Of a stretch of DNA of 64,000 nt, positions 1-64,000 are shown in pieces. The notes under the pieces were generated by a model that was not told where the DNA came from, did no database searches, and was given only the letters and a program-made list of their open reading frames with translations. Position 1 is the stretch's first letter. Every line of letters starts with the position of its first letter. The DNA lies in the NCBI GenBank assembly GCA_947034885.2, contig OX344752.2, forward strand, positions 4,216,001 through 4,280,000, read 5' to 3'. Source of the DNA: Thuidium tamariscinum. Its lineage: Eukaryota; Streptophyta; Bryopsida; Hypnales; Thuidiaceae. A program made the position numbers and the translations under genes.

Positions 1-313
1 ACAGATGGTACCGCACTGATATTTTTGAAATAATGGCATCCTATCAATTCTTTATGTTCAATGTTTCAGTGCTTGGGTTAATTATTCTACAGTCTCGGCA
101 CCAGTGCTCTAAGTGTAAGTTGCCGAGAAGTAGAGTAAGCTTATAGATCAAATCTGATCTGAGTTTCGTTTCACAGTACTTGAGGTAGTCCAAAGTTCAA
201 AATGTGAGGAACTGAAGATGTGTGTTGCAAATTGCAACTTAGGAGGAGAATTTTGTATCGACTCCTTATTCCTTGAAGGGCATTGCTAGCATGGGGGCAT
301 TTTGAAAGCCACA
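1..313. other. AT-rich spacer, no gene seen
   Basis: No coding frame of note. A short 7-bp inverted repeat (CTCGGCA at 94 and TGCCGAG at 121) is the only structure and is probably chance. Confidence 0.4.
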
Positions 314-1345
314 CCTCAATTTTCACATGGTTCTTAATTGTGTAGATTGTAAGATATTAACATTTAAATTGGCAAAAAAAACATTTTTTTCCTTGCAAAA
401 ATATGGGCAATTGCACTTCACAAGGTCACATTTGTATAAAAAAAATGTTCAAAATGGTGGTTACTCTTAAAATTCATTCTTCAATGCAAGTTGGCTTTAT
501 GATCAAAAAATTTCAAATGATTTGGAGTTGTACAACATTTAGGAAAAAAATAGTAAGTAGAAAAAAGTAAAAAATGCTTCAAAATATTAAATTGTGAACA
601 ATTTATTTATGAAAATGAAAAATGCCAATCTCAATGGTTTTAATATTGTAATAAAAAATCTCACCCATTGTTTTAGTTTTTTTTCAAAAATATTAAAAAT
701 TGAATTAAATAAAGAATTTCAAACTTTTTTGTAGAGTAGAAATTCTATTCCTACCCACAAACTACCCCAAACTAAAACTCCTCATAACTTTTGATTCATC
801 AATCAAAATAGATTGATTCAAAGCTTTTCACATAGATATAAATTTAACAAACCAATTTCAAATTTTTATTTTAAAAAAAAATTATTTATAAAGAAGTCTT
901 TTTAGCTGCTTTGGTTGTCCATTGAGTAAAGAAAACGACACATCATGCCATAATTTTTTAACCATATGAGAGAGGCATCCAATGGCACACCTGCACCTAA
1001 TGTCGTCCATTTCTAAATCAGTCGTTCATTCTAGAACAGAAATGTAGCGAGATTGTAGACTATTTATTGCTTTAGATCAAAAGAAATAAGCCATGTACTG
1101 CCTACCTACATTTATAGCTTGAAATGATTGAGTGCTGTAGAAACGAACGGCATTGGATACAAGTGCACCATTGGGTGCCTCTCCCTTATAGTCAAAAGTT
1201 ATGAAAATTGTTGGGCCTTAAAGCTACTCCTTGGAGAAATGTTTTGTGAAAAATTCAAAGAAAAAAAATAAAAACTCCATTTGTAATGAGCTACCCGAAA
1301 TTGCTATATTGCCAAAAAAACACAGTGTAGGGCTTTACAGATTAA
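314..1345 (+). mobile_element. degraded TTAA-type (piggyBac-like) family A element
   Basis: Sequence from about 314 on resembles the complete family A elements at 19118-20063 and 55648-56599. Shared blocks include the part reading TTGCACTTCACAAGGTCACA, the stretch ending in ACTCCTCATAACTTTTGA, and the 3' part with GTTGGGCCTTAAAGCTACTC and GAGCTACCCGAAATTGCTAT. The right end is worn but still abuts a TTAA at 1342-1345. The first roughly 120 bp of the family are missing. No protein is encoded. A separate MITE is inserted inside it (967-1188). Confidence 0.65.
967..1188. mobile_element. ~222-bp MITE nested in family A element
   Basis: This block interrupts the family A sequence between AACCATA and GTCAAAAGTTATG, which are contiguous in other copies. 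Its ends are inverted: GAGAGAGGCATCCAATGG on the left, and on the right GGGAGAGGCACCCAATGG when reverse-complemented. TA flanks both sides (965-966, 1189-1190), suggesting a TA duplication. Superfamily not assigned. The interruption supports a real insertion younger than its host element. Confidence 0.7.
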
Positions 1346-1879
1346 ATTGTAGTTGTAAAATATGATCTACAATTGATATTAATGTGATGTTAAAAATTAA
1401 CAATTTGCTCTAGAACCAATTGTAGATTGAATATTTTTTATTTTACTTTCTAATCAAAGTCATTTTTTGAACTAAAAAGTTATTTTTTTGAGGCTAGACC
1501 TACTAATAGTTTTTGAATTAAATTTTTTTGCAAAGCAAAGTCTTTATAATGTATACTTTACTAATGTTAAAGGTTGAATATAAGAATCTACAAAATAATT
1601 GATGGATTAAAAAATGCTTTTGCAACTACCTCTGTATTTGCTTCACTCCATCCTTCAATACTACCAAAACTTCAATTTATAAATTGATCTTATTGTAATA
1701 TGAATCTTTGATTTCTTAAGTCATTAAATTAGACCTAGGACAAAAAAAAGGAGCTAATGGAACAAAAAAAAGTTCAATTCATCAGTATGATGCAATATTC
1801 AAAATGGATTGGTAGATTCATGGAAATAAATGTCAACTTAGCAACAAATCTAACACTTGGTGTTGCAATTAAATTAGAT
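1346..1879. other. AT-rich spacer, no gene seen
   Basis: Short open frames here lack homology or coding character. No repeat shared with the rest of the window was noticed. Confidence 0.4.
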
Positions 1880-2030
1880 GAGATTTGGGGCCTTCGGAAG
1901 ATTGTAGGTTTCCAATTTGCGAGAACATTGAAATTGTTGCGGGAATGCATTTCACTATCATAGGATCACAAAAATTGTGGAATTTGACGTGGTCGAGACT
2001 GTGCTACGTCATCAGATTTTTTTAATCTAA
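1880..2030 (+). repeat. dispersed repeat O, copy 1
   Basis: The block with GATTTGGGGCCTTCGGAAG, GATTGTAGGTTTCCAA and then GGTCGAGACTGTGCTACGTC recurs in diverged form near 47037-47150 and 61395-61530. All three end in a GTCAT/CATCAT plus poly-T stretch. Superfamily unknown. The matches are clear by eye but gapped. Confidence 0.5.
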
Positions 2031-2599
2031 TAGATTTTCATTAAAAAAAAACTTGCGATATTTGCTTATACACTTAGTAGTACTAACGTGTATTTGTATT
2101 ATGTAGAGAATAGAACTTAAAAGCTTATAGTTTTTAAGAAATCCAATGGAGAGCTTCCTAGTCCTTTACGGGAAGAAACACATTTTATATAAAATGCATA
2201 GCCATTGCTACAATTATGATCCTATCACAAAGATAAAATCACAAAACTACAACCTTACAGTCACTATAACAATAGAATTGACTTAAAAAAATTGCAATTT
2301 TGTAGGCACTTCTAACAATGAAGATCAACTCACAACATTGTAATTTTGCTAGTAGAAGAATTGTAAAGTAGAATTTGAGCAATTTGCTTTGAGAGTTCTT
2401 ATAAAATCATTGGCACAAAAGCAATGCAATATATTTTGTAGTAAGGAAAGTCTCTATTAAGATACTAAATCTACGATTTCCTATACAAAAATTGATGGAA
2501 ATAGATATTTGTACTTTAAATTGATTAATATTTGTATAACCCATTAATGTGTGTCTAGAACCACATTGAAATGCCTTTGTATCCAACCACAATTTGTTG
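2031..2599. other. AT-rich spacer, no gene seen
   Basis: No convincing coding or RNA gene. The last part merges into dispersed repeat N, which is interrupted just downstream by a LINE fragment and a Harbinger element. Confidence 0.4.
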
Positions 2600-2629
2600 T
2601 GAAAGTGACTACTAGCACAAAAATACATT

Positions 2630-2967
2630 ATATATATTTTTTGAACAAACGAGACAAGCCCTATGCATTAAAACAAGAACCAAAAACAAAATAGCTATGC
2701 TAGAAGGTCGGCTACTGAACCAACCAATTCAAGTCTGAACCAACAAAAGTACTACCACCTACATGAAATCATAATTCAAAGGGGCTACATTGTGCCACTA
2801 AATGTTGTCATTAATCCTACACACTAGAGTAGGGAAATGCAGCCATATCCGGTCAATCTGGCCCATATGTTACGAGCTTACTTGGATCTTTGACGAGCTG
2901 CTTGTTGCGTTCTAATAAGTGTAGCTCTACCCAAATCTAGTAATGCTTGCCACAAGGCAAGTTGTGC
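2630..2967 (-). mobile_element. 5'-truncated LINE (non-LTR retrotransposon) 3' end
   Basis: This 338-bp segment is bounded by a perfect 8-bp direct repeat AATACATT (2622-2629 and 2968-2975), its target-site duplication. On the minus strand it opens directly in a reading frame of 29 codons (2967-2881) ending in TAA at 2880-2878; the frame includes ALWQALLDLG and ends RQRSK. After the stop come about 250 bp of untranslated sequence rich in TTTTG and a tail of A/TA repeats at the insertion border. Truncation at the 5' end, a 3' tail and a target duplication are standard for LINEs. The encoded tail is too short to assign a clade. An empty site is visible in repeat N near 31.1 kb. Confidence 0.75.
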
Positions 2968-2996
2968 AATACATTCTACTTTCTTTAATGTACTAA

Positions 2997-3022
2997 GAGC
3001 ATCTGCACTGCGTCCGACAGGC
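2997..3022 (+). repeat. left terminal inverted repeat of PIF/Harbinger element
   Basis: Begins GAGCATCTGCACTGCG directly after the TAA target duplication. The first 26 bases match the inverted right end at 23 positions. The following 60 bp stay GC-rich but no longer pair well. Confidence 0.9.
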
Positions 3023-3354
3023 CGGGAGGGAGTTGCCGGGCAAACCCCTCTACTCTAACGCGGGGACGTCAGGCCTGGCGCATGGCGTGGAGGTTGGGTG
3101 GCGTCTTAGCCACCAAAATTTTCGATTTTGGCGTTGGGAAAGTGAAAATGACGTCCACTTCTAACCTCTTGAATGTTGACATGTGGCAAGGCGTGATGGT
3201 TGCGGCATAGGGCGTCCTTCTTTGTCAGGCAGTACCGCTTGTGAAGCTCGTACACAGAGCGTACAACCTTGCTGTAGGGTTTTTCGAGGCTCTGTGTGAG
3301 TGCTTTTTTTTCTTTATTGTTTGAAATTTTTTGTGGGTTTGACAATTGAGAGTG

Positions 3355-4309
3355 ATGGCAACCTCCCAAGAGTCTCCAAGTGCTTCCTTGCGAGTTGCAA
3401 GAGGATCAAATTTTGAGGACGAGGAGTGTGAGATTGTGCAAAGCGTGGTTGAATGTTTCTTAGAGTGCATTGAAGGGAAGTGGACAGAAACATGATTAGT
3501 TTTGGGCAAGAGCTGCCAAGGTTTTCGAGGAATCGTGTCTACGAGGAGGTGTGCTTCGACCACAGAGGAGTTTGGAGTCAAAGTGGGGAATCATTAACTA
3601 CAATGTCTCTAAATTTGCTGGTGCCTACGCAACCGTGTGAGATTTGGATGATTCGGGGACAACAGAGGAGGATCGCATTGACAGAGCGAAGGTAATTTAC
3701 TAAGACTCCTCCAAGAATAATAAACCTTTCATTTACATGGAACGTTGGCGTATTTTGCGAAATGCTCCAAAGTGGAGGTCTTATCGTAATCATGGAATTT
3801 GCCCTCCTCCTCAGAAGCGTCAAATTTCTGAGGACTCTAGTCCTGCTCAGTCACAACGTGTAGATTCAAATGTTGGAGATGAAGAGGGAGAATTAGGGCA
3901 TGGAAGTGAAGGTAGTGCTACTTCACCTGTGAGGCCAATTGGGAACAGGAAAGCAAAGAGGCAAGCTATGACTCATAGCAAAGTGAAGAAGTTGGAATCG
4001 GATTTTGCTAAAGCCACAGCTACTATGGTTGATGCCAACTTGAAGAAAGTTGAGGTACTGAGAGATGCTGCAAATCTACAGTTCTTTTCAATCCCCCTCA
4101 CTGGTTTAGGAGAAGATGCGTTGCGCTACATTACATTGAAAAGAGCACAGGTTCTCAGGTCATTGGAAGCAAGTGAGGCTGCTACTACCATGCCTACAAG
4201 TTCGAGGAGTGCAATGGACACGTTGGTTGGAACTACAACTCAAGACTTATCTTCTTCTATAGTGTTTGAAGAAGAAATGGATGAATTTGCTAACCATCTA
4301 GGAGTTTAG
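3355..4309 (+). pseudogene. Harbinger accessory protein (Myb/SANT-like, NAM-associated C-terminus), broken
   Basis: In active PIF/Harbinger elements this second protein helps the transposase enter the nucleus and bind DNA. Translation starts at ATG 3355 (MATSQESPSA), runs through a Myb/SANT-like region with W..AAKVFEES and SLESKWGIINYNVSKFAGAY, then TTEEDRIDRAKV. A long intact tail follows from 3737, including MERWRILRNAPKWRSY, PIGNRKAKRQ and a heptad-like region with KVKKLESDFAKATATM. That tail is the NAM-associated C-terminal type seen in plants. The reading frame has a one-base-type shift with a TGA at 3493-3495, and in-frame stops at 3638-3640 (TGA) and 3701-3703 (TAA). The last 190 codons are open. 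One or more of these positions could instead be removed by an intron, but no good splice pair was seen. Confidence 0.85.
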
Positions 4310-4715
4310 AATTTGTAGTTTTGTATTGTCAAGTTTGGTCTTCTTTCAGTTGTGAATGACATGCTAGTTTACACAAACTAGCATCTTCTCAATTTGCAAC
4401 TTTGTTTCTGTAGAGTTTCCTTGGAAGCCCTTTTCATTTGTAGAGGAAGTGAAAAGAAGTTTAGAAATGCAATTGGCAAATAATTCTTACATTCATTTCT
4501 TGACTTGCAAGTACAGGAAATAATGTTTTCCTTATATTTCATGGAATAAAAACATATTCATTACATCATGTTTCCCTTCAATTCCCACAAATGTTGAATC
4601 AAGTCCTCTTGAAGTTTGTAGTGACTTACTGCTTGCTGGATGTCTATGATAGACCTAGCAAATCTCTGGAAACCTAAAGATGTAGGATGAGAATGACTTT
4701 CAATTGTCACAGTGC

Positions 4716-5856
4716 TCAGGTTCTGCAATTTTTTTTATCTAAGCTCTCTTCAGGTTCTTCATCTTCAATAATCATGTTGTGCATGATGACACAGGCGGTC
4801 CACACAGACTTCAATGTAGACTCATTCCGAAATCTTGCAGGGTTGTGTATGATGCCCCAACGAGCTTGAAGAACACCAAATGCCCTCTCAACATCCTTTC
4901 TTGCACCTTCTTGCATCTTGGCATACCATTTTCTCTTCTCTCCTTGCGGTGAGCTTATAGTCTTTTGGAATATGGTCCAATCCAGGTAGATACCATCTGC
5001 TAGAAAGTAACAAGACTTGTATTCATTTCCGTTGATTGTGAATTTGGCATGGGTGCAACTCCACGTAAGTAATTCACCATCAACGGGCTCCTATCAATGA
5101 CATTAATGTCATTGTTAGAACCTGGCAAACCAATGAAAGCATGCCATATCCAAAGGTTTTGAGTGGCTATGGCCTCCATGATCGAAGACCTATCTCCATC
5201 TTTGTCTTGGTATTGTCCTTGCTAGCCAACTGGACAATTCTTCCACACCCAATGTAAGCAATCAATGGATCCAAACATCCCTGGGAATCCTTGAGTCTCA
5301 TTCACTTGTAAGTGATGCAAGACATCTTCATTTGTGGGCTCTCTCAAGTACTCTTGTCTATATATCTCTACCACAGCCTTTGCAAATCTTTTGAAGCATT
5401 TTAAGGCTGTAGACTCTCCAATACGCACATACTCGTCAACATTATCAACAGCAATTCCTCCAGTGAAGATTCGAAAGGCTGCTGTGATTTTTTGAATGGA
5501 AGACAAGCAAAGATGCCCTAAAGCATCTACTTTCTCTTCAAAAAATGAATCATGGCGTACAACGGCATCATGAATTTTTGCAAAAAGGGACTTATGCATA
5601 TGGAATCGCCGACGGAACAAGTCCTCATCGAAAACTAGAGGATTTGCAAAATAGTCCCTCCAAATTCTCTCATGACCTTCTTAAAAATTGCATTGAATGT
5701 TGCCAACTCTCCCCGGAAGTGAACCACCATGTTGCACACTCCCCCATCCCTTAAAATGTTGCAAAGATGCTCATGCATAGCGGATACAACGTGCCATTGC
5801 TCCTCTTCATCATCAGATGCTAAACGATCTTCTACCCAACTCAAAAATGAAGCCAT
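4716..5856 (-). pseudogene. PIF/Harbinger DDE transposase, broken
   Basis: This is the cut-and-paste transposase (DDE_Tnp_4 type). The start is ATG at 5856-5854 (MASFLSWVEDRLASDDEEEQ). It continues with the family's WRDYFANPLVFDEDLFRRRF and a helical DNA-binding region (KITAAFRIFTGG, GESTALKCFKRFA). The catalytic core shows first Asp in GSIDCLHWVWKNCP, second Asp in LPGSNNDINVIDRSP, and Glu in RKDVERAFGVLQARW, followed by ACVIMHNMIIEDEEPEE. About 380 residues, a normal length. Lesions: a frameshift near 5665, a TAG at 5224-5222 where the family has Trp after CPV, and a frameshift near 5050. All three catalytic acids survive in sequence. It converges on the accessory gene with about 400 bp between the two stops. 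Confidence 0.92.
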
Positions 5857-6087
5857 GTGAAATCAAAAAACAAAACCTTAATGTAAAAAATCAAAAACTA
5901 AGGGAGGAAGAGAAAGAGGGAGTTCGAAAACGAGCTCCCAGTTTTCTCAGCATGGACCTCTACGCTCAGTCGCCGCAAGGCGGTAGCACCCGGCGGCGGC
6001 TGGTGGCCACGTGGCTACCGGGCGGAGTGGGGAGCAAGTCCGCCAGACGCTGCCCTGCAGCTCCCAACCCCGGGCCAGCGCGGACCT

Positions 6088-6113
6088 GCCTGCCGGGCGC
6101 AGTGTAGATGCTC
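6088..6113 (-). repeat. right terminal inverted repeat of PIF/Harbinger element
   Basis: Read inward on the minus strand it starts GAGCATCTACACTGCG and is followed outward by the TAA duplication at 6114-6116. It pairs with the left end at 2997-3022. Confidence 0.9.
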
Positions 6114-6330
6114 TAACAATGTACATTTCAAAGGGGCATGGCTTTTAGTGACTAATACATTTCAACTTAAAAAATTTGTAACATTCCATAAAGGTTCAAA
6201 AAATATGAAAAGGATTTGAGTTAGATGCCAATTTTCTTTCTACAAAATTTCTTGAAAATTAGAGTTCATTGTAATGTAGTAGGAATACGGGACCAGAAAT
6301 TGGATTTTGAGAAAAATACTCCACGCTGTA

Positions 6331-6480
6331 CCATAATTGAAGTGTAATGGAGTTTGGTGCATTGTTTGTTTTCTACTATTTTCAGTTATACCTTCTTCCC
6401 ACACCTATTGACAAATATAGGTGTAACTTTATGATTACCTCTATTGCTTCAAGGAGTTTAGCTCCCCGAAAGACAATCAG
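6331..6480. other. transition into p23 promoter region
   Basis: AT-rich sequence leading into the GC-richer gene region. No separate feature seen. Confidence 0.3.
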
Positions 6481-6495
6481 GTCTTGAAAGGACGC

Positions 6496-6502
6496 TATAA
6501 AA
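6496..6502 (+). promoter_or_regulatory. candidate TATA box
   Basis: TATAAAA in a CGC-TATAAAA-GC context is the only strong TATA box between the Harbinger element and the p23 start. If used, transcription would begin near 6530 and give a leader of about 500 nt, long enough to hold a 5' UTR intron. A closer, TATA-less start near 6750-6850 is also possible. Confidence 0.4.
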
Positions 6503-6519
6503 GCAGACTACCTTCCAAT

Positions 6520-6529
6520 GCCACGTGGC
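6520..6529. promoter_or_regulatory. G-box palindrome
   Basis: GCCACGTGGC is a perfect 10-bp palindrome with the ACGT core bound by plant bZIP and bHLH factors. It lies just downstream of the candidate TATA box, so it could act in the promoter or in the early leader. Use is inferred from sequence only. Confidence 0.45.
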
Positions 6530-6596
6530 GCATCATGGTTGGACATAAGGGGGAACGTCCCTTGGGACTGGATTCAAAAGAACAAATCCTGGTCCA

Positions 6597-6604
6597 GAAC
6601 CTTC
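6597..6604. promoter_or_regulatory. possible heat-shock element core
   Basis: GAACCTTC fits the GAAnnTTC unit of heat-shock elements. Only two units are present rather than three or more, so the match is weak, though heat regulation would suit an HSP90 co-chaperone gene. Confidence 0.25.
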
Positions 6605-7027
6605 GTGGGCGGCGTTCGTTGTTCGATTCATTAGCACTTATGGCGCCAACGCACAAAAATTACTCGCTTCCTACCCATCGGTTCAAAAGCCAGGATAGAT
6701 CAACGGCTCAAAACCAGAGCTCCATGAGAACACCTGCATTCCCAACACTGAGAACTTCCGTTCCCACAGATCGTCTCGCTCCAACTTGATTCTAGACTCT
6801 TCCACTGTGTTCACCATTACTACAGTCAGCCCGACGTTGCCGCCTCCGCCATAGCCATTAGGGTTTGCTCCCTCCTCCACATTAACGCCGCGATTCCGTG
6901 ACCCATAATTTTTCGCTTGCATTCAGGCGTTTAGGTTTTTCTTTGGGTCTTGCATTCGGTGTCGCATTTGCTGTTGTTGCATTTTGAGGGATTAGTTGCG
7001 GCGTGCGAGTTTTAGAGAGTGGGCGGG

Positions 7028-7660
7028 ATGGCACGCCATCCGGAGATTCTGTGGGCGCAGCGCAGCGACAAGGTGTACTTGACCGTGGAGCTTCTGGACG
7101 CCAAGAGTCCCGATGTCAAGCTATTGCCTGAAGGTCGTTTCTCTTTTACAGCAACGGTCGGGGCGAACAATCTGAAGTTCGAAACCGATCTGGAGCTTTT
7201 CGCCGCGATCGACGTTGAGAAATCCGTCGTGAACAAGGGACAGCGTCATACCACCGTCGTGCTGGAGAAGACGACGGCGGAGTGGTGGCCGAGGTTGGTG
7301 AAAGCTACTGGGAAAGCGCCGCAATTCGTCAAGGTGGACTGGAACAGATGGGTGGACGAGGACGAGGAGGACGAAGCGCCGGCTGTGGACGTGGGTGGCA
7401 TGGGTGGTATGGGCGGCATGCCGGATTTTTCTGCCATGGGTGGCATGGGTGGAGGGATGCCCGACTTCTCTGGAATGGGTGGAATGGGAGGAATGGGAGG
7501 AGATGACGATGACGACATTGAGGATGACGACGACATGCCCGAGCTTAGCAAAGTCGAGGACGAGAGCGCAAAGGAGAGCGCGCCGACGACGGCTGCCGTG
7601 GAAGCGAAGCCTGAAGACGGAGCTCAGGAATCGAAGAAACCCGAAGCTGCAAAGATATAA
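7028..7660 (+). CDS. p23 co-chaperone (HSP90 partner)
   Basis: The 210-residue product belongs to the p23/Sba1 family, which binds the ATP-bound closed form of HSP90 through a CS domain and slows ATP turnover, in cytosol and nucleus. The CS domain spans about residues 2-110, opening HPEILWAQRSDKVYLTVEL and carrying the family motif WWPRL (86-90) and the VDWNRWVDEDEEDE stretch. A Gly-Met repeat follows (123-158) with two MPDFS units, then an acidic run (159-169) and a charged, Lys/Glu/Ala-rich tail. This layout matches plant p23 proteins and is close to their usual length. ATG 7028 is chosen because it begins at the conserved MARHP; upstream in-frame codons to GTG 7019 have no ATG. The coding region is continuous, without introns, and GC-richer than its surroundings. 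No retrocopy marks (adjacent poly-A or flanking duplication) are visible. Confidence 0.95.
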   Translation: MARHPEILWAQRSDKVYLTVELLDAKSPDVKLLPEGRFSFTATVGANNLKFETDLELFAAIDVEKSVVNKGQRHTTVVLEKTTAEWWPRLVKATGKAPQFVKVDWNRWVDEDEEDEAPAVDVGGMGGMGGMPDFSAMGGMGGGMPDFSGMGGMGGMGGDDDDDIEDDDDMPELSKVEDESAKESAPTTAAVEAKPEDGAQESKKPEAAKI

Positions 7661-8160
7661 GAGGGACTGCCGTTTTTTTGCTTGCGGGACTAGCCGCCTG
7701 TTTAGTGGATGTGTAAATTGATAGGAGAGTTGAAACAGCGGCGGTGCCAATGACTAATCTTTCTTTGGCATGTAATCAGTCATGGCTTTCTGAAATAGCC
7801 GGCGAGCTTTCACATCTGTCGGAGGTCTAATGCTCATTTCTTAGCTTGGTGGATCTCAAGCGCCTCTTTGCCTCTCTTATCCTTGGTTTTGGTATTACGT
7901 ATGAATCATGGAGCACTGTGCCTGATCGAAAACCTAGAAACACAAGAAGAGAAGATCAGTTGACTTGAGAGCTTTTCTTGCTGTTGTTTAGCTATTGCTA
8001 TCGGTGCGTTTGATATGCTTAATGTTCTACAGAGAATTTTGAGTTTCAGGTTATTATGGACGTCTTCGGTCGTGGTGCACCTATGGGTTTCTATGCTGCA
8101 TTGGAGTTTCTGCATCTGAGAAGTGACTCTTGTGGATGCTGACCAAGCAGAAGGTAAGGT
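7661..8160 (+). other. probable p23 3' untranslated region and downstream sequence
   Basis: GC content stays above the AT-rich background after the stop, as expected for transcribed sequence. A motif reading CAGAAGGTAAGG near 8150 resembles a splice donor, so a 3' UTR intron or an unrelated downstream exon is possible. A 28-codon frame (ATG 8056) ahead of it has no recognisable product. No clear poly-A signal was identified. Confidence 0.35.
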
Positions 8161-8495
8161 ATAAGAACTTTTCGATGAGAGCTTACCCTGTGATTAACTT
8201 TTCAAATTACAAGAGCTTCATGACCCTGTATTTATCAATATAGACTCGATGTTCTTGTCATTGCCTCCTGGAATGGTTTAGCTAGTTCGATTTGTAGTCG
8301 GGCATTTGCGTCTTACATGTTTATAATCAAGAGATCAGTATCTGTGCTATATTCCCTGCCCTATTTCCTCAGAGTGCTTGGGTCCTGAATAAGTAAACAT
8401 GACATAGGTTGAATGTGTGACTAGTTCGCCGCAATCATTAGCAATCGACGATTGTGGCGGGTTTGGGGACGTATAGGTATATTGAAGAGTTCCGA

Positions 8496-8660
8496 CTGTC
8501 TAGAGGATGGTCCAATGGTTTGAGCCTAAGTTCACTGAGGCCAATTCAAATTTCATTTCACCCGGACCTAGTTGCATTTGATGATGATATGAGGAAGGTG
8601 TTACAATCTCTTGTTTTCACATTTGCATGCCTACACGCACATGATTGATTGTTGTACTGG
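8496..8660 (+). mobile_element. possible tRNA-derived SINE fragment
   Basis: GGATGGTCCAATGGTTTGAG looks like the 5' half of a tRNA with an A-box. About 30 bases further on, CAATTCAAATTTC resembles a B-box. A cloverleaf could not be completed, and no flanking duplication was seen. It could be a decayed SINE head or a chance match. Confidence 0.25.
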
Positions 8661-8693
8661 GTTTACCTTTTTGAGGTTTGAATCGGTTATATC

Positions 8694-8761
8694 TATGCCC
8701 TGGTTGAGAGAATTAAGGATATGAGATTATGCCCTGGTTGAGAGAATGAAGGATATGAGAT
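8694..8761 (+). repeat. 34-bp tandem duplication
   Basis: Two adjacent 34-bp units (8694-8727 and 8728-8761) beginning TATGCCCTGGTTGAGAGAAT differ at one position. A recent local duplication in spacer or untranslated sequence. Confidence 0.9.
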
Positions 8762-9159
8762 TATTGAAGGTGATTTTGAAGAGGTCTTCAAAAGGGGACG
8801 TGCATACGTTGTGTCTTCCATGGCTTCATGTGTAAAGGCCTTTTTATGATTACAGTAATATTTTTCAATTCTCCCCCTGTTGCGGTATTACTTGAACAGG
8901 TAACGTGTGAGTGCTGGGCATTGCATTTGCACTGGTGTTAGATCGTAAGCAACATGAAGTACTTGCCTGTGTCACCATGCAAAACGAAGGTTCGACACTC
9001 AGTGGGTTGGTTTTGGTTGTAAGTTATTTATCTTCTGAAACCATGTGACCTCGTCACTAACTTATTAGCAATCCCTCTCTGGAATTTGCCCTGCCAAATA
9101 TTACTCACACTAGCCTCATAGCCAAGGAAAATCCACAATACGTATTGTCCTAATGCCCT

Positions 9160-9170
9160 TATATAAATAA
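9160..9170 (+). promoter_or_regulatory. candidate TATA box
   Basis: TATATAAATAA lies about 35 bp upstream of GC-richer sequence that contains GAAACCCTAG, a telo-box-like motif common near plant transcription starts. It may mark the promoter of the unidentified transcript at 9195-9724. Confidence 0.4.
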
Positions 9171-9194
9171 CTCCAGCGATTATATTTGCGGGAC

Positions 9195-9724
9195 TCCTGT
9201 CGTCGGCATCGTTGGGATCCTTGGTTGGAACTCTACTTGAAACCCTAGTCGAAACATTAAAATTGTCTTTTGTGAGAGACGTATCGCAAACGATTCATAG
9301 CAATTCGGCAGCCAGCAACCTCCATCCGTGCGAGTGCAGTAAATCTCGAAGACAGTTCAGGAAGAGCTATCCGACTGCGAGTAGCCCTGTCGAAGCGCAA
9401 GAGCGCGACGTCGATCTCTCTGGAGATCTGGATTTGCCAAGAACGAGGTTGAATCTTCTGTTCCAATACAATTTGTTCCCTTTTCTTTTAATATCATCAG
9501 GTGATTCCTGCACAATTCTTCGCCTGCCAGTCGGCCAACAGTTTTTGTACTACTCAGAGGATTTCCACAGAGATTTGCTCGGGTGGTATTGTTGTCACTG
9601 CTTTGGGAATTTCAATGAGTTCAGAGTAGAATTATTTAGGTGGTGGTGGTTGTATGCTATTAGAAAGAACAGAGTTTCATCTCAACATGGGAGCCAACCC
9701 ATTTCTGACCAAATAAGCAATTGA
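9195..9724 (+). other. candidate transcribed exon(s) of unknown gene
   Basis: A frame is open from TTG 9212 to 9724, encoding up to 170 residues without ATG at its start. The first half (to about 9446) is GC-richer and Ser/Arg-rich. A pyrimidine-rich stretch ending CATCAG near 9500 resembles a splice acceptor, and AACGAGGTTGAA near 9446 a weak donor, but the gap of about 53 bp is short for a plant intron. No product is recognised and nothing coding-like follows downstream. It may be a leader exon, a lone remnant or a non-coding RNA. Confidence 0.25.
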
Positions 9725-10884
9725 CCATCCCTAGAGTGTGCATGTGTTGAGGGGGGAAATTTCCCCATGTACAGAAATAAATTTGAAAAGGAGATCATAA
9801 TTTTTCACCATTTCAATTTCTAAAACAATATAATTATGAACTTTTAAGGTGAATATGTCGCTCACCCCGTTTTCATTACATAGATCATCTTATGTCCAAC
9901 TTAGGGATGGTTGTAAAATTAAAAGTATTTCATTACAATGATAGAAAAATTATAGCACCAATTGTGAGTGTTTCATTGCTATGTGCCACTTTACCAAGTG
10001 AGAGTATTGTTTCCGATTGTAATGCATTAGACTTGATTGAAAACAGACCTCCCTACTTAGTTAAAAGGAGGGAAGTGATCAAGAATGGATTGCCTTCTAT
10101 GACATTGATAATTTTGGAAGTATAGAAATTTGATCTTTGATGATAATGTGATTTGTTGTTCTCTTGGACTTCACAAGATAATTCAAACAACCCTAATCTT
10201 TGTTTGTAATATTTTTAATCCCTTAGTGCTTTGACATCCAAAATTGGGGTGATGAATAGAAGTTAATAGAAGTTACAAGTGCTTCTCTTTCATCCAAATC
10301 AATGCTTAACTTTTTAAAAACCACACTTTCTATGTGATGAACTAATGAAAGTGAGTAAATTATATATTTATATATATTTATAAAAATATAAGAAAAAAAT
10401 ATGCAAAAATTCATTAAAAGGTTTCAAGTGCAAGGAGGTAAGAGTTTACAAAGTTCATAATAAATTGTTAATTTGGTTCTAGTGGCATGTTTTTTGAAAG
10501 TAGAGAGTTGAATCTCAAAGACTAATGGTTTTGTAGGTCTTGCATTACCCCCATAACGCATTCAACTTTGTTTCTACCCTAATGGATTTGATGTCCATTT
10601 TTTCCTTCTTCTTTGAAATTCATAGTTATTAGCTACATCATAAGTTGGAGTAGGATGGAAAGACATTGTTAATTAGCAATTACCAATCAAGGGGAACCTA
10701 AGCCCTAAAACTCTCAACCAAATTCATGATTGTTATAATGGAAGCTTACCTTGAGTGTGTGTTTTATATGATTGAAGAAGAATGTTTGCTTTCTATTTTC
10801 AGAGCTATAAAGAATTGCGTTACCATACCACCTTTCCCTTGAATGTCACTGAGCAATATTCAATTGTTCTTCCTCTTGGAAGGG
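9725..10884. other. AT-rich spacer, no gene seen
   Basis: No coding or RNA gene, inverted repeat or shared repeat was noticed in this stretch. Confidence 0.4.
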
Positions 10885-11032
10885 AGGACATCTAAGAGTT
10901 GAAATTGAATTTTGGAGAAGTGAAACTTCTTGAAATATTTTTCAATAAGTTTTCCTTGAAAGACAAGAGGAGTTGGCATTTCATCCAAGGCCTTTCATAC
11001 TTTTTGACACTTTTAGGCAATGTGAGGGGTCC
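10885..11032 (+). repeat. dispersed repeat P, copy 1
   Basis: Blocks such as AAATATTTTTCAATAAGTTT and TCCTTGAAAGACAAG recur, diverged, at about 47280-47440. The element type is unknown. The two copies sit next to unrelated MITEs. Confidence 0.5.
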
Positions 11033-11238
11033 TATTATGTGAGCTTAAAAGTATGAGCCTATGAGCCTAGAAGACATCATAGCTATGTTATAGGTGTCTA
11101 TAGAGTAAAAATTTTCTATAATTATAGAGAAATGATACTATAAATACCTATATTATAGGTGTTTATATCATAATCACCATCAATAATTGTTGTATATCCA
11201 CTTATATACATACTCAAGACTCACATGCTCACATACTA
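11033..11238. mobile_element. MITE family I, copy 1
   Basis: About 206 bp with long inverted ends: TATTATGTGAGCTTAAAAGT on the left, and on the right TAGTATGTGAGCATGTGAGT when reverse-complemented. The same termini bound a second copy at 32873-33125. The centre is AT-rich with a TATTATAGGTGTTTATAT motif common to both. Superfamily not assigned. Confidence 0.75.
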
Positions 11239-12163
11239 GCATCATTGTAGGCAATGTCCAAGAACTTGAAGTTGAATATGATGCAACACCCACTTGGTGT
11301 GCTTTCACTATTATTTGAGGAGTTTCATTAGTACCACGAAATGGCAGACAATGTTAAAACACAAGAAAATCTAAGCAATAATAGAAAGTTTCTTTATCAC
11401 TGATGTGTTTATCAACATGAAAACTGTGAGACTTGTTGCAAGTAAGCAGCTCAGGTTATATATTTCTATTGATGAGATGTTATATGGATAGAACTTCAAA
11501 GAACTCCAAACGATACTAGGGGTTGTCACGGCTCTTTGGAGAAATTGACTTTCTTAGCGAAGGGGAAGTTGGTGAGATAAACAAGGAATCAATGAAAATC
11601 AGTTTAGGGTGTAAGAGCCATGACACCCCTTTTGGTGCATCCAGCATAGAGAATTGAAACCAGAGAATGAATTACTTGGATTTTAATAAGTCTACAAGAA
11701 ACATACAGGAGGAGTGGAAAAAATGTTGCGGGGTGAAATTTTTGGGGTGGCAAGATAAAAGTTTCTAGAAGAAAGTTGGGAGCAAGTGTCATTTCTTCAT
11801 CTCCGGAGGAGAAAAAACGGCACTCGAAATTCTTCAGGAATTTCAGGTCCGTCTGCCACTCATGCCCACCACTGCACGACACGTGCACATTCTCAGGGAA
11901 AGCGGAGGCTTTCGGAAGTGCCTTGACAACCCCCACTGAAACTTGTTTTGGACTTTTGGGGACAGTGCTAATGATTCTATTGCTCTATTCAGATGGCTAC
12001 ATCTTTTCTGTATATTTCAACACATTGAGTTATCTTAGAACTGCAAATGACTTCTATGAAGCTGTAACGACGGACAAACTCTGAGATTTTGTTACAAGTG
12101 TACTTGGCTACTTGCAGCTTTTCTAGCTCAGAGGGATAATAATTCCTGAAGTCAGATTTGATG
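11239..12163. other. spacer, no gene seen
   Basis: A slightly GC-richer patch near 11780-11960 gives short open frames on both strands with no recognisable product. Confidence 0.35.
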
Positions 12164-12165
12164 TA

Positions 12166-12438
12166 AGGTAGGTACACTCGAAAGCGCCACGTTCCCAAAA
12201 GTGCCCTCTAGAGTGTGCGTACATTTCCAAAATCAGTCATGTTCTCAGATTGTAGATGGCGCTTTCAGAAACAGACTTTGACCGTTAACAACTTTTACAT
12301 ACGGTATCCAAATCTTGCATTCTTTGGTGCATTGGAACATACTATCACTTGCCAACAAGACTGCATGAAAATCTGAACAAGCTAATAACAGTAACTAGGC
12401 ACAATATGAATAAGTGGCGCTTTTGCATGTACCCATCT
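12166..12438 (+). mobile_element. 273-bp TA-flanked MITE (AGGTAGGTACAC family), copy 1
   Basis: Ends are inverted: AGGTAGGTACACTCGAAAGC on the left and AGATGGGTACATGCAAAAGC on the right read inward. TA flanks both sides. Internal sequence such as AGATGGCGCTTTCAGAAACA and CTTGCCAACAAGACTGCATG is shared with copies at 17036, 25949 and 52137. A TA target would fit Tc1/mariner-type MITEs, but the termini are not the Stowaway consensus. Confidence 0.85.
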
Positions 12439-12467
12439 TACCATATTATCATCCGGTAACTCCATGT

Positions 12468-12873
12468 GGAGGACACTAAATCTTCCATTCGAAGTGGGCC
12501 CAGCAGGATGGATCCCACCTTGGATAAAACGCAGGAATTTTTTATTTTTTGCGAATAATTTTCTTGCAAATTCTGAATTCATATTTGCTATCACAACTCA
12601 AGAATTTTTTAATTTTTTGCAAGTAGTTTCTTTTGCAAATTCTGAATTCATATTTGCAATCAAAACATAGGATTTTTTAAAAAAAATTTTGCAAATAATT
12701 CTTTTGCAAATTCTGAATTCATAATTGCAAGCAAAGACTCCAAATTAGTGATGGGAGGTGTAGAATATAACCTTAATGCAGCCCAAAATAGGAGGCTTTT
12801 TTTCACTTTTATCCTCGAAAATCCCAAATTTATCTTGTTGGGCCCACTTCAATTGGAGGATTTAGCATCATGC
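12468..12873. mobile_element. Mutator-like MITE (family D), copy 1
   Basis: A perfect 9-bp direct repeat, ACTCCATGT, flanks it (12459-12467 and 12874-12882). Inverted ends: GGAGGACACTAAATCTTCCA on the left and GCATGATGCTAAATCCTCCA on the right, both followed by AAGTGGGCCCA. A 9-bp duplication is the mark of Mutator-like elements. The interior is AT-rich with repeated TTTTTTGCAAAT/TTCTGAATTCATA units, and no protein. Related copies lie at 25740 and 48827. Confidence 0.85.
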
Positions 12874-12882
12874 ACTCCATGT

Positions 12883-15406
12883 AAGGTAAACTAATCTATG
12901 ATAAGACATAATGGCTAGTTTGATTTGTTGAAATTTTTGAAAATACATAAATTTTATTCCGTATAAAGACAAACGTGAGAGATGGATAAAGCAATTGAAA
13001 TTTTATTTCCTTGATTGAGTATAATTTTGATGCAAATTTCTGAGTAGTAGGTTGTCAAATTGATCCAAAAGAGTTCCTAGACTACCTCAAAACCACCATG
13101 GTCATCTTATCACCTAAAGGGGTTACAATATTTTCTAATATCGCTAAAATATTTTCTAACTTGGCCATGGCATAAAAGAATAAAGAAGTTAGTTCTTGTA
13201 ATGAATTTATCCTAAAAAAGTAGAAGTTCATAAAGCAATCACTAAAAACTCCATTACCACTACCCAAGGCATTGTTTTTGGATACCAACCAACCTTTTGA
13301 AGTCCTAATTACATCTATTAAAGGAAGTATGCCAAACATTTGGTCAATGTAGGATTGTAATGGGTGGTTTTTAAAGTATTTGCATTTGGTAATGTATTCT
13401 TTATGGCCCAGTTTTTTTTTTTTAGCCAAAATGCACAATTCCTTGAACCTGACCTGAAACGTGAGAGCCTCTTGTTGATTTTGGACATACTTACAAAATC
13501 ACTACTGAAAATTTTTAAGTTTATTCAAATAGTATCTTTTTCCAATAAAGAGCTATGGTGACACCTATATAATCAACACTCAATTTTTTTTAGTTTATTC
13601 ATATAGTACATTAGATGTTTTTTCAGGCCTTAATAAGACTGCGAATTCTTAGACAGGTAGAAATATCAATGAGAATTTACTTTAATTTTTTCTTAAATCC
13701 AAAAAAATTGAGCAAACTACAAGGCCTGAACTCCATAGGTCAATTTCACAACATAATTTTTTTTTTAATTGGAGAAAATAAACCCTCTGTTTACAATTGA
13801 TTAGGAACTTTGCTACATTAGAAACTTGACATAGTCAAGCAACAACTACATCACATAATTTTTTTAATTAATTTCTATATAATTTAAAAACGTTTTAAAA
13901 TTATTATTTAACCTATTTTTTAAATTATTTCAATGATTTTTTTATTTTTCAATACTTAATTATTATTTAAAAATCTAACCATCAATGCAATGGTTCATAG
14001 CTTGGTGAACAACCCTACAAGTGTCTTCTAATGGCCTTAAAAAATATATATATATCAATCTTATTTCAGCAAAGAACTATGGTGTATTTGATAGTGTTTA
14101 TTTTGAACATAAACGTAGATGCATGCATCAATGCAATTGAAGTTATTGTCAAAGTATTTTAGTTTAGGAAAAAATTCCATTTTGTTATTGCCATAAGTTG
14201 GAAATTTCCTAAATATTGCAAATGTGTTTTGTATGAGTGCAATGCCCTATAATTGATTTACCAAGTATGCGTCCAACTAATTTTTATTACAAAAATTATG
14301 CAAATATAATCATGAAAGGCCTTCAACCACTAAGTGCCCAACATAGAGAGAGTGCATTATTGATTTTAAGGTAGTAGATAATTAGAGTCTCATTTCCAAT
14401 GTTGGGAGCATATCAATCTTTGTTATATTTATAAAAAATAAAAAAAGTGATTTCTAGTAGAATAAACTTGCTAACCACTACACAAACAAAATTCAAATCT
14501 TTGTCTAGATAATTATAGAGACTTTGCATGTTTTGAAATTTGGTGTGATTATTAAATTTTATATTAAGTTTAACCTATAAATTTCATTGTAGCTTAAAGG
14601 TAATGATGCTAAAGTCTTCATTGCATAATAAATGGTCACTATGCATCAATATGAAATTTTGTTTCCATCATAGGTGGATTAGTATAGTTATTGTTTGGTA
14701 ATTAAGTTCTTTTCTATTTTACTTTTACTTTGTTGAAAACCATGTATTGGTAATTCTATACAACAACATAAAGCATTAGTTTATAAAATATACTAAAAAA
14801 AATGTGGATGCTTATTTTTATAAATCCTCATGTAAAGCCACTTCCAATTAAAGCTAAGATCTCAATAAATTTGCCTTTTAAAGACAAGCCTATGAGTACA
14901 AAAATGAATTGCAAAATCCTTATACTTTGTATGATCCCCATATTGTGACTATTTATTCTTGAAAATTTTTATATTTATTTTTTTAGAGATAAAATCACAT
15001 GTCAATCATATGTCTTAAACTTGGGGAGGACACTTCCCGTTTATTAATAATCTACGTGCGGCGGAATATAGGGTACATTTAAATAATCTTAGGTAAAATT
15101 TATAAGAAATTTACATACAAATTAGGGGACATTAAAAGTGGCATGTCCTTTATAAGTAATATAGGGAACTGGAAAATATGGTCCATTAGAATTTAGGTAG
15201 ATATAAATTAGGGGCAAAAGAATGGGATCCTAGGAAAAAAATTTAATAGGTTCAATTAATATTTATAGTACTAGTCAGATACAGCTCAAGATACAGGTAC
15301 TATAGTGTATCTACAACTCATCAGGTACTATGGTATATCTACTGCTCATCTACGGCATATCTTTTAAGTCATATCTTTCTAGCATTTCTTTCCAGCATAT
15401 TTGTAA
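12883..15406. other. AT-rich spacer, mostly featureless
   Basis: No gene seen. At 13608-13640 the sequence CATTAGATGTTTTTTCAGGC matches the left end of the MITE at 22598-22836, but no partner end was found, so it is at most a relic. Confidence 0.4.
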
Positions 15407-15594
15407 CGACAGAGGTCATGTGCAATTGTGAAAGCTGGTTCCTCGCTTGATGATTTGAATGTTGTATTGATTCAAGCTGCCAACGATGGAAACCATCTAA
15501 TACTGAATCTGCTAATTGATGTAGGTGCAACGAATTTAGTCGGTGCCATGATAGAGGAAAATATCAGTTTGGGTAGCACTATGTCATAGAGCTT
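15407..15594 (+). pseudogene. ankyrin-repeat-like coding fragment
   Basis: A frame open from 15407 to a TAG near 15587 reads, in part, LIQAANDGNHLILNLLIDVG followed by ATNLVGAMIEE. The AA.DG...ILNLLIDVGA pattern fits an ankyrin repeat. There is no ATG, but a pyrimidine-rich tract and CAG just upstream could be a splice acceptor, so this may be a lone exon left from a larger gene. GC content exceeds the flanks. The rest of the gene was not found on either side. The call rests on one repeat and is tentative. Confidence 0.4.
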
Positions 15595-16109
15595 GATTTT
15601 GTTTTTTCACATGTGATGGAGGGCATTAGAACGGCATATTTCTGATGTAATTTTTTTATATGAGGCATATATTTGTGGTCATAGTTCACAGATGAACTTC
15701 ATGTCTGTGTTTTTAAACACATTTTTGTCCCTAAAATCTCTTCAATACTTTTTCAACCCTAATGGCTTGCTTTTCATGCATGTATTTGTGTTGTATTTGT
15801 ATTCATGCATTGTTATAACTTGAATATTTTTTCTATAAGGTATTTGTTAGTCACTTGTATTCTCATTATTTTTTTTGTTAGTTTTTTTCCTTACAAAGAA
15901 AATAGCCTCTAATATATTCCTTTGGCCTACATATTATAAGTAATGATAGATATGATAATATGGGTAATTTTTTTGCTTTATGTATAATAGGGGTCTTTTA
16001 AATGCTTTCTAGGAGGTAAATAGCCCCCCAAAAAATACCCCACCGCTGCACGTGGATCTCCCAAATACACAAGAAGTGTCTTCCCCAAGGTCTTAAAAGC
16101 TTCAAATTT

Positions 16110-16700
16110 TTTCATTGAAAATTTGAAATTATTGGGATTTTTTAAAAGAAACTTTATATCAAATGAAAAATGAGCTAAAAAAATATGAAAATTTCTTTGT
16201 GGGCATATATGATAATGCATAATATCTTAGGGTAAAGTAATTTACCATGTATTTTTATAATTATAAAATAAATAGACTATGGTTATAGATTCAAAGTTCA
16301 AATTTCAATGAAATATTTAATTTTAGTAATTTTTCAAATTTTGGAGTTGAAGTAGAAAGTACACTTCATTAGCAAAGTTAAATCTCAAAAAAGATCATTT
16401 TTGTGGCTCAATCTCACATTAAGAGCAAGGATTCATTCCAAAGTTGCCAAAATACATACATGTAGATGATCCATGGATTATCCTACAAATGTCGTAGAGT
16501 ACACTAAACATTAAAAAATTCACTATAATTTCAAAATTTTCCCAAAAAATTAGAAAACTTTATGACTTGCTATAGACATTTTACTTCATCTTTGAAAAAT
16601 AAATATAAAATCCTTCATTCATATCTAGTTGCCAAATGGTAGCAAATATACAAAGCAATGGAAAATGAGGCTTCAAATCAATGATCATGGATATGTTCTT
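16110..16700 (+). repeat. dispersed AT-rich repeat Q, copy 1
   Basis: Blocks such as ATATCAAATGAAAAATGAGC and ATATGAAAATTTC are shared, diverged, with 34330-34640. The region near 16630-16700 with GCTTCAAATCAATGATCATG matches 30660-30725 and, inverted, 34150-34230. Type unknown. Confidence 0.45.
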
Positions 16701-17035
16701 CTCAATTCAAGCATCTTCTTATGTTGAATAGTCAATAATACCATGAAGTAAGAGAGAATTTCCAAGACAAATTCCTTACAAAAGTGTTCAACTAAGTTCA
16801 CCAAGAAATAAGATGAAAGAATAATTTTTTAATCTCTTTGAAGTGCTTAATTTCATCCAAAGATCATTTTTGGCTTTCTTGAGATTATAAAGTCATGTAT
16901 AGAAGGATGTTGGACTATGATCATGGCATTCCTACTATGATCTAGATGGTCATCTATTGACCTTGTACTTGATCACACATACAATATTGTAAAATGGAAA
17001 TACTACCAATTTGAATGGATTTGAAGGATACCATA

Positions 17036-17308
17036 AGGTAGGTACACCCAAAAGTGCCACGTTCCGAAAAACACCATCTACAGTGCGCATACATTTCTAA
17101 AATCAGCCATGTTCACAGACTGAAGATGGCACTTTCAAAAACAAACTTTGACCATTAATAACTTTTGCATATGGCATCCAAAATCCTACCTTCTTTAGTG
17201 CATTTGAACATGCTTTCATTTGCCAACAAGACTCCATGAAAATCTGAACAAGCTAATAACAATAACTAGGCACAGTATGAATACTGGCGCTTTTGGATGT
17301 ACCCACCT
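17036..17308 (+). mobile_element. 273-bp TA-flanked MITE (AGGTAGGTACAC family), copy 2
   Basis: Same length and orientation as copy 1, with TA at 17034-17035 and 17309-17310. Ends AGGTAGGTACACCCAAAAGT on the left and AGGTGGGTACATCCAAAAGC on the right. It has C-to-T type differences from copy 1 but is full length. Confidence 0.85.
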
Positions 17309-17310
17309 TA

Positions 17311-18150
17311 CTTTCATTGGTAGGACCTATGACTACAGTAGTCACCAAAATGCTTTAATTATTGAACTAATAGGTGCATTTTTTGTTTCTACAATGAACA
17401 ATGAAGTTACCCATTGACCTCTTTTCAGCCTTGATGTCCTTTAACAGTTGATTAAAGCCTTAGGAAAAGAAGGCCTATCACCAAAGTAGTTAGTGAATAT
17501 TCTTAGATTCCAGAATCAACCGATATATTCTTTGCTTCTCCATTTGGGTGGGAATCATTCATAGGACACTGTTTGTCCTTTGTAACATTTTAGGGCTAGT
17601 GTAATAAAGAGGGCGTACGTGCACTTCCACCTTGCACTTAATCACCAATACAATACAATACTGTTCCAAGGAAATACCGCCAGTTTGAATGATGACTTGG
17701 GTGGATACTCTCACAACACTGTATCAATGGCTCAATTCTTTTCTCCAAATCCCCTGCAGTTGTCTTGCTTCACCAATTCATACTCACCGTGTCCCCAGAC
17801 TTGATCAGAAGACCGACTTTGACATGAAATTTCCACGCTCTACTGTTTCCCCTTGCAATGGAAATTGTCCATGTGTTTAAGAAAAAACAAAAAACAAAAC
17901 ATGAAACAATTCAATGACACAACTTCCTTCAAGGTGGTCTGCTGTAGCAGCCACTGGTGCAAAATGTACCTTTGTGTCATGATTGCTTTCACGTCTTGAG
18001 TGATTTTAGAGTAGAATACTTTACTATAGCATCAAGTAGTGAAAGATTACTTACACATCGATGACAGTGTAATTGTTTTTGGCAGAATATCCCGAATTTT
18101 AAACCTCAGAAGGTGAGAGTAGCAATGTCTTGAATTTTTTTGGATGGGAT
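17311..18150. other. spacer with repeat fragments
   Basis: The piece at about 17370-17420 (AGGTGCATTTTTTGTTTCTACAA-like) resembles part of repeat N at 31360. The piece at 17630-17710 resembles 16965-17033, a possible local duplication. No gene recognised in the short open frames. Confidence 0.35.
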
Positions 18151-18159
18151 CGCATTAAG

Positions 18160-18283
18160 GTAGGATCACACATTCCCGATTAGAGACCCATTAGCAATAA
18201 GGGAGAAACACCCAATATCACACCTGTACCTTGCATTGGACCTTCTAAAGACTCATCCAAAACTGTCCCTAAACTGTAGTTGA
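18160..18283 (+). repeat. repeat F left part, copy 1
   Basis: AAGGGAGAAACACCC, TGTACCTTGCA, ACTCATCCAAAA and CTAAACTGTAGTTGACCCC match the region 26388-26502 in order. In both copies the repeat is interrupted at the same TTAA (here worn to TTGA) by a TTAA-type element. It resumes at 20158. Confidence 0.65.
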
Positions 18284-20157
18284 CCCCAAAAGTTCTTTGA
18301 CTATGTTTTCACCAAAAAACCTCCAAAACTGCCATTTCTAACACAAGTACCAAATATTTGAAAAATATTGTTTTTAGACACATGTAACCATAGGATCTTG
18401 TAGTAGTTTGGTTTGAAAAGATGAAGAAAAAATTTCACAAATTTCTATTGTGTGGATTACAAAATATTAGTGTTTGAAGTTACAAAAATCCTTTTTTTAC
18501 CACTGCAAAAATCTGGGCAATTGCACTTTACAATCTCACATTTGCGTGAAAAAAAGTCCAAAATAATAATGCTTCTTTGGATTCATTTTCCAAGTGAAGT
18601 TGGCTACATGCTTGAAAATTTTCAAATCATTTGGAATTTGACAACATATAGACAAAAAATAGTAAGTAAAAAGAAGTAGAGAATGATTCAAAATACTAAA
18701 TTGTTAAAAATTTATTTTTGAAATTGAAACTTGTCAATCCTAAAGGTCCAAATGTTGTAATAAACAACCTACACCCAATGTTTTTATTTTTTTCCAAAAA
18801 TATTGAAAATTGAGTAAAATATAGGACTTCAAAGTTTATTTAAGAGTAGGGAATCTATAACTACCTACAAACTAAAACTCTTCATAACTTTTAATTCATT
18901 AGTCCAAATGAAATGATTCAAAGCTTTCCACATATATATAAATCTATAAAACCAATTTCAAATTTTTATTTTAAAAAAATCAATTTTTTCTAATCTGCCC
19001 AAACTACCTAAGTTGAGAAATAAACAACATATCATGCAATAACTTTTTAACCATGCAGTCAAAAGTCATGAAATTTGTTGGGCTTTAAAGATATTCCTCG
19101 TCCACATCTTCTATTAACCCCTAAAGGTTTTTGACTATGTTTTCACCAAAAATGCTCCAAAACTGCCATTTCTAATATAAGTGCAAATTTTTTTCTTAAA
19201 ACACATTTTTGACTCATGTAACCATAGGATCTTGTAGTAAGGTGGTTTGTAAACATGTGGAAAAAATTTCAAAAATTTCCACCGTGTAGATTGCAAGATA
19301 TAAGCATTTGAATTGACAAAAATTGTTTTTTTATCCTTGCGAAAATCCGGGCAGCTGCACTTCACAAGGTCACATTTGTGTGAAAAAAATTTCAAAATGG
19401 TAGTTACTCTTTGAATTCATACTTCAATGCAAGTTGGCTACATTCTCAAAAAATTTCAAACCATTTGGAATTGTACAACATATAGGAAAAAATAAGTAAG
19501 TAGAAAGAAGTAAAAAATGAGCCAAAATACTAAATTGTGAACATTTTATTCATGGAATTGAAAATTTTCAATCCCAATGGTTTAAATGTTGTAATAAACA
19601 ATCTACACCTTCTGTTTTTATTTTTTTCCAAAAATATGAAAAATTGAATTAAATGAAGAATTTCAAACTTTTTTTGTACTGTAGAGATTCTGTAACTGGC
19701 CGCAAACTACCCCAAACTCAAAATCTTCATAACTTTTGACTCATTCATCGGAATGGATTGATTCAAATCTTCCCATGTCTGTATAAACCTAAAGAACCAA
19801 TTTGAAATTTCACTTTTAAAAAATAAGTTTTTTTGAAGAAGTTTTTTCAGCTGCCCGGACTGCCCGCCGAGTAAAGAAAACAACATATCCTGTCATAGCT
19901 TTTTAACCGTGAAGTCAAAAGTTATGAAAATTGTCGGGCCTTAAAGTTACTCCTCGGGCACACATTGTATCAAAATTTCAAATAAAAAAAATAAAAAATC
20001 CATCCGTAGTGAGCTGCCCAAAAAATTTATAATCTCAAAAAATGATGTTCAGGGCTTTAGGGGTTAAATTTGGGTCTCCAAATATATAAATCTCTAGTCA
20101 CATGTACCTGCCTGAAACAATTATGTCCCCCTAAAAGGCATGTTGGTCCTTTAGGGG
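18284..20157 (+). mobile_element. older TTAA-type (piggyBac-like) element, split by a younger one
   Basis: The left end (CCCCAAAAGTTCTTTGACTATG-like) follows a worn TTGA at 18280-18283. The right end, GGTCCTTTAGGGG, meets TTAA at 20158-20161. The left 800 bp follow family A in order (TTTGACTATGTTTTCACC, the CTGCCATTTCTAACA block, CTCATAACTTTT, AACTTTTTAACCATG). The last 85 bp are closer to family B's end (CATGTACCTGCCTGAAACAA). A complete younger family A element sits inside (19118-20063). No protein encoded. Confidence 0.65.
19118..20063 (+). mobile_element. TTAA-type (piggyBac-like) family A element, complete
   Basis: 946 bp from CCCCTAAAGGTTTTTGACTA to GGGCTTTAGGGG, with TTAA on both sides (19114-19117, 20064-20067). 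CCC termini next to a duplicated TTAA are the mark of piggyBac insertions. The interior is AT-rich and shared with 52611-53549 and 55648-56599, with no transposase, so it is non-autonomous. It is inserted in an older relative. Confidence 0.75.
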
Positions 20158-20260
20158 TTAATGTGTTTACCAAATGCCTAACTCTAATTTGTTGACACAT
20201 ATTAAGGAGACATACCAAAATCTAATTGGCTCACTATTGATTTTAGCAATGTTCAAACTT
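20158..20260 (+). repeat. repeat F right part, copy 1
   Basis: Starting at the TTAA, CTAATTTGTTGACACA, AAAATCTAATTGGCT and ACTATTGATTTTAGCAATGTTCA match 27930-28028 (TAATTTGCTGACACA, AAAATCTGGTTGGCT, ACTGATTTTTGCAGGGTTCA). Confidence 0.65.
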
Positions 20261-20953
20261 GGGGGCATCTATTGAACAGTTTTAGTGGTCTAGGGAGCCA
20301 ACACCTTGGAAAATCATAGAAATTACATACGGCATCCGAATTTATTTATTTATTTTGAATATTCATGACTTTTACTCGCTTTTACTAGAAAAATATTAGT
20401 TTAAAAAAAAGTTGCCTCTAACTATGCTAAATTCCTTATTTTAACGGTTTATGGTGTTTACACCGTAATTAGGGAGGTAGAATTGAAGGAGAGGTTGTCA
20501 TTCTTTTCCATTATTTGAATTTGGAATGGAGTTATAATGAGTTTCCCAATAGGAAGCTACCACATGTCTTTCATTTTATGTGCCTTAATGAACAAGAAGT
20601 ACTTTGTCAGTAGAAACTAATGAGAAGACTTTGAGGTCGGATATGGATCCAAACCAACTTTTGCCTTTGTAAATTCACTATTAACTCTTTGCTTGCTATA
20701 AAACTACCTAACCTTCAAGTTATCTCCCTCATTTCTATCTTTCTAACTACCTATGTATTTGTTTTGTCCCATCTTTTAGCACATCATATCTAAAACACCT
20801 TAAGTGATTGGTTTTGGGTGCCTCCACCTTACATCTCTTGTAAAAATGAAATATATAGATGTAATTGCCTAATCATTCTTATTCTTCTTAATGTAAACTA
20901 TAGATGTTGTATTAAATAATCATATAAACAACCACTAGTATAGAGATGATTGG
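20261..20953. other. AT-rich spacer, no gene seen
   Basis: No coding, RNA or shared repeat noticed. Confidence 0.4.
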
Positions 20954-21150
20954 ATTGGGCAAAAGCACACTAGGAGTAAGGTAAACTATCCCACTATGAT
21001 CAAAATTGAAGCAAGCCCATTGTAGGCAAAACTATAATAGAAGTATACAATATAGTTCTCAAATATACTCTACCATTACAATTTTGCCCACAATGGGCTT
21101 GCTTCAATTTTGACAACGATGGGGTAGTTTATTTTATACACCCAATCGCT
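20954..21150. mobile_element. MITE family J (hairpin-forming), copy 1
   Basis: The two halves are inverted over about 60 bp each: TCAAAATTGAAGCAAGCCCA on the left pairs with TGGGCTTGCTTCAATTTTGA on the right, with GTAAACTATCCC/GGGGTAGTTTA and GATTGGG/CCCAATC outside. Transcribed RNA would fold into a long hairpin. A related, shorter copy is at 51690-51800. Confidence 0.75.
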
Positions 21151-21514
21151 TGTTACAAAGTTACATGAGAGTATTTCTATCTTTTTGAGCAAGTTGGAGT
21201 GCTCTCAAGTCAATATTGTTAATCCCTAAATCATCTAAAGGCCATTAGGAGGCTTTGCAACTATGTTTGTAAAAAATTTGGAATGTGAATTTGACTAATA
21301 GTTTATGAACACTAAAGAGCCTAGATGATTTTTCCATTGAATTAGCCAGTGCAATCCAATCAAAAAAATGATTAAGTGTGCAATTTTTAGTGAATTTTAG
21401 GAAAATGAAGAAGGTGTTCAAGTCCATCACTTCACATCTTTGTACCTTTTTTCCTCACATCAATGCAAACAAGTCATGTGATGTATAATATAATTAGGAG
21501 GCGAGGCAAGTTTA

Positions 21515-21960
21515 GGGCATCTACAATGCATCCCCTATAAAAAAACTTGTAATGGCAAGTATAGGGGCTGAAAGCGAGGCTTGCATTGTGCCGAGCCCAT
21601 TTTTGTCAGAGATGCCCCAATGCATAGCCGCTACAATGATTTTTGTTGCATGGTCAATTGAACAAGTGGCGTGGTTGCTGAAATTTTGGGGTAAATTTTG
21701 TCAGTGCTATGCAATTCTCAAAGTATGCTCTGTAGCTATAACCTATTTCAATCCTCTGGACCATCATGACAACCCCTCAAATCAACTTCTAGGGGTAGGC
21801 AAAAAGATAGAATTTGCCGATCTTGGGCTATCCTTTATAGAGACCATGGAATTATAGCCTCCCATCACTGTTGCATTGGAGCGTGCATTTAAATCCAAAT
21901 TTCTTTTCACACGTTAGAGTAACGTTGCCGTCCCTTTTGTAGTAAGGATTGCAGATGCTC
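21515..21960 (+). mobile_element. PIF/Harbinger-type MITE (Tourist-like), copy 1
   Basis: 446 bp with TTA duplications (21512-21514, 21961-21963). Ends GGGCATCTACAATGC on the left and GAGCATCTGCAATCC on the right read inward. The GAGCATC terminus and 3-bp duplication match the Harbinger element at 2997. It is closely related to 43996-44457, sharing GCAAGTA.AGGGGCTGAAAGC. A frame of 101 codons (21552-21857) is also partly open in the second copy but lacks any known domain. Confidence 0.85.
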
Positions 21961-21963
21961 TTA

Positions 21964-22201
21964 GATTAATATTACAAAATTTCTAACAATCGATCTTAAA
22001 TATGTGTACAATAGCATTAAACATATTTACCAATACTAACTATGTACAAAGTAGTAAGTTGTATACTATTTTTTGAATGGGTAGTGACAAGAGTATTCAA
22101 TCAAAAGACTTTCCAAGCAATAAACTTATTTCAGTTAAATAATTCCACCCTACAACTACCCTACTCCCTTTTATAATTTCTAGAAATATTGTCAATATGA
22201 T

Positions 22202-22205
<4 letters not shown>
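21964..22205. other. AT-rich spacer, no gene seen
   Basis: Nothing recognised. Confidence 0.35.

Positions 22206-22267
<62 letters not shown>
22206..22267. repeat. (AT)n microsatellite
   Basis: About 31 uninterrupted AT units. Length is likely to vary between individuals. Confidence 0.97.
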
Positions 22268-22269
<2 letters not shown>

Positions 22270-22597
22270 ATATTCATATCAGCTCAACGGCAAAAAAGGG
22301 GATCAAACACAATCTATGGCTCCAACTATTCAAGGGGGGGTCATAGGGGTCTTTATCATTTCATGGAATAGCAATGAGCAATAGCAATCATAGTTTATTG
22401 CAATTTATTGTTTAGAACTTTTTTGAGTAATTTGAAATCTCAAGGCAATGAAAGGATTGAAATTTTCATGTATTGATGTTATGCTTGGTAATTACAAATC
22501 TAGGCACTTCATGAAGAGCAACTACATGTCAATACCTTTTTTGTCATTGTCATTGTTACACCGTTGTAGGTCTTCACTATGTGTCAACAAGGAAGAT

Positions 22598-22836
22598 CAT
22601 TAGATGTTTTTTGGGAGATTAGAAGACTGTTTCAGGCCTGTTCCCTAGGCTGCGAACAGTCAGAATAAAATATAATAAAAAAAAATTTAATTATTATTTT
22701 TTAAATTATTTTTTAAATATTATTATCTGACGTGGCAGTCTCTCGACCACGTCAGATAGCAGATGTGGCAGTTCCCGACAGTGTTCCCACAGTTGGGAAC
22801 TCGCAGTCTTGTAAATTGCTGAAAAAACATCTAATG
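22598..22836. mobile_element. unclassified MITE, 239 bp
   Basis: Ends are inverted: CATTAGATGTTTTTTGGGAG on the left and CATTAGATGTTTTTTCAGCA on the right read inward, continuing with AAGACTG and then GTTCCC on both sides. Inside is a second inverted pair, CTGACGTGGCAG with GACCACGTCAG. No clear target duplication. A lone end of the same type lies at 13608. Confidence 0.7.
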
Positions 22837-25136
22837 TATTAGTATCGAATTGTTTTTCACAACCTTGCCTACTTAGATAACTATACCTTTTACCAATTGA
22901 ATCTCTAGGACCAACATAATGTACTCTAAATATGCCTTTTGAAAAAGACAATAAACTCCAATTATAGACATCTTAAATCCATTTTTGTAGGAAGAAAACA
23001 AATGTGCTCTTTGAAAGCATTCTTGCCTACTATTGCATGCCTTAAGTACATTATATTGGCAATTAACCTCAAATATTCTCTTGCCATGTTTTGCCATCTA
23101 CACTCTAAAATAGTCATTTCTAATTGCATAGACCTAGATTTGGAATGAATCATTTTACACATATTCAATTGTATAATTTTGAATTGTAGTATATTGTTGT
23201 TGAACGATAATGGCTTCAAGATCTTGACCACGCATATTGGAAGATTATAGTGTTTGAAAATAGGAAAACAATCTTTATAGAGTCTACCCAACAAGATGCA
23301 TTAGCTTGCCACCTTTTTTTTTTAAACATATGGATTTAGTTGGCAAACATTATGCACTCAAGGATTGGAAATTTTCTCCACAAAAGCATAACATATAGTA
23401 GCTTCATACAAGGCTACCTTTTTGTTGTGTCCAACCCAACATTGACAAAGTCCATCCAAAATATTTGGATGAATAGCGGAGGAAGAAAGTTAGCAAAGTT
23501 AATCCTTAAAATATGTAAAATTGTGGCAAAGTCAGTCATTAACTATATTTGATTGGCCAATGACTAAATCATTCACTATATTGTATTTGGAGTCAAAGTC
23601 ATACTAGAGACATATCCTTTCACTATATTCCTACAATTCTTAATTGTACAACTCCTTCCTATTATATTTTCTAACACATTTTGACAAGTGTCATATAAGC
23701 TACTAATGGATGTGGAATATTCTACATTATTTTGTCCAAGTGAGGATAGCTATATTTTTTGTTGCTAAATGTTATGATGTTTGAAATGTAGTTGGCAATT
23801 TTGTAATTTTTCCCTTGCAATGGAAATTTGTTTCATTTGTTTCAAAAGAAGAAGAAAAAGATTTTAAACTTGTCAACTCAAGTACTCCTTAGGTAATCAT
23901 AGGCCAAATTTGGGAGGCATCAAATGAATACAGGTCATGTAAAAAAATGCAAGGTTAAGCTCTTCAAAAAATCAAGCTATACACTAGGCAATTTTATTTA
24001 TATATTCCTGTTTATGATAAATTTCCCTTTGATTCAAAATTCCAATAGTGAACACATAGATATATGTTTATTCATCACATTTGCAAGAAATAAAATAAAT
24101 TTCTATACATTATGCAAAATCAAGGCCAAAAGTGTTCTTTTAGTTGTGTGTCACCTTATTAGCTTGGTGTAGAGGCTAGTTTTTAGACAAACGATGGCAA
24201 AGAGGTCAAAATCTTGTAGGTTGGGAAATTTTTACTCTAAATAAAAACATTGCCAAAATCCATAGTGCCAATGGGCTCTTAGAGTGTTGTTGTAGACACC
24301 TCGAAACTAGGTTTTTTGCTACCTTCATCGGTTGGCTATTTTTTTTCTCTTCCTTTGTATAGCCTCTACAGTTAATGTTCAAATTACCTTGGTCAAGCAA
24401 GGAAGTTCTTATATGGGATGCCTTAAACATGTCAAGCACCATAACTTTCTCTCTTGGGTAGCAAATCATTTTTTGGAAGATTTGAATTCATGTTTGTTGT
24501 AAAGGCAAAAAAAAAAATACTAATGTTCAAATTTTACTTTGTAAAATCTTACTTGAGGTTTAAGAAACTCTAACAAAGTTTTTTGTCCTTTAGGAGTTAA
24601 TACATCATTACTAAAGGTTACAACTCTCCTAAATTGCATCTTTGCAATTAAAAAAAGACTTTTTATTGGAAAGGGTTAAATTGTCTAGGCTATTTGCACC
24701 TACAAACTAAAGTCTATGATAATCTTTAATGCCTCTATTACGAGATCACGACAATAATTGTACCATCTTTGTACAAAAAAAAATTTGGAAGAATCTCTAT
24801 GAATTTGGAAGGGAGAATTGACCCATAATATAATCTTCATCTTCATAAAGACATTGGAATTTAGTACTAGTAGAGATGAAATTTTTCCTGAATTTGCTTT
24901 GCAGTAGCCATTTATATTCTTTTCAATTTTTCTTTTAGATGAAATGAGTCTTTTTAGTGATTTTTTTTTGTGGAGGATAAATGTTTTTTTGCATTTCACT
25001 TGATTGTTTCGCATAAAATTGCTAAATATATGTCTTATATTTGTTGTTTGAAAGATGAAAATTCCAATTTTAAACGTGAGCGACAATGAAAAGAATCTAA
25101 TTAACCCTTGAAGGTAGATTTGAAGTATAAATTGAG
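22837..25136. other. AT-rich spacer, no gene seen
   Basis: Short open frames on both strands overlap each other and lack homology. A TTAA-type right end, GTCCTTTAGGAGTTAA, is visible near 24587-24602 without a matching left end. Confidence 0.4.
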
Positions 25137-25707
25137 AAAAATTTCCACCTTTTAGGGTAGAGAGAAAAATGAAAAAAAGAAGTTTTATTTCAAAATTCAA
25201 CTGTACAAATTTGTACTAAACAACTATTAGTAGTAATGTATAGAAAGATTTCATAAATCTTGCCCATATAGATTGAAAGATTATAACATTTGAAATTAGA
25301 ACACAATTTTTTTTTAAATTGCCCAATAGAGCCTATAAACTCCCCCACCTACCCACCCCACCCTTCTTTCACATGCTAAGAATTTTACTCTATACATGGG
25401 GTTTTTTTACACTTGCATCTTGTATCATGTAACTTAGATATCTACCGAATTTCATAAGCAAGGATTTACAAAGGAAGAGTTTTTCACATACTACCCAAAA
25501 TTACTCAAGCTATGTAAAAAGTTTAGGATAGCATAATTTTTTATTTGGAAATCCAATCAAAACAAAAATTACATTTCTACTAGTAGAGGGAGAAAATGTT
25601 CACACCTTGAATCAAAATTTCATAAACATTTGACCAAACTTCATTTTGGATGAATCTATCCAAAATTGTTATTGTGTACATTGAACGTACACTCAAGGTC
25701 CTTTAGA
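25137..25707 (+). repeat. dispersed repeat S, copy 1
   Basis: CAAAATTCAACTGTACAAAT, ACAAATTTGTACT, ATTGAAAGATTATAACATTT and the CACACCTTGAATCAAAATTT block occur in the same order at 54711-55197. Both copies end near GGTCCTTTAGAGGTTA or a worn form of it, so S may be another TTAA-type family. Confidence 0.55.
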
Positions 25708-25739
25708 GGTTAGGTTATTCTAATGGCACTATTTGCCCC

Positions 25740-26272
25740 AGAAGACATTAAATCCTACCATCAAAGGTGGGCCCAATAAGGTGGATGTATCTTGGGGGGA
25801 GATATAGGATTTTTTAATTTTTTGCAAATTTGGAATTCTTATTTGTAATCAAAGACCCCAGTTGTGCTATGAGGTCTAAAACATACCCTAAACATGGCAC
25901 AAAGTAGGGGTCTTTTTCACTTTTATCTTCAAGAACCCAACATTTATAAGGTAGGTACACCCAAAATGGCACCTGACCTTAAAGCGCTATGTACAAAGTG
26001 CATAGATTTTCAAAATCAGTCATGTACCCAGATTGTAGATGGCGCTTTCAGAAACACACTTTGACTGTTTATAACTTTTGCATACGGTATCCAAATCCAC
26101 TGTTCTTTGGTGCGTTGGAACATGCTTTCACTCACCAACAGGACTGTAAAAAAATTTGAACAACATAATAACAGGAACTAGGCACAGTAGAAAAACTGGT
26201 GCTTTTGGGTGTACCTACCTTATACCCTGCCTGTTCGGCCGCACCTTCAATGGTAGGATTTAATGTCCTGCG
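25740..26272. mobile_element. Mutator-like MITE (family D), copy 2, split by a MITE
   Basis: Flanked by TTTGCCCC at 25732-25739 and 26273-26280. Ends GAAGACATTAAATCCTACCA on the left and GCAGGACATTAAATCCTACC on the right read inward. The left interior shares CAAAGGTGGGCCCAATAAGG and the TTTTTTGCAAATT block with copy 1. A 272-bp AGGTAGGTACAC MITE splits it at 25949-26220. Without that insertion it is about 260 bp. Confidence 0.8.
25949..26220 (+). mobile_element. 272-bp TA-flanked MITE (AGGTAGGTACAC family), copy 3, nested
   Basis: AGGTAGGTACACCCAAAATG on the left and AGGTAGGTACACCCAAAAGC on the right read inward, with TA (or TATA) on both sides. It lies inside a Mutator-like MITE, so it inserted later. 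Confidence 0.85.
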
Positions 26273-26387
26273 TTTGCCCCCCCCTGCCTGCCACTGCTGG
26301 CTGAGCAAAGAATTTTGGATTGAAGATGGCCACCTACACAGAAGGGATTCATCAATAACTTGTGTCACTTGTTGATGAGAGAGTGGA

Positions 26388-26502
26388 TCACATTTTTCAT
26401 CATCTGCATGCAAGTTGCTATAAGGGAGAAACATCCATTCCCGTCCATGTACCTTGCAGTGGAATGTAGAGTCACTCAAATGTGTTCCTAGAGTGCAGTT
26501 AA
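26388..26502 (+). repeat. repeat F left part, copy 2
   Basis: GGATCACA, TAAGGGAGAAACATCC, TGTACCTTGCA and AGAGTGCAGTTAACCCC align with 18171-18287. It ends at the same TTAA that was used for insertion in copy 1. Confidence 0.65.
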
Positions 26503-27929
26503 CCCCTCACCGCCCAAGGTCCGACAGAGTGTCGCAGCAGCTTTCGGGGACCTAGTCAGAAATGGGCCAATTTTGGCGGATTATTGCAGAATCTTCCAAA
26601 ACTGACCGCATGGATGGAAAGCAACTTTCTAGGCGCTTTAGGAATCATAAATTGCATTCCTTTTGAACGGTGTGATGTTCAAGGATTTGAATCTGATCAA
26701 GGAAGACGAGGGAGTTCTGTCCGCTTTTCTCCGCCCTTTTGAGTACTTCACGATTTCTGCCTAACAGAGCACTGAACGGAATCATAAAAAATTTGGCAAG
26801 CATTTGTGCACTGGTATGACGAATGCCTCTACAAAATTTCAGGACCAATGGAAACTAAATGAAATCAAGATATGAAGAAGAAAGTAGGGAGGGCATGGGT
26901 TTTTGCTGATGCACTACCGGAACACACCGAATGCCACAGGATGGGTGACCGGATCTCTAGGTAAGCAAACCAGGGGGACCGACTCTGCGACTAACAGGCC
27001 CACATTCACAACATCTGGACTGTAAATTGGCTTTGTCCAATTGCACAATGTACATTACCAGAAACACTGAGGTAAGCACAAGAGTTCAAAAACACACTAC
27101 AGATGGCCGAAGCTGAAGATTCTCAAAATTGCATCCAACTAGTCCAGTCTGTGGTACAAGAACTTCTACAACAGCACAAAACTGAGGAAGCGGCACCTCA
27201 AACTAAACTCCGTCTGTAAGTACAAAATTTGCCTAATCGATAAGGCCTTCAAATCCCGTTCAGAATCGCTGTCACAATTTACAATTGCCTAGTCCACAAT
27301 TCAAGTCGAAGATGGCCCGGTGTCAGAGGCTGCTGCAGCGACAGTGAAATTCTACCTATGCCGCTTTCCCTTGCCGGCGCGTCCTCCGCTCTTGGAAGCC
27401 GATCTTGGGGAGTTGAGTTTCAGCTTCAAATTCAACAACCACGCTATACTCATCACAAGCAAGCAAGGGGTCAAATTATTGTGACAATCTAAGGGCCTAC
27501 CACTTCTGGCTATGAAGCTTTCCGAAGCAAGGTTTCCTCACGATCCCACTCCCTTTTCTAAAACTACCCTAGCAAGGACGACCACAATAGGACTCCATTA
27601 CCACTGCAACAAGGACTTGCACCTGAACGCAGTACTCCTGTGACGGAGTCGGAGCATCCAACGCTCAACTAACCATGACCTAGGAATGCCGGTCAGTTTT
27701 TGGACCGCAAGGACAAACCGCCATGTCCGTTTTTAGACCTCTTACGAATTGCAGCCCTAAAACAAACAAATTGTACTTCATCTGTTGCTGTGAGCGATGC
27801 TACAGTGTACCTAATCCCCGCACCCTCCATGTCCAGTAATCGCAACTGTGGAATTTTTCTGTCAGCGGTGCTTGGAAGCCAGTGAACAATTCCGTGTGGA
27901 CACATTTGGGCCCCTCGGGCGGTGAGGGG
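26503..27929. mobile_element. 1.43-kb TTAA-type (piggyBac-like) element, GC-richer family
   Basis: A perfect 13-bp inverted repeat, CCCCTCACCGCCC, forms both ends, flanked by TTAA at 26499-26502 and 27930-27933. Thirteen-bp CCC termini next to TTAA are the classic piggyBac layout. The interior is GC-richer than other families here and contains short open frames, but no DDD transposase or zinc-finger tail was recognised. It is therefore taken as non-autonomous. Confidence 0.75.
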
Positions 27930-28028
27930 TTAATGTATTGCCACATGTGTGATTGTAATTTGCTGACACAATTGAAGGGCACACAGGAAAATCTGGTTGG
28001 CTGACTACTGATTTTTGCAGGGTTCAGT
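27930..28028 (+). repeat. repeat F right part, copy 2
   Basis: Resumes repeat F after the TTAA element: TAATTTGCTGACACA, AAAATCTGGTTGGCT and ACTGATTTTTGCAGGGTTCA align with 20158-20252. Confidence 0.65.
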
Positions 28029-28398
28029 TCTACAAAAATTGTATTAATTTGTCTAACATATAACACAATACTATAGAAGTTTGAAGAAAACATTGGTTGT
28101 GATTTGAAAGAAAATTAATTCAAAGTTTGTCATTATGAAACTCAATTTTTTGTGTGTTATACTTTGGAATTATGAGATATTTTGTCAATTTTTTCTCATA
28201 AGAAAAAATAAAATTGTACCTTGACATGTTTGTAACTTGGTTCACATCATTTCACATTTTTGCATACAAAAAATGATGGAAGTTGACATCAATAGAATTT
28301 AAAATATTCACAATTTGGCAAACATGTATATGATCTTTGAATATTTGATATTCACATGATATTTGAATATATTTTGGAATTGTGAGCATTGAATTGCA
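28029..28398. other. AT-rich spacer, no gene seen
   Basis: Nothing recognised. Confidence 0.35.
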
Positions 28399-29090
28399 TT
28401 AACCCCTAAATGCCCAAGCCTTTTCAAGTGTGTTTTGACTATGAATAAAGTGCATGGACTTGTAGTTATCCCTAGTGAAGCAAATTGATTTTTTTTCAAA
28501 ATCTAACCACATGGATGTTTAAAGAGCTTGTTTATTAGTAAGTACACAAATTTTGAGTACAAAATTGCATTGGAGTTGTGAGATTATAATGAGAGAAGAG
28601 TACATTTTCTATATTTAGTATGCTGCCTTTTCCCACAATGTTTCTCAAATTTGCATATAAATTTTTTGGGGGATTTGAGGTGACATGAACAACTACAAAA
28701 AGTGTTAGCACACTAAAATGCACTTCTAAAAAACTTAATTTCACATGAAAAGCTATTAAATTCATTACACAATCCACCTTGCAATTGTTGAAATGCAATT
28801 ATTTTTATAAGTAGAAATTGCAAAAAACTCCAAGTCAATAGTTGTATGTTTAAATTTTCAATGGTGAATATCATGAAAACACTTTCCTCTTTCCATTGGG
28901 ACCATTTTCAAAGCAAATGGATATGTACAATTTTTTAGATCTCAAATTAAGTGAAATTGCATAAAGCTAGGAAATGAAGTAAAATTGGCAAGCTTTACAC
29001 TTCACTTTTAGTACATGTAGGCCTTTGAAGACCTCTCAATAATCAAATATGTACTTTTTTCAGTGAAAAATGAAAGTTTTCAATAGTTAA

Positions 29091-29204
29091 CCCTTAAAAC
29101 TGCCCGAATTTTTTTTAAAAACGGGCACAGGAATTTAACTGCCCATTCAGAAATGAGCCTGAAATTTCAGATCGACCATATATGGTCGATGGGGCAGTTA
29201 GGGG
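29091..29204. mobile_element. 114-bp TTAA-flanked mini-element with perfect palindrome
   Basis: Bounded by TTAA at 29087-29090 and 29205-29208. Ends CCCTTAAAACTGCCC on the left and CCCCTAACTGCCCC on the right read inward, with several GGGCA/TGCCC inverted blocks inside. A perfect 20-bp palindrome, ATCGACCATATATGGTCGAT, lies at 29171-29190. Confidence 0.7.
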
Positions 29205-29268
29205 TTAACAAGAAGCCACCCATTAGTTTTTCTTGTTAATGCAATTCTAGTGGGTGGCTTCTTGTTAA
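29205..29268. mobile_element. 56-bp TTAA-flanked foldback element
   Basis: TTAACAAGAAGCCACCCATT pairs with the right arm GGGTGGCTTCTTGTTAA over about 22 bp around a 20-bp loop. TTAA is present at each edge (29205-29208, 29265-29268), the first shared with the neighbouring 114-bp element. The family B copy at 42.98 kb has only a single TTAA at the matching place. Confidence 0.6.
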
Positions 29269-29810
29269 GTAGATGTAGGTTTAAGATTGAAAGAAAAACT
29301 AAATGGTTAATAACTCTAAGATGGGATTGAAATTCCAATAATCTCAATGGTGAGATTGTTCTAGAAAGTAAACATAACCTTGTCCAACAATGTTTTTGAA
29401 AAATTACGAAAATTGCATTCAGAAATGAATCCTATAAGTTATTTTTTCAAGAAATTGTTTAGATTGCCTGAAAAACATGATTGTCCATAACTTTCTCATT
29501 ATAAGTCCAAATAGAATGAATCAAAGCTTCACATGTAGGCAAAAAAATATTATTTCAGAAAAAAAAAATTTAATTAAATTTTGACTTTTTGCCCAAAAAA
29601 ATTTCTGCCCGCCGAATGAAAATTTGGGCTTTTGTGGTAAAACTTTTGCTCCCTGTCACCAATTGAAATAAAAATTACATTCCCACGAAGATAATAAGTT
29701 TTTCTATCTTGTGAGAAAGTTTCAAAAGGTTTCACCAAAAATTGAAGTCATAGGAACCTACCCGAAATCCATTTTGTCCTCCAAGGGGACAATGGTCCTT
29801 TAGGGGTTAA

Positions 29811-30500
29811 GTGACCTTACTAGTCCCAACATAAAAGAGGAGAAAAATGTACATTTCAAGCTTCAATTGCAAATCTAGTACAATCTTGTTTGAAAATAGT
29901 TATATTCTATAGGTTGGGTATAGGAGTTTGATTGGGAATAGGTGGTCCTACTTTACAATGCTTCAAGTCTTCTAGAATTAATATATTTCAAGAACTTTAG
30001 CAAACATTTACCCCCTTAGCATTGTTGTAAATACTGAATGTCCAATAGATGACTTCACTTAGTAGTTGGTACTATAGAATGGGAAAAAAATGTTTTTTCA
30101 TTCAATCTATTATCTTAGAGGCTACTTGAGTTTATTTTCAATGAATAGCAATACAAAGTCTATCATTGTAGTCTTATTGACTTTTCTAAAGAAGAAGATG
30201 CTCAATCCCTATATCAACCTTGTAGTGTTTTTCGGCCATCTCTTCCTATTTTCTCTTGATGTGAATTTAATGCATAAAAATGATGTTTTGAGTCTAACAT
30301 ACAAAATGAAGGCTAACTTATCAAGTGGGATCTCTACTCCAATTGAAGATTTTGAAGATTTTATAACTTTCAATATTTTATAGCACTATGAACTTTTGAC
30401 TTAAAAACTATAGTTTTTTGGTTTTTTAATTTTACAGTGACTTAATAACTTTAGTTTATTCCATGATATTGTACACTATAATACATCTATAGTAAAAAAT
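29811..30500. other. AT-rich spacer, no gene seen
   Basis: A 97-codon frame (30090-30383) is Leu/Phe-rich but has no homology or GC signal to support it. Confidence 0.35.
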
Positions 30501-30730
30501 TCAGATTTTTTGAGTATATTTTGTATTTGATATGAATTTTCTTCATTTTTTTCTGAAAGAATTTGTAGTAATTTCAAAATTTTCTCACAATTCTCTTATC
30601 TTGTAGTAGGCATATAACTTCATCTTTTAAAAAAATTTAAAAAATCTCTTTCATATCTTGAAAAATGGCAGCAAACACGGAGTGATGACGGTTAAGGCTT
30701 GAAACCAGTGGTCATGGGCCAGTTCCGTTG
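30500..30730 (+). repeat. dispersed AT-rich repeat Q, copy 2 (partial)
   Basis: The part with TTTCATATCTTGAAAAATGG, CAGCAAACA and GGCTTGAAACCAGTGGTCAT matches 16600-16700. Confidence 0.45.
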
Positions 30731-31079
30731 CAGGGGTAAAGAAAAAGAATCTTTCTCATGATTTTAGATTCATGGTTCCGTACTCTTTTGCAAGTACTCC
30801 GTATATTTTATATAAAGTATATTATGTTATCAAGTACTATACTGTACGTAGAGTCCAGCGTAGAATTTAATTACTCATGGCTCAAATACCTCACTATATT
30901 ATTTTCATTTGTTTAAAAAAAAACATAAAAAAACTTAGCTTTTCAGTTATTTTCAAACACCCAGCTGAGAAGGTTTCATTAGATTTTAAAATTTAACCCC
31001 AAGAAGACAAGATCTATCACCAAGGTAATCAACCCAAAATTGACCTGATTTTTGGATCATATAAGGTATCATGATGCTT

Positions 31080-31400
31080 TGGAAGTGACTACTAACTCAA
31101 AAGTACATTGTTCTTTTTTCAATGTACCAAAAATGTACATTTCAGGAAGGGGGCACTCTTAGTGACCATTGTGTTTCAACTTAAAAAAATTTGTAACTAA
31201 TTCTATGAAGGTCCAAAAAATATAAAACGACTTTGGTTAGATGCCAATCCCATTGTTCTTTGTATTAAAATTTGTTGAAAATTGTTTCAAGGAATTTATC
31301 TTCTCCAAAAATGCAATCAGCTCTTAGTGGGGGGTGCTTGAAGAGCAAACTACTTTACAGGTGCATTTTCTTTATTTCTACAATAATCTTGAAGTCATCC
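31080..31400 (+). repeat. dispersed repeat N, copy 2 (uninterrupted)
   Basis: Matches the pieces of repeat N at 2600-2629, 2968-2996 and 6117-6330 without a break, showing the state before the LINE and Harbinger insertions. Confidence 0.6.
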
Positions 31401-32175
31401 ATCAGCTACTTTTTTACTTTTGTGTCTTTACTTGATTAGCCTTGGAATTTTTAAGGAGCAGAATCTTGACTTTTGGATGATAGCGGAAGCGTGTTAGAAG
31501 AAGCAAATTTATTATTTTCATCCAATTTTTGTGGTCTAGTCCACTTGTTCTTTCCACTTGTCATGTACTAAAAAAATCATCTTACATGATTTGTATTTTT
31601 TTAATACATTTGGATGTGTGGGCCTAATATGGCCTTGTAGCACATTCAACAACTTCTAGCCCCTAGTACTATATCTGAATTTCACTTGTAAAAAAACATT
31701 TTAGTTAACTTGCTTTCAATTAAAGAAATGAAGATAACAAATTTGAGTATTTAATACAATTTTAAATTTTCATAAATTCCAAAAAATGTATATTTTATTA
31801 TAGTTTAAACATTAGACCAATCATGATGATTTATTATATTTCAATTTATAGAATTACACACTAAATTGAATCTTATGAAAATATCTTTTACTATAACATG
31901 CACTTACAATGAAAATTTCAAAATCTTCCAACTAATTTTGTTATTGAAGACATGTGATTTGATACCTAGAAAATAAAATAGAATAATCCTCACTTATAAA
32001 ACCTAATTGGAAAATAGGAGAATTAAAGCAAAAAATATCGAAACAAATTACATGGTCATGGGTTGCATCTTTTCAAGGCTATAAAATTTGTTGCCCCTAT
32101 TGATGATAGAATTACAAGAGTGTATAACTATTCATCTTATTTTGACCTCAAAAATCAAGTTTATCATTGACACAA
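31401..32175. other. AT-rich spacer, no gene seen
   Basis: Nothing recognised. Confidence 0.35.
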
Positions 32176-32420
32176 TATACCTCTAAAGGACCATTTATCC
32201 TTTGGAGGACAAATGGAATTTCATGCACATACCTACAGTCTCAATTTTTGTCTTGGTTTTTGGAAAAAAAATTTGAAAAAAAAAATTGATTAGTTTTGTA
32301 GGAATATAATTTTTTCTCAATTGCTAATGAAGAATAAAAGTTATGCACAAATAAGTTCAAAAGATAAAAGAAGGGGCAACTCAATTTATTTTTGTAGGGT
32401 CTAATTAGCCTATAAAGGAC
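32176..32420 (+). mobile_element. decayed TTAA-type family B end
   Basis: CTCTAAAGGACCATTTATCC and TTGGAGGACAAATGGAATTTC-like sequence match the start of the element at 42441, then diverge. The TTAA is lost (TATA-like). An old 5' portion only. Confidence 0.5.
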
Positions 32421-32872
32421 CAAATGTTCAAATTCCAAACAATGAATGAATGAGAACATGGCTTTTACACAACAATCTTTGTTTTTTCCAAACATCAAAA
32501 TATTTATAGATGATTCCTTTAGTTATCTTACATTTATGTTGAATGTATAGATCTCTACTACTTTCCTTTTGCAAATTTTAAGCTTTGATTTGAAAGTAAA
32601 TATCATAAGTAAAATATAAAATCTAGAAAAATCAATATAATTAGAATCTACCTTTTTGAATTTAGAAATTGAAAATTTGTGAATGTTACAAATATTTATT
32701 CTAAAGTCATTTTTTTTTAAAGTTCATTTTTAGTTAAAATATTACTAAAGTATATTGGGTGGTGTAAAAATTAATGTGATTTTATAAATATGATACTTAT
32801 TTTTCATCTAAGTTTCATCTTATAGTCCTATTCCACAACTTTGAAAATCTAGACTATTCCTTCCATGGTTGT
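32421..32872. other. AT-rich spacer, no gene seen
   Basis: Nothing recognised. Confidence 0.35.
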
Positions 32873-33125
32873 TAGTATGCGAGCTGAGAAAGTGTGAGCC
32901 TATGAACCTAGAATTCTATACACCTATAGTACAAGTGTTTATATTCTAAATACCTTAATGATTATAGTGTATCTATATTCTAAACACCTTAATGATTATA
33001 GTGTATTTGTATTTAAACACCTATATTATAGGTGTTTATATTATAAACACCTTCAATGAGTGTAGAATACCTACTTACACTTAGGCTCAAGGCTCATAGA
33101 CTCACACTTCTATGCTCACATACTA
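32873..33125. mobile_element. MITE family I, copy 2
   Basis: Ends TAGTATGCGAGCTGAGAAAG on the left and TAGTATGTGAGCATAGAAGT on the right read inward, followed by GTGAGCCTATGAACC / GTGAGTCTATGAGCC. The interior has a short tandem repeat (ACCTTAATGATTATAGTGTA twice). 253 bp against 206 bp for copy 1, the difference lying in that repeat. Confidence 0.75.
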
Positions 33126-33339
33126 GCATTGTTGATTACAACACTAAAGCAACCCTACATTGTGTAAAAAGACATATTTATTCTCATCCAATGAGAGGTT
33201 GTCATAGATCCTCATATAGGCTCTATTGAAATTACATAACATTGCATAACCACCAATCCTAAATTCTAAATTCTTGAAAAGTTATATCATCATTTCTAAC
33301 ATATTTGAAGAATGATTATGTTGTAAGACACCAAGGCCC

Positions 33340-33825
33340 AAAAGTAGCATATGGATGACAAAGAATCTTTCTATTTGAAACAAAAGTATATATGTTCATC
33401 TTTAAAGTGTTGTGTGAAAAGGGGACGTCTTAGACAATAGTTTAATTTCCAATGAGTACTTTTAATTATTTATATTGAAGCACATGATTCAAAATGTATC
33501 CAAATAGGTGATTTTTCTACACTTACCAATTCATCGTTTTGATGCTAAGAATTAGGGTTGGTCACACCTTCTCTCCATTCTCAATCTTCATAGAATGAAC
33601 ACGTAGCACCTTCTCCTTGAATTCTAAAGGGCCCATTCTTTGAAAATTGAGATTGAAATTTTTTGCTTCTCCTAGTTGCTCTTGTTTTTGACTCCATTAA
33701 TTCTTCATTCTTCTTCGTACTATTGTAGTAGAAGTTTCATTCTTAGAGAAGGTGTCACAACCATGAATAATTTTCAAAACTTGGTAGGGTTCTCATTTTC
33801 GAAGATGCAAAAGGGACCTACACAA
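33340..33825 (+). repeat. family C relic and spacer
   Basis: GGATGACAAAGAATCTTTCT at 33354 onward matches the start of the family C element at 35833. The rest is AT-rich without a gene. Confidence 0.4.
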
Positions 33826-33829
33826 TTAA

Positions 33830-34140
33830 CTCTTGAAGGACAAACTCGTAGCTGTAGAAATTGTGCATTTTGATATTGTGTGACATCATTGACTTTGAAT
33901 AAGCCAAATATACTCATAAGAAGTCAAAGTACATGTATATTTCCATCAATTTTTTGTCAACTCATACATTTTTTTGTCCACTTGGACACATTTAGTCAAT
34001 TTGGACTTGTTAGTTCCGACGTTGTTTTTATGTACTAATATTGAAAAAATCTCCCCTTTCCACTTCTAACACCAAGAATGGATAGTTGCATTCGTATCCT
34101 ACAAGGAAAGATTCTTTGTCATCCATCAGACACTAAATGT
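33830..34140 (-). mobile_element. TTAA-type MITE family C, inverted copy
   Basis: Starts after TTAA (33826-33829) with CTCTTGAAGGACAAACTC, the inverted form of the right end seen at 36054. It runs to CAAGGAAAGATTCTTTGTCA near 34120. The far end is unclear. It is longer than the 222-bp copy at 35833. Confidence 0.5.
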
Positions 34141-34149
34141 CTGCCTCAA

Positions 34150-34900
34150 TAATTAATCCTGAAATGCCAAGCCTATAACCATTGGTTTTAGGGCTTACTA
34201 TCCTTCACTTAGTTTGTTGCCATTTTGTAACCATATGTGTATGAAATTTTTTTATTTTATTTTTAAGAGATGAAATTACATGTCCTCTATACATCACAAA
34301 AATTTCAGATTTTTTTGAGGAAAATTGTATTTTCTGGAATTTTTTGAAGAAAAATTGAAGAAAAAATCATATCAAATAGAAAATAATCTCAAAAAATCTG
34401 AAAATTTCACCATGTGTGAAAATTACAGTGACAAACATCATGGTGTAAATTGATTTGCTGTGTACATCTATAATTAGAATGCAGTGGACATTAAAAATAC
34501 AGCCAAAGTTCAAACTGCAATAAAACATTCAATTTTACAAAAAAAATTCAAAATTCAAAATGGAGAAGAAACTAGAGTAGAGGACCTCTATTTCATTAGT
34601 TGGGCTCAAATTCAAAAATTGTCATTTTCAAGAAGAAATTTCAGATTTATTCAATTTCTCAAAATACACTAAAATGACAAATTTTGTCATCCGTTTTCTC
34701 TAATTACTTCTCAACTACATGAAAACAAACATTAGTTTGACTAAAAATTCAGTTGGATACTCTTCGTAACTCAACATGAAAAGCCATTTAAAAAGAAGTG
34801 GATGAAAAAACTACTGTTTACCTCTTCTTATGACCCTGGACTATCATCCAAATAACACACAAAATGGCGCTGGCGGCAGTCCAGGGTTAAGGTTACCGTT
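34150..34900 (-). repeat. dispersed AT-rich repeat Q, copy 3, with TTAA end
   Basis: 34330-34640 matches 16110-16420, and the start matches 30690 inverted. The right edge GGCGGCAGTCCAGGG abuts TTAA near 34893-34896, so Q may be another TTAA-type element. Confidence 0.4.
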
Positions 34901-35350
34901 CCATTCCCCATGATGTCGGTGCACCTTCTTCACTTGTAGTTCCCGGAAGTCCTCTCACACGGCCTTTCCGACACCCCGGCCTTCTTCGTACACACGGTTC
35001 CTTCGCGCCTTCGGAGAGCATCTCCGCTTTGCCTGCGCACTGGCTTGGAGAGGCGGAGAGCATCATCCGCTTGCCTCTTCAGGTGCAGATCCCGACTTCC
35101 CGTGGAAAGCGAGTCGGCCTGGGTGGACAGACGTCAATGGACAGACGCGTAGCCCGCTTCGCTGCAGCTGCTGCTCGTTGCTCTGGAGTGAGGAGTGGAG
35201 GGATGGATATTCCATGAGACTGGTGTGAGGAGGGAGTTCATTCTCACGACACCGGGGCTCAGTGGAATATGCCCAATCCGAAGCTCACCAGTTGCAGCAA
35301 CAAGATCTGAGTTGAAGGCACTCTTCAATTCGGGGGTTCGAGGAAGGCAC
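34900..35350. other. GC-rich island, no recognised product
   Basis: GC is much higher than the surroundings. Open frames on both strands (for example 35134-35442 minus, 35195-35353 plus) are mutually exclusive and have no known domain. GAGCATCTCCGC at 35016 and GAGCATCATCCGC at 35057 echo Harbinger termini. It could be a gene's 5' end, a CpG-type promoter or part of an unknown transposon. Confidence 0.3.
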
Positions 35351-35353
35351 TCA

Positions 35354-35770
35354 GAGCATCTCCACGGGCTACACAATGGAGAAGCACATGCAGGGTTGGT
35401 TTGCAGAGTTGAAGTAATGCAGTTGATCATTTGGCGCTCCATTGGCCCACAAGGAGACGGGCATAAGACTCAGGGAAGGAGACTCGGCATGGGAACCAAG
35501 ACTATAAGTGTGCCAAGTCATCACAAAAAGCTTACAATGCCTCCCATATGCAGAAAAAAGTCTTCAATGCTACGCTTTATATGTGGAAGATTGTGTCATT
35601 TGACATACCGAGCCACTGCCAGTCTCCACCATTCGGCCGTTTCTTGGCCATTTTTGGTCGTGGCCTATTATTTTTTTCAGTTCACAGTGCCTCATGTGGG
35701 GTAAGATTTGCAGCTAGGCACGGTCATTTGCAGTGTTTGCATCGCTCCCTGAGGCCCTGTGGGGATGCTC
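35354..35770 (+). mobile_element. PIF/Harbinger-type MITE, second subfamily, copy 1
   Basis: 417 bp with ends GAGCATCTCCACGGGCTACA on the left and GAGCATCCCCACAGGGCCTC on the right read inward. The opposite-orientation copy at 59106-59521 has a clean TAA duplication. Here the flanks are TCA and TGA, not identical. The frames inside are not conserved proteins. Confidence 0.8.
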
Positions 35771-35832
35771 TGAGCAAGCCATGGAAGAGAGCAAGATGCT
35801 CATTAGGGGGGATGTTTTTTTCCAACCTTTAA

Positions 35833-36054
35833 TCCTTGAATGCCGCCGCGAACGTTTGGCGTCCGCTGAATGACAAAGAATCTTTCTTTCCAAGACAAAA
35901 ATGCAATTTTTCATCCTCAGTATTGGAGGTGGAAAGGAAAGATCTTCTACAATTTTTTGACTTTCAATGCATATATTTGGCTTTTTCAAAGTAGGTGATG
36001 TCACACGATATCAAAATGCATGGTTTCCGTGGCCACTGATCCGTCCTTCAAGGG
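35833..36054 (+). mobile_element. TTAA-type MITE family C, 222 bp
   Basis: TTAA at 35829-35832 and 36055-36058. Ends TCCTTGAATGCCGCC on the left and CCCTTGAAGGACGGA on the right read inward. The motif TGACAAAGAATCTTTCTTTC is shared with relics at 33.35, 49.07 and 60.01 kb and, inverted, at 34.1, 49.4 and 60.5 kb. Confidence 0.7.
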
Positions 36055-36058
36055 TTAA

Positions 36059-37590
36059 ACGACGAGTGGGTCATCGTGGGGAGCAACAAGCATAAACAGT
36101 ACCGACTTCAATGCAAACCACTCCATCTCGAAATAGCAAAATGATGTCAAATGCGCCACAAGGTAGCCCACAAAGTAGCCCTAAGATGAAATTATCAAAT
36201 CGACAGTGTGGATCTCAAGCCATCTTCAAAGAATTATGGTCCCCTACAATTAACAATTCAATGAATTAATTTGATTTTTGCTTATAATCATGGCACAAGA
36301 CTTGTAGTCTATCACCGGGGGAAAGAAATGAATGAAAAGTGGGGGGGTTCCATTTGGGAAACTGTTCTAAAGTCATTCATCAACCACAAACTGGCATCTA
36401 CGTCGTTCAAAGGTTAAACAAATAGAAATCCATTGTAAAATACAAATACAAAACAACCAAGTCCACCAAGATGGACAAAAACATAGTGAAGAGAGAAACT
36501 GAATGAAGTGACAAGGATCTAGTTCACACCTAGTCCCAACAATACTATCACCAACCCTACTTGCTAGTATTGGAGAGTGAACCCACACTACATCAAAATT
36601 AAACCAAATCTTATTGGCTTGTTGAGGATGCCATTTGGCATGGTGTATTCCCTATTACAAACATTGCAATTGGAGATTTTCAATTCTATAACTAAATATT
36701 TAATAATTTCGTGTTTTTAATTACATCATACCTCTTTTTACTTACTATTTTCTTAAAGTATGAATATGAAATTATTTTGTGGAATTTTTTCATATGTATT
36801 TCCAACTTTTTTTCTCAGGATATTATAGACAAATGCAATTTGTAGGATGTATACATTTTTGTTTAAATAGTTAAAAACCCATCAAAACCATTAAATACTA
36901 AAGCATAAAACCATAAAACCATTAAAGTATTTTAATTTCCAAATTGTTTGTTTGTTTTCTTAAGAAGGAATTCCCTCATTCTCACAAAGAGCTATTAGAC
37001 CTCGGCATTTGAATTAGAGATCCCAACAAAATTGTGACCAAGCATTGTCAATTCAATTTACAAATATACATTTTATCTTCTACTTCTTAACTACTAATAT
37101 GGCCTTCATATGAATGATACTTGCTATGAACTCCATCATATCATTGTTCAAAATCCAACTACAATTGATACTAGGTTTGATTAATTTGCTAAAAATATTT
37201 GGATATTTCACTTATTTGATCTTTTCAAAGTAATATTCAGATTTCTTATATTCTCATGAACTATTCATCACACTATAAGAAACATGTTTTTTTTACATTA
37301 GAAAAAACATGCAAAAATGTCACTTTTGACAGGGTTATAGGTCACCTAAAATCCATTATAAAATATGGGCAAAAAATGTGCTAAAATTTTAGTTGATGCG
37401 TCTGAATTTGGGGTTGTTTTTTTGAACATCAAATATAACGGGGTTTTCCAAGCTTCGCAAAGGTCTACATGTGGAGGGGTCTTGAATGCCACATAAGCTC
37501 TTTTGAAGATGGGCAGTGCCACATAGGATAATTTTTCATTCAAAATCATTTTGACCAAAGCTGTGACGTGAACTTTGAAAAAAATGATGT
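36059..37590. other. spacer, no gene seen
   Basis: Moderately AT-rich; the short frames lack support. Confidence 0.35.
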
Positions 37591-37678
37591 AGACCCCAAA
37601 ATGTGCTAACATAGACCCCAAAATGAGCTCACATGGACTCCAAAATGTGATGATGTAGACCCTAAAACGTGATGACAT
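37591..37678 (+). repeat. 22-bp minisatellite, four units
   Basis: Units start AGACCCCAAAATG at 37591 and 37613, with diverged units at 37635 and 37657. A short tandem array in spacer. Confidence 0.8.
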
Positions 37679-40285
37679 GGCATGCTTTGTCAACAAACTT
37701 TTGTGTCATTTAAAAATTTTAATGGTCTTCTCTGAGACATCAAAGTAGATGTTTTCCAAGACATCAAATTGAACATCATTTGGTACATACTCTACCTACG
37801 AGGCCAAGCCAGTAAAAGAATATTTAAAATAAAATAAAATAAATAAAATAAAATGAAGAAACAAAATGACTGAATCCAACAAAAATTGAAGAAAATTTAC
37901 CATTTACCTCTTAAAATTTTTTTGATGGCAAAATAAAGAAATTACTTCATCAAAAGTTAATGAAAATGAAAGGAAGGAGGATTATACTTATATCCATTCT
38001 CAGCCTATGGTGAGACAAAGGATATGAGATAATTATGACCATTAAACATGCCAACATTTTTTTAGGCATGTCGATGTTCTTTCAAACATCCTAATGTTGT
38101 TTTTGACATTTCACCTTAAATACAATTATTCATTTGCATATCCCATAAGAATTGTCTTTCTTCCTACTGCTGCACTTGTATAAAGACCATTTGTTTTCAT
38201 CCATTTTATACATCAAAATCATTCATCTATTTCCTTTATTTTTGCCAAACATGGCATGAGTGTTTTGTTGGTTCTTGATCTAAGGTGAAGAAGCTTTGCA
38301 TTGACCAAAGCAAAATGTGAAGAAGTTTGAATAGGGCCTTATTCAAAAAATAAGTTGACCTTCGGAAGACAAAGCTTCTTACAAAGTAGTTGTTAATTGT
38401 AAATACAAAAGGCTTGTGTAGTCTGAATTGGTGAAGAAGAGCAAACTCTAAGGTCTTTATTTTCCAATTGGCTAAACAAATGATTTAATCAAGTATTTTT
38501 GAACATACTCTTGTAGATCCAAAATCAAGCACTTGCATTCAAAGAGGTTGTAGCACACTACATAATTGTCTTCTATAATAACAATGTCTTGACTAAATGA
38601 TTGTATAATCTCTTTATCCTCTATTGGAGGATTTTTAGGGCACTTCAAAGTCAATTTAAAATGGCTTTATAATTTTTGATACAAGGCATAGATATGTACA
38701 TCTTCGACTATAGTATTTGCATGTATCAACTAAATTGTCTTTCATAAGGGAAACAATATGCTTCATTGCTCATCTACATCTAAAATCTGTTATGCATACA
38801 ACTATAGTGACAATGTCTTGATGTAGGCCATGCATTAGTTAAAAATAAAAATTTAATTAGTTTTTGTAATAGGAGTTCAATGACTCAAAGGAGCACTAGT
38901 AGTTATTTTTAAATTTATTTTAAATATTTTTTAGGAGACTAAGCAAATAGTACTTTAGGACTTAGCTCTCATCTTTGAAGCTTTCTTGTATTCTCTCGGT
39001 GTTTTTTTAGTGTTTTATCTTGAGATCACTTTTATTTGAGGTTTATATGTTCATAGTCATTGTGTATAAATATTGTAGTTGTGTTTATTGAGGGTTGGTT
39101 TACTTTTTGCATTTTTTTCATCCTTTTTAGGATCATATTTTTTAATTCAAAAGAATTTTGAATACTATTGCATCTAATAGGTTTTCGGGGTTGAGGTGAG
39201 GGATTTGGATTTTTAGGTCATAGGTATTTTCTATACTTTTCATAGACACTTATTATAGTTAGAAATCCTATATTTCTCCAGATAGATAGCAATTTGTATG
39301 ACAACATAGTCTAAAATGGTTAAGGTTTATAAACTACATATAATGCAAAAGCTCACTAAGAAAATTCAAAATACTTTGAAAATATCAAGTAGATGTGAAA
39401 AAAGTTTTCTTCTAAGTTCAAACTCTATAATATTGCAATTCAACATATTCCAAATAAAAATATTTTTAGAAATATTTGTTTACTTTTATAACTTATAAAG
39501 TAATTTTTTTGATGTAACACAAACTTATTGTTAAGGCAACCTTATTTCATTATTTTGTGTAGTATAGTTTTATATGGATGAATGTCAAAATCTAAAATCT
39601 AAAATTAAATATAAATTTTACTTAATGCAATAATGCATTAGGATGTGATAATTTTAGACACTTTTTGTGTCTCTTTTTCTAAAGTCTTGTTTTCTCATAT
39701 CTAATTTCAACATGAATCCTAACTTTCATGGTTTTCATGAGATGAATAAAATATATTATTTGCAAAGTTTCATATCCTATAGTATAATGACTACACGACA
39801 TATTATTTTACTTAAAGAATAAAAAAGTTAAAAAAATACCTCAAAAATCCATTTGGGAGGACTTAGTTATTACAAAAAATCTATATTGTTCAAATTTTTA
39901 GATGAAATCAACCCATGAAGATGCTTAATTTAGTGTTATTTTTCACATATTATATAAGAAAAGATAAATGAGTTGGAGCCTAATTTTGGATGTCTACAAC
40001 AATATAAAATTAAATTCCGTAGATTCACATAGCAATGACAAATTCTTCTTAGATCCAATGGCATATAAGCTCAATAAATACCATTCACTCATAACCTACG
40101 CTGAGAATGGAAGCTAATACATGAAACTACTAATGGTAATTATTGTAGAGCTCTATAGCACAATTCATGTGCAATCTACACAATTACTTCAATAACACTT
40201 TGAAATCTCCAATATGGCTATAAGGACAAACTTTCTAACATCAATAACATTGCCATCAAATGCACCATTTATATACTACTATACA
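37679..40285. other. AT-rich spacer, no gene seen
   Basis: Contains a short AAATA-type run near 37830. No coding, RNA or shared repeat noticed across 2.6 kb. Confidence 0.4.
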
Positions 40286-40473
40286 TATATGGTCAATTTC
40301 GTTACAATGGCGGTATTCCGAGTGCCATTTTGACATATTCCATGTGCCACTTTGACATATTTTGTGTACCATTTTGACATAGAGGCCTAGAGGTAGAAGA
40401 AGAAAATGTGTCATTTTAACGGAATATCATGCCATTTTATTGAAATACCGCCATTTTAACGAATCGACCATAT
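40286..40473. mobile_element. MITE family L, 188 bp
   Basis: Ends TATATGGTCAATTTCGTTAC on the left and TATATGGTCGATTCGTTAAA on the right read inward, continuing AATGGCGGTATT on both. The interior repeats the unit GCCATTTTGACATATT about three times. TATATGGTCGAT also forms half of the 20-bp palindrome at 29171. Confidence 0.8.
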
Positions 40474-40959
40474 ATAAAAGTTAGAAAACAATCAAATAAT
40501 TTTTAATTCTCTTGCCTTACATTAAAAACAAATAATGATCTTTACGCCGTCCCTCCCTCCAATCCTTCATTCATTGCACCTCCTTATCTATTAACTTCTA
40601 AAGAACTTATGAACTTTCATCCTATTCCTACCCCCTTTCAAGGGACATGCCAAATTGTTTATACCGCACTTCAAAGCTTTGAAAGGGGTTGGTGTCATAC
40701 AAGGATCCTACCAACACCTGTAGAAAAGGTGTGTTTATATGAAGGCCTATCAAGGATGCCATACTACAAATTAATTTAGGGCTAGTATATTAGACACTAA
40801 TGGGTATAAGAATAAAAAATGAGCACATTTCTAAAAAAAAGGGTTAACTTGTAAAATGGCTGGTGGTTCAAACTTCATTACATTGTTTGTTGTTCTTGCC
40901 TACCTAGACATGCCTCCAATGTGCTATAGAAATTTGATCATTTCAAGCTTGATGTATAA
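40474..40959. other. spacer, no gene seen
   Basis: GGGTTAACTTGTAAAATGG near 40851 may be a worn TTAA-type end. Nothing else. Confidence 0.3.
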
Positions 40960-41400
40960 GAGGTCAAAATAAAAGGCCACTATAGTTTCAAATATGGAGC
41001 AACTTGCATTGCAAAAAAGTGGGCAATTGCACTTTACAAGGTCACACTTGCATAAAAATATGTCTATATTAGTGGTACTCCTTTGGATTCATCTTTTAAG
41101 GCAAATTGGATATATGCTTGTAAATTTTCACATCATTTAGAACTATACATGTAGAGAAAAATAATAAGTAGAAAGAAACAAAAAATGATATAAAATACTA
41201 AATTGTTGATAATTTAGTTATGGAATTGAAAAATGATGATCCCAATGGTTGTAATGTTAATATAAACAATCTAAATTCTACAAATTTTTGTTCTCAAAAA
41301 ACAATCAAAACTCAATTAAATAAAAGATTTCAAAGTCTATTTTAGAATAGGAAATCCATGAGTGCTTGCAAACTAAAACTCCTCATAATTTTCATCCACA
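40960..41400 (+). mobile_element. truncated TTAA-type family A fragment
   Basis: GGGCAATTGCACTTTACAAG, GGTCACACTTGCATAAAAA and AAACTAAAACTCCTCATAAT match the middle of family A (for example 18500-18890). Both ends are missing. Confidence 0.55.
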
Positions 41401-42337
41401 TGCATTTTCTGCTATAAAAGGTAAATTCAAGTATCATTGTTCCTATCATAGCATACAATAGCCTTACACCCACTCACATTCCTTCATGCACCATATTCAT
41501 CACATTGAGCTTCTACCTATTCACTTAATGGGTGTAGAATACTTCACACCATTGATGTATTGTAGAGCCAAGGCAATAACGATCCATGCTACTAAATGTA
41601 ATGTCTCATGAAAGTTTTTCATCTTCTTTTTAGAGCATCCTTAATCACAATTAGTCACAATTTGATGAAAAAGAACTGTAATAGTACATCCCAAGCATAT
41701 TCCATTAAATGCTTTTGTAACGAGGGAGAACCTAACCATAGCAATCCAATCCATTTACATTGCCCCCAACCCTAAAGCACTTGATATTCTACATGTAGAA
41801 GTACAAATATTAATCATGTTGCTAATACTAGAGAGAAAGATGGATGGGCTTGGTTAGAGGAGCTGCATATTTGGTGGATGTTGTTGTGACCACAATTCTT
41901 GGCTTACTTGCCATGTTTTGTATAAAAGCAAAATCTATTGTGCAAAAGCCAAAATCTATTGTGTCCTTGAAAGTAATGAGTCTAATTGACGTGTCATTGA
42001 TAGAAGTCATGTTGGGACATATTTTTTTCATTCCCCATTGTTTTTATTGTTGCTATGTTAATCAAATAGAACAATCCATTGTAATCAAATAACCCATAAT
42101 GAACACCTAAAGAGTGACTCCATTATGAATTTTTCCAATATATGAAACTTAAACCTCACTCAATGTCTTACATGACCATAATGAATCGATTAGTGACCAC
42201 ATTAGGAACTTCCAACTTTTAGAGTGAATTCATTGTAAGAATTGACTTTCTAGATCTTCCATGTTAAAGAATATTGTGATTGCTTTAGGTAGTAAGATAA
42301 CCATTATGGATTTAGATTTTGTTAGTTATGGGGTAAG
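41401..42337. other. AT-rich spacer, no gene seen
   Basis: Overlapping plus and minus frames near 41830-42090 have no homology. Nothing recognised. Confidence 0.35.
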
Positions 42338-42341
42338 TTAA

Positions 42342-43486
42342 CCCTAAAGCATCTCAATCCTTTTTTGAATTTTTGCACATTTTTACTTATAGTTTTGTAC
42401 AAATATATCATAACCAAAATTTAATGAATTTGGTCATTAACCCCTAAAGGACCATTGTTCCCTCGGGGGACAATTTGGAATTCGGGCAGGTTCCGTAGAC
42501 CTCAATTTTTAATGAATCTTTTTGAAACTTTCTCATAAGATAGGAAAACTGATTAGCTTCATAAGAATGTATTTTTTATTTCAATTGGTGACCAGGAGAA
42601 AAAGTTATACCACAAAAAGCTCAAATTTTCATTTGGCGGGCAGAATTTTTTTTGGCAAAAAGTCAAAATTTAATTTTTTTTAATTTTTTTTCTAAAATAA
42701 TATATTTTTGCCTACATGTGAAGCTTTGATTCACTCTATTTGGACTTATAATGAGAAAGTTATGGACAATCTTGTTTTTCGGGCAATCTAAACAATTTCT
42801 CAAAAAAATAACTTATAGGATTCATTTTTGAATGCAATTTTCACAATTTTTCAAAAGAAATTGTTGGACAAGGTTATGTTTACTTTCTAAAACAATCTCA
42901 CCATTGGGATTATTGTATTTCAATCCCATCTTAGAGTTATTAACCATTTAGTTTTTCTTTCAATCTTGGACCTACATCTACTTAACAATTTTTTAAAGAA
43001 TGAAAATCAATTTTTTTTTGTGTGAATTTTTTTTCCTAGACTCTCAACTCAATTTCTTAACACAAAAAATTATAAATTCAAAGTCTATAGTGCAATTTTT
43101 TAATACAAATTCCAGTCAAAGTCATCTGAAATTGCAAACCACAATTCAAAAAAATTTGTATTTCCAACTTTGAATGCTCATATCTTCCAATCTGTACGGT
43201 CAAACTTCATGAAATTTTTACCACTTGATCTCAATCAAGTTAAGTACAAGATCCTACAGTTCGATTCTTTAAAAAAAAAATTTTGTTTTCTTAGATGAAT
43301 GCAACAGAAATGGCAGTTTTGAGAGGTTTTTGGCAGAAAAAAGGCCTCGGTCCACTAGGGGTTAAGGAATGTTGTCTTCTCTAGATTCAAGTGTTACATT
43401 TGATAAATTAGAAGTTAATTGGATGAAACAGTGCCTTGAAGGCCTTTGTTCATTGTCCAGAATATGGACGTTGGAGCACTTCAGGG
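42342..43486. mobile_element. outer TTAA-type MITE, split by a family B element
   Basis: CCCTAAAGCATCTCAATCC after TTAA (42338-42341) is the inverted partner of the right end, which reads CCCTGAAGTGCTCCAACG inward from TTAA (43487-43490). Without the inner element and one TTAA it is about 220 bp. Confidence 0.6.
42441..43361 (+). mobile_element. TTAA-type (piggyBac-like) family B element, complete
   Basis: 921 bp with TTAA at 42437-42440 and 43362-43365. Ends CCCCTAAAGGACCATTGTTC on the left and CCCCTAGTGGACCGAGGCC on the right read inward. The right 200 bp (ATGGCAGTTTTGAGAGG, AGATCCTACAG) resemble the corresponding end of family A (ATGACAGTTTTGGAGCGG, AGATCCTATGG). The left 550 bp match 29270-29806 inverted. 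No coding capacity seen. Confidence 0.75.
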
Positions 43487-43490
43487 TTAA

Positions 43491-43992
43491 TGTAGAGACT
43501 CTTGAGAACCATGATACATAAACACTTCAAAAAATTCATTGCAAATTCATTGCACATTCATACTTTATAAATTAAAAAATGACAATTTCAATTGCTCTTG
43601 CTGTTTCTCACACTTGTCTTTATGTGTCAAGAGTTGTCTTCATGTGTGCAAGAAATTGAACAATTTCAGAAACAGCATGAGGCCAAACTCCTGACCACAA
43701 TTGGCTGTTTTACCTTAACTTATACTGTTTCTCATGAGAGGTCAGTTTTCCGAATTGTTGGGCTCCCAGTGCTGGTGCTCGCAGTTATGATGTCTGAACT
43801 CTGAATGGGATAGCAATTAATGGACTGCAATCCACCATGTGAAGTTTTCTGAGCCAGAGGCCCACTGCCCCACTTGGCCCTGGCAGTAAATTTGGTGGCC
43901 AACTTGGGAAGCCAGATTTCAGAAAATTCAGGTGACGTCAGGCCTGACGACTCGGTGGTCGAAAACTGTAACTTGATGAAGCTCTCCGTTAC
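43491..43992. other. spacer, no gene seen
   Basis: A GC-richer patch near 43700-43960 has no recognisable product. Confidence 0.3.
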
Positions 43993-43995
43993 TTA

Positions 43996-44457
43996 GGGCA
44001 TCTGCAATGCATCCCCTGTAAAAAGACCCTGCAATGGCAAGTACAGGGGCTGAAAGCGAGGCTTGCATTATGCCGAGCCTAGTTTTGTTAGAGATGGCCC
44101 AATGCGCGGTCACTACAGTAATTTTGGCTACATGGTCAATTGGACAGGTGGCATGGTTGCTGAAATTCTGGAGCAGATTTTGTCAGCACTTTACGATTCT
44201 CAAGGTATGCTATGTAGCTATATTCTTTTTCAATCTTTTGGGCCTCATGATGACCCACAAATCAACTTCCCGAGACACTTGCAGTGGAAGGTAAAAAGGC
44301 AGAATTTGCCCATCCCGGCCTGTTATTTACGGAGACTTTGGAACTAAGGTACAGACCCGCATAAAGAATGCATTGGAGCGAGCATTTAAATCCAAATTGC
44401 TCTTCAAATTGTATAGTAACGTTACCGGCCCTTTTACAGGAAGGATTGCAGATGCTC
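43996..44457 (+). mobile_element. PIF/Harbinger-type MITE (Tourist-like), copy 2
   Basis: 462 bp, TTA duplications at 43993-43995 and 44458-44460. Ends GGGCATCTGCAATGCATCCC on the left and GAGCATCTGCAATCC on the right read inward. Same family and orientation as 21515-21960. Confidence 0.85.
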
Positions 44458-44460
44458 TTA

Positions 44461-46945
44461 GTTCTTTTCCCAGAAAAAAATTTGTAATTAACTTACTGTA
44501 AGCTTGGTGTAATTCCAGATTTGTGATGGGACATGTGGCCTCACCTGACAATGGTGCACTTTTAGCTGGCTCCACTTTATACTTGACAATGGTGCGTCGG
44601 TTACTCAAACTCTTTTTTTAAAAATTGAATAAAAAATAGGCTGATTACGAGCCAACATGTCCTCGTTATTTGTTATCAAAAAACAAAAAAACATGTCCTC
44701 ATTTGAGTTATTTGTAAAGTACAGTAAATCTGGGTTTGAACCCATGAGTTTTGTGAAAAAGCTGGTTGAGTTTAAAAAGTCAAAATAAAAGTGGGTATGA
44801 AACTTATTTTTCCATCAAAATGGTGCCTTAAAAAGTTTGGTCCCCACTTCTGAAGTCATGTGACATAAGTATCATGCAAAAAAGTTTGACGCTTCAACTA
44901 TAGTTGCCTTGTCAACTTCAAAAAAAGTCATGTCCAAAATGGGGGGACTTTACAAATAAATCAGTTATCTCATCTCTCTTTTTAATGGAGGAAAAGGTGG
45001 GCAACTCCCGAATCGTCTTGTTTTGCTACGTCTAGTTGCTACTAACCTAAGGTAGAAGCATCAAATACTGCCAATGTTAGCAGTTCCACCATCGTTAGAG
45101 GCACATTTCCCTATAAATAATATTTTTGCAAAATTGGCAACTAAAAATCATGAATTAGAGAAAAATAGAATTTTTGGACAAGGCATCTAATTTCTGTAAA
45201 TTTTCAAAGTAGGACTCAATAGAGCACCTAAATCTACACTCCTAGTAAATTTGCTTTGATTCTCATATCAAAATTTAAAATAATTAAAGCCCACCAACCA
45301 CAACTAAAGTTTCAAGGCACTATGGGGACACTTTTTAGGAAACTCTAATATCAAACTAGGGATACACTACAATTAATGGGTGCTTCTACCTTACTCCATA
45401 TTAAACTAGTCCAACTTTTAGATTTTGTCCTTCACAACTTGAAAGAGGTTCCAACACATCAAAGAACGTGACATATGCACATGGTATGCAAAAGTTATGA
45501 AGGGTCAAAGTTTGTTTGATCAAAGTTTTAAAATTGTTTCTTCTACACTGAATAGGATTATTAATCTATATTGCTCTTTCCTTTGCAATAATCTTTTGTC
45601 AATCACGTATCTTCTCTTTCTATCATTCATCCTCTAAAAATTGAACAAATCATTTTCTTTCTCATGACCACATTTCTTTTACATGGTTGGTCAATTTAAC
45701 AACAATGTATGTATACAATGTAAAAGCCTTTGTACAATCATCTTTTGTAAAAATTCTATAAGCCCAAATCGTAATCTAATTTCTCATAATGTCCATAGAA
45801 AGAATGCAAATCCAAACTTCATTCTTTGGGATTCAACACTTTTCAATTTTATTCAAAGTTGATTTCCAACAACACCTAAAATCAACTAGTCCTAGAAATT
45901 GATCCCTACTTTTGAAGGAAAATTGAAATTGAAGGAAATCCAAATTAGTAAATATTAGAAAAACAAGTATAAGGTAGAGTTGATGGCCATTTCAAATAGT
46001 AAAGCAACTTTAATCATTGTATTATGGAGGTGACAACCTTACAAGTAGTTGATTCTAGATACATTTTTTTTGTTTAACTTCTTTTCTATGACATGATTTG
46101 ATACTACTAAAATCATTTCTTAACATTCATCAAATGGATTTTGGCATCACCTACATTACACTTTTAGCCTCCTATAACTTGCATCTTTGAAAATTTGCAA
46201 TTAATTGATAGTGCTTCAAAGAGTATAGAACCACCTACATTTTAATTAATAATCCTTTACCAATGTGAAAAAATTATTGTTCACATTCTAAAAAATATTG
46301 ATTACATCACAAAGCTTATTCATGTAATTTTAGGTGTTGTTATTAACTTTAATAATCACCCAATATTGAAGGAATAAACATTGTCATATGAACTTCCAAA
46401 TCTAGTGTCGACTAATTACTTGAATTTACATATGGGCGTCAAGGGGTGTTTCTTTTGTCAATTTGTTCCTAAGGTAGGACTACCTTTCCAATTAGGATCC
46501 CATATTCAACCTCCAAGGTGCAATCATATCCAACCAAGGTTGAAACAAATTTTTTCTTGTTTTCAAGCTTGGGACTAAGGTCATTAGAAATGTCTCAAAG
46601 TAGTGAACAAAAAAATTCAAAGTTATAAGTGGAAAAATGAAATATTGTAAAACTCTTTTCAGCTTCCAAAAATCATTGTAATTTTAATTTTGGGAATTGC
46701 ATTTCAAAAATTTGCAGCCTCTATATTTCCTATCTTTCAAAGTTATATGAGAATAATTTGTTTTGCCTCATACACCTCATAATCTCTCAAAAAATCCTTG
46801 GGTATTAGTAATCTTACCTTATCATATCACTATCACACAATCCCAACCTATCTACACCAATGCACCAATCCTTCCATAGATGTGTCTAATGTGAATCTGT
46901 GAGGTGGGGCATGCAATCCTCTTCGGTGTTCCAAACTTCCTACCC
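44461..46945. other. AT-rich spacer, no gene seen
   Basis: About 2.5 kb without a recognised gene, RNA or inverted element. Confidence 0.4.
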
Positions 46946-46963
46946 CCCTCCCCCATTTTTTTC

Positions 46964-47012
46964 AAAAAACAAAACAAAAACAAAAACAAAAAATCCCCCC
47001 CCCCCCCCCCCC
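46964..47012. repeat. (CAAAA)n-like run followed by an 18-base C run
   Basis: A-rich AAACAAAAACAAAA sequence runs straight into 18 consecutive C at 46995-47012. The exact C count is likely to be unreliable in sequencing. Confidence 0.9.
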
Positions 47013-47036
47013 TCTTGTTCACAAAACCATTAGATG

Positions 47037-47160
47037 AAATTTGAGGGCATTGAAAGATTGTAGGTTTCCAAATTGTAGGAAGGCAATTTCTACCATATGA
47101 ATAGAAATCCTACATGGTCAAGACATTGCCATGTCATTAAAAAAAATTTGAAAAAAAACA
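47037..47160 (+). repeat. dispersed repeat O, copy 2
   Basis: GATTGTAGGTTTCCAAATTG, CATGGTCAAGACATTGCCAT and GTCATT match copies at 1880 and 61395. Confidence 0.5.
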
Positions 47161-47279
47161 AATTTCGTGGACTTCTTTCTATGTTGGCGTGACAATGGCC
47201 AACAATATTGAGAACCGTTTTGAGAACAACCCCAGAACGACCTTGCAATGCCTTCAAATTTCAATTAAGGTAAGAGGTC

Positions 47280-47450
47280 CTATAATGGACCATCTAAGGA
47301 CTAAAACAGAATTTCAGGGAGATAAAACTTCTAGAAATATTTTTCAGTAAATTTTCCTTGACAAACAAGTAGAATTGACATCTAACCCAAGTCGTTTCAT
47401 ATTTTTCTGAGCTTTTTTGAATTAGTTATCAAATTTTGAAGTTGAAAGGG
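47280..47450 (+). repeat. dispersed repeat P, copy 2
   Basis: AAATATTTTTCAGTAAATTT, TTCCTTGACAAACAAG and GTCGTTTCATATTTTT match 10885-11032. Confidence 0.5.
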
Positions 47451-47454
47451 CATA

Positions 47455-47566
47455 GGGCTCTAAAATGGTACCCTAGCTAAAATGTACATTGTATACTGCT
47501 GAAGGCTATGAAAAAGCAACATGTACAAGTACTATACATTTAAGATAGGGCACCATTTTAGAACCC
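47455..47566. mobile_element. MITE family K, 112 bp
   Basis: Ends GGGCTCTAAAATGGTACCCT on the left and GGGTTCTAAAATGGTGCCCT on the right read inward, followed by AGCTAAAATGTA / ATCTTAAATGTA. Nearly the whole element is paired. Target duplication unclear. Confidence 0.75.
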
Positions 47567-47567
47567 A

Positions 47568-48786
47568 CCTCTATTTAAGAGCCTTCTACCTTACTGAAAA
47601 CCAAAATCAAACTTCCAAACACCCCGTCCTTCCAATGAAGCCTCGTTTCATTTGTGCCAAAAAAACAAAACACCCTTCCAAACACCCCCGCCGCGCTGAT
47701 GAGCGGAGAGCAGTCAGAGCACGTCCCACCTTCTGGGGCAAACTGATAATGATCTGACCCTTCAACCCAGCCAGTTGCTTTCCATTTCGAAGCATGAGCC
47801 CTCCCCTCCAAATTCAGCACGCACCTCATCCAACTTGAGGACCGCCGGCATCGGAGAGGCCGCAACTGAACTGTCCCAAGCGCAGAGTCCGTCTCCACGA
47901 ATCGAATTGAACACCGTTCCTGGCTCAGATCGATTGACAGGCACAGCAAGGTAAGCTTAATCTAAGCTAAATGAAGCTGTCCACGCACGCCGGGCAACAG
48001 TATCCGATCAATCTCTGATTCCAGAACCCTAAAAAAATACCGAATTCTTGGACCCACCTGCAATGGGACCCAATGTATCATACACTAAGAATTGCAAATA
48101 ACTGTGCGCTACAGTAGCATATTGACTTGATACAAGAAAAAGAGGGTTTCTTTTCTTGTTTAATTGTTAACTGTCACTGCTTGCCTGTCACCCAAAGGAA
48201 AGCCAAGCCAAGATCATTTCCCGTCTGTCCCGGAATATCTCATATGAAAAAAAAGATGAGGATCTCGACATCTCGTACGTGGAGATTCGCAGCATACGCG
48301 CCCAGTTGCTGCGACTTTGGTTTCAAGCGAATCACTCACTCACTCAGCAGGCAGCACTCAGCAGGCAGCCCTTTGAAAGAAAACAACAAATTTAGAATAT
48401 GATAGTAAATACTCCGCAACAAATTCATAGCTGGGAGTGACTTTTGTTAGTAGGGCACTGTTCACGCGTGCGCAACAGGGCTCTGGGTGCGGAAGGTCAC
48501 CATGAAGGTGCGCCTCCATGGAAAACTCCATCGGAAAAGCTGCAGTTGCTGCTCCAACAACAGTGGTGTTTATAATAATAAGTGGAGAATGGACATCGCT
48601 GCCAGTGCAGCACACGGAATGCAAATCACGGAAAACTCTGAACAATGAGGAAGATACAAAAGAAGAACTGAAGAGGACGTTGACAGAATCTACATCTGGT
48701 TTGGTGAGCTCGACAGCGGAAGAACTGAAGAAGGTCGGGCATCCAGAATCGACTCTCGGAGGGAGCGACGAGGCTTAGCAAGAAGG
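47568..48786 (+). other. candidate transcription unit, product unknown
   Basis: CTATTTAAGAG near 47571 could act as a TATA box. GC-rich sequence follows to CAGCAAGGTAAGC, a near-ideal splice donor at 47949/47950. Further on, ATG 48518 opens an 86-codon frame ending at 48778, with EELKRTLTESTSG and EELKKVGHPESTLGG as an internal near-repeat. Another donor-like AAGAAGGTAACC lies at 48786. No domain is recognised and no later exon was found. It may be the 5' end of a gene cut off by transposons, a short-protein gene or a non-coding RNA. Confidence 0.3.
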
Positions 48787-48826
48787 TAACCCTAAATGTC
48801 CACAAGGATGTTTGGGGTTTCCAATG

Positions 48827-49063
48827 GAGCGCGTTAAATGATACCTTCGAAACCCCGCTGAAATTTTTTATTTTTCGCATTTTTTATTTTTTTCAAATTC
48901 AGAATTCAGATTCAGAATCAGAGACCCCAAATTAGCAAGGAGGACCCTATAGACATACCAAAAAACCCAACACAATTATAAACCCGAAACCCTTGTCAAC
49001 CCCTAGTAAAATGAGATTTACACTGTTGGGCCCACTTTCAATGGTATCATTTAACGTCCTGTG
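48827..49063. mobile_element. Mutator-like MITE (family D), copy 3
   Basis: Direct repeats TTTCCAATG(GA) flank it at 48818-48828 and 49064-49074. Ends GAGCGCGTTAAATGATACC on the left and ACAGGACGTTAAATGATACC on the right read inward. The interior shares AATTCAGATTCAGAATCAGA and GTTGGGCCCACTTTCAATGG with the other copies. Confidence 0.8.
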
Positions 49064-49069
49064 TTTCCA

Positions 49070-49250
49070 ATGGATGACAGAGAATCTTTGTATGTAGGAT
49101 ACAAGTGCAACTATTCATCTTTTGAATGTTGAGTAGAAAGGGGAGATCTTTTATAGTACTTAGATTTCCTATGAATGTTTTTTGATATTTTTAAAACCAA
49201 TAGATTCTTGCAATATCAAAATGGATGATTTCATGACTATCCTTCAAGGG
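49070..49250 (+). mobile_element. TTAA-type MITE family C fragment
   Basis: GATGACAGAGAATCTTTGTA to CTATCCTTCAAGGG, then TTAA at 49251-49254. The left end is not clear because it abuts the Mutator-like MITE. Confidence 0.5.
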
Positions 49251-49254
49251 TTAA

Positions 49255-49560
49255 AGGACAAACTGGTGACTATAGAAATCACTCATTTGGATACAATGGG
49301 AATCATTGGTTTAAAAAATAAATAAATAAAAAACATTCATGGGAAGTCAAAATACTATAGAAGATTTTCCTTTTCTATACAAAATTTCAACAATGAATAG
49401 TTGCATTTTTGTCCCACAAGAATAGATACTTTGTCGTTCATCACATACTATATGACATCATCTACTTCTTTTTTTAAATGCTTATTGGAGATCAAACTAT
49501 TGTGCATGATCTCCCCTTTTTGCATAAAATTCCAAAGATGAACAATTGCTCTTCCATCCA
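49255..49560 (-). mobile_element. TTAA-type MITE family C, inverted, tail-to-tail copy
   Basis: From the same TTAA (49251-49254) the sequence continues as an inverted family C copy: AGGACAAACTGGTGACTATA, then ATAGTTGCATTTTTGTCCC and ATACTTTGTCGTTCATCAC. A further worn unit follows to about 49560. Confidence 0.45.
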
Positions 49561-50909
49561 ATATTGTATATAGTTTCCTTTACCTTTGAAAATCAATAGT
49601 CTTATAAACAACATTTATAAGTTGTGGTTCTTGAAATTTCAGCCCTCCACACTCACTATAAGGAGCCCTCCAAATTGATTGTTGTCTAAAGCATGTATGA
49701 AATTGTTGGGTTTAGTTGAAGGTTGAGACACCTTATTCCTTGAAAAGAAGATAGGCAAAGATAAAAGCACCAATTTCACAATAAAAACACTCAGTGTGCA
49801 ACCATGACAATATTTTGCTTGGTCTTTTTAGAATAAAATGCAAGAAAGTTTTAGAATTCAAGGTGTAGAGAGTTCAATTTTGAGGTGTTTGATAATTAAA
49901 ATATTGTATAATAGATGTCTATGTGTTGTAACTCTATTTGGATCAACTAATTAATCATATCACTTTATTCAAAGGTAAAATACTAGTTTTAACAAGAGGG
50001 TCAATATTAAACTCTAGTTACAATACATTTACATTTGTTTTACAAAATTTGGACATGTGAAATCTTAGCAATGAACTTTCTATACTTTGAATTCTAAAAC
50101 ATTCTTGCAATTTTTTCTAAATGGAAAGATGTATTCATTGAAAATTCCAAAATGTGTGTACAATTGAATTTTAAAAATTCACTAGTGACAATTCTCAATC
50201 AATATTCTTGTAATGTCATAAAATTCAACACTCAAAGATTCAAGAGACCTTTAATGTATACATAAGATCATAGGTACTTATACATTTGTAAAGTCAACAT
50301 GCATCTCTTTTGTAGGTTTATGATATTTTTCCAATTGGATGCCCAAATCAAAAGTTATATTGCCTTAGACTTTTAGGGTAGCCCATGTAGCTTTGGGTAG
50401 CATGTGCAAAACTCTTTCAATAATTTTGAAATTTGGCAAGGATGCAACTTGCATGATTCAAGATGCAAATGTAAAAATAACATTTATAGTGTAAAAATCT
50501 CACTCCAGTTGTCGATGAAGTCTACTGGTTGTGTCATGATAAGGCTGGAAAAATCCTTTTCTTCTATCTTCAAACAATATACAATAATCTTTAATTCATA
50601 CTGAGTCAAAGTTTTTGAAAAAATTTCCACACATTCCCATAGTAGTCTAATACAAATCTATACAATTGAATTTTGAATAAAAGAACTTTCTTTTTTTGTT
50701 TCTTTCTCACTACCCTAGAAATTGAAGACTTTCCATAACATTTACTTGAAATGTACCTCAATCCTCCAACGGTTAATATAAAAAGTTCACTAGAAATACA
50801 ATTTTTTTTCCCTATTGAAATTGAAGTTTGCTAAGCATGATGGGGATTCCACAAGAATCCAATGATGTAAAAGAAATTGATTGCATGGCAATTGCCAAAG
50901 ACCACTTTT
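49561..50909. other. AT-rich spacer, no gene seen
   Basis: Nothing recognised. Confidence 0.4.
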
Positions 50910-50926
50910 GAAAATGGGAGTGTTTG

Positions 50927-51110
50927 ATACAATATGGGTTCATTCCCTAGTGCTTGCTACTAGATTGGGTGATAGTATAGTTTAGACTACACTGACCTGA
51001 GCCTTGTCTCTTTATGTAGTTTCTCTCCTCCTCCTTTGTCCAGCCTATTAGGCTTGGCTGCTTTGTACTCGATGTTTTGCAATGGAATTCCATTTTTTCG
51101 GGAAAAAAAA
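50927..51110 (+). mobile_element. 5'-truncated retroposon (LINE-type 3' end)
   Basis: A perfect 17-bp duplication, GAAAATGGGAGTGTTTG, flanks it (50910-50926 and 51111-51127). The insert ends TTTTGCAATGGAATTCCATT, then TTTTCGGG and eight A, a typical plant LINE 3' terminus with poly-A tail. Only 184 bp remain, all untranslated. The perfect long duplication indicates a recent insertion. A SINE using the same tail is an alternative. Confidence 0.8.
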
Positions 51111-51338
51111 GAAAATGGGAGTGTTTGTATTGGAACACCAAGGTATGTGCGAATCTCTTAGTCAGGCCAGCTGTACAGTACAGTACTGTCCAGTACTATA
51201 CAGTACAATACATGGAGTGAGAGCCGAGCTTATTCCTTTCCCAAGTGGGGTGGGGGACCGCCTGTCCGGGGTTTTTTGGGCGATTTGTCTTCAATTTGCA
51301 CCAAATTAATGGACCCAGCAGTAGGCCCTTAGAAAATA

Positions 51339-51429
51339 CTTTATCCGTCCCATTAAAAGCTTCCCAAAGTTCTCTTGCAAAAGAGTGTAAATCAACCTAA
51401 TTAAGAAGCTCATAGTGGGACAAATGGAG
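51339..51429. mobile_element. Stowaway MITE (Tc1/mariner type)
   Basis: 91 bp flanked by TA (51337-51338, 51430-51431). Ends CTTTATCCGTCCCATTAAAA on the left and CTCCATTTGTCCCACTATGA on the right read inward, close to the Stowaway consensus CTCCCTCCGTCCC. Confidence 0.85.
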
Positions 51430-51689
51430 TAAATAGTTAAACCTAGAATGGAATCATAAAAAAACTTCAAATTAAAAATAATCTTGGATGAAATCACCAG
51501 TTTGTAGATGAAAACATAATTATGGATATGTGATATGTAGTGGCTACTATATTAGACCAATAGAGAAGAGAGACCAAAGTATGCAAGCCCAAGTGGGAGC
51601 CTAAAATTAGGAAAAACTCCCCACTTTAGGGCGAGCCAGACTCCACTCAATCTTCCTGTGAGTCATCCCATTACAGACCAAATGGGAGG

Positions 51690-51800
51690 AGATCCTTGTG
51701 GGTCAAATTCTATTGGTGATATACATTTAAGAACTTGAATGTACACCACTACTACAATCTGACCCACAATGGGTCTCTTTTCATTTATTCTGAAATGGGA
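51690..51800. mobile_element. MITE family J, copy 2 (partial hairpin)
   Basis: TTGTGGGTCAAATTCTATTG pairs with CTACAATCTGACCCACAATG. The right half (ACAATGGG, then GGGATAGTTTACC) resembles the right half of the copy at 20954-21150. Confidence 0.55.
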
Positions 51801-51969
51801 TAGTTTACCTTTAATTAGTCTGGAACCAAATGATGTCGAACCGCTTGAGAAAGAGAGCAGCCTTGTCAGGAGAAAGTTCGCAAAGCTTCAGGCATGCCAC
51901 TCGAGCGTGGTCAGTGAACGCTTCCCAGTCCAATTCAGTTTTGGGTGCTGAGTGGAACTGAATATCAAG

Positions 51970-52570
51970 GCACTGGAGTCAAGCGGCGGTTACAAAATGA
52001 TTCACGTGAGTGGGGACTGGCAGCCCTTTTTTCTTACTTTTTGAGAACGTGCCAAGATGGTGATCACTTAAAATTTGTTGGAGCATTGTATTTCTACATT
52101 CATCCGTCTTTTGGACATGAAAACATCTGTCCATCAAGGTAGGTACACCCAAAAGTGCCACTTATTCATACTGTGCCTAGTTCATGTTATTAGCTAGTTC
52201 ATATTTTTATGCAGTCTTGTTGGCAAGTGAAATCATGTTCTAACGCACCAAAGAACGCAAGATTTGGATACCGTATGCAGAAGTTATTAACAGTCAAAGT
52301 CTGTTTTTGAAAGCACCATCTACAGCCTGTGAACATGACTGATTTTGGAAATGTATGCGCATTGGAGATGGTGCTTTTAGGAACAGGGCACTTTTGGATG
52401 TACCTACTTCATATCCATACACTTTTTCACCCAAATTTGGTGACTTCATCTATGTTTGAAAGAGAATTGAAACAAATTTGGCAAAAAAAGATTACTTTAA
52501 TCTGGAAAAAAAAAACATTTATTTTGAAATGGTGCAATTTGGCTTCATGGTGCTAGAAAAAAAAAGGGGG
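51970..52570 (+). repeat. dispersed repeat H, copy 1, split by a MITE
   Basis: TTACTTTTTGAGAA, GCCAAGATGGTGATCACTT, CATCCGTCTTTTGG and, after the MITE, ACACTTTTTCACCCAAATTT and GGTGCAATTTGGC match 58300-58570. The break at 52136/52410 corresponds to an uninterrupted CCATCATA in the second copy. Confidence 0.75.
52137..52409 (-). mobile_element. 273-bp MITE (AGGTAGGTACAC family), copy 4, inverted and nested
   Basis: AGGTAGGTACACCCAAAAGT on the left and AAGTAGGTACATCCAAAAGT on the right read inward. The interior is the reverse complement of copies 1-3. Here the flanks are CA rather than TA. It interrupts repeat H, whose other copy shows the empty site. Confidence 0.85.
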
Positions 52571-52610
52571 CAAGTGCAAAGGCGACCTTTGGGCATACGT
52601 GGCATGTTAA

Positions 52611-53549
52611 CCCCTAAAGGACCAAACTGGATTTTTTGGTAACATAGCGATTTTGTGTAGTTCACTACAGATGGATTTTTTCTTTTTTTTTCTTTGAATT
52701 TTTTTTCAAACATGTGCCCAATGAGTAGCTTTAAGGCCCAAAATTTTTCATAACTTTTGATTACATGCTTGAAAAGTTATTGCATGATATGTGACTTTCT
52801 CTGTTCGGTGGGCAATCTAGGTAGCTTAAAAAACTTCTTCGAAAATTAAATTTTTGTTAAATAAAAATTTGAAACTGGTTCTTTAGATTTATATAGACAT
52901 GGGAAGATTTGACTCATGCCATTTGGATTAATGAATGAAAGTTATGAGGAGTTTTAGTTTGTGGGTAGTTTGTAGGAAGTTATAGATTGTCTAGTCTAAA
53001 ATAAACTTTGGAGTCCTTCATTTAATTCAATTTTTAATATTTTTGAATACAAATAAAAATATTAGGTGTAGATTGTTTAATATAACATTACAACCATTGG
53101 GATTGGCATTTTTCAATTCAATAAATCAGTTGTTAACAATTGAGTATATTGAATCATTCTCTACTTTTTTCTACTTACTATTTTTTTGTACATGTTGTAC
53201 AATTCCAAATGATTTGAAAATTTTCAAGCATATAACCAACTTGAATTGAAGAATGAATCTAAAGAGTTACAATCATTTTGGAAATTTTTTCATACAAATG
53301 TGACCTTTTGAAGTGCAGCTGCCCGGATTTCTGCAATAGGAAAAAAAGGATTTTTGTAACTTCAAACACTAATATCTTGCAATCTACATGGCGGAAATTT
53401 TTGAATTTTTTTCTATATGTTGTCAAACTAGTGCACTAAAAGATCCTATGGTTACATTATTCAAAAAAAATTCAAAAATTTGATAGTTGTACTAGAAATG
53501 ACAGTTTTGGAGCGGTTTTGATGAAAACATTGTCAAAAACCGTTAGGGG
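52611..53549 (-). mobile_element. TTAA-type (piggyBac-like) family A element, complete
   Basis: 939 bp with TTAA at 52607-52610 and 53550-53553. Ends CCCCTAAAGGACCAAACTGG on the left and CCCCTAACGGTTTTTGACAA on the right read inward. Reverse orientation relative to 19118 and 55648. AT-rich, no transposase. Confidence 0.75.
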
Positions 53550-53553
53550 TTAA

Positions 53554-53860
53554 AAAGGAGTAAAAATAGGGTCCTCCCCTGCCTTTTTCATTGGTTCAGT
53601 TTTTCAATAGCTCTTATTCTTTCTCCTTTTTTTTTAACAACTGGGCAGGGCCCATTGCTCTTGATTTTTATTTTATTTTAAATCCACTGCAAAACACCGA
53701 GTAAGGCTCGACAGAAACGTAGAGAAGAGAGAATTCTTTCTCTGTTTTGGCTCGTTTCTTGTCTGTGTCCGGCTTCGGCTGTTTCTGTTTTCTTTGCTGT
53801 TTTTACTGCAATGGGTTCTACCCAATGTTAAAAAAAGGGGAGTAAAAGTGAAACCAGTCT
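53554..53860. other. spacer, no gene seen
   Basis: Slightly GC-richer near 53700-53800, with no recognised product. Confidence 0.3.
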
Positions 53861-53939
53861 ATTAAGATACTCCGTAACTTAGTACGGTGTTGCAGTGGCA
53901 TTGCAAAAAAGATACTCCGTAAATCTTATCTGCCAAGGA

Positions 53940-54615
53940 ATGATACAGTGGCTCCCCAAAACAAATAATACAGTCGCTCTCCAGAACGAATTATACAGTG
54001 GTACTCCAAAAGGACTAGGAGCATCCTCAATGTGTCCTTAAGAAAAAAGCACTGCAATGGCAAGTTCTACACAACTTGACAAAACCCTGCCCCAATGCAC
54101 TCAACACCCCTCATGTTACTTTCAAGGCCGCGGCATTTCTTGGCTCCCACTCAACAAAAATTGGCCATTTGTTGTGCCTTCCAAACTCTTCTACATTTCT
54201 CTGACAACACCAAGAATAGTGACGATTCTAAACCCTCCTCACTTCGTGGACCTTGGCATTCTATTTGTTGTCGCTGCGTCAACAGCAAGGAACTATAGCC
54301 GAGTGTTTGGGGTTCTAGGTATTGTTGTAGCATTGAGGCACCTGCAACGGCAAGAGACTCAAAAGACAAAGGGAACACAATCTTATTTGTTGTAGTGGCA
54401 TTTTTATGTGTGGAGGATTGAAGATGCTCTAAGAGAGTGTCTCTGAAAAATGAATAATATAGTGGCTCTCAAAAAGGATTAACAAAGTGGCTCTCAAAAA
54501 AGAATATTATAGTGGCTCTCCAAGAGAAATAAATATAGTAATGGAGCTCTTTAAAAGGATGCAGTGGCTTTCAAAAAGGATGTAGTGGCTCTCCAAAGGA
54601 ATATAGTGGTTCTCA
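53940..54615 (+). repeat. degenerate minisatellite (AGTGGCTCTC units), split by a MITE
   Basis: Units of about 20-30 bp with the core ATAGTGGCTCTCAAAAAGGA or variants recur about three times before 54018 and about eight times after 54430. A Harbinger-type MITE sits in the middle. The units on the two sides are alike, so the array was there first. Confidence 0.75.
54018..54429 (+). mobile_element. PIF/Harbinger-type MITE inside a minisatellite
   Basis: About 412 bp. Ends GAGCATCCTCAATGTGTCCT on the left and GAGCATCTTCAATCCTCCAC on the right read inward. CTGCAATGGCAAGT and TGCCCCAATGCA near the left end are shared with the MITEs at 21515 and 43996. The 3-bp duplication is unclear (TAG and TAA). 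Confidence 0.75.
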
Positions 54616-54710
54616 AAATGTTTTGTACAATTAAAAAAATTGTCAAAGCTAATTGAGGAATTTGAGGTTTTAACTCCTATAAAGTATTGAGGCACATTTT
54701 GCACATAACT

Positions 54711-55197
54711 TGTGAAAAATTGCCACTTTTCAAGGTAGTGAGTCTAAATTTGAAATTTATTTATTTTTTCAAAATTCAACCATTCAAATTTGTACTTAGT
54801 ACTATACTATTAAGGGAATGTATGGGAAAAAAAATCCAAAAACTTTAACCGCATGGATTCAAAGATTATTATGTTTGAAGTTAGAACAAGGCAAATAGAC
54901 ATTAATCCCTCCTAAAGTGAGAGTTTTACACTACACATGTTTGTTTGTTTTTACAGCTGCATCTTCTATCATGTAAGTTTTATACATGCCAAATTTCTTG
55001 AACTCTATCCAAAATTCAAGGCAATGTAGCTTTTGATCTTAACACGCAATAAGAAAAAAAAATAATATTCCTATTGAAGGGATACATGTTCACACCTTGG
55101 GTCAAAAGTTTGTTAATATCCAACCCAAATTAACTTTGTAGGAATTGATCCAAGATTTCTTGTACATATTGAATGGACATTTGGGCCTATAGAAGTT
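54711..55197 (+). repeat. dispersed repeat S, copy 2
   Basis: Matches 25137-25707 over most of its length (CAAAATTCAACCATTCAAAT, ATTCAAAGATTATTATGTTT, CACACCTTGGGTCAAAA). Confidence 0.55.
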
Positions 55198-55643
55198 TAA
55201 AATAGCATTTCACACGTACTTAAACAATTTTATACAATTGTATCAATTTCAAATTTAATTCCTAGAAAATTTGGCATTTGTTTTGGAATAGTTTTCCTCA
55301 AATTTTATACAATGAAATTTTAATATACAATGAAATTTTAAGCAATTATTCAAATATCCTATTCAAAAACAAAATTTGTATTTATGGTGATTATTAAAGC
55401 AAAAAAATAATTTTAAATTGATTAGACAAATTATATAAGTATTTTTGAAAATTTTAATATTTTTATTGTTTTTATTCACAATTCATAATTTAATCTCTTC
55501 AAATGAAAATTCTTGAATAAAAGTTATAAAAACATATTTTGTTGTACATCTAGGTTTTGTCCCTTGAAATATTTGGGTCATTAGAAGTTTAAACAAATTT
55601 TTCATTGTATTTATTTTTAGACCATAGTATTGATGCAATATGG
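55198..55643. other. AT-rich spacer, no gene seen
   Basis: Nothing recognised. Confidence 0.35.
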
Positions 55644-55647
55644 TTAA

Positions 55648-56599
55648 CCCCTAAAGGTTTTTGACTATGTTTTCACCAAAACCGCTTCAAAACTGTCATT
55701 TTTTAAACAACTATCAAATTTTTTTTAAAAACACAATATTTGACAAAAGTAACCGTAGGATCTATTAGAGCACAGGTTTAAGAATATGTTGAAACAATTT
55801 CAGCAATTTTCACTATGTAGATTGCAAGATATGAGTGTTTGAAGTGACAAAAATCATTTTTTTACCACAGCGGAAATCCGGACAGCTATACTTCAGAAGA
55901 CCATATTTGTGTGGAAAAATGTCTAAAATGATTGTAACTCTTTGGATTCGTTTTTCAAGTGAAGTTGGCTACATGCTTGATAATTTTCAAATCATTTGAA
56001 ATTGTACAACATATAGGAAAAAAATAGTAAGTAGAAAGAAGTAGAAAATGAGCCAAAATACGAAATTATTAACAATTTATTTATAGAGTTAAAAGAAGAA
56101 AATCCCAATGGTTGTAATGTTTTGTTGAACAATAAACACCTAATTTTTATTTTTATTTTTATTTTCAAAAATATTAAAATTTTAATTAAATAATGAATTT
56201 CAAACTTATTTTTGTAGTGTACAAATTTTCTAACTAGCCAAAATTACCTCAAACTAAAAATCCTCATAACTTTTGAATCATTAATCAAAATGAAATGATT
56301 CAAAGGTTTCCACTTAGATAAAAATCAAAGAAACCAATTTCAAATTTTAATTTCTTACAAAAATAAATTTTGAAGAATTTTTTTTTGGTGCCTGGATTGC
56401 CCACTAAGTAGAGAAATTACATATCAGCCAATAACTTTTTCACTATGTAGTCAAAAGTTATGAAAATTGTTGGGCCTTAAAGCTACTCCTTGGGCACATG
56501 TTGTGTAAAAATTTCAAAGAAAAAAACCAAAAACTCCATCTGTAATGAGCTGCCCGAAATCACTATGTTGCCAGAAAACGCAGTTTGGTCCTTCAGGAG
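55648..56599 (+). mobile_element. TTAA-type (piggyBac-like) family A element, complete
   Basis: 952 bp with TTAA at 55644-55647 and 56600-56603. Starts CCCCTAAAGGTTTTTGACTA and ends GTTTGGTCCTTCAGGAG. Same layout as 19118-20063; only its right end differs slightly. Confidence 0.75.
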
Positions 56600-56603
56600 T
56601 TAA

Positions 56604-57586
56604 GAAGCTTATTATGTTTAGTACCAAATATATTGAGAGAAGTAAAATAATACTTTGATGTGTATTCAATCAAATCCAACATATTATTATAAATTTGTTT
56701 ATAATACGAGCACTACCATCATACATAGTACTCAAGAAATTAATGCAACACTTGGTTCACAAAGGATGTCTCTTAGTTGTTCATGAGTTATTAGTGAGGT
56801 TAACATATGTCAAATTTTCTATAAATGTAATTGTAAAAGCCATGTGGTGGCTTTATGATCTTTTAGAGGATAATGCCAACTACGACATGGTTTCTAAGTA
56901 TGTGATGGACCTAATTCAATTTCATCAAAATCATCAATTTTCATGGTCTTGCTATTACCAAATAAATACTAATTGAGGCAAATTCATTAAAGATGGATTA
57001 TCATTTTTGTAAAGTATCTTAATCATTTATAATTAACACTTGCTAGTGTATTTTTTGGGATTTTAAGGGAACGCATAGGAAAATAAAAGACAACAATATC
57101 ATTTATGGAGTGAAAGAATATAATGTTTGACCATGAAGGTGTTATAACTGCAAAAGTGATGCAAAGTCTTTCTGTCCTCTTTTTTGCAAGTCAAATCTGA
57201 AAAGTTGGTGACCAAAAAAATATGATAGTAAAGGGCCTAACATGCATAACTCCAATCAATCTATGGCTTCTCAAAATCTACTCTACATTTTTTGTAAATG
57301 AATTTTGAATGTGATTTTTTCTTCAAGATCTAGTGTATTTGAGTCTCATTTTCAAGAGCTCTCAACACTATGGAAAGTCAAGATTTCAATGGGTACCCTT
57401 ACACAAAATCTTGAATAGAAAAATCTCCATCATTCATTTTCCACATTGAATTTTTGACATTGAAACTAGACTTCTAAAAGAACTTTTTAAAAGTACAAAG
57501 CTACTAAAAATAGCAACTTAGTTAGATTTTGATTAACTTCAAAGTTTTGCAAACACTAGATTCTGGTGCCTTAGGCATTTAGGGGT
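56604..57586. other. AT-rich spacer with a lone TTAA-type end
   Basis: A 93-codon frame at 56695-56976 has no recognised domain. At 57570-57590, GCCTTAGGCATTTAGGGGTTAA is the inverted form of the end at 28399, split here as GCCTTAGGCATTTAGGGG plus TTAA; its partner was not found. Confidence 0.35.
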
Positions 57587-57716
57587 TAAAGATGGGATTT
57601 TTTGAGTGCGGGGTGAATGGGGGTTGAGAGGGGGAGTTTGGAGGGGGAAGGATATCCCACCCGTTCGCAAGACGGCCAGGGTGAATTGACCCCTTATTGC
57701 CCCGCCAGAGCAAACC

Positions 57717-57842
57717 TTGGAATTTTTTATTTTTTGCAAATTTTATTTTTTGCAAATTCTGAATTCATATATGGAATCAGAGACCCTCAATTAGCTAGAA
57801 GGCTTGAAGAAAATCCGAAATTTACGGCACAAAATAGGGGGT
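57717..57842 (+). mobile_element. Mutator-like MITE family D fragment
   Basis: TTGGAATTTTTTATTTTTTG, AAATTCTGAATTCATATATG and ATCAGAGACCCTCAATTAGC match the interior of family D copies. The ends are missing or unrecognised. Confidence 0.5.
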
Positions 57843-58299
57843 AATTTAGTCAACCTGCTGTTGACTGGGGCAATGAGGGTCAGTTCTGCCCTTCCGAAGA
57901 CCTATAGTACAGTCTACAGTGCCGTGTTCCCCATCCATCCGCACTCATCATTGTACTGCACCTGGTACAACGAATTTCACCTGGGCCAGGCCTGTGACTG
58001 ATCCTTTTCCAGTTCCTCACTACTGTACTGTGAGCCGATCTAAAAATATAGATTTGTTTTCCTCCTTTTCAGTAACTCAGTAACTCCAGTGTCCTTTTTT
58101 AGCATTTTCAATTAATGTGCCGGTGGCAAGGGCTGGGTGGGGGGTGGGGGCGGACAGGCCCCGCACCCCCATGAAAGCAGTTAGCATTAAAATACTGGAC
58201 GGGGCCCTATTTTCAGCCCCGCTGCCGTTGATGGACCTCCTTGGGGCTAATTAAGCGAGGCCACCACGGCACTGTAAGAAAAAGAGCATATCAGTGGCA
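57843..58299. other. GC-richer spacer, no recognised product
   Basis: Includes a G-rich run near 58130-58160. Short open frames only. Confidence 0.3.
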
Positions 58300-58580
58300 T
58301 CCAGCCCTTTTTTTTTACTTTTTGAGAAAGGGCCAAGATGGCGATCACTTCAAATTTGGAGAAGCACTCTATTTCTACATCCATCCGTCTTTTGGGCTTA
58401 AAAAAACACTTTTCCATCATATTTGTACACTTTTTCATCCAAATTTGACAACTTCGTCTATATTTCAAAGAAGCTGGGAAAATTTGTGGGGAAAAAAGAT
58501 TACTTTTATCTGGCCCAAAAAAGACATTTATTTGGAATGGTGCAATTTGGCCCATGGTGCCGAAAAAAACAGGGCTGGTG
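58300..58580 (+). repeat. dispersed repeat H, copy 2 (uninterrupted)
   Basis: Matches 52010-52570 without the 273-bp MITE, so it shows the empty insertion site (CCATCATATTTG). Confidence 0.75.
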
Positions 58581-58794
58581 GCATCCCCCTCAAATTGGAG
58601 CTCCCCTGCCTGGCTGGCTGATGCGGAGCCCCCAGAAAGCAGGAGCGGACCTTTTCTTCCCGTTCTTCCGGGGGTCTGCAGAATGGTCTGCACTGCACTC
58701 CGTCTTCACGCCCCTGGGGCCACAGTGTTGACGCTGGAAGAGGCACCAAAGTCAACACCCAGGGATTTCTTACAAGAAGAAACGGGAAAAAACC

Positions 58795-59007
58795 CGGTTG
58801 CAATTTGAAAACATTGGCCCAAACCGGTGGAGAAATCTATTGAATATCTGATTTGGGGAAAAACGGGTTGCAATTTGAAAACGTTGGCAAAAATCAGCAG
58901 AAAAATCTATTGAATTTCTGATTTGGGAAAAAAATTGGTTGCTATTTGAAAACATTGGCAAAAATCCGTGGAAAAATCTATTGAATTTCTAATTTGAGTA
59001 AAAAATT
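58795..59007 (+). repeat. 71-bp tandem repeat, three units
   Basis: Units start GGTTGCAATTTGAAAAC at 58795 and 58866 and GGTTGCTATTTGAAAAC at 58937, with common parts GAAAAATCTATTGAATTTCT and TGATTTGGG. Units differ by several substitutions. Confidence 0.9.
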
Positions 59008-59105
59008 GAGGGAATAACTAGACATCATGTTTGAAATGAAAAACACTTCAATTTGGAACTAAAAGAAATTAATCGATAAAACTCAAAAAGTTTCCTGAAC
59101 ACTAA

Positions 59106-59521
59106 GAACATTCCCACATGGCCTCATGGAGCGATGCAAACACTACGAATGACCATGCCCAGCTGCAAATCTTGCCCCACAAGAGGCATTGTGAACTGAA
59201 AAAAATAACAGGCCACGGCCAAAAATGGCCAAGAGACGACCAAATGGTGGAGATTGGCAGTGGCTTGGTATGTCAAATGACACAGTCTTCCACGTATAAA
59301 GTATAGTATTGAAGACTTTTTTCTGCATATGGAAGGCACTGTGAGCTTTTGTGATGACTTGGCACATTTACAGTCTTGGTTCCTATGCCGAGTCCCCTTC
59401 CTTGAGTCTTATGCCCGTCTCCCTATAGGCCAATGAAGTGCCAAGTGACCGGTTGCATTACTTGAGCTCTGCAAACTAGCCCTGCTTGTGCTTCTCCATT
59501 GCAAAGCCCGTGGAGATGCTC
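59106..59521 (-). mobile_element. PIF/Harbinger-type MITE, second subfamily, copy 2
   Basis: 416 bp, TAA duplications at 59103-59105 and 59522-59524. It is the inverted counterpart of 35354-35770, sharing AGGCATTGTGAACTGAAAAA-like and GGAGATTGGCAGTGGCT blocks. Confidence 0.85.
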
Positions 59522-59524
59522 TAA

Positions 59525-59995
59525 ACAATGGGCAAGCCAACTTAAATGATTTAAGGGGTACCTTCATTTTAAAAAGGATGGGGTGCTGGCTGGTCTCCGT
59601 GCTAGTCTCTATGGAATTCATCCATTTTGAAACATTACAAATCATCTACGTAATCTTTAAATCCTTAAACCAATAGGATTTTTTTTGGCTTTTAGATAAA
59701 TGGTTATGTGGTCTTCCTTTCAAGAAGGTTTTTAATTGTTTGGTTCTTTCATTTGAGGGGCTTTAATTGAAGGAGGCCAATTTTGAATAGGCAATTTTTG
59801 TGTCTTTTGGCTTTGAATGACAAATAAAATGAGGTTTTGGAAGCATTTTGGTAGTAAAACTCAAAAAATGATCACAGTCTAGCATTTTTTTAAACATTTA
59901 TTGTCAATTTTTTCTATAGGCTTGAAGCTACCCAATTTTTTCTTTGAGCAAATTAGACATTTAATTACTTAAAAAACAAACCTTGCCTTCAATAT
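59525..59995. other. AT-rich spacer, no gene seen
   Basis: Nothing recognised. Confidence 0.35.
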
Positions 59996-59999
59996 TGAA

Positions 60000-60205
60000 A
60001 TGGGTGTTTTGTATCCGATGAATGTCAAAGAGTCTTCCTTGTAGGACAGAAGTGCAACTATTCATCTTTGGTAACAAAGGTGAAAACGGGAGATTTTCTA
60101 CACTATTTGGACTTCTAAAAAGTATATTTGGCTTATTAAAAGTAGATGATGTCATATAGTATCAAAATGCATGATTTCTATGGCTACCAATGTGTCCTTG
60201 AAGGC
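60000..60205 (+). mobile_element. TTAA-type MITE family C relic
   Basis: GATGAATGTCAAAGAGTCTT to GTGTCCTTGAAGG match 35833-36054. The TTAA at the right has decayed to CTAAA. Confidence 0.5.
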
Positions 60206-60367
60206 TAAAAAAATTCAAAAGTATTCATTGGAGACCAAACTATTGTTCATAACCTCCCCCTTCTTGTACAAAATTCAAAGGATGAACAATTGCATTCTTG
60301 TCTTATATACAAGAATTCTCTATTATCCATTGAACCATTGCAGTCTATAATGTCCTTATAGAGTTAA

Positions 60368-60555
60368 TCCTTAAAGGATGGATTGGTGACCATAGAAATC
60401 ATTCAATTTCGTAATATGGTAATAATTTGTTTTTAAAAAAACAAAACTCATTGGAAGTCAAACTACTGTAGAAGATTTCCACACAAAATTTTAAAGATGA
60501 GTAGTTGCACTTTTGTCCCATACAAAAAGATTCGTTGTCATCCATCCAATACAAA
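60368..60555 (-). mobile_element. TTAA-type MITE family C, inverted copy
   Basis: After TTAA (60364-60367) comes TCCTTAAAGGATGGATTGGT, then ATGAGTAGTTGCACTTTTGT and ATTCGTTGTCATCCATCC: family C inverted. Confidence 0.5.
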
Positions 60556-61394
60556 ACATTCACCACACCAGTATAAAAGGGTCAAATTAGAATTGTTCAA
60601 ACAATCTATTTTGATCTCTCATTTACAAAAGAAATAAAAAAAAGGCAATTGTCTCGATAATCAAATCTAAGGTTTGTTGTGTGAAGATGACAATCAAGAA
60701 GGTGGATTTATTAATGAACTTGGTGGATACAAAAGAAGTGTAAAAAGACAAGAAGAATTTCACTGATCATTAGTGAGTATGGAAGTAGGACAACAAGCTC
60801 CATTGATATGAATGCATTCCATATTGAAAACAAAACACTTTTGGATCTACTAATATATCTAAGAATGCTCTAAGTAGTGAGACCTTCAATTATTCAAAAA
60901 TACGGGTATTGGTCCACATTGGTTTACAAGATTTGAGTGCAACTAATCATAATAGGGGTCGTTGTTCTTCATTTTCTCCTTCTATGGCATCTATATGCCT
61001 TAAAAGGACATCTACCTTCTCATTCAATGAATCTAGACAATGTTAGATGTCAAAATTAAATGTTAATAATGATTTAGACTATCGAATATGCCATCGATTT
61101 AATTGTTGGGTGGTGAGAAAATACTCCAAGTTTTAGTGATAAGAAATCACTTGAATTTGATGCAGAGACCCTTTCAAGTAAATTCACCAATCTAAGAATG
61201 CCAAAACTACATTCAAAAGTTTCCTGTCATAAATGTTGTAGTTTGTTCAATTGGTGACATTTTTGAACTCCCATATATGCTAGGGTGTAGGTGTTTGTCT
61301 TCTCGATGTTGTGAAAGAATTGGGCATGTCGCCATGTCAAAGGCATCAATCTCCACTATGAAAGGTTGGTTAAAGTTTGGATAGAGTAATATTA
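60556..61394. other. AT-rich spacer, no gene seen
   Basis: Contains a 32-bp segment (60847-60878) repeated exactly at 62927-62958. No gene recognised. Confidence 0.35.
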
Positions 61395-61530
61395 GATTGA
61401 AGCATTAAGGGAGATTTGAGGCCTCTGGAAGATTGCAAGTTATTAGACTGTAAGAACACATAAATTGCTACAAGAATGCAAATCCAACATGGTTGAGAGA
61501 GTGCCACATCATCGATTTTAAAAAAATTGG
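61395..61530 (+). repeat. dispersed repeat O, copy 3
   Basis: GAGGCCTCTGGAAGATTGCA, GAATGCAAATCCAACATGGT and GAGAGAGTGCCACATCATCG match copies at 1880 and 47037. Confidence 0.5.
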
Positions 61531-62083
61531 ACTTTTTTTCACATTTCAAGATCCAATTATTTAATTTATTAATTTAATTTATTATTTTAAATTTTTGGTT
61601 GACAATGGTTAGTAGTTATGGGAACAATTCCAAAATACACTTCTAGAAGCCTCAAATCCCCCCTTATGTTTCATTTTTGTATCAAAATTTATGAAAAGAC
61701 TATGTGAATTTCTTCAAATTTAGCCATCCTCAACAATAGCCTTCCATCTTTAAAGGGATGGTCAAAGTGAGAGGATAAACCAAATATTAGAATAATTTCT
61801 ACAAAAGTTCACTATCAAATGACAAGATGATTGGGTTGACCTCCTTCCCCTAGCCAAGTTTGCATATACTATAACAAAACTTGGTAAAAAGACCGGCAAT
61901 TGTAGTGCGACTGCGAGTCTTTTTGCCACGTTTTTGTGCAGTGTTTTTGCACAAAAATTGAACTTCTTTTGTAGTTTCCCACTGCAATTTTGGGAATTAG
62001 GAAACATGTAATATATCATTGGAAAGGGCTACAAACTAATGGAGTACTCTTGGGAGCTAGTTTCCAGTTTGGAGAATGCATAT
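61531..62083. other. AT-rich spacer, no gene seen
   Basis: Nothing recognised. Confidence 0.35.
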
Positions 62084-62526
62084 GGGGTCAAAACGAGGTA
62101 ATAGGAGCCAATTTTACCGTAACCATTCCTTTTTAGGGACCATTATTGATTATAAAGCTCAAATTTTAATAGATTTGTCTTAAAAAATTATGCTTCATGA
62201 ATCATAGATGTTATAGTGTCATGTTTGAATATTTTATAATTCATGATGTCAAATTGTTATCTTAATTAAGCACAAAAAAGGTCATGTAACCAGTCCTTTT
62301 TACTCCTTTGTTGAATTTTAAAGTAGAGGATATAGGAACTTTTCAATTGAAATTAACGATATTTTGAATAGAATTGGTCATTGTTGATAACCTTGAATAA
62401 GTTTTTGAACTAATTTTGATGAAAATGATGATGTTTTTGAATAAACCGTTTCATAAAATTTTCAAAAGGACCTCCAAAAGGACCTAAGGAATTGGCGCGG
62501 TGGCTCCTATTACCTCGTTTTGACCC
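62084..62526. mobile_element. MITE family R with perfect 26-bp inverted ends
   Basis: 443 bp. Both ends read GGGTCAAAACGAGGTAATAG followed by GAGCCA inward, identical over 26 bp. TAT occurs on both sides (62081-62083, 62527-62529), a possible 3-bp duplication. The interior is AT-rich and non-coding. The identity of the ends suggests a recent insertion. Confidence 0.85.
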
Positions 62527-64000
62527 TATGATGTAGTAGCAAAATTCCATACACGTACTCTACTCTATGGCGTCACGACCAGAGCCTTAGAAAACACTAC
62601 AATAAAAAGGGGAGGGGGGTTAATGTTATGAACTAGTCAATAACAATGAGACTTACATGCGGCTACAACGGTTGTAGTTAGTTATTCATTTCCTTCCTTT
62701 AAGAACCATGTGAGGGAATAGTCCCTCACTTGACATTTTGCTTATTGTAGACGTAATGCTTTTGATACAATTTGCGTGATCTCATAGTGATTGCCTTGGT
62801 TATGGTTAATTTTAATATTCATCCAGTGTAGTGGTATGGTCTATTTATGGAATCAAATTTGTATCTTTCATGTTGTTTTGGACAGATTGTTGATAATGTA
62901 TTTGCTAAATCCTAACACCCACCTACCTACTAATATATCTAAGAATGCTCTAAGTAGTAAGACAAGGCATTGATTTTTTGAATTGTTCTATGTCTATGTA
63001 TATCAAATGATTGGATTCATAGTTATGTTTTGCAAGCAAATCACAAATCAATTGATAAGTTCACAAGGATTTGATGAACTCATTTTTGAGGATCAAATTT
63101 CAATTATTGATTGTGAAAACAAAAGTATTTAGCTTCCCATTGTAGATTATAGGAGACAATTCTTATCTTTATGAATATTAATGGGCCCATTTGCACCATT
63201 GCAATTATCATTTGAAAGTATTCCCCAAGGTTGTGGGAAAATGAGTGACTCTTTTGCTAGAAGTATTAATCTTTGGAAGAAAGTGTTCATTTAATGGGAC
63301 TATCATCAATATTGAAATGTTACCATAAAATTATTAGTTTTTGGTTTGTTTGAATTTTAATGTATGCAAAAAATAGTTTTTTGCATTCTTCTTATTGTTT
63401 TTATGTGTGAAATAATCATTTTAAGAAAAAGTTCAAAGGAAATATTTTAAGTCCCAAGTTTTTCATGTATGATATGATATGAAAAAAGTATGTCAGAAAG
63501 TTATTTTTTAATGTCAACAAATCCGTTTGGAAGACATTTGAAGGGCATTTCAAGTAAAGAAAAACTAATGAACACATTTGTAAATAAAATCAGTTGACAA
63601 GGATGCTTACTATGTGTTATTCTTTTTATATTGTATATAAAACAAAAATTGGGACTTTGAACAAGAGTTGGGTAGCTAGTGGAAATACAACCACAATTCT
63701 TAATCATACCTTGTTTTCTTGTCACCAAAACTTCCAAAAAGTATTTTCATATATAGGCATTTCTAAGAGCACAATGACTTTGGTATACAATGTAAAGTTT
63801 CAAGTTTAGATGTTTAGCTTTCCACCAATCAAATTTTAGAAATTCACTTAGGACTTAGGACCTAACATACAATGTAAAGTGGTCTTTAGAGCTCTCTTTT
63901 GGTATACTAAGTTCTTTCTTTAATTATAATTATCTATAGTACATTATGTTTCTTATTAGAACTTTCTTCAGCATGTTAGGTTTCTTGTTAGAATTCTCTA
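62527..64000. other. AT-rich spacer, no gene seen
   Basis: Short open frames only. The exact 32-bp repeat at 62927-62958 is the one structure noticed. Confidence 0.4.

Follow-up and report, generated by a model that had tools for sequence, protein, structure and literature searches.

The piggyBac transposon of Trichoplusia ni targets TTAA, has ends that begin with CCC, relies on catalytic aspartates D268, D346 and D447, and is excised without a footprint through hairpin ends; piggyBac serves as one of the principal tools for transferring genes and for insertional mutagenesis. Two solved structures, PDB 6x67 and 6x68, are presumably of this transposase, and a further structure, 9c0f, is of piggyBat from Myotis lucifugus. 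The superfamily is already listed for land plants. PiggyBac-type MITEs are recorded for angiosperms (PMC10004981), a fern genome has PiggyBac entries amounting to 1,230 copies and 122,417 bases (PMC6890710), and a 2025 survey describes piggyBac as only occasional in plants (PMC12732532), as far as the available text of these three sources goes.

We analyzed a 64,000-nucleotide stretch of moss DNA (the window), in which a sequence-only reading had listed seven TTAA-flanked elements and proposed either an amplification of piggyBac within a plant lineage or the convergence of an unrelated transposase on the same target. We are highly confident that the window elements are non-autonomous derivatives, comprising MITEs and internal-deletion copies, of resident cut-and-paste transposons of the piggyBac superfamily. 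We regard these as genuine piggyBac rather than look-alikes because PF13843 genes lie within TTAA–CCC ends, full-length copies are nearly identical, related empty copies carry a single site, and termini are preceded by TTAA.

The search for a piggyBac transposase gene that the earlier reading had suggested, conducted across the window's own genome (363 Mb), recovered PF13843 genes between TTAA–CCC ends. Among 659 candidates, 116 gave scored matches to this transposase domain above the cut-off, with a stop present in 42 of the 116. All 11 copies of family A are 5,096 bp long with TTAACCC at both ends, and their 55 pairs show 0–3 differences (mean of 0.73); the copies in L023, L026 and L028 lie in reverse orientation. 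Families B and C, with three copies each, have TTAA–CCC ends in 6/6 copies and differing flanks, and two family-C copies (L033 and L034) adjoin each other. The termini of two other loci (L030 and L032) also begin with CCC. In further 3′ regions, GGGTTAA occupies the expected 3′-end position at 15 of 20 loci, compared to 1.4 in shuffles (largest 5, 200 shuffles), and occurs in the opposite orientation at 2/20; 5/20 have no 3′ end within the 1.2 kb examined. The candidate ends of L031, one of 20 ten-kilobase loci, agree poorly, and this locus is not counted among the complete elements.

Families A–C match PF13843 with E-values of 1.6e-76 to 4.5e-80, and motifs place their three conserved catalytic aspartates at D676/D781/D897 (A), D885/D964/D1075 (B) and D581/D660/D773 (C). 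The closest solved structure is piggyBat (E 1.1e-27, the alignment covering the two halves of the catalytic region and the family-A aspartate motifs), followed by 6x67/6x68. With T. ni piggyBac, the moss elements share PF13843, the aspartate pattern DE.M / D(N/R)FF / GVD..DQ, the TTAA target and the CCC ends. A cysteine-rich, zinc-binding C-terminal domain may be a further common feature: all three families show a CxxC...CxxC...C...C-like residue spacing in this part, where no profile matched. Unlike T. ni piggyBac, they reside in a plant host, measure 5.0–5.6 kb and are accompanied by thousands of MITE ends. Their reading frames span 911–1,214 codons (stop to stop), compared to the 594-residue 6x67 chain, with the excess before the catalytic domain; a much larger N-terminal part and the plant host also distinguish them from piggyBat. 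The approximately 400–700 codons before the catalytic domain may represent a lineage-specific regulatory or DNA-binding part without an animal counterpart.

In the window, TTAA lies directly outside both ends of all seven listed elements, and the CCC or TCC starts with inverted ends were likewise borne out: left ends begin with CCC in six and TCC in one, and right ends, read inward, with CCC in six and CTC in one (at 56599). One proposed boundary needs correction: 29091–29204 had joined wrong ends and is one end of a longer element, 28403–29204; comparison with family D rules it out as a separate element. The proposed common terminus, CCCCTNAAGG, holds for most small elements, whereas full-length elements vary more, many of their termini reading CCC(C/T)TNAANGCC or similar. 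These families account for 9,235 of the 64,000 bases (Table 1). No piggyBac domain emerged when ten reading frames of the window were scanned at the protein level, and tblastn of the window with three transposases of the same genome returned only a 19-residue piece (Table 1) besides a second match (E 0.87) that we regard as chance. Scans of the window for rRNA and tRNA were empty.

Table 1. TTAA-associated elements, fragments and remnants in the window
Feature	Position	Strand	Details
Broken MITE-1 copy	341..1337 (341-965 + 1189-1337)	+	matches 75-89%
Older MITE-1 copy	18284..20157	+	interrupted by inner copy 19118-20063; left site decayed to TTGA, right TTAA; 18284-19117 75-78% identical to MITE-1 copies
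MITE-1 copy, 946 bp	19118..20063	+	TTAA both sides; sits in older copy of its own family
Non-autonomous element, 1,427 bp	26503..27929	- (coding strand)	ends CCCCTCACCGCCC, agreeing 13/14
Possible remnant, last 19 codons of family-B-like transposase	27479..27535	-	tblastn 14/19 residues, E 0.017
Internal-deletion derivative of autonomous family D, 802 bp	28403..29204	-	both ends match family D
Truncated MITE-2 copy, one intact end	29262..29806	-	TTAA at 29807-29810; 89.8%/550 columns to 42441-43361 (opposite strand)
MITE-3, TTAA-bounded repeat, 222 bp	35833..36054	.	ends alike 10/14; diverged relatives at 60006-60204, 60369-60544, 49071-49440 and 33352-34140
MITE-1 fragment	41008..41398	+	matches 73-74%
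MITE-2 copy, 921 bp	42441..43361	+	ends CCCCTAAAGGACC / CCCCTAGTGGACC; 93% copy in L023; 39/40 other genome matches, among the matches listed, at 95-96%
MITE-1 copy, 939 bp	52611..53549	-	TTAA both sides; 79% match with both remaining full copies
MITE-1 copy, 952 bp	55648..56599	+	TTAA both sides; 39 further scored copies, most of length covered, 89-92%

One window element, 28403–29204, matches a transposase-bearing element at both ends, and three other window families match at one end. Positions 28391–28958 align with the 3′ end (L053) of the element at C3:4295850-4301392 (82% over 583 columns), and 29012–29208 align with its 5′ end (L059; 79% over 204 columns). The element at 26503–27929 shares the terminal CCCCTCACCGCC with family B, and its last 63 bp align with the 5′ end of that family at 76% identity (E 1.3e-4); on this resemblance, it is probably an internal-deletion derivative of a family-B-like piggyBac. 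The 19-codon match within it, weak alone and in an orientation consistent with the 5′-end match, is possibly a transposase remnant. MITE-1, the most abundant family, shares 20 terminal bases and a 144-column internal match with an element whose transposase domain occupies C9:16268282-16269427; the match is to one end only, the other being absent from the 1.2 kb examined, and blastn of L064 against the window gave no match. MITE-2 resembles family E at the 3′ end only (69%).

These links bear on the possibility that an unrelated TTAA-targeting transposase, for example of the Kolobok type, produced the MITEs by convergence, which we consider very unlikely. Kolobok elements are also said to duplicate TTAA, and for MITE-1 and MITE-2 the identity of the autonomous partner is only partly established, but the transposase genes recovered between ends of this type belong to piggyBac, 28403–29204 is a deletion derivative of one such transposase-bearing element, and MITE-1 resembles another both at the terminus and in an internal stretch. 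Comparison of filled and empty sites, which the earlier reading had also suggested, identified related copies without the insert for four insertions, each with a single 4-bp site (TTAA in three cases, CTAA in the fourth). One of these comparisons includes a further relative, less closely related, that has GTAA. The empty site related to 42441–43361, in L037, has a single TTAA, and the joined flanks of 19118–20063 align with a MITE-1 copy in L021 (88% over 401 columns), reaching that copy's terminus. Together, the PF13843 genes, the structure matches and the empty sites favor amplification of piggyBac in a plant lineage over a convergent transposase.

Chance pairing in A+T-rich DNA has a negligible probability as the origin of the TTAA–CCC ends and, for the elements taken together, is already refuted. 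An individual short pair can arise in this way, as the wrongly joined 29091–29204 illustrates. Automatic end pairing gave 36 candidate pairs, many of them spurious (for example, 52607–56603). The ends of 35833–36054 are alike at only 10/14 positions; this element, for which neither a transposase-bearing relative nor an empty site was found, is the weakest case among the seven. Against chance, the window contains 24 matches to TTAACCCCTNAAGG with up to two mismatches, compared to a mean of 2.03 and a maximum of 6 in 100 shuffles, and 27 occurrences of TTAAYCCYT, compared to 5.16 in shuffles (largest 10). Genome-wide, CCCCTAAAGGACC occurs 5,353 times, 4,780 (89%) with TTAA directly before it, and exact TTAACCCCTAAAGGACC, the end of MITE-1 and MITE-2, occurs 4,780 times (reversed control, 0); the reversed-pattern controls for these terminus counts gave 0 and 3. 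Dispersed near-identical copies also terminate exactly at TTAA–CCC.

The host, read earlier as a land plant, is indeed a green plant and moss-like, with an Lhca3 closest to that of the moss Physcomitrium. Foreign contamination (for example, insect DNA) as the source of the transposase sequences, with the MITEs as unrelated plant repeats, merits almost no credence: piggyBac is best known from animals, but the transposase copies are spread over ten large contigs, the flanks of 16 transposase-bearing insertions contain the window's MITE families (6,821 of 75,847 bases), and a family-A copy directly adjoins a MITE-1 copy in L021.

In the piggyBac model that we favor, several related autonomous families of about 5.0–5.6 kb encode a piggyBac transposase that would bind the CCC... 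ends, cut both strands and insert the element into TTAA with duplication of those four bases. The MITEs, retaining these ends, would be mobilized in trans, with the assignment of enzymes to MITE families remaining putative. The near-identical full-length copies point to very recent jumping. We lean modestly toward the view that family A is still mobile, or was until very recently, and that related enzymes are behind a very large expansion of piggyBac MITEs in a land plant.

The moss elements have the superfamily label in common with the angiosperm and fern listings, beyond which this genome shows complete elements with their transposase genes, copies that are nearly identical, and related sites lacking the insert. 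In the literature searched, which covered few subscription journals, no paper was found by title or abstract on a moss piggyBac family, and a transposase-bearing, recently mobile one is not described; in the available text of PMC10619864, a candidate source that we set aside, the word is 'piggybacking'. The mechanism itself is not new. The near-identical full-length copies would provide a natural plant system for studying piggyBac movement and silencing, and they would also serve the study of how MITEs spread in thousands. The moss families bear on the origin of plant piggyBac, whether by inheritance from early eukaryotes or by horizontal transfer.

Seven window elements proposed in a sequence-only reading as TTAA-flanked and piggyBac-like all have TTAA outside both ends, and their termini read CCC, TCC or CTC. 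With up to two mismatches allowed, the window has 24 occurrences of TTAACCCCTNAAGG, where shuffles average 2.03; TTAAYCCYT is found 27 times, where shuffles give 5.16. The small non-autonomous elements of the window group into two families, MITE-1 and MITE-2, two single members and a short diverged repeat. The element families seen here cover 14.4% of the window and 9.0% of the flanks around 16 of 20 fetched insertions (without L030, L031, L032 and L034), flanks that may differ from typical genome.

The joined flanks of 36 candidate pairs, spurious ones included, were compared with fetched sequence, yielding insert-free relatives for four insertions. Each relative, paralogous rather than allelic, has a single 4-bp unit in place of the two in the filled copy. 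A second match of the inner MITE-1 copy, to a more distantly related copy in the window with its end at 56603, has GTAA at the site.

Features of the window and insert-free relatives of four insertions (L019, L021, L037 and L038, loci fetched from the same genome)
Feature	Window position (strand)	Insert-free relative	Identity (columns)	Site
MITE-1, inner copy	19118-20063	L021	88% (401)	TTAA
MITE-1	52611-53549			
MITE-1	55648-56599			
MITE-1, older copy	18284-20157			
MITE-1, fragments				
MITE-2	42441-43361	L037	88% (230)	TTAA
MITE-2, truncated copy	29262-29806			
Single member	26503-27929			
Single member	28403-29204			
Short diverged repeat	35833-36054			
Family-B copy		nearby repeat in L038	95% (222)	TTAA
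Family-A copy		tandem-like repeat in L019	78%	CTAA
Palindrome with TTAACAAGAAGCCACCC arms, directly adjoining a family-D derivative	29205-29270			
p23-type co-chaperone gene	7016-7657 (+)			
NAM-associated match (PF14303)	3704-4306 (+)			
Plant_tran match (PF04827)	5225-5680 (-)			

Transposase genes are abundant in the same genome. Among 659 first-look candidates, 116 scored matches to the piggyBac domain PF13843 lie above the cut-off, and by our count from the listing 74 of these are stop-free within the match. The domain has no match in 14 control genomes, a weak control if these are, as assumed, mostly prokaryotes. Sampling 20 ten-kb regions around transposase loci revealed full-length elements that have been copied recently. 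Family A comprises 11 copies of 5,096 bp each (both TTAA included) that differ from one another at 0 to 3 positions (mean 0.73 over 55 pairs) and lie in different flanks. Families B (~5.09 kb, identity of at least 99.7%) and C (~5.6 kb, 99.6-99.9%) have three copies each. Paired ends also delimit single elements of 5,024 bp (L030) and 5,046 bp (L032); the candidate ends of L031 agree poorly. Two family-C copies adjoin on contig C8 (L033 and L034, C8:23929400-23946600) in opposite orientation, with adjoining inverted stretches of ~1.1 kb that are 99.8% identical; either the region was recently duplicated in inverted orientation or the arrangement is a feature of the assembly.

The open frames of A, B and C span 1,023, 1,214 and 911 codons from stop to stop, with PF13843 at 533-932, 732-1110 and 438-808, respectively. 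The proteins share 32.5-35% identity over their aligned parts, and those of B and C also align N-terminal to the domain, across more than 200 residues. Aspartate motifs are found in all three, and the alignment of family A with piggyBat runs through both catalytic halves. At 20 further transposase loci, 1.2 kb was taken at the 3' end position predicted from families A-C. Of these loci, 15 have a correctly oriented GGGTTAA (mean of 1.4 in shuffles) and two have it in the opposite orientation; for L056, one of the five lacking an end within the 1.2 kb, the end lies slightly further out.

Several window elements can be linked to transposase-bearing ones. The single member at 28403-29204 matches the element at C3:4295850-4301392 (family D), whose piggyBac domain contains one stop, at both the 3' end (82%, 583 columns) and the 5' end (79%, 204 columns). 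The other, at 26503-27929, has the terminal CCCCTCACCGCC in common with family B, with 76% identity over the last 63 bp, and possibly retains the final 19 codons of a family-B-like transposase (E 0.017). MITE-2 resembles the 3' end of an element near C7:1357340 (69%, 262 columns); the 5' end of that element, in the fetched sequence, gave no match to MITE-2. MITE-1 has a 144-column internal match (72%) to an element near C9:16268282, a match that recurs in a second copy on C7; three MITE-1 copies (L061-L063) have 20 terminal bases in common with the C9 element, whose 5' end was looked for and not found.

Genome-wide, CCCCTAAAGGACC occurs 2,742 + 2,611 times, directly preceded by TTAA in 2,453 + 2,327 cases (89%), against 3 occurrences, and 0 with TTAA, for reversed-pattern controls. 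First-look candidates number 8,483 for MITE-1 and 6,535 for MITE-2 (40 scored per family; not verified copy numbers). Four of the best-scoring MITE-1 copies, each 952 bp including both TTAA, are 96.2-99.8% identical to one another and 79.8-92.4% identical to the three window copies: the family has seen both young and old waves.

PIF/Harbinger-like sequences are also present. PF14303 and PF04827 are associated in PIF/Harbinger transposons, and their matches in the window are probably a Harbinger remnant. At L026, L033, L034 and L036, a repeat end GGGAGGAGGTCC bordered by TTA lies directly at several piggyBac copies or no more than ~20 bases from them; it resembles a PIF/Harbinger MITE end.

The genome, in which the window occupies C4:4216001-4280000, comprises 363,211,507 bases in 19 contigs, one of which, C9, is exactly 24,900,000 bases long, an unnatural-looking length that suggests trimming or padding. 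It has 49 chlorophyll a/b-binding matches. The best solved-structure matches of one Lhca3 are 7xqp, 8htu, 7ksq and 6l35, the first three of which we take to be from the moss Physcomitrella patens. The last is photosystem I of the same moss (PMC7884438). The best solved match of the window's p23-type co-chaperone, apparently intronless and with a Gly/Met-rich tail, is At3g03773, an Arabidopsis gene name. Because of the Lhca3 and co-chaperone matches, we call the host moss-like.

In the portions of the literature available, plants are named without detail as piggyBac hosts (PMC10140906, PMC10813416), PiggyBac is among the superfamilies present in all groups studied, including land plants (PMC4438587), a fern table lists 1,230 PiggyBac copies (PMC6890710) and angiosperm MITE superfamilies include PiggyBac (PMC10004981). 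The PiggyBac label in plants is therefore not new (PMC4438587, PMC6890710, PMC10004981); the searched portions of the piggyBac literature contain no description of complete transposase-bearing elements present as near-identical copies in a moss-like genome. Element structure, target sites and recent copying are demonstrated here; catalysis by these transposases and their activity at present are inferred. The elements most likely spread by ordinary piggyBac cut-and-paste into TTAA, and the MITEs would most likely have been cross-mobilized, moving in trans through one or more of the piggyBac enzymes.
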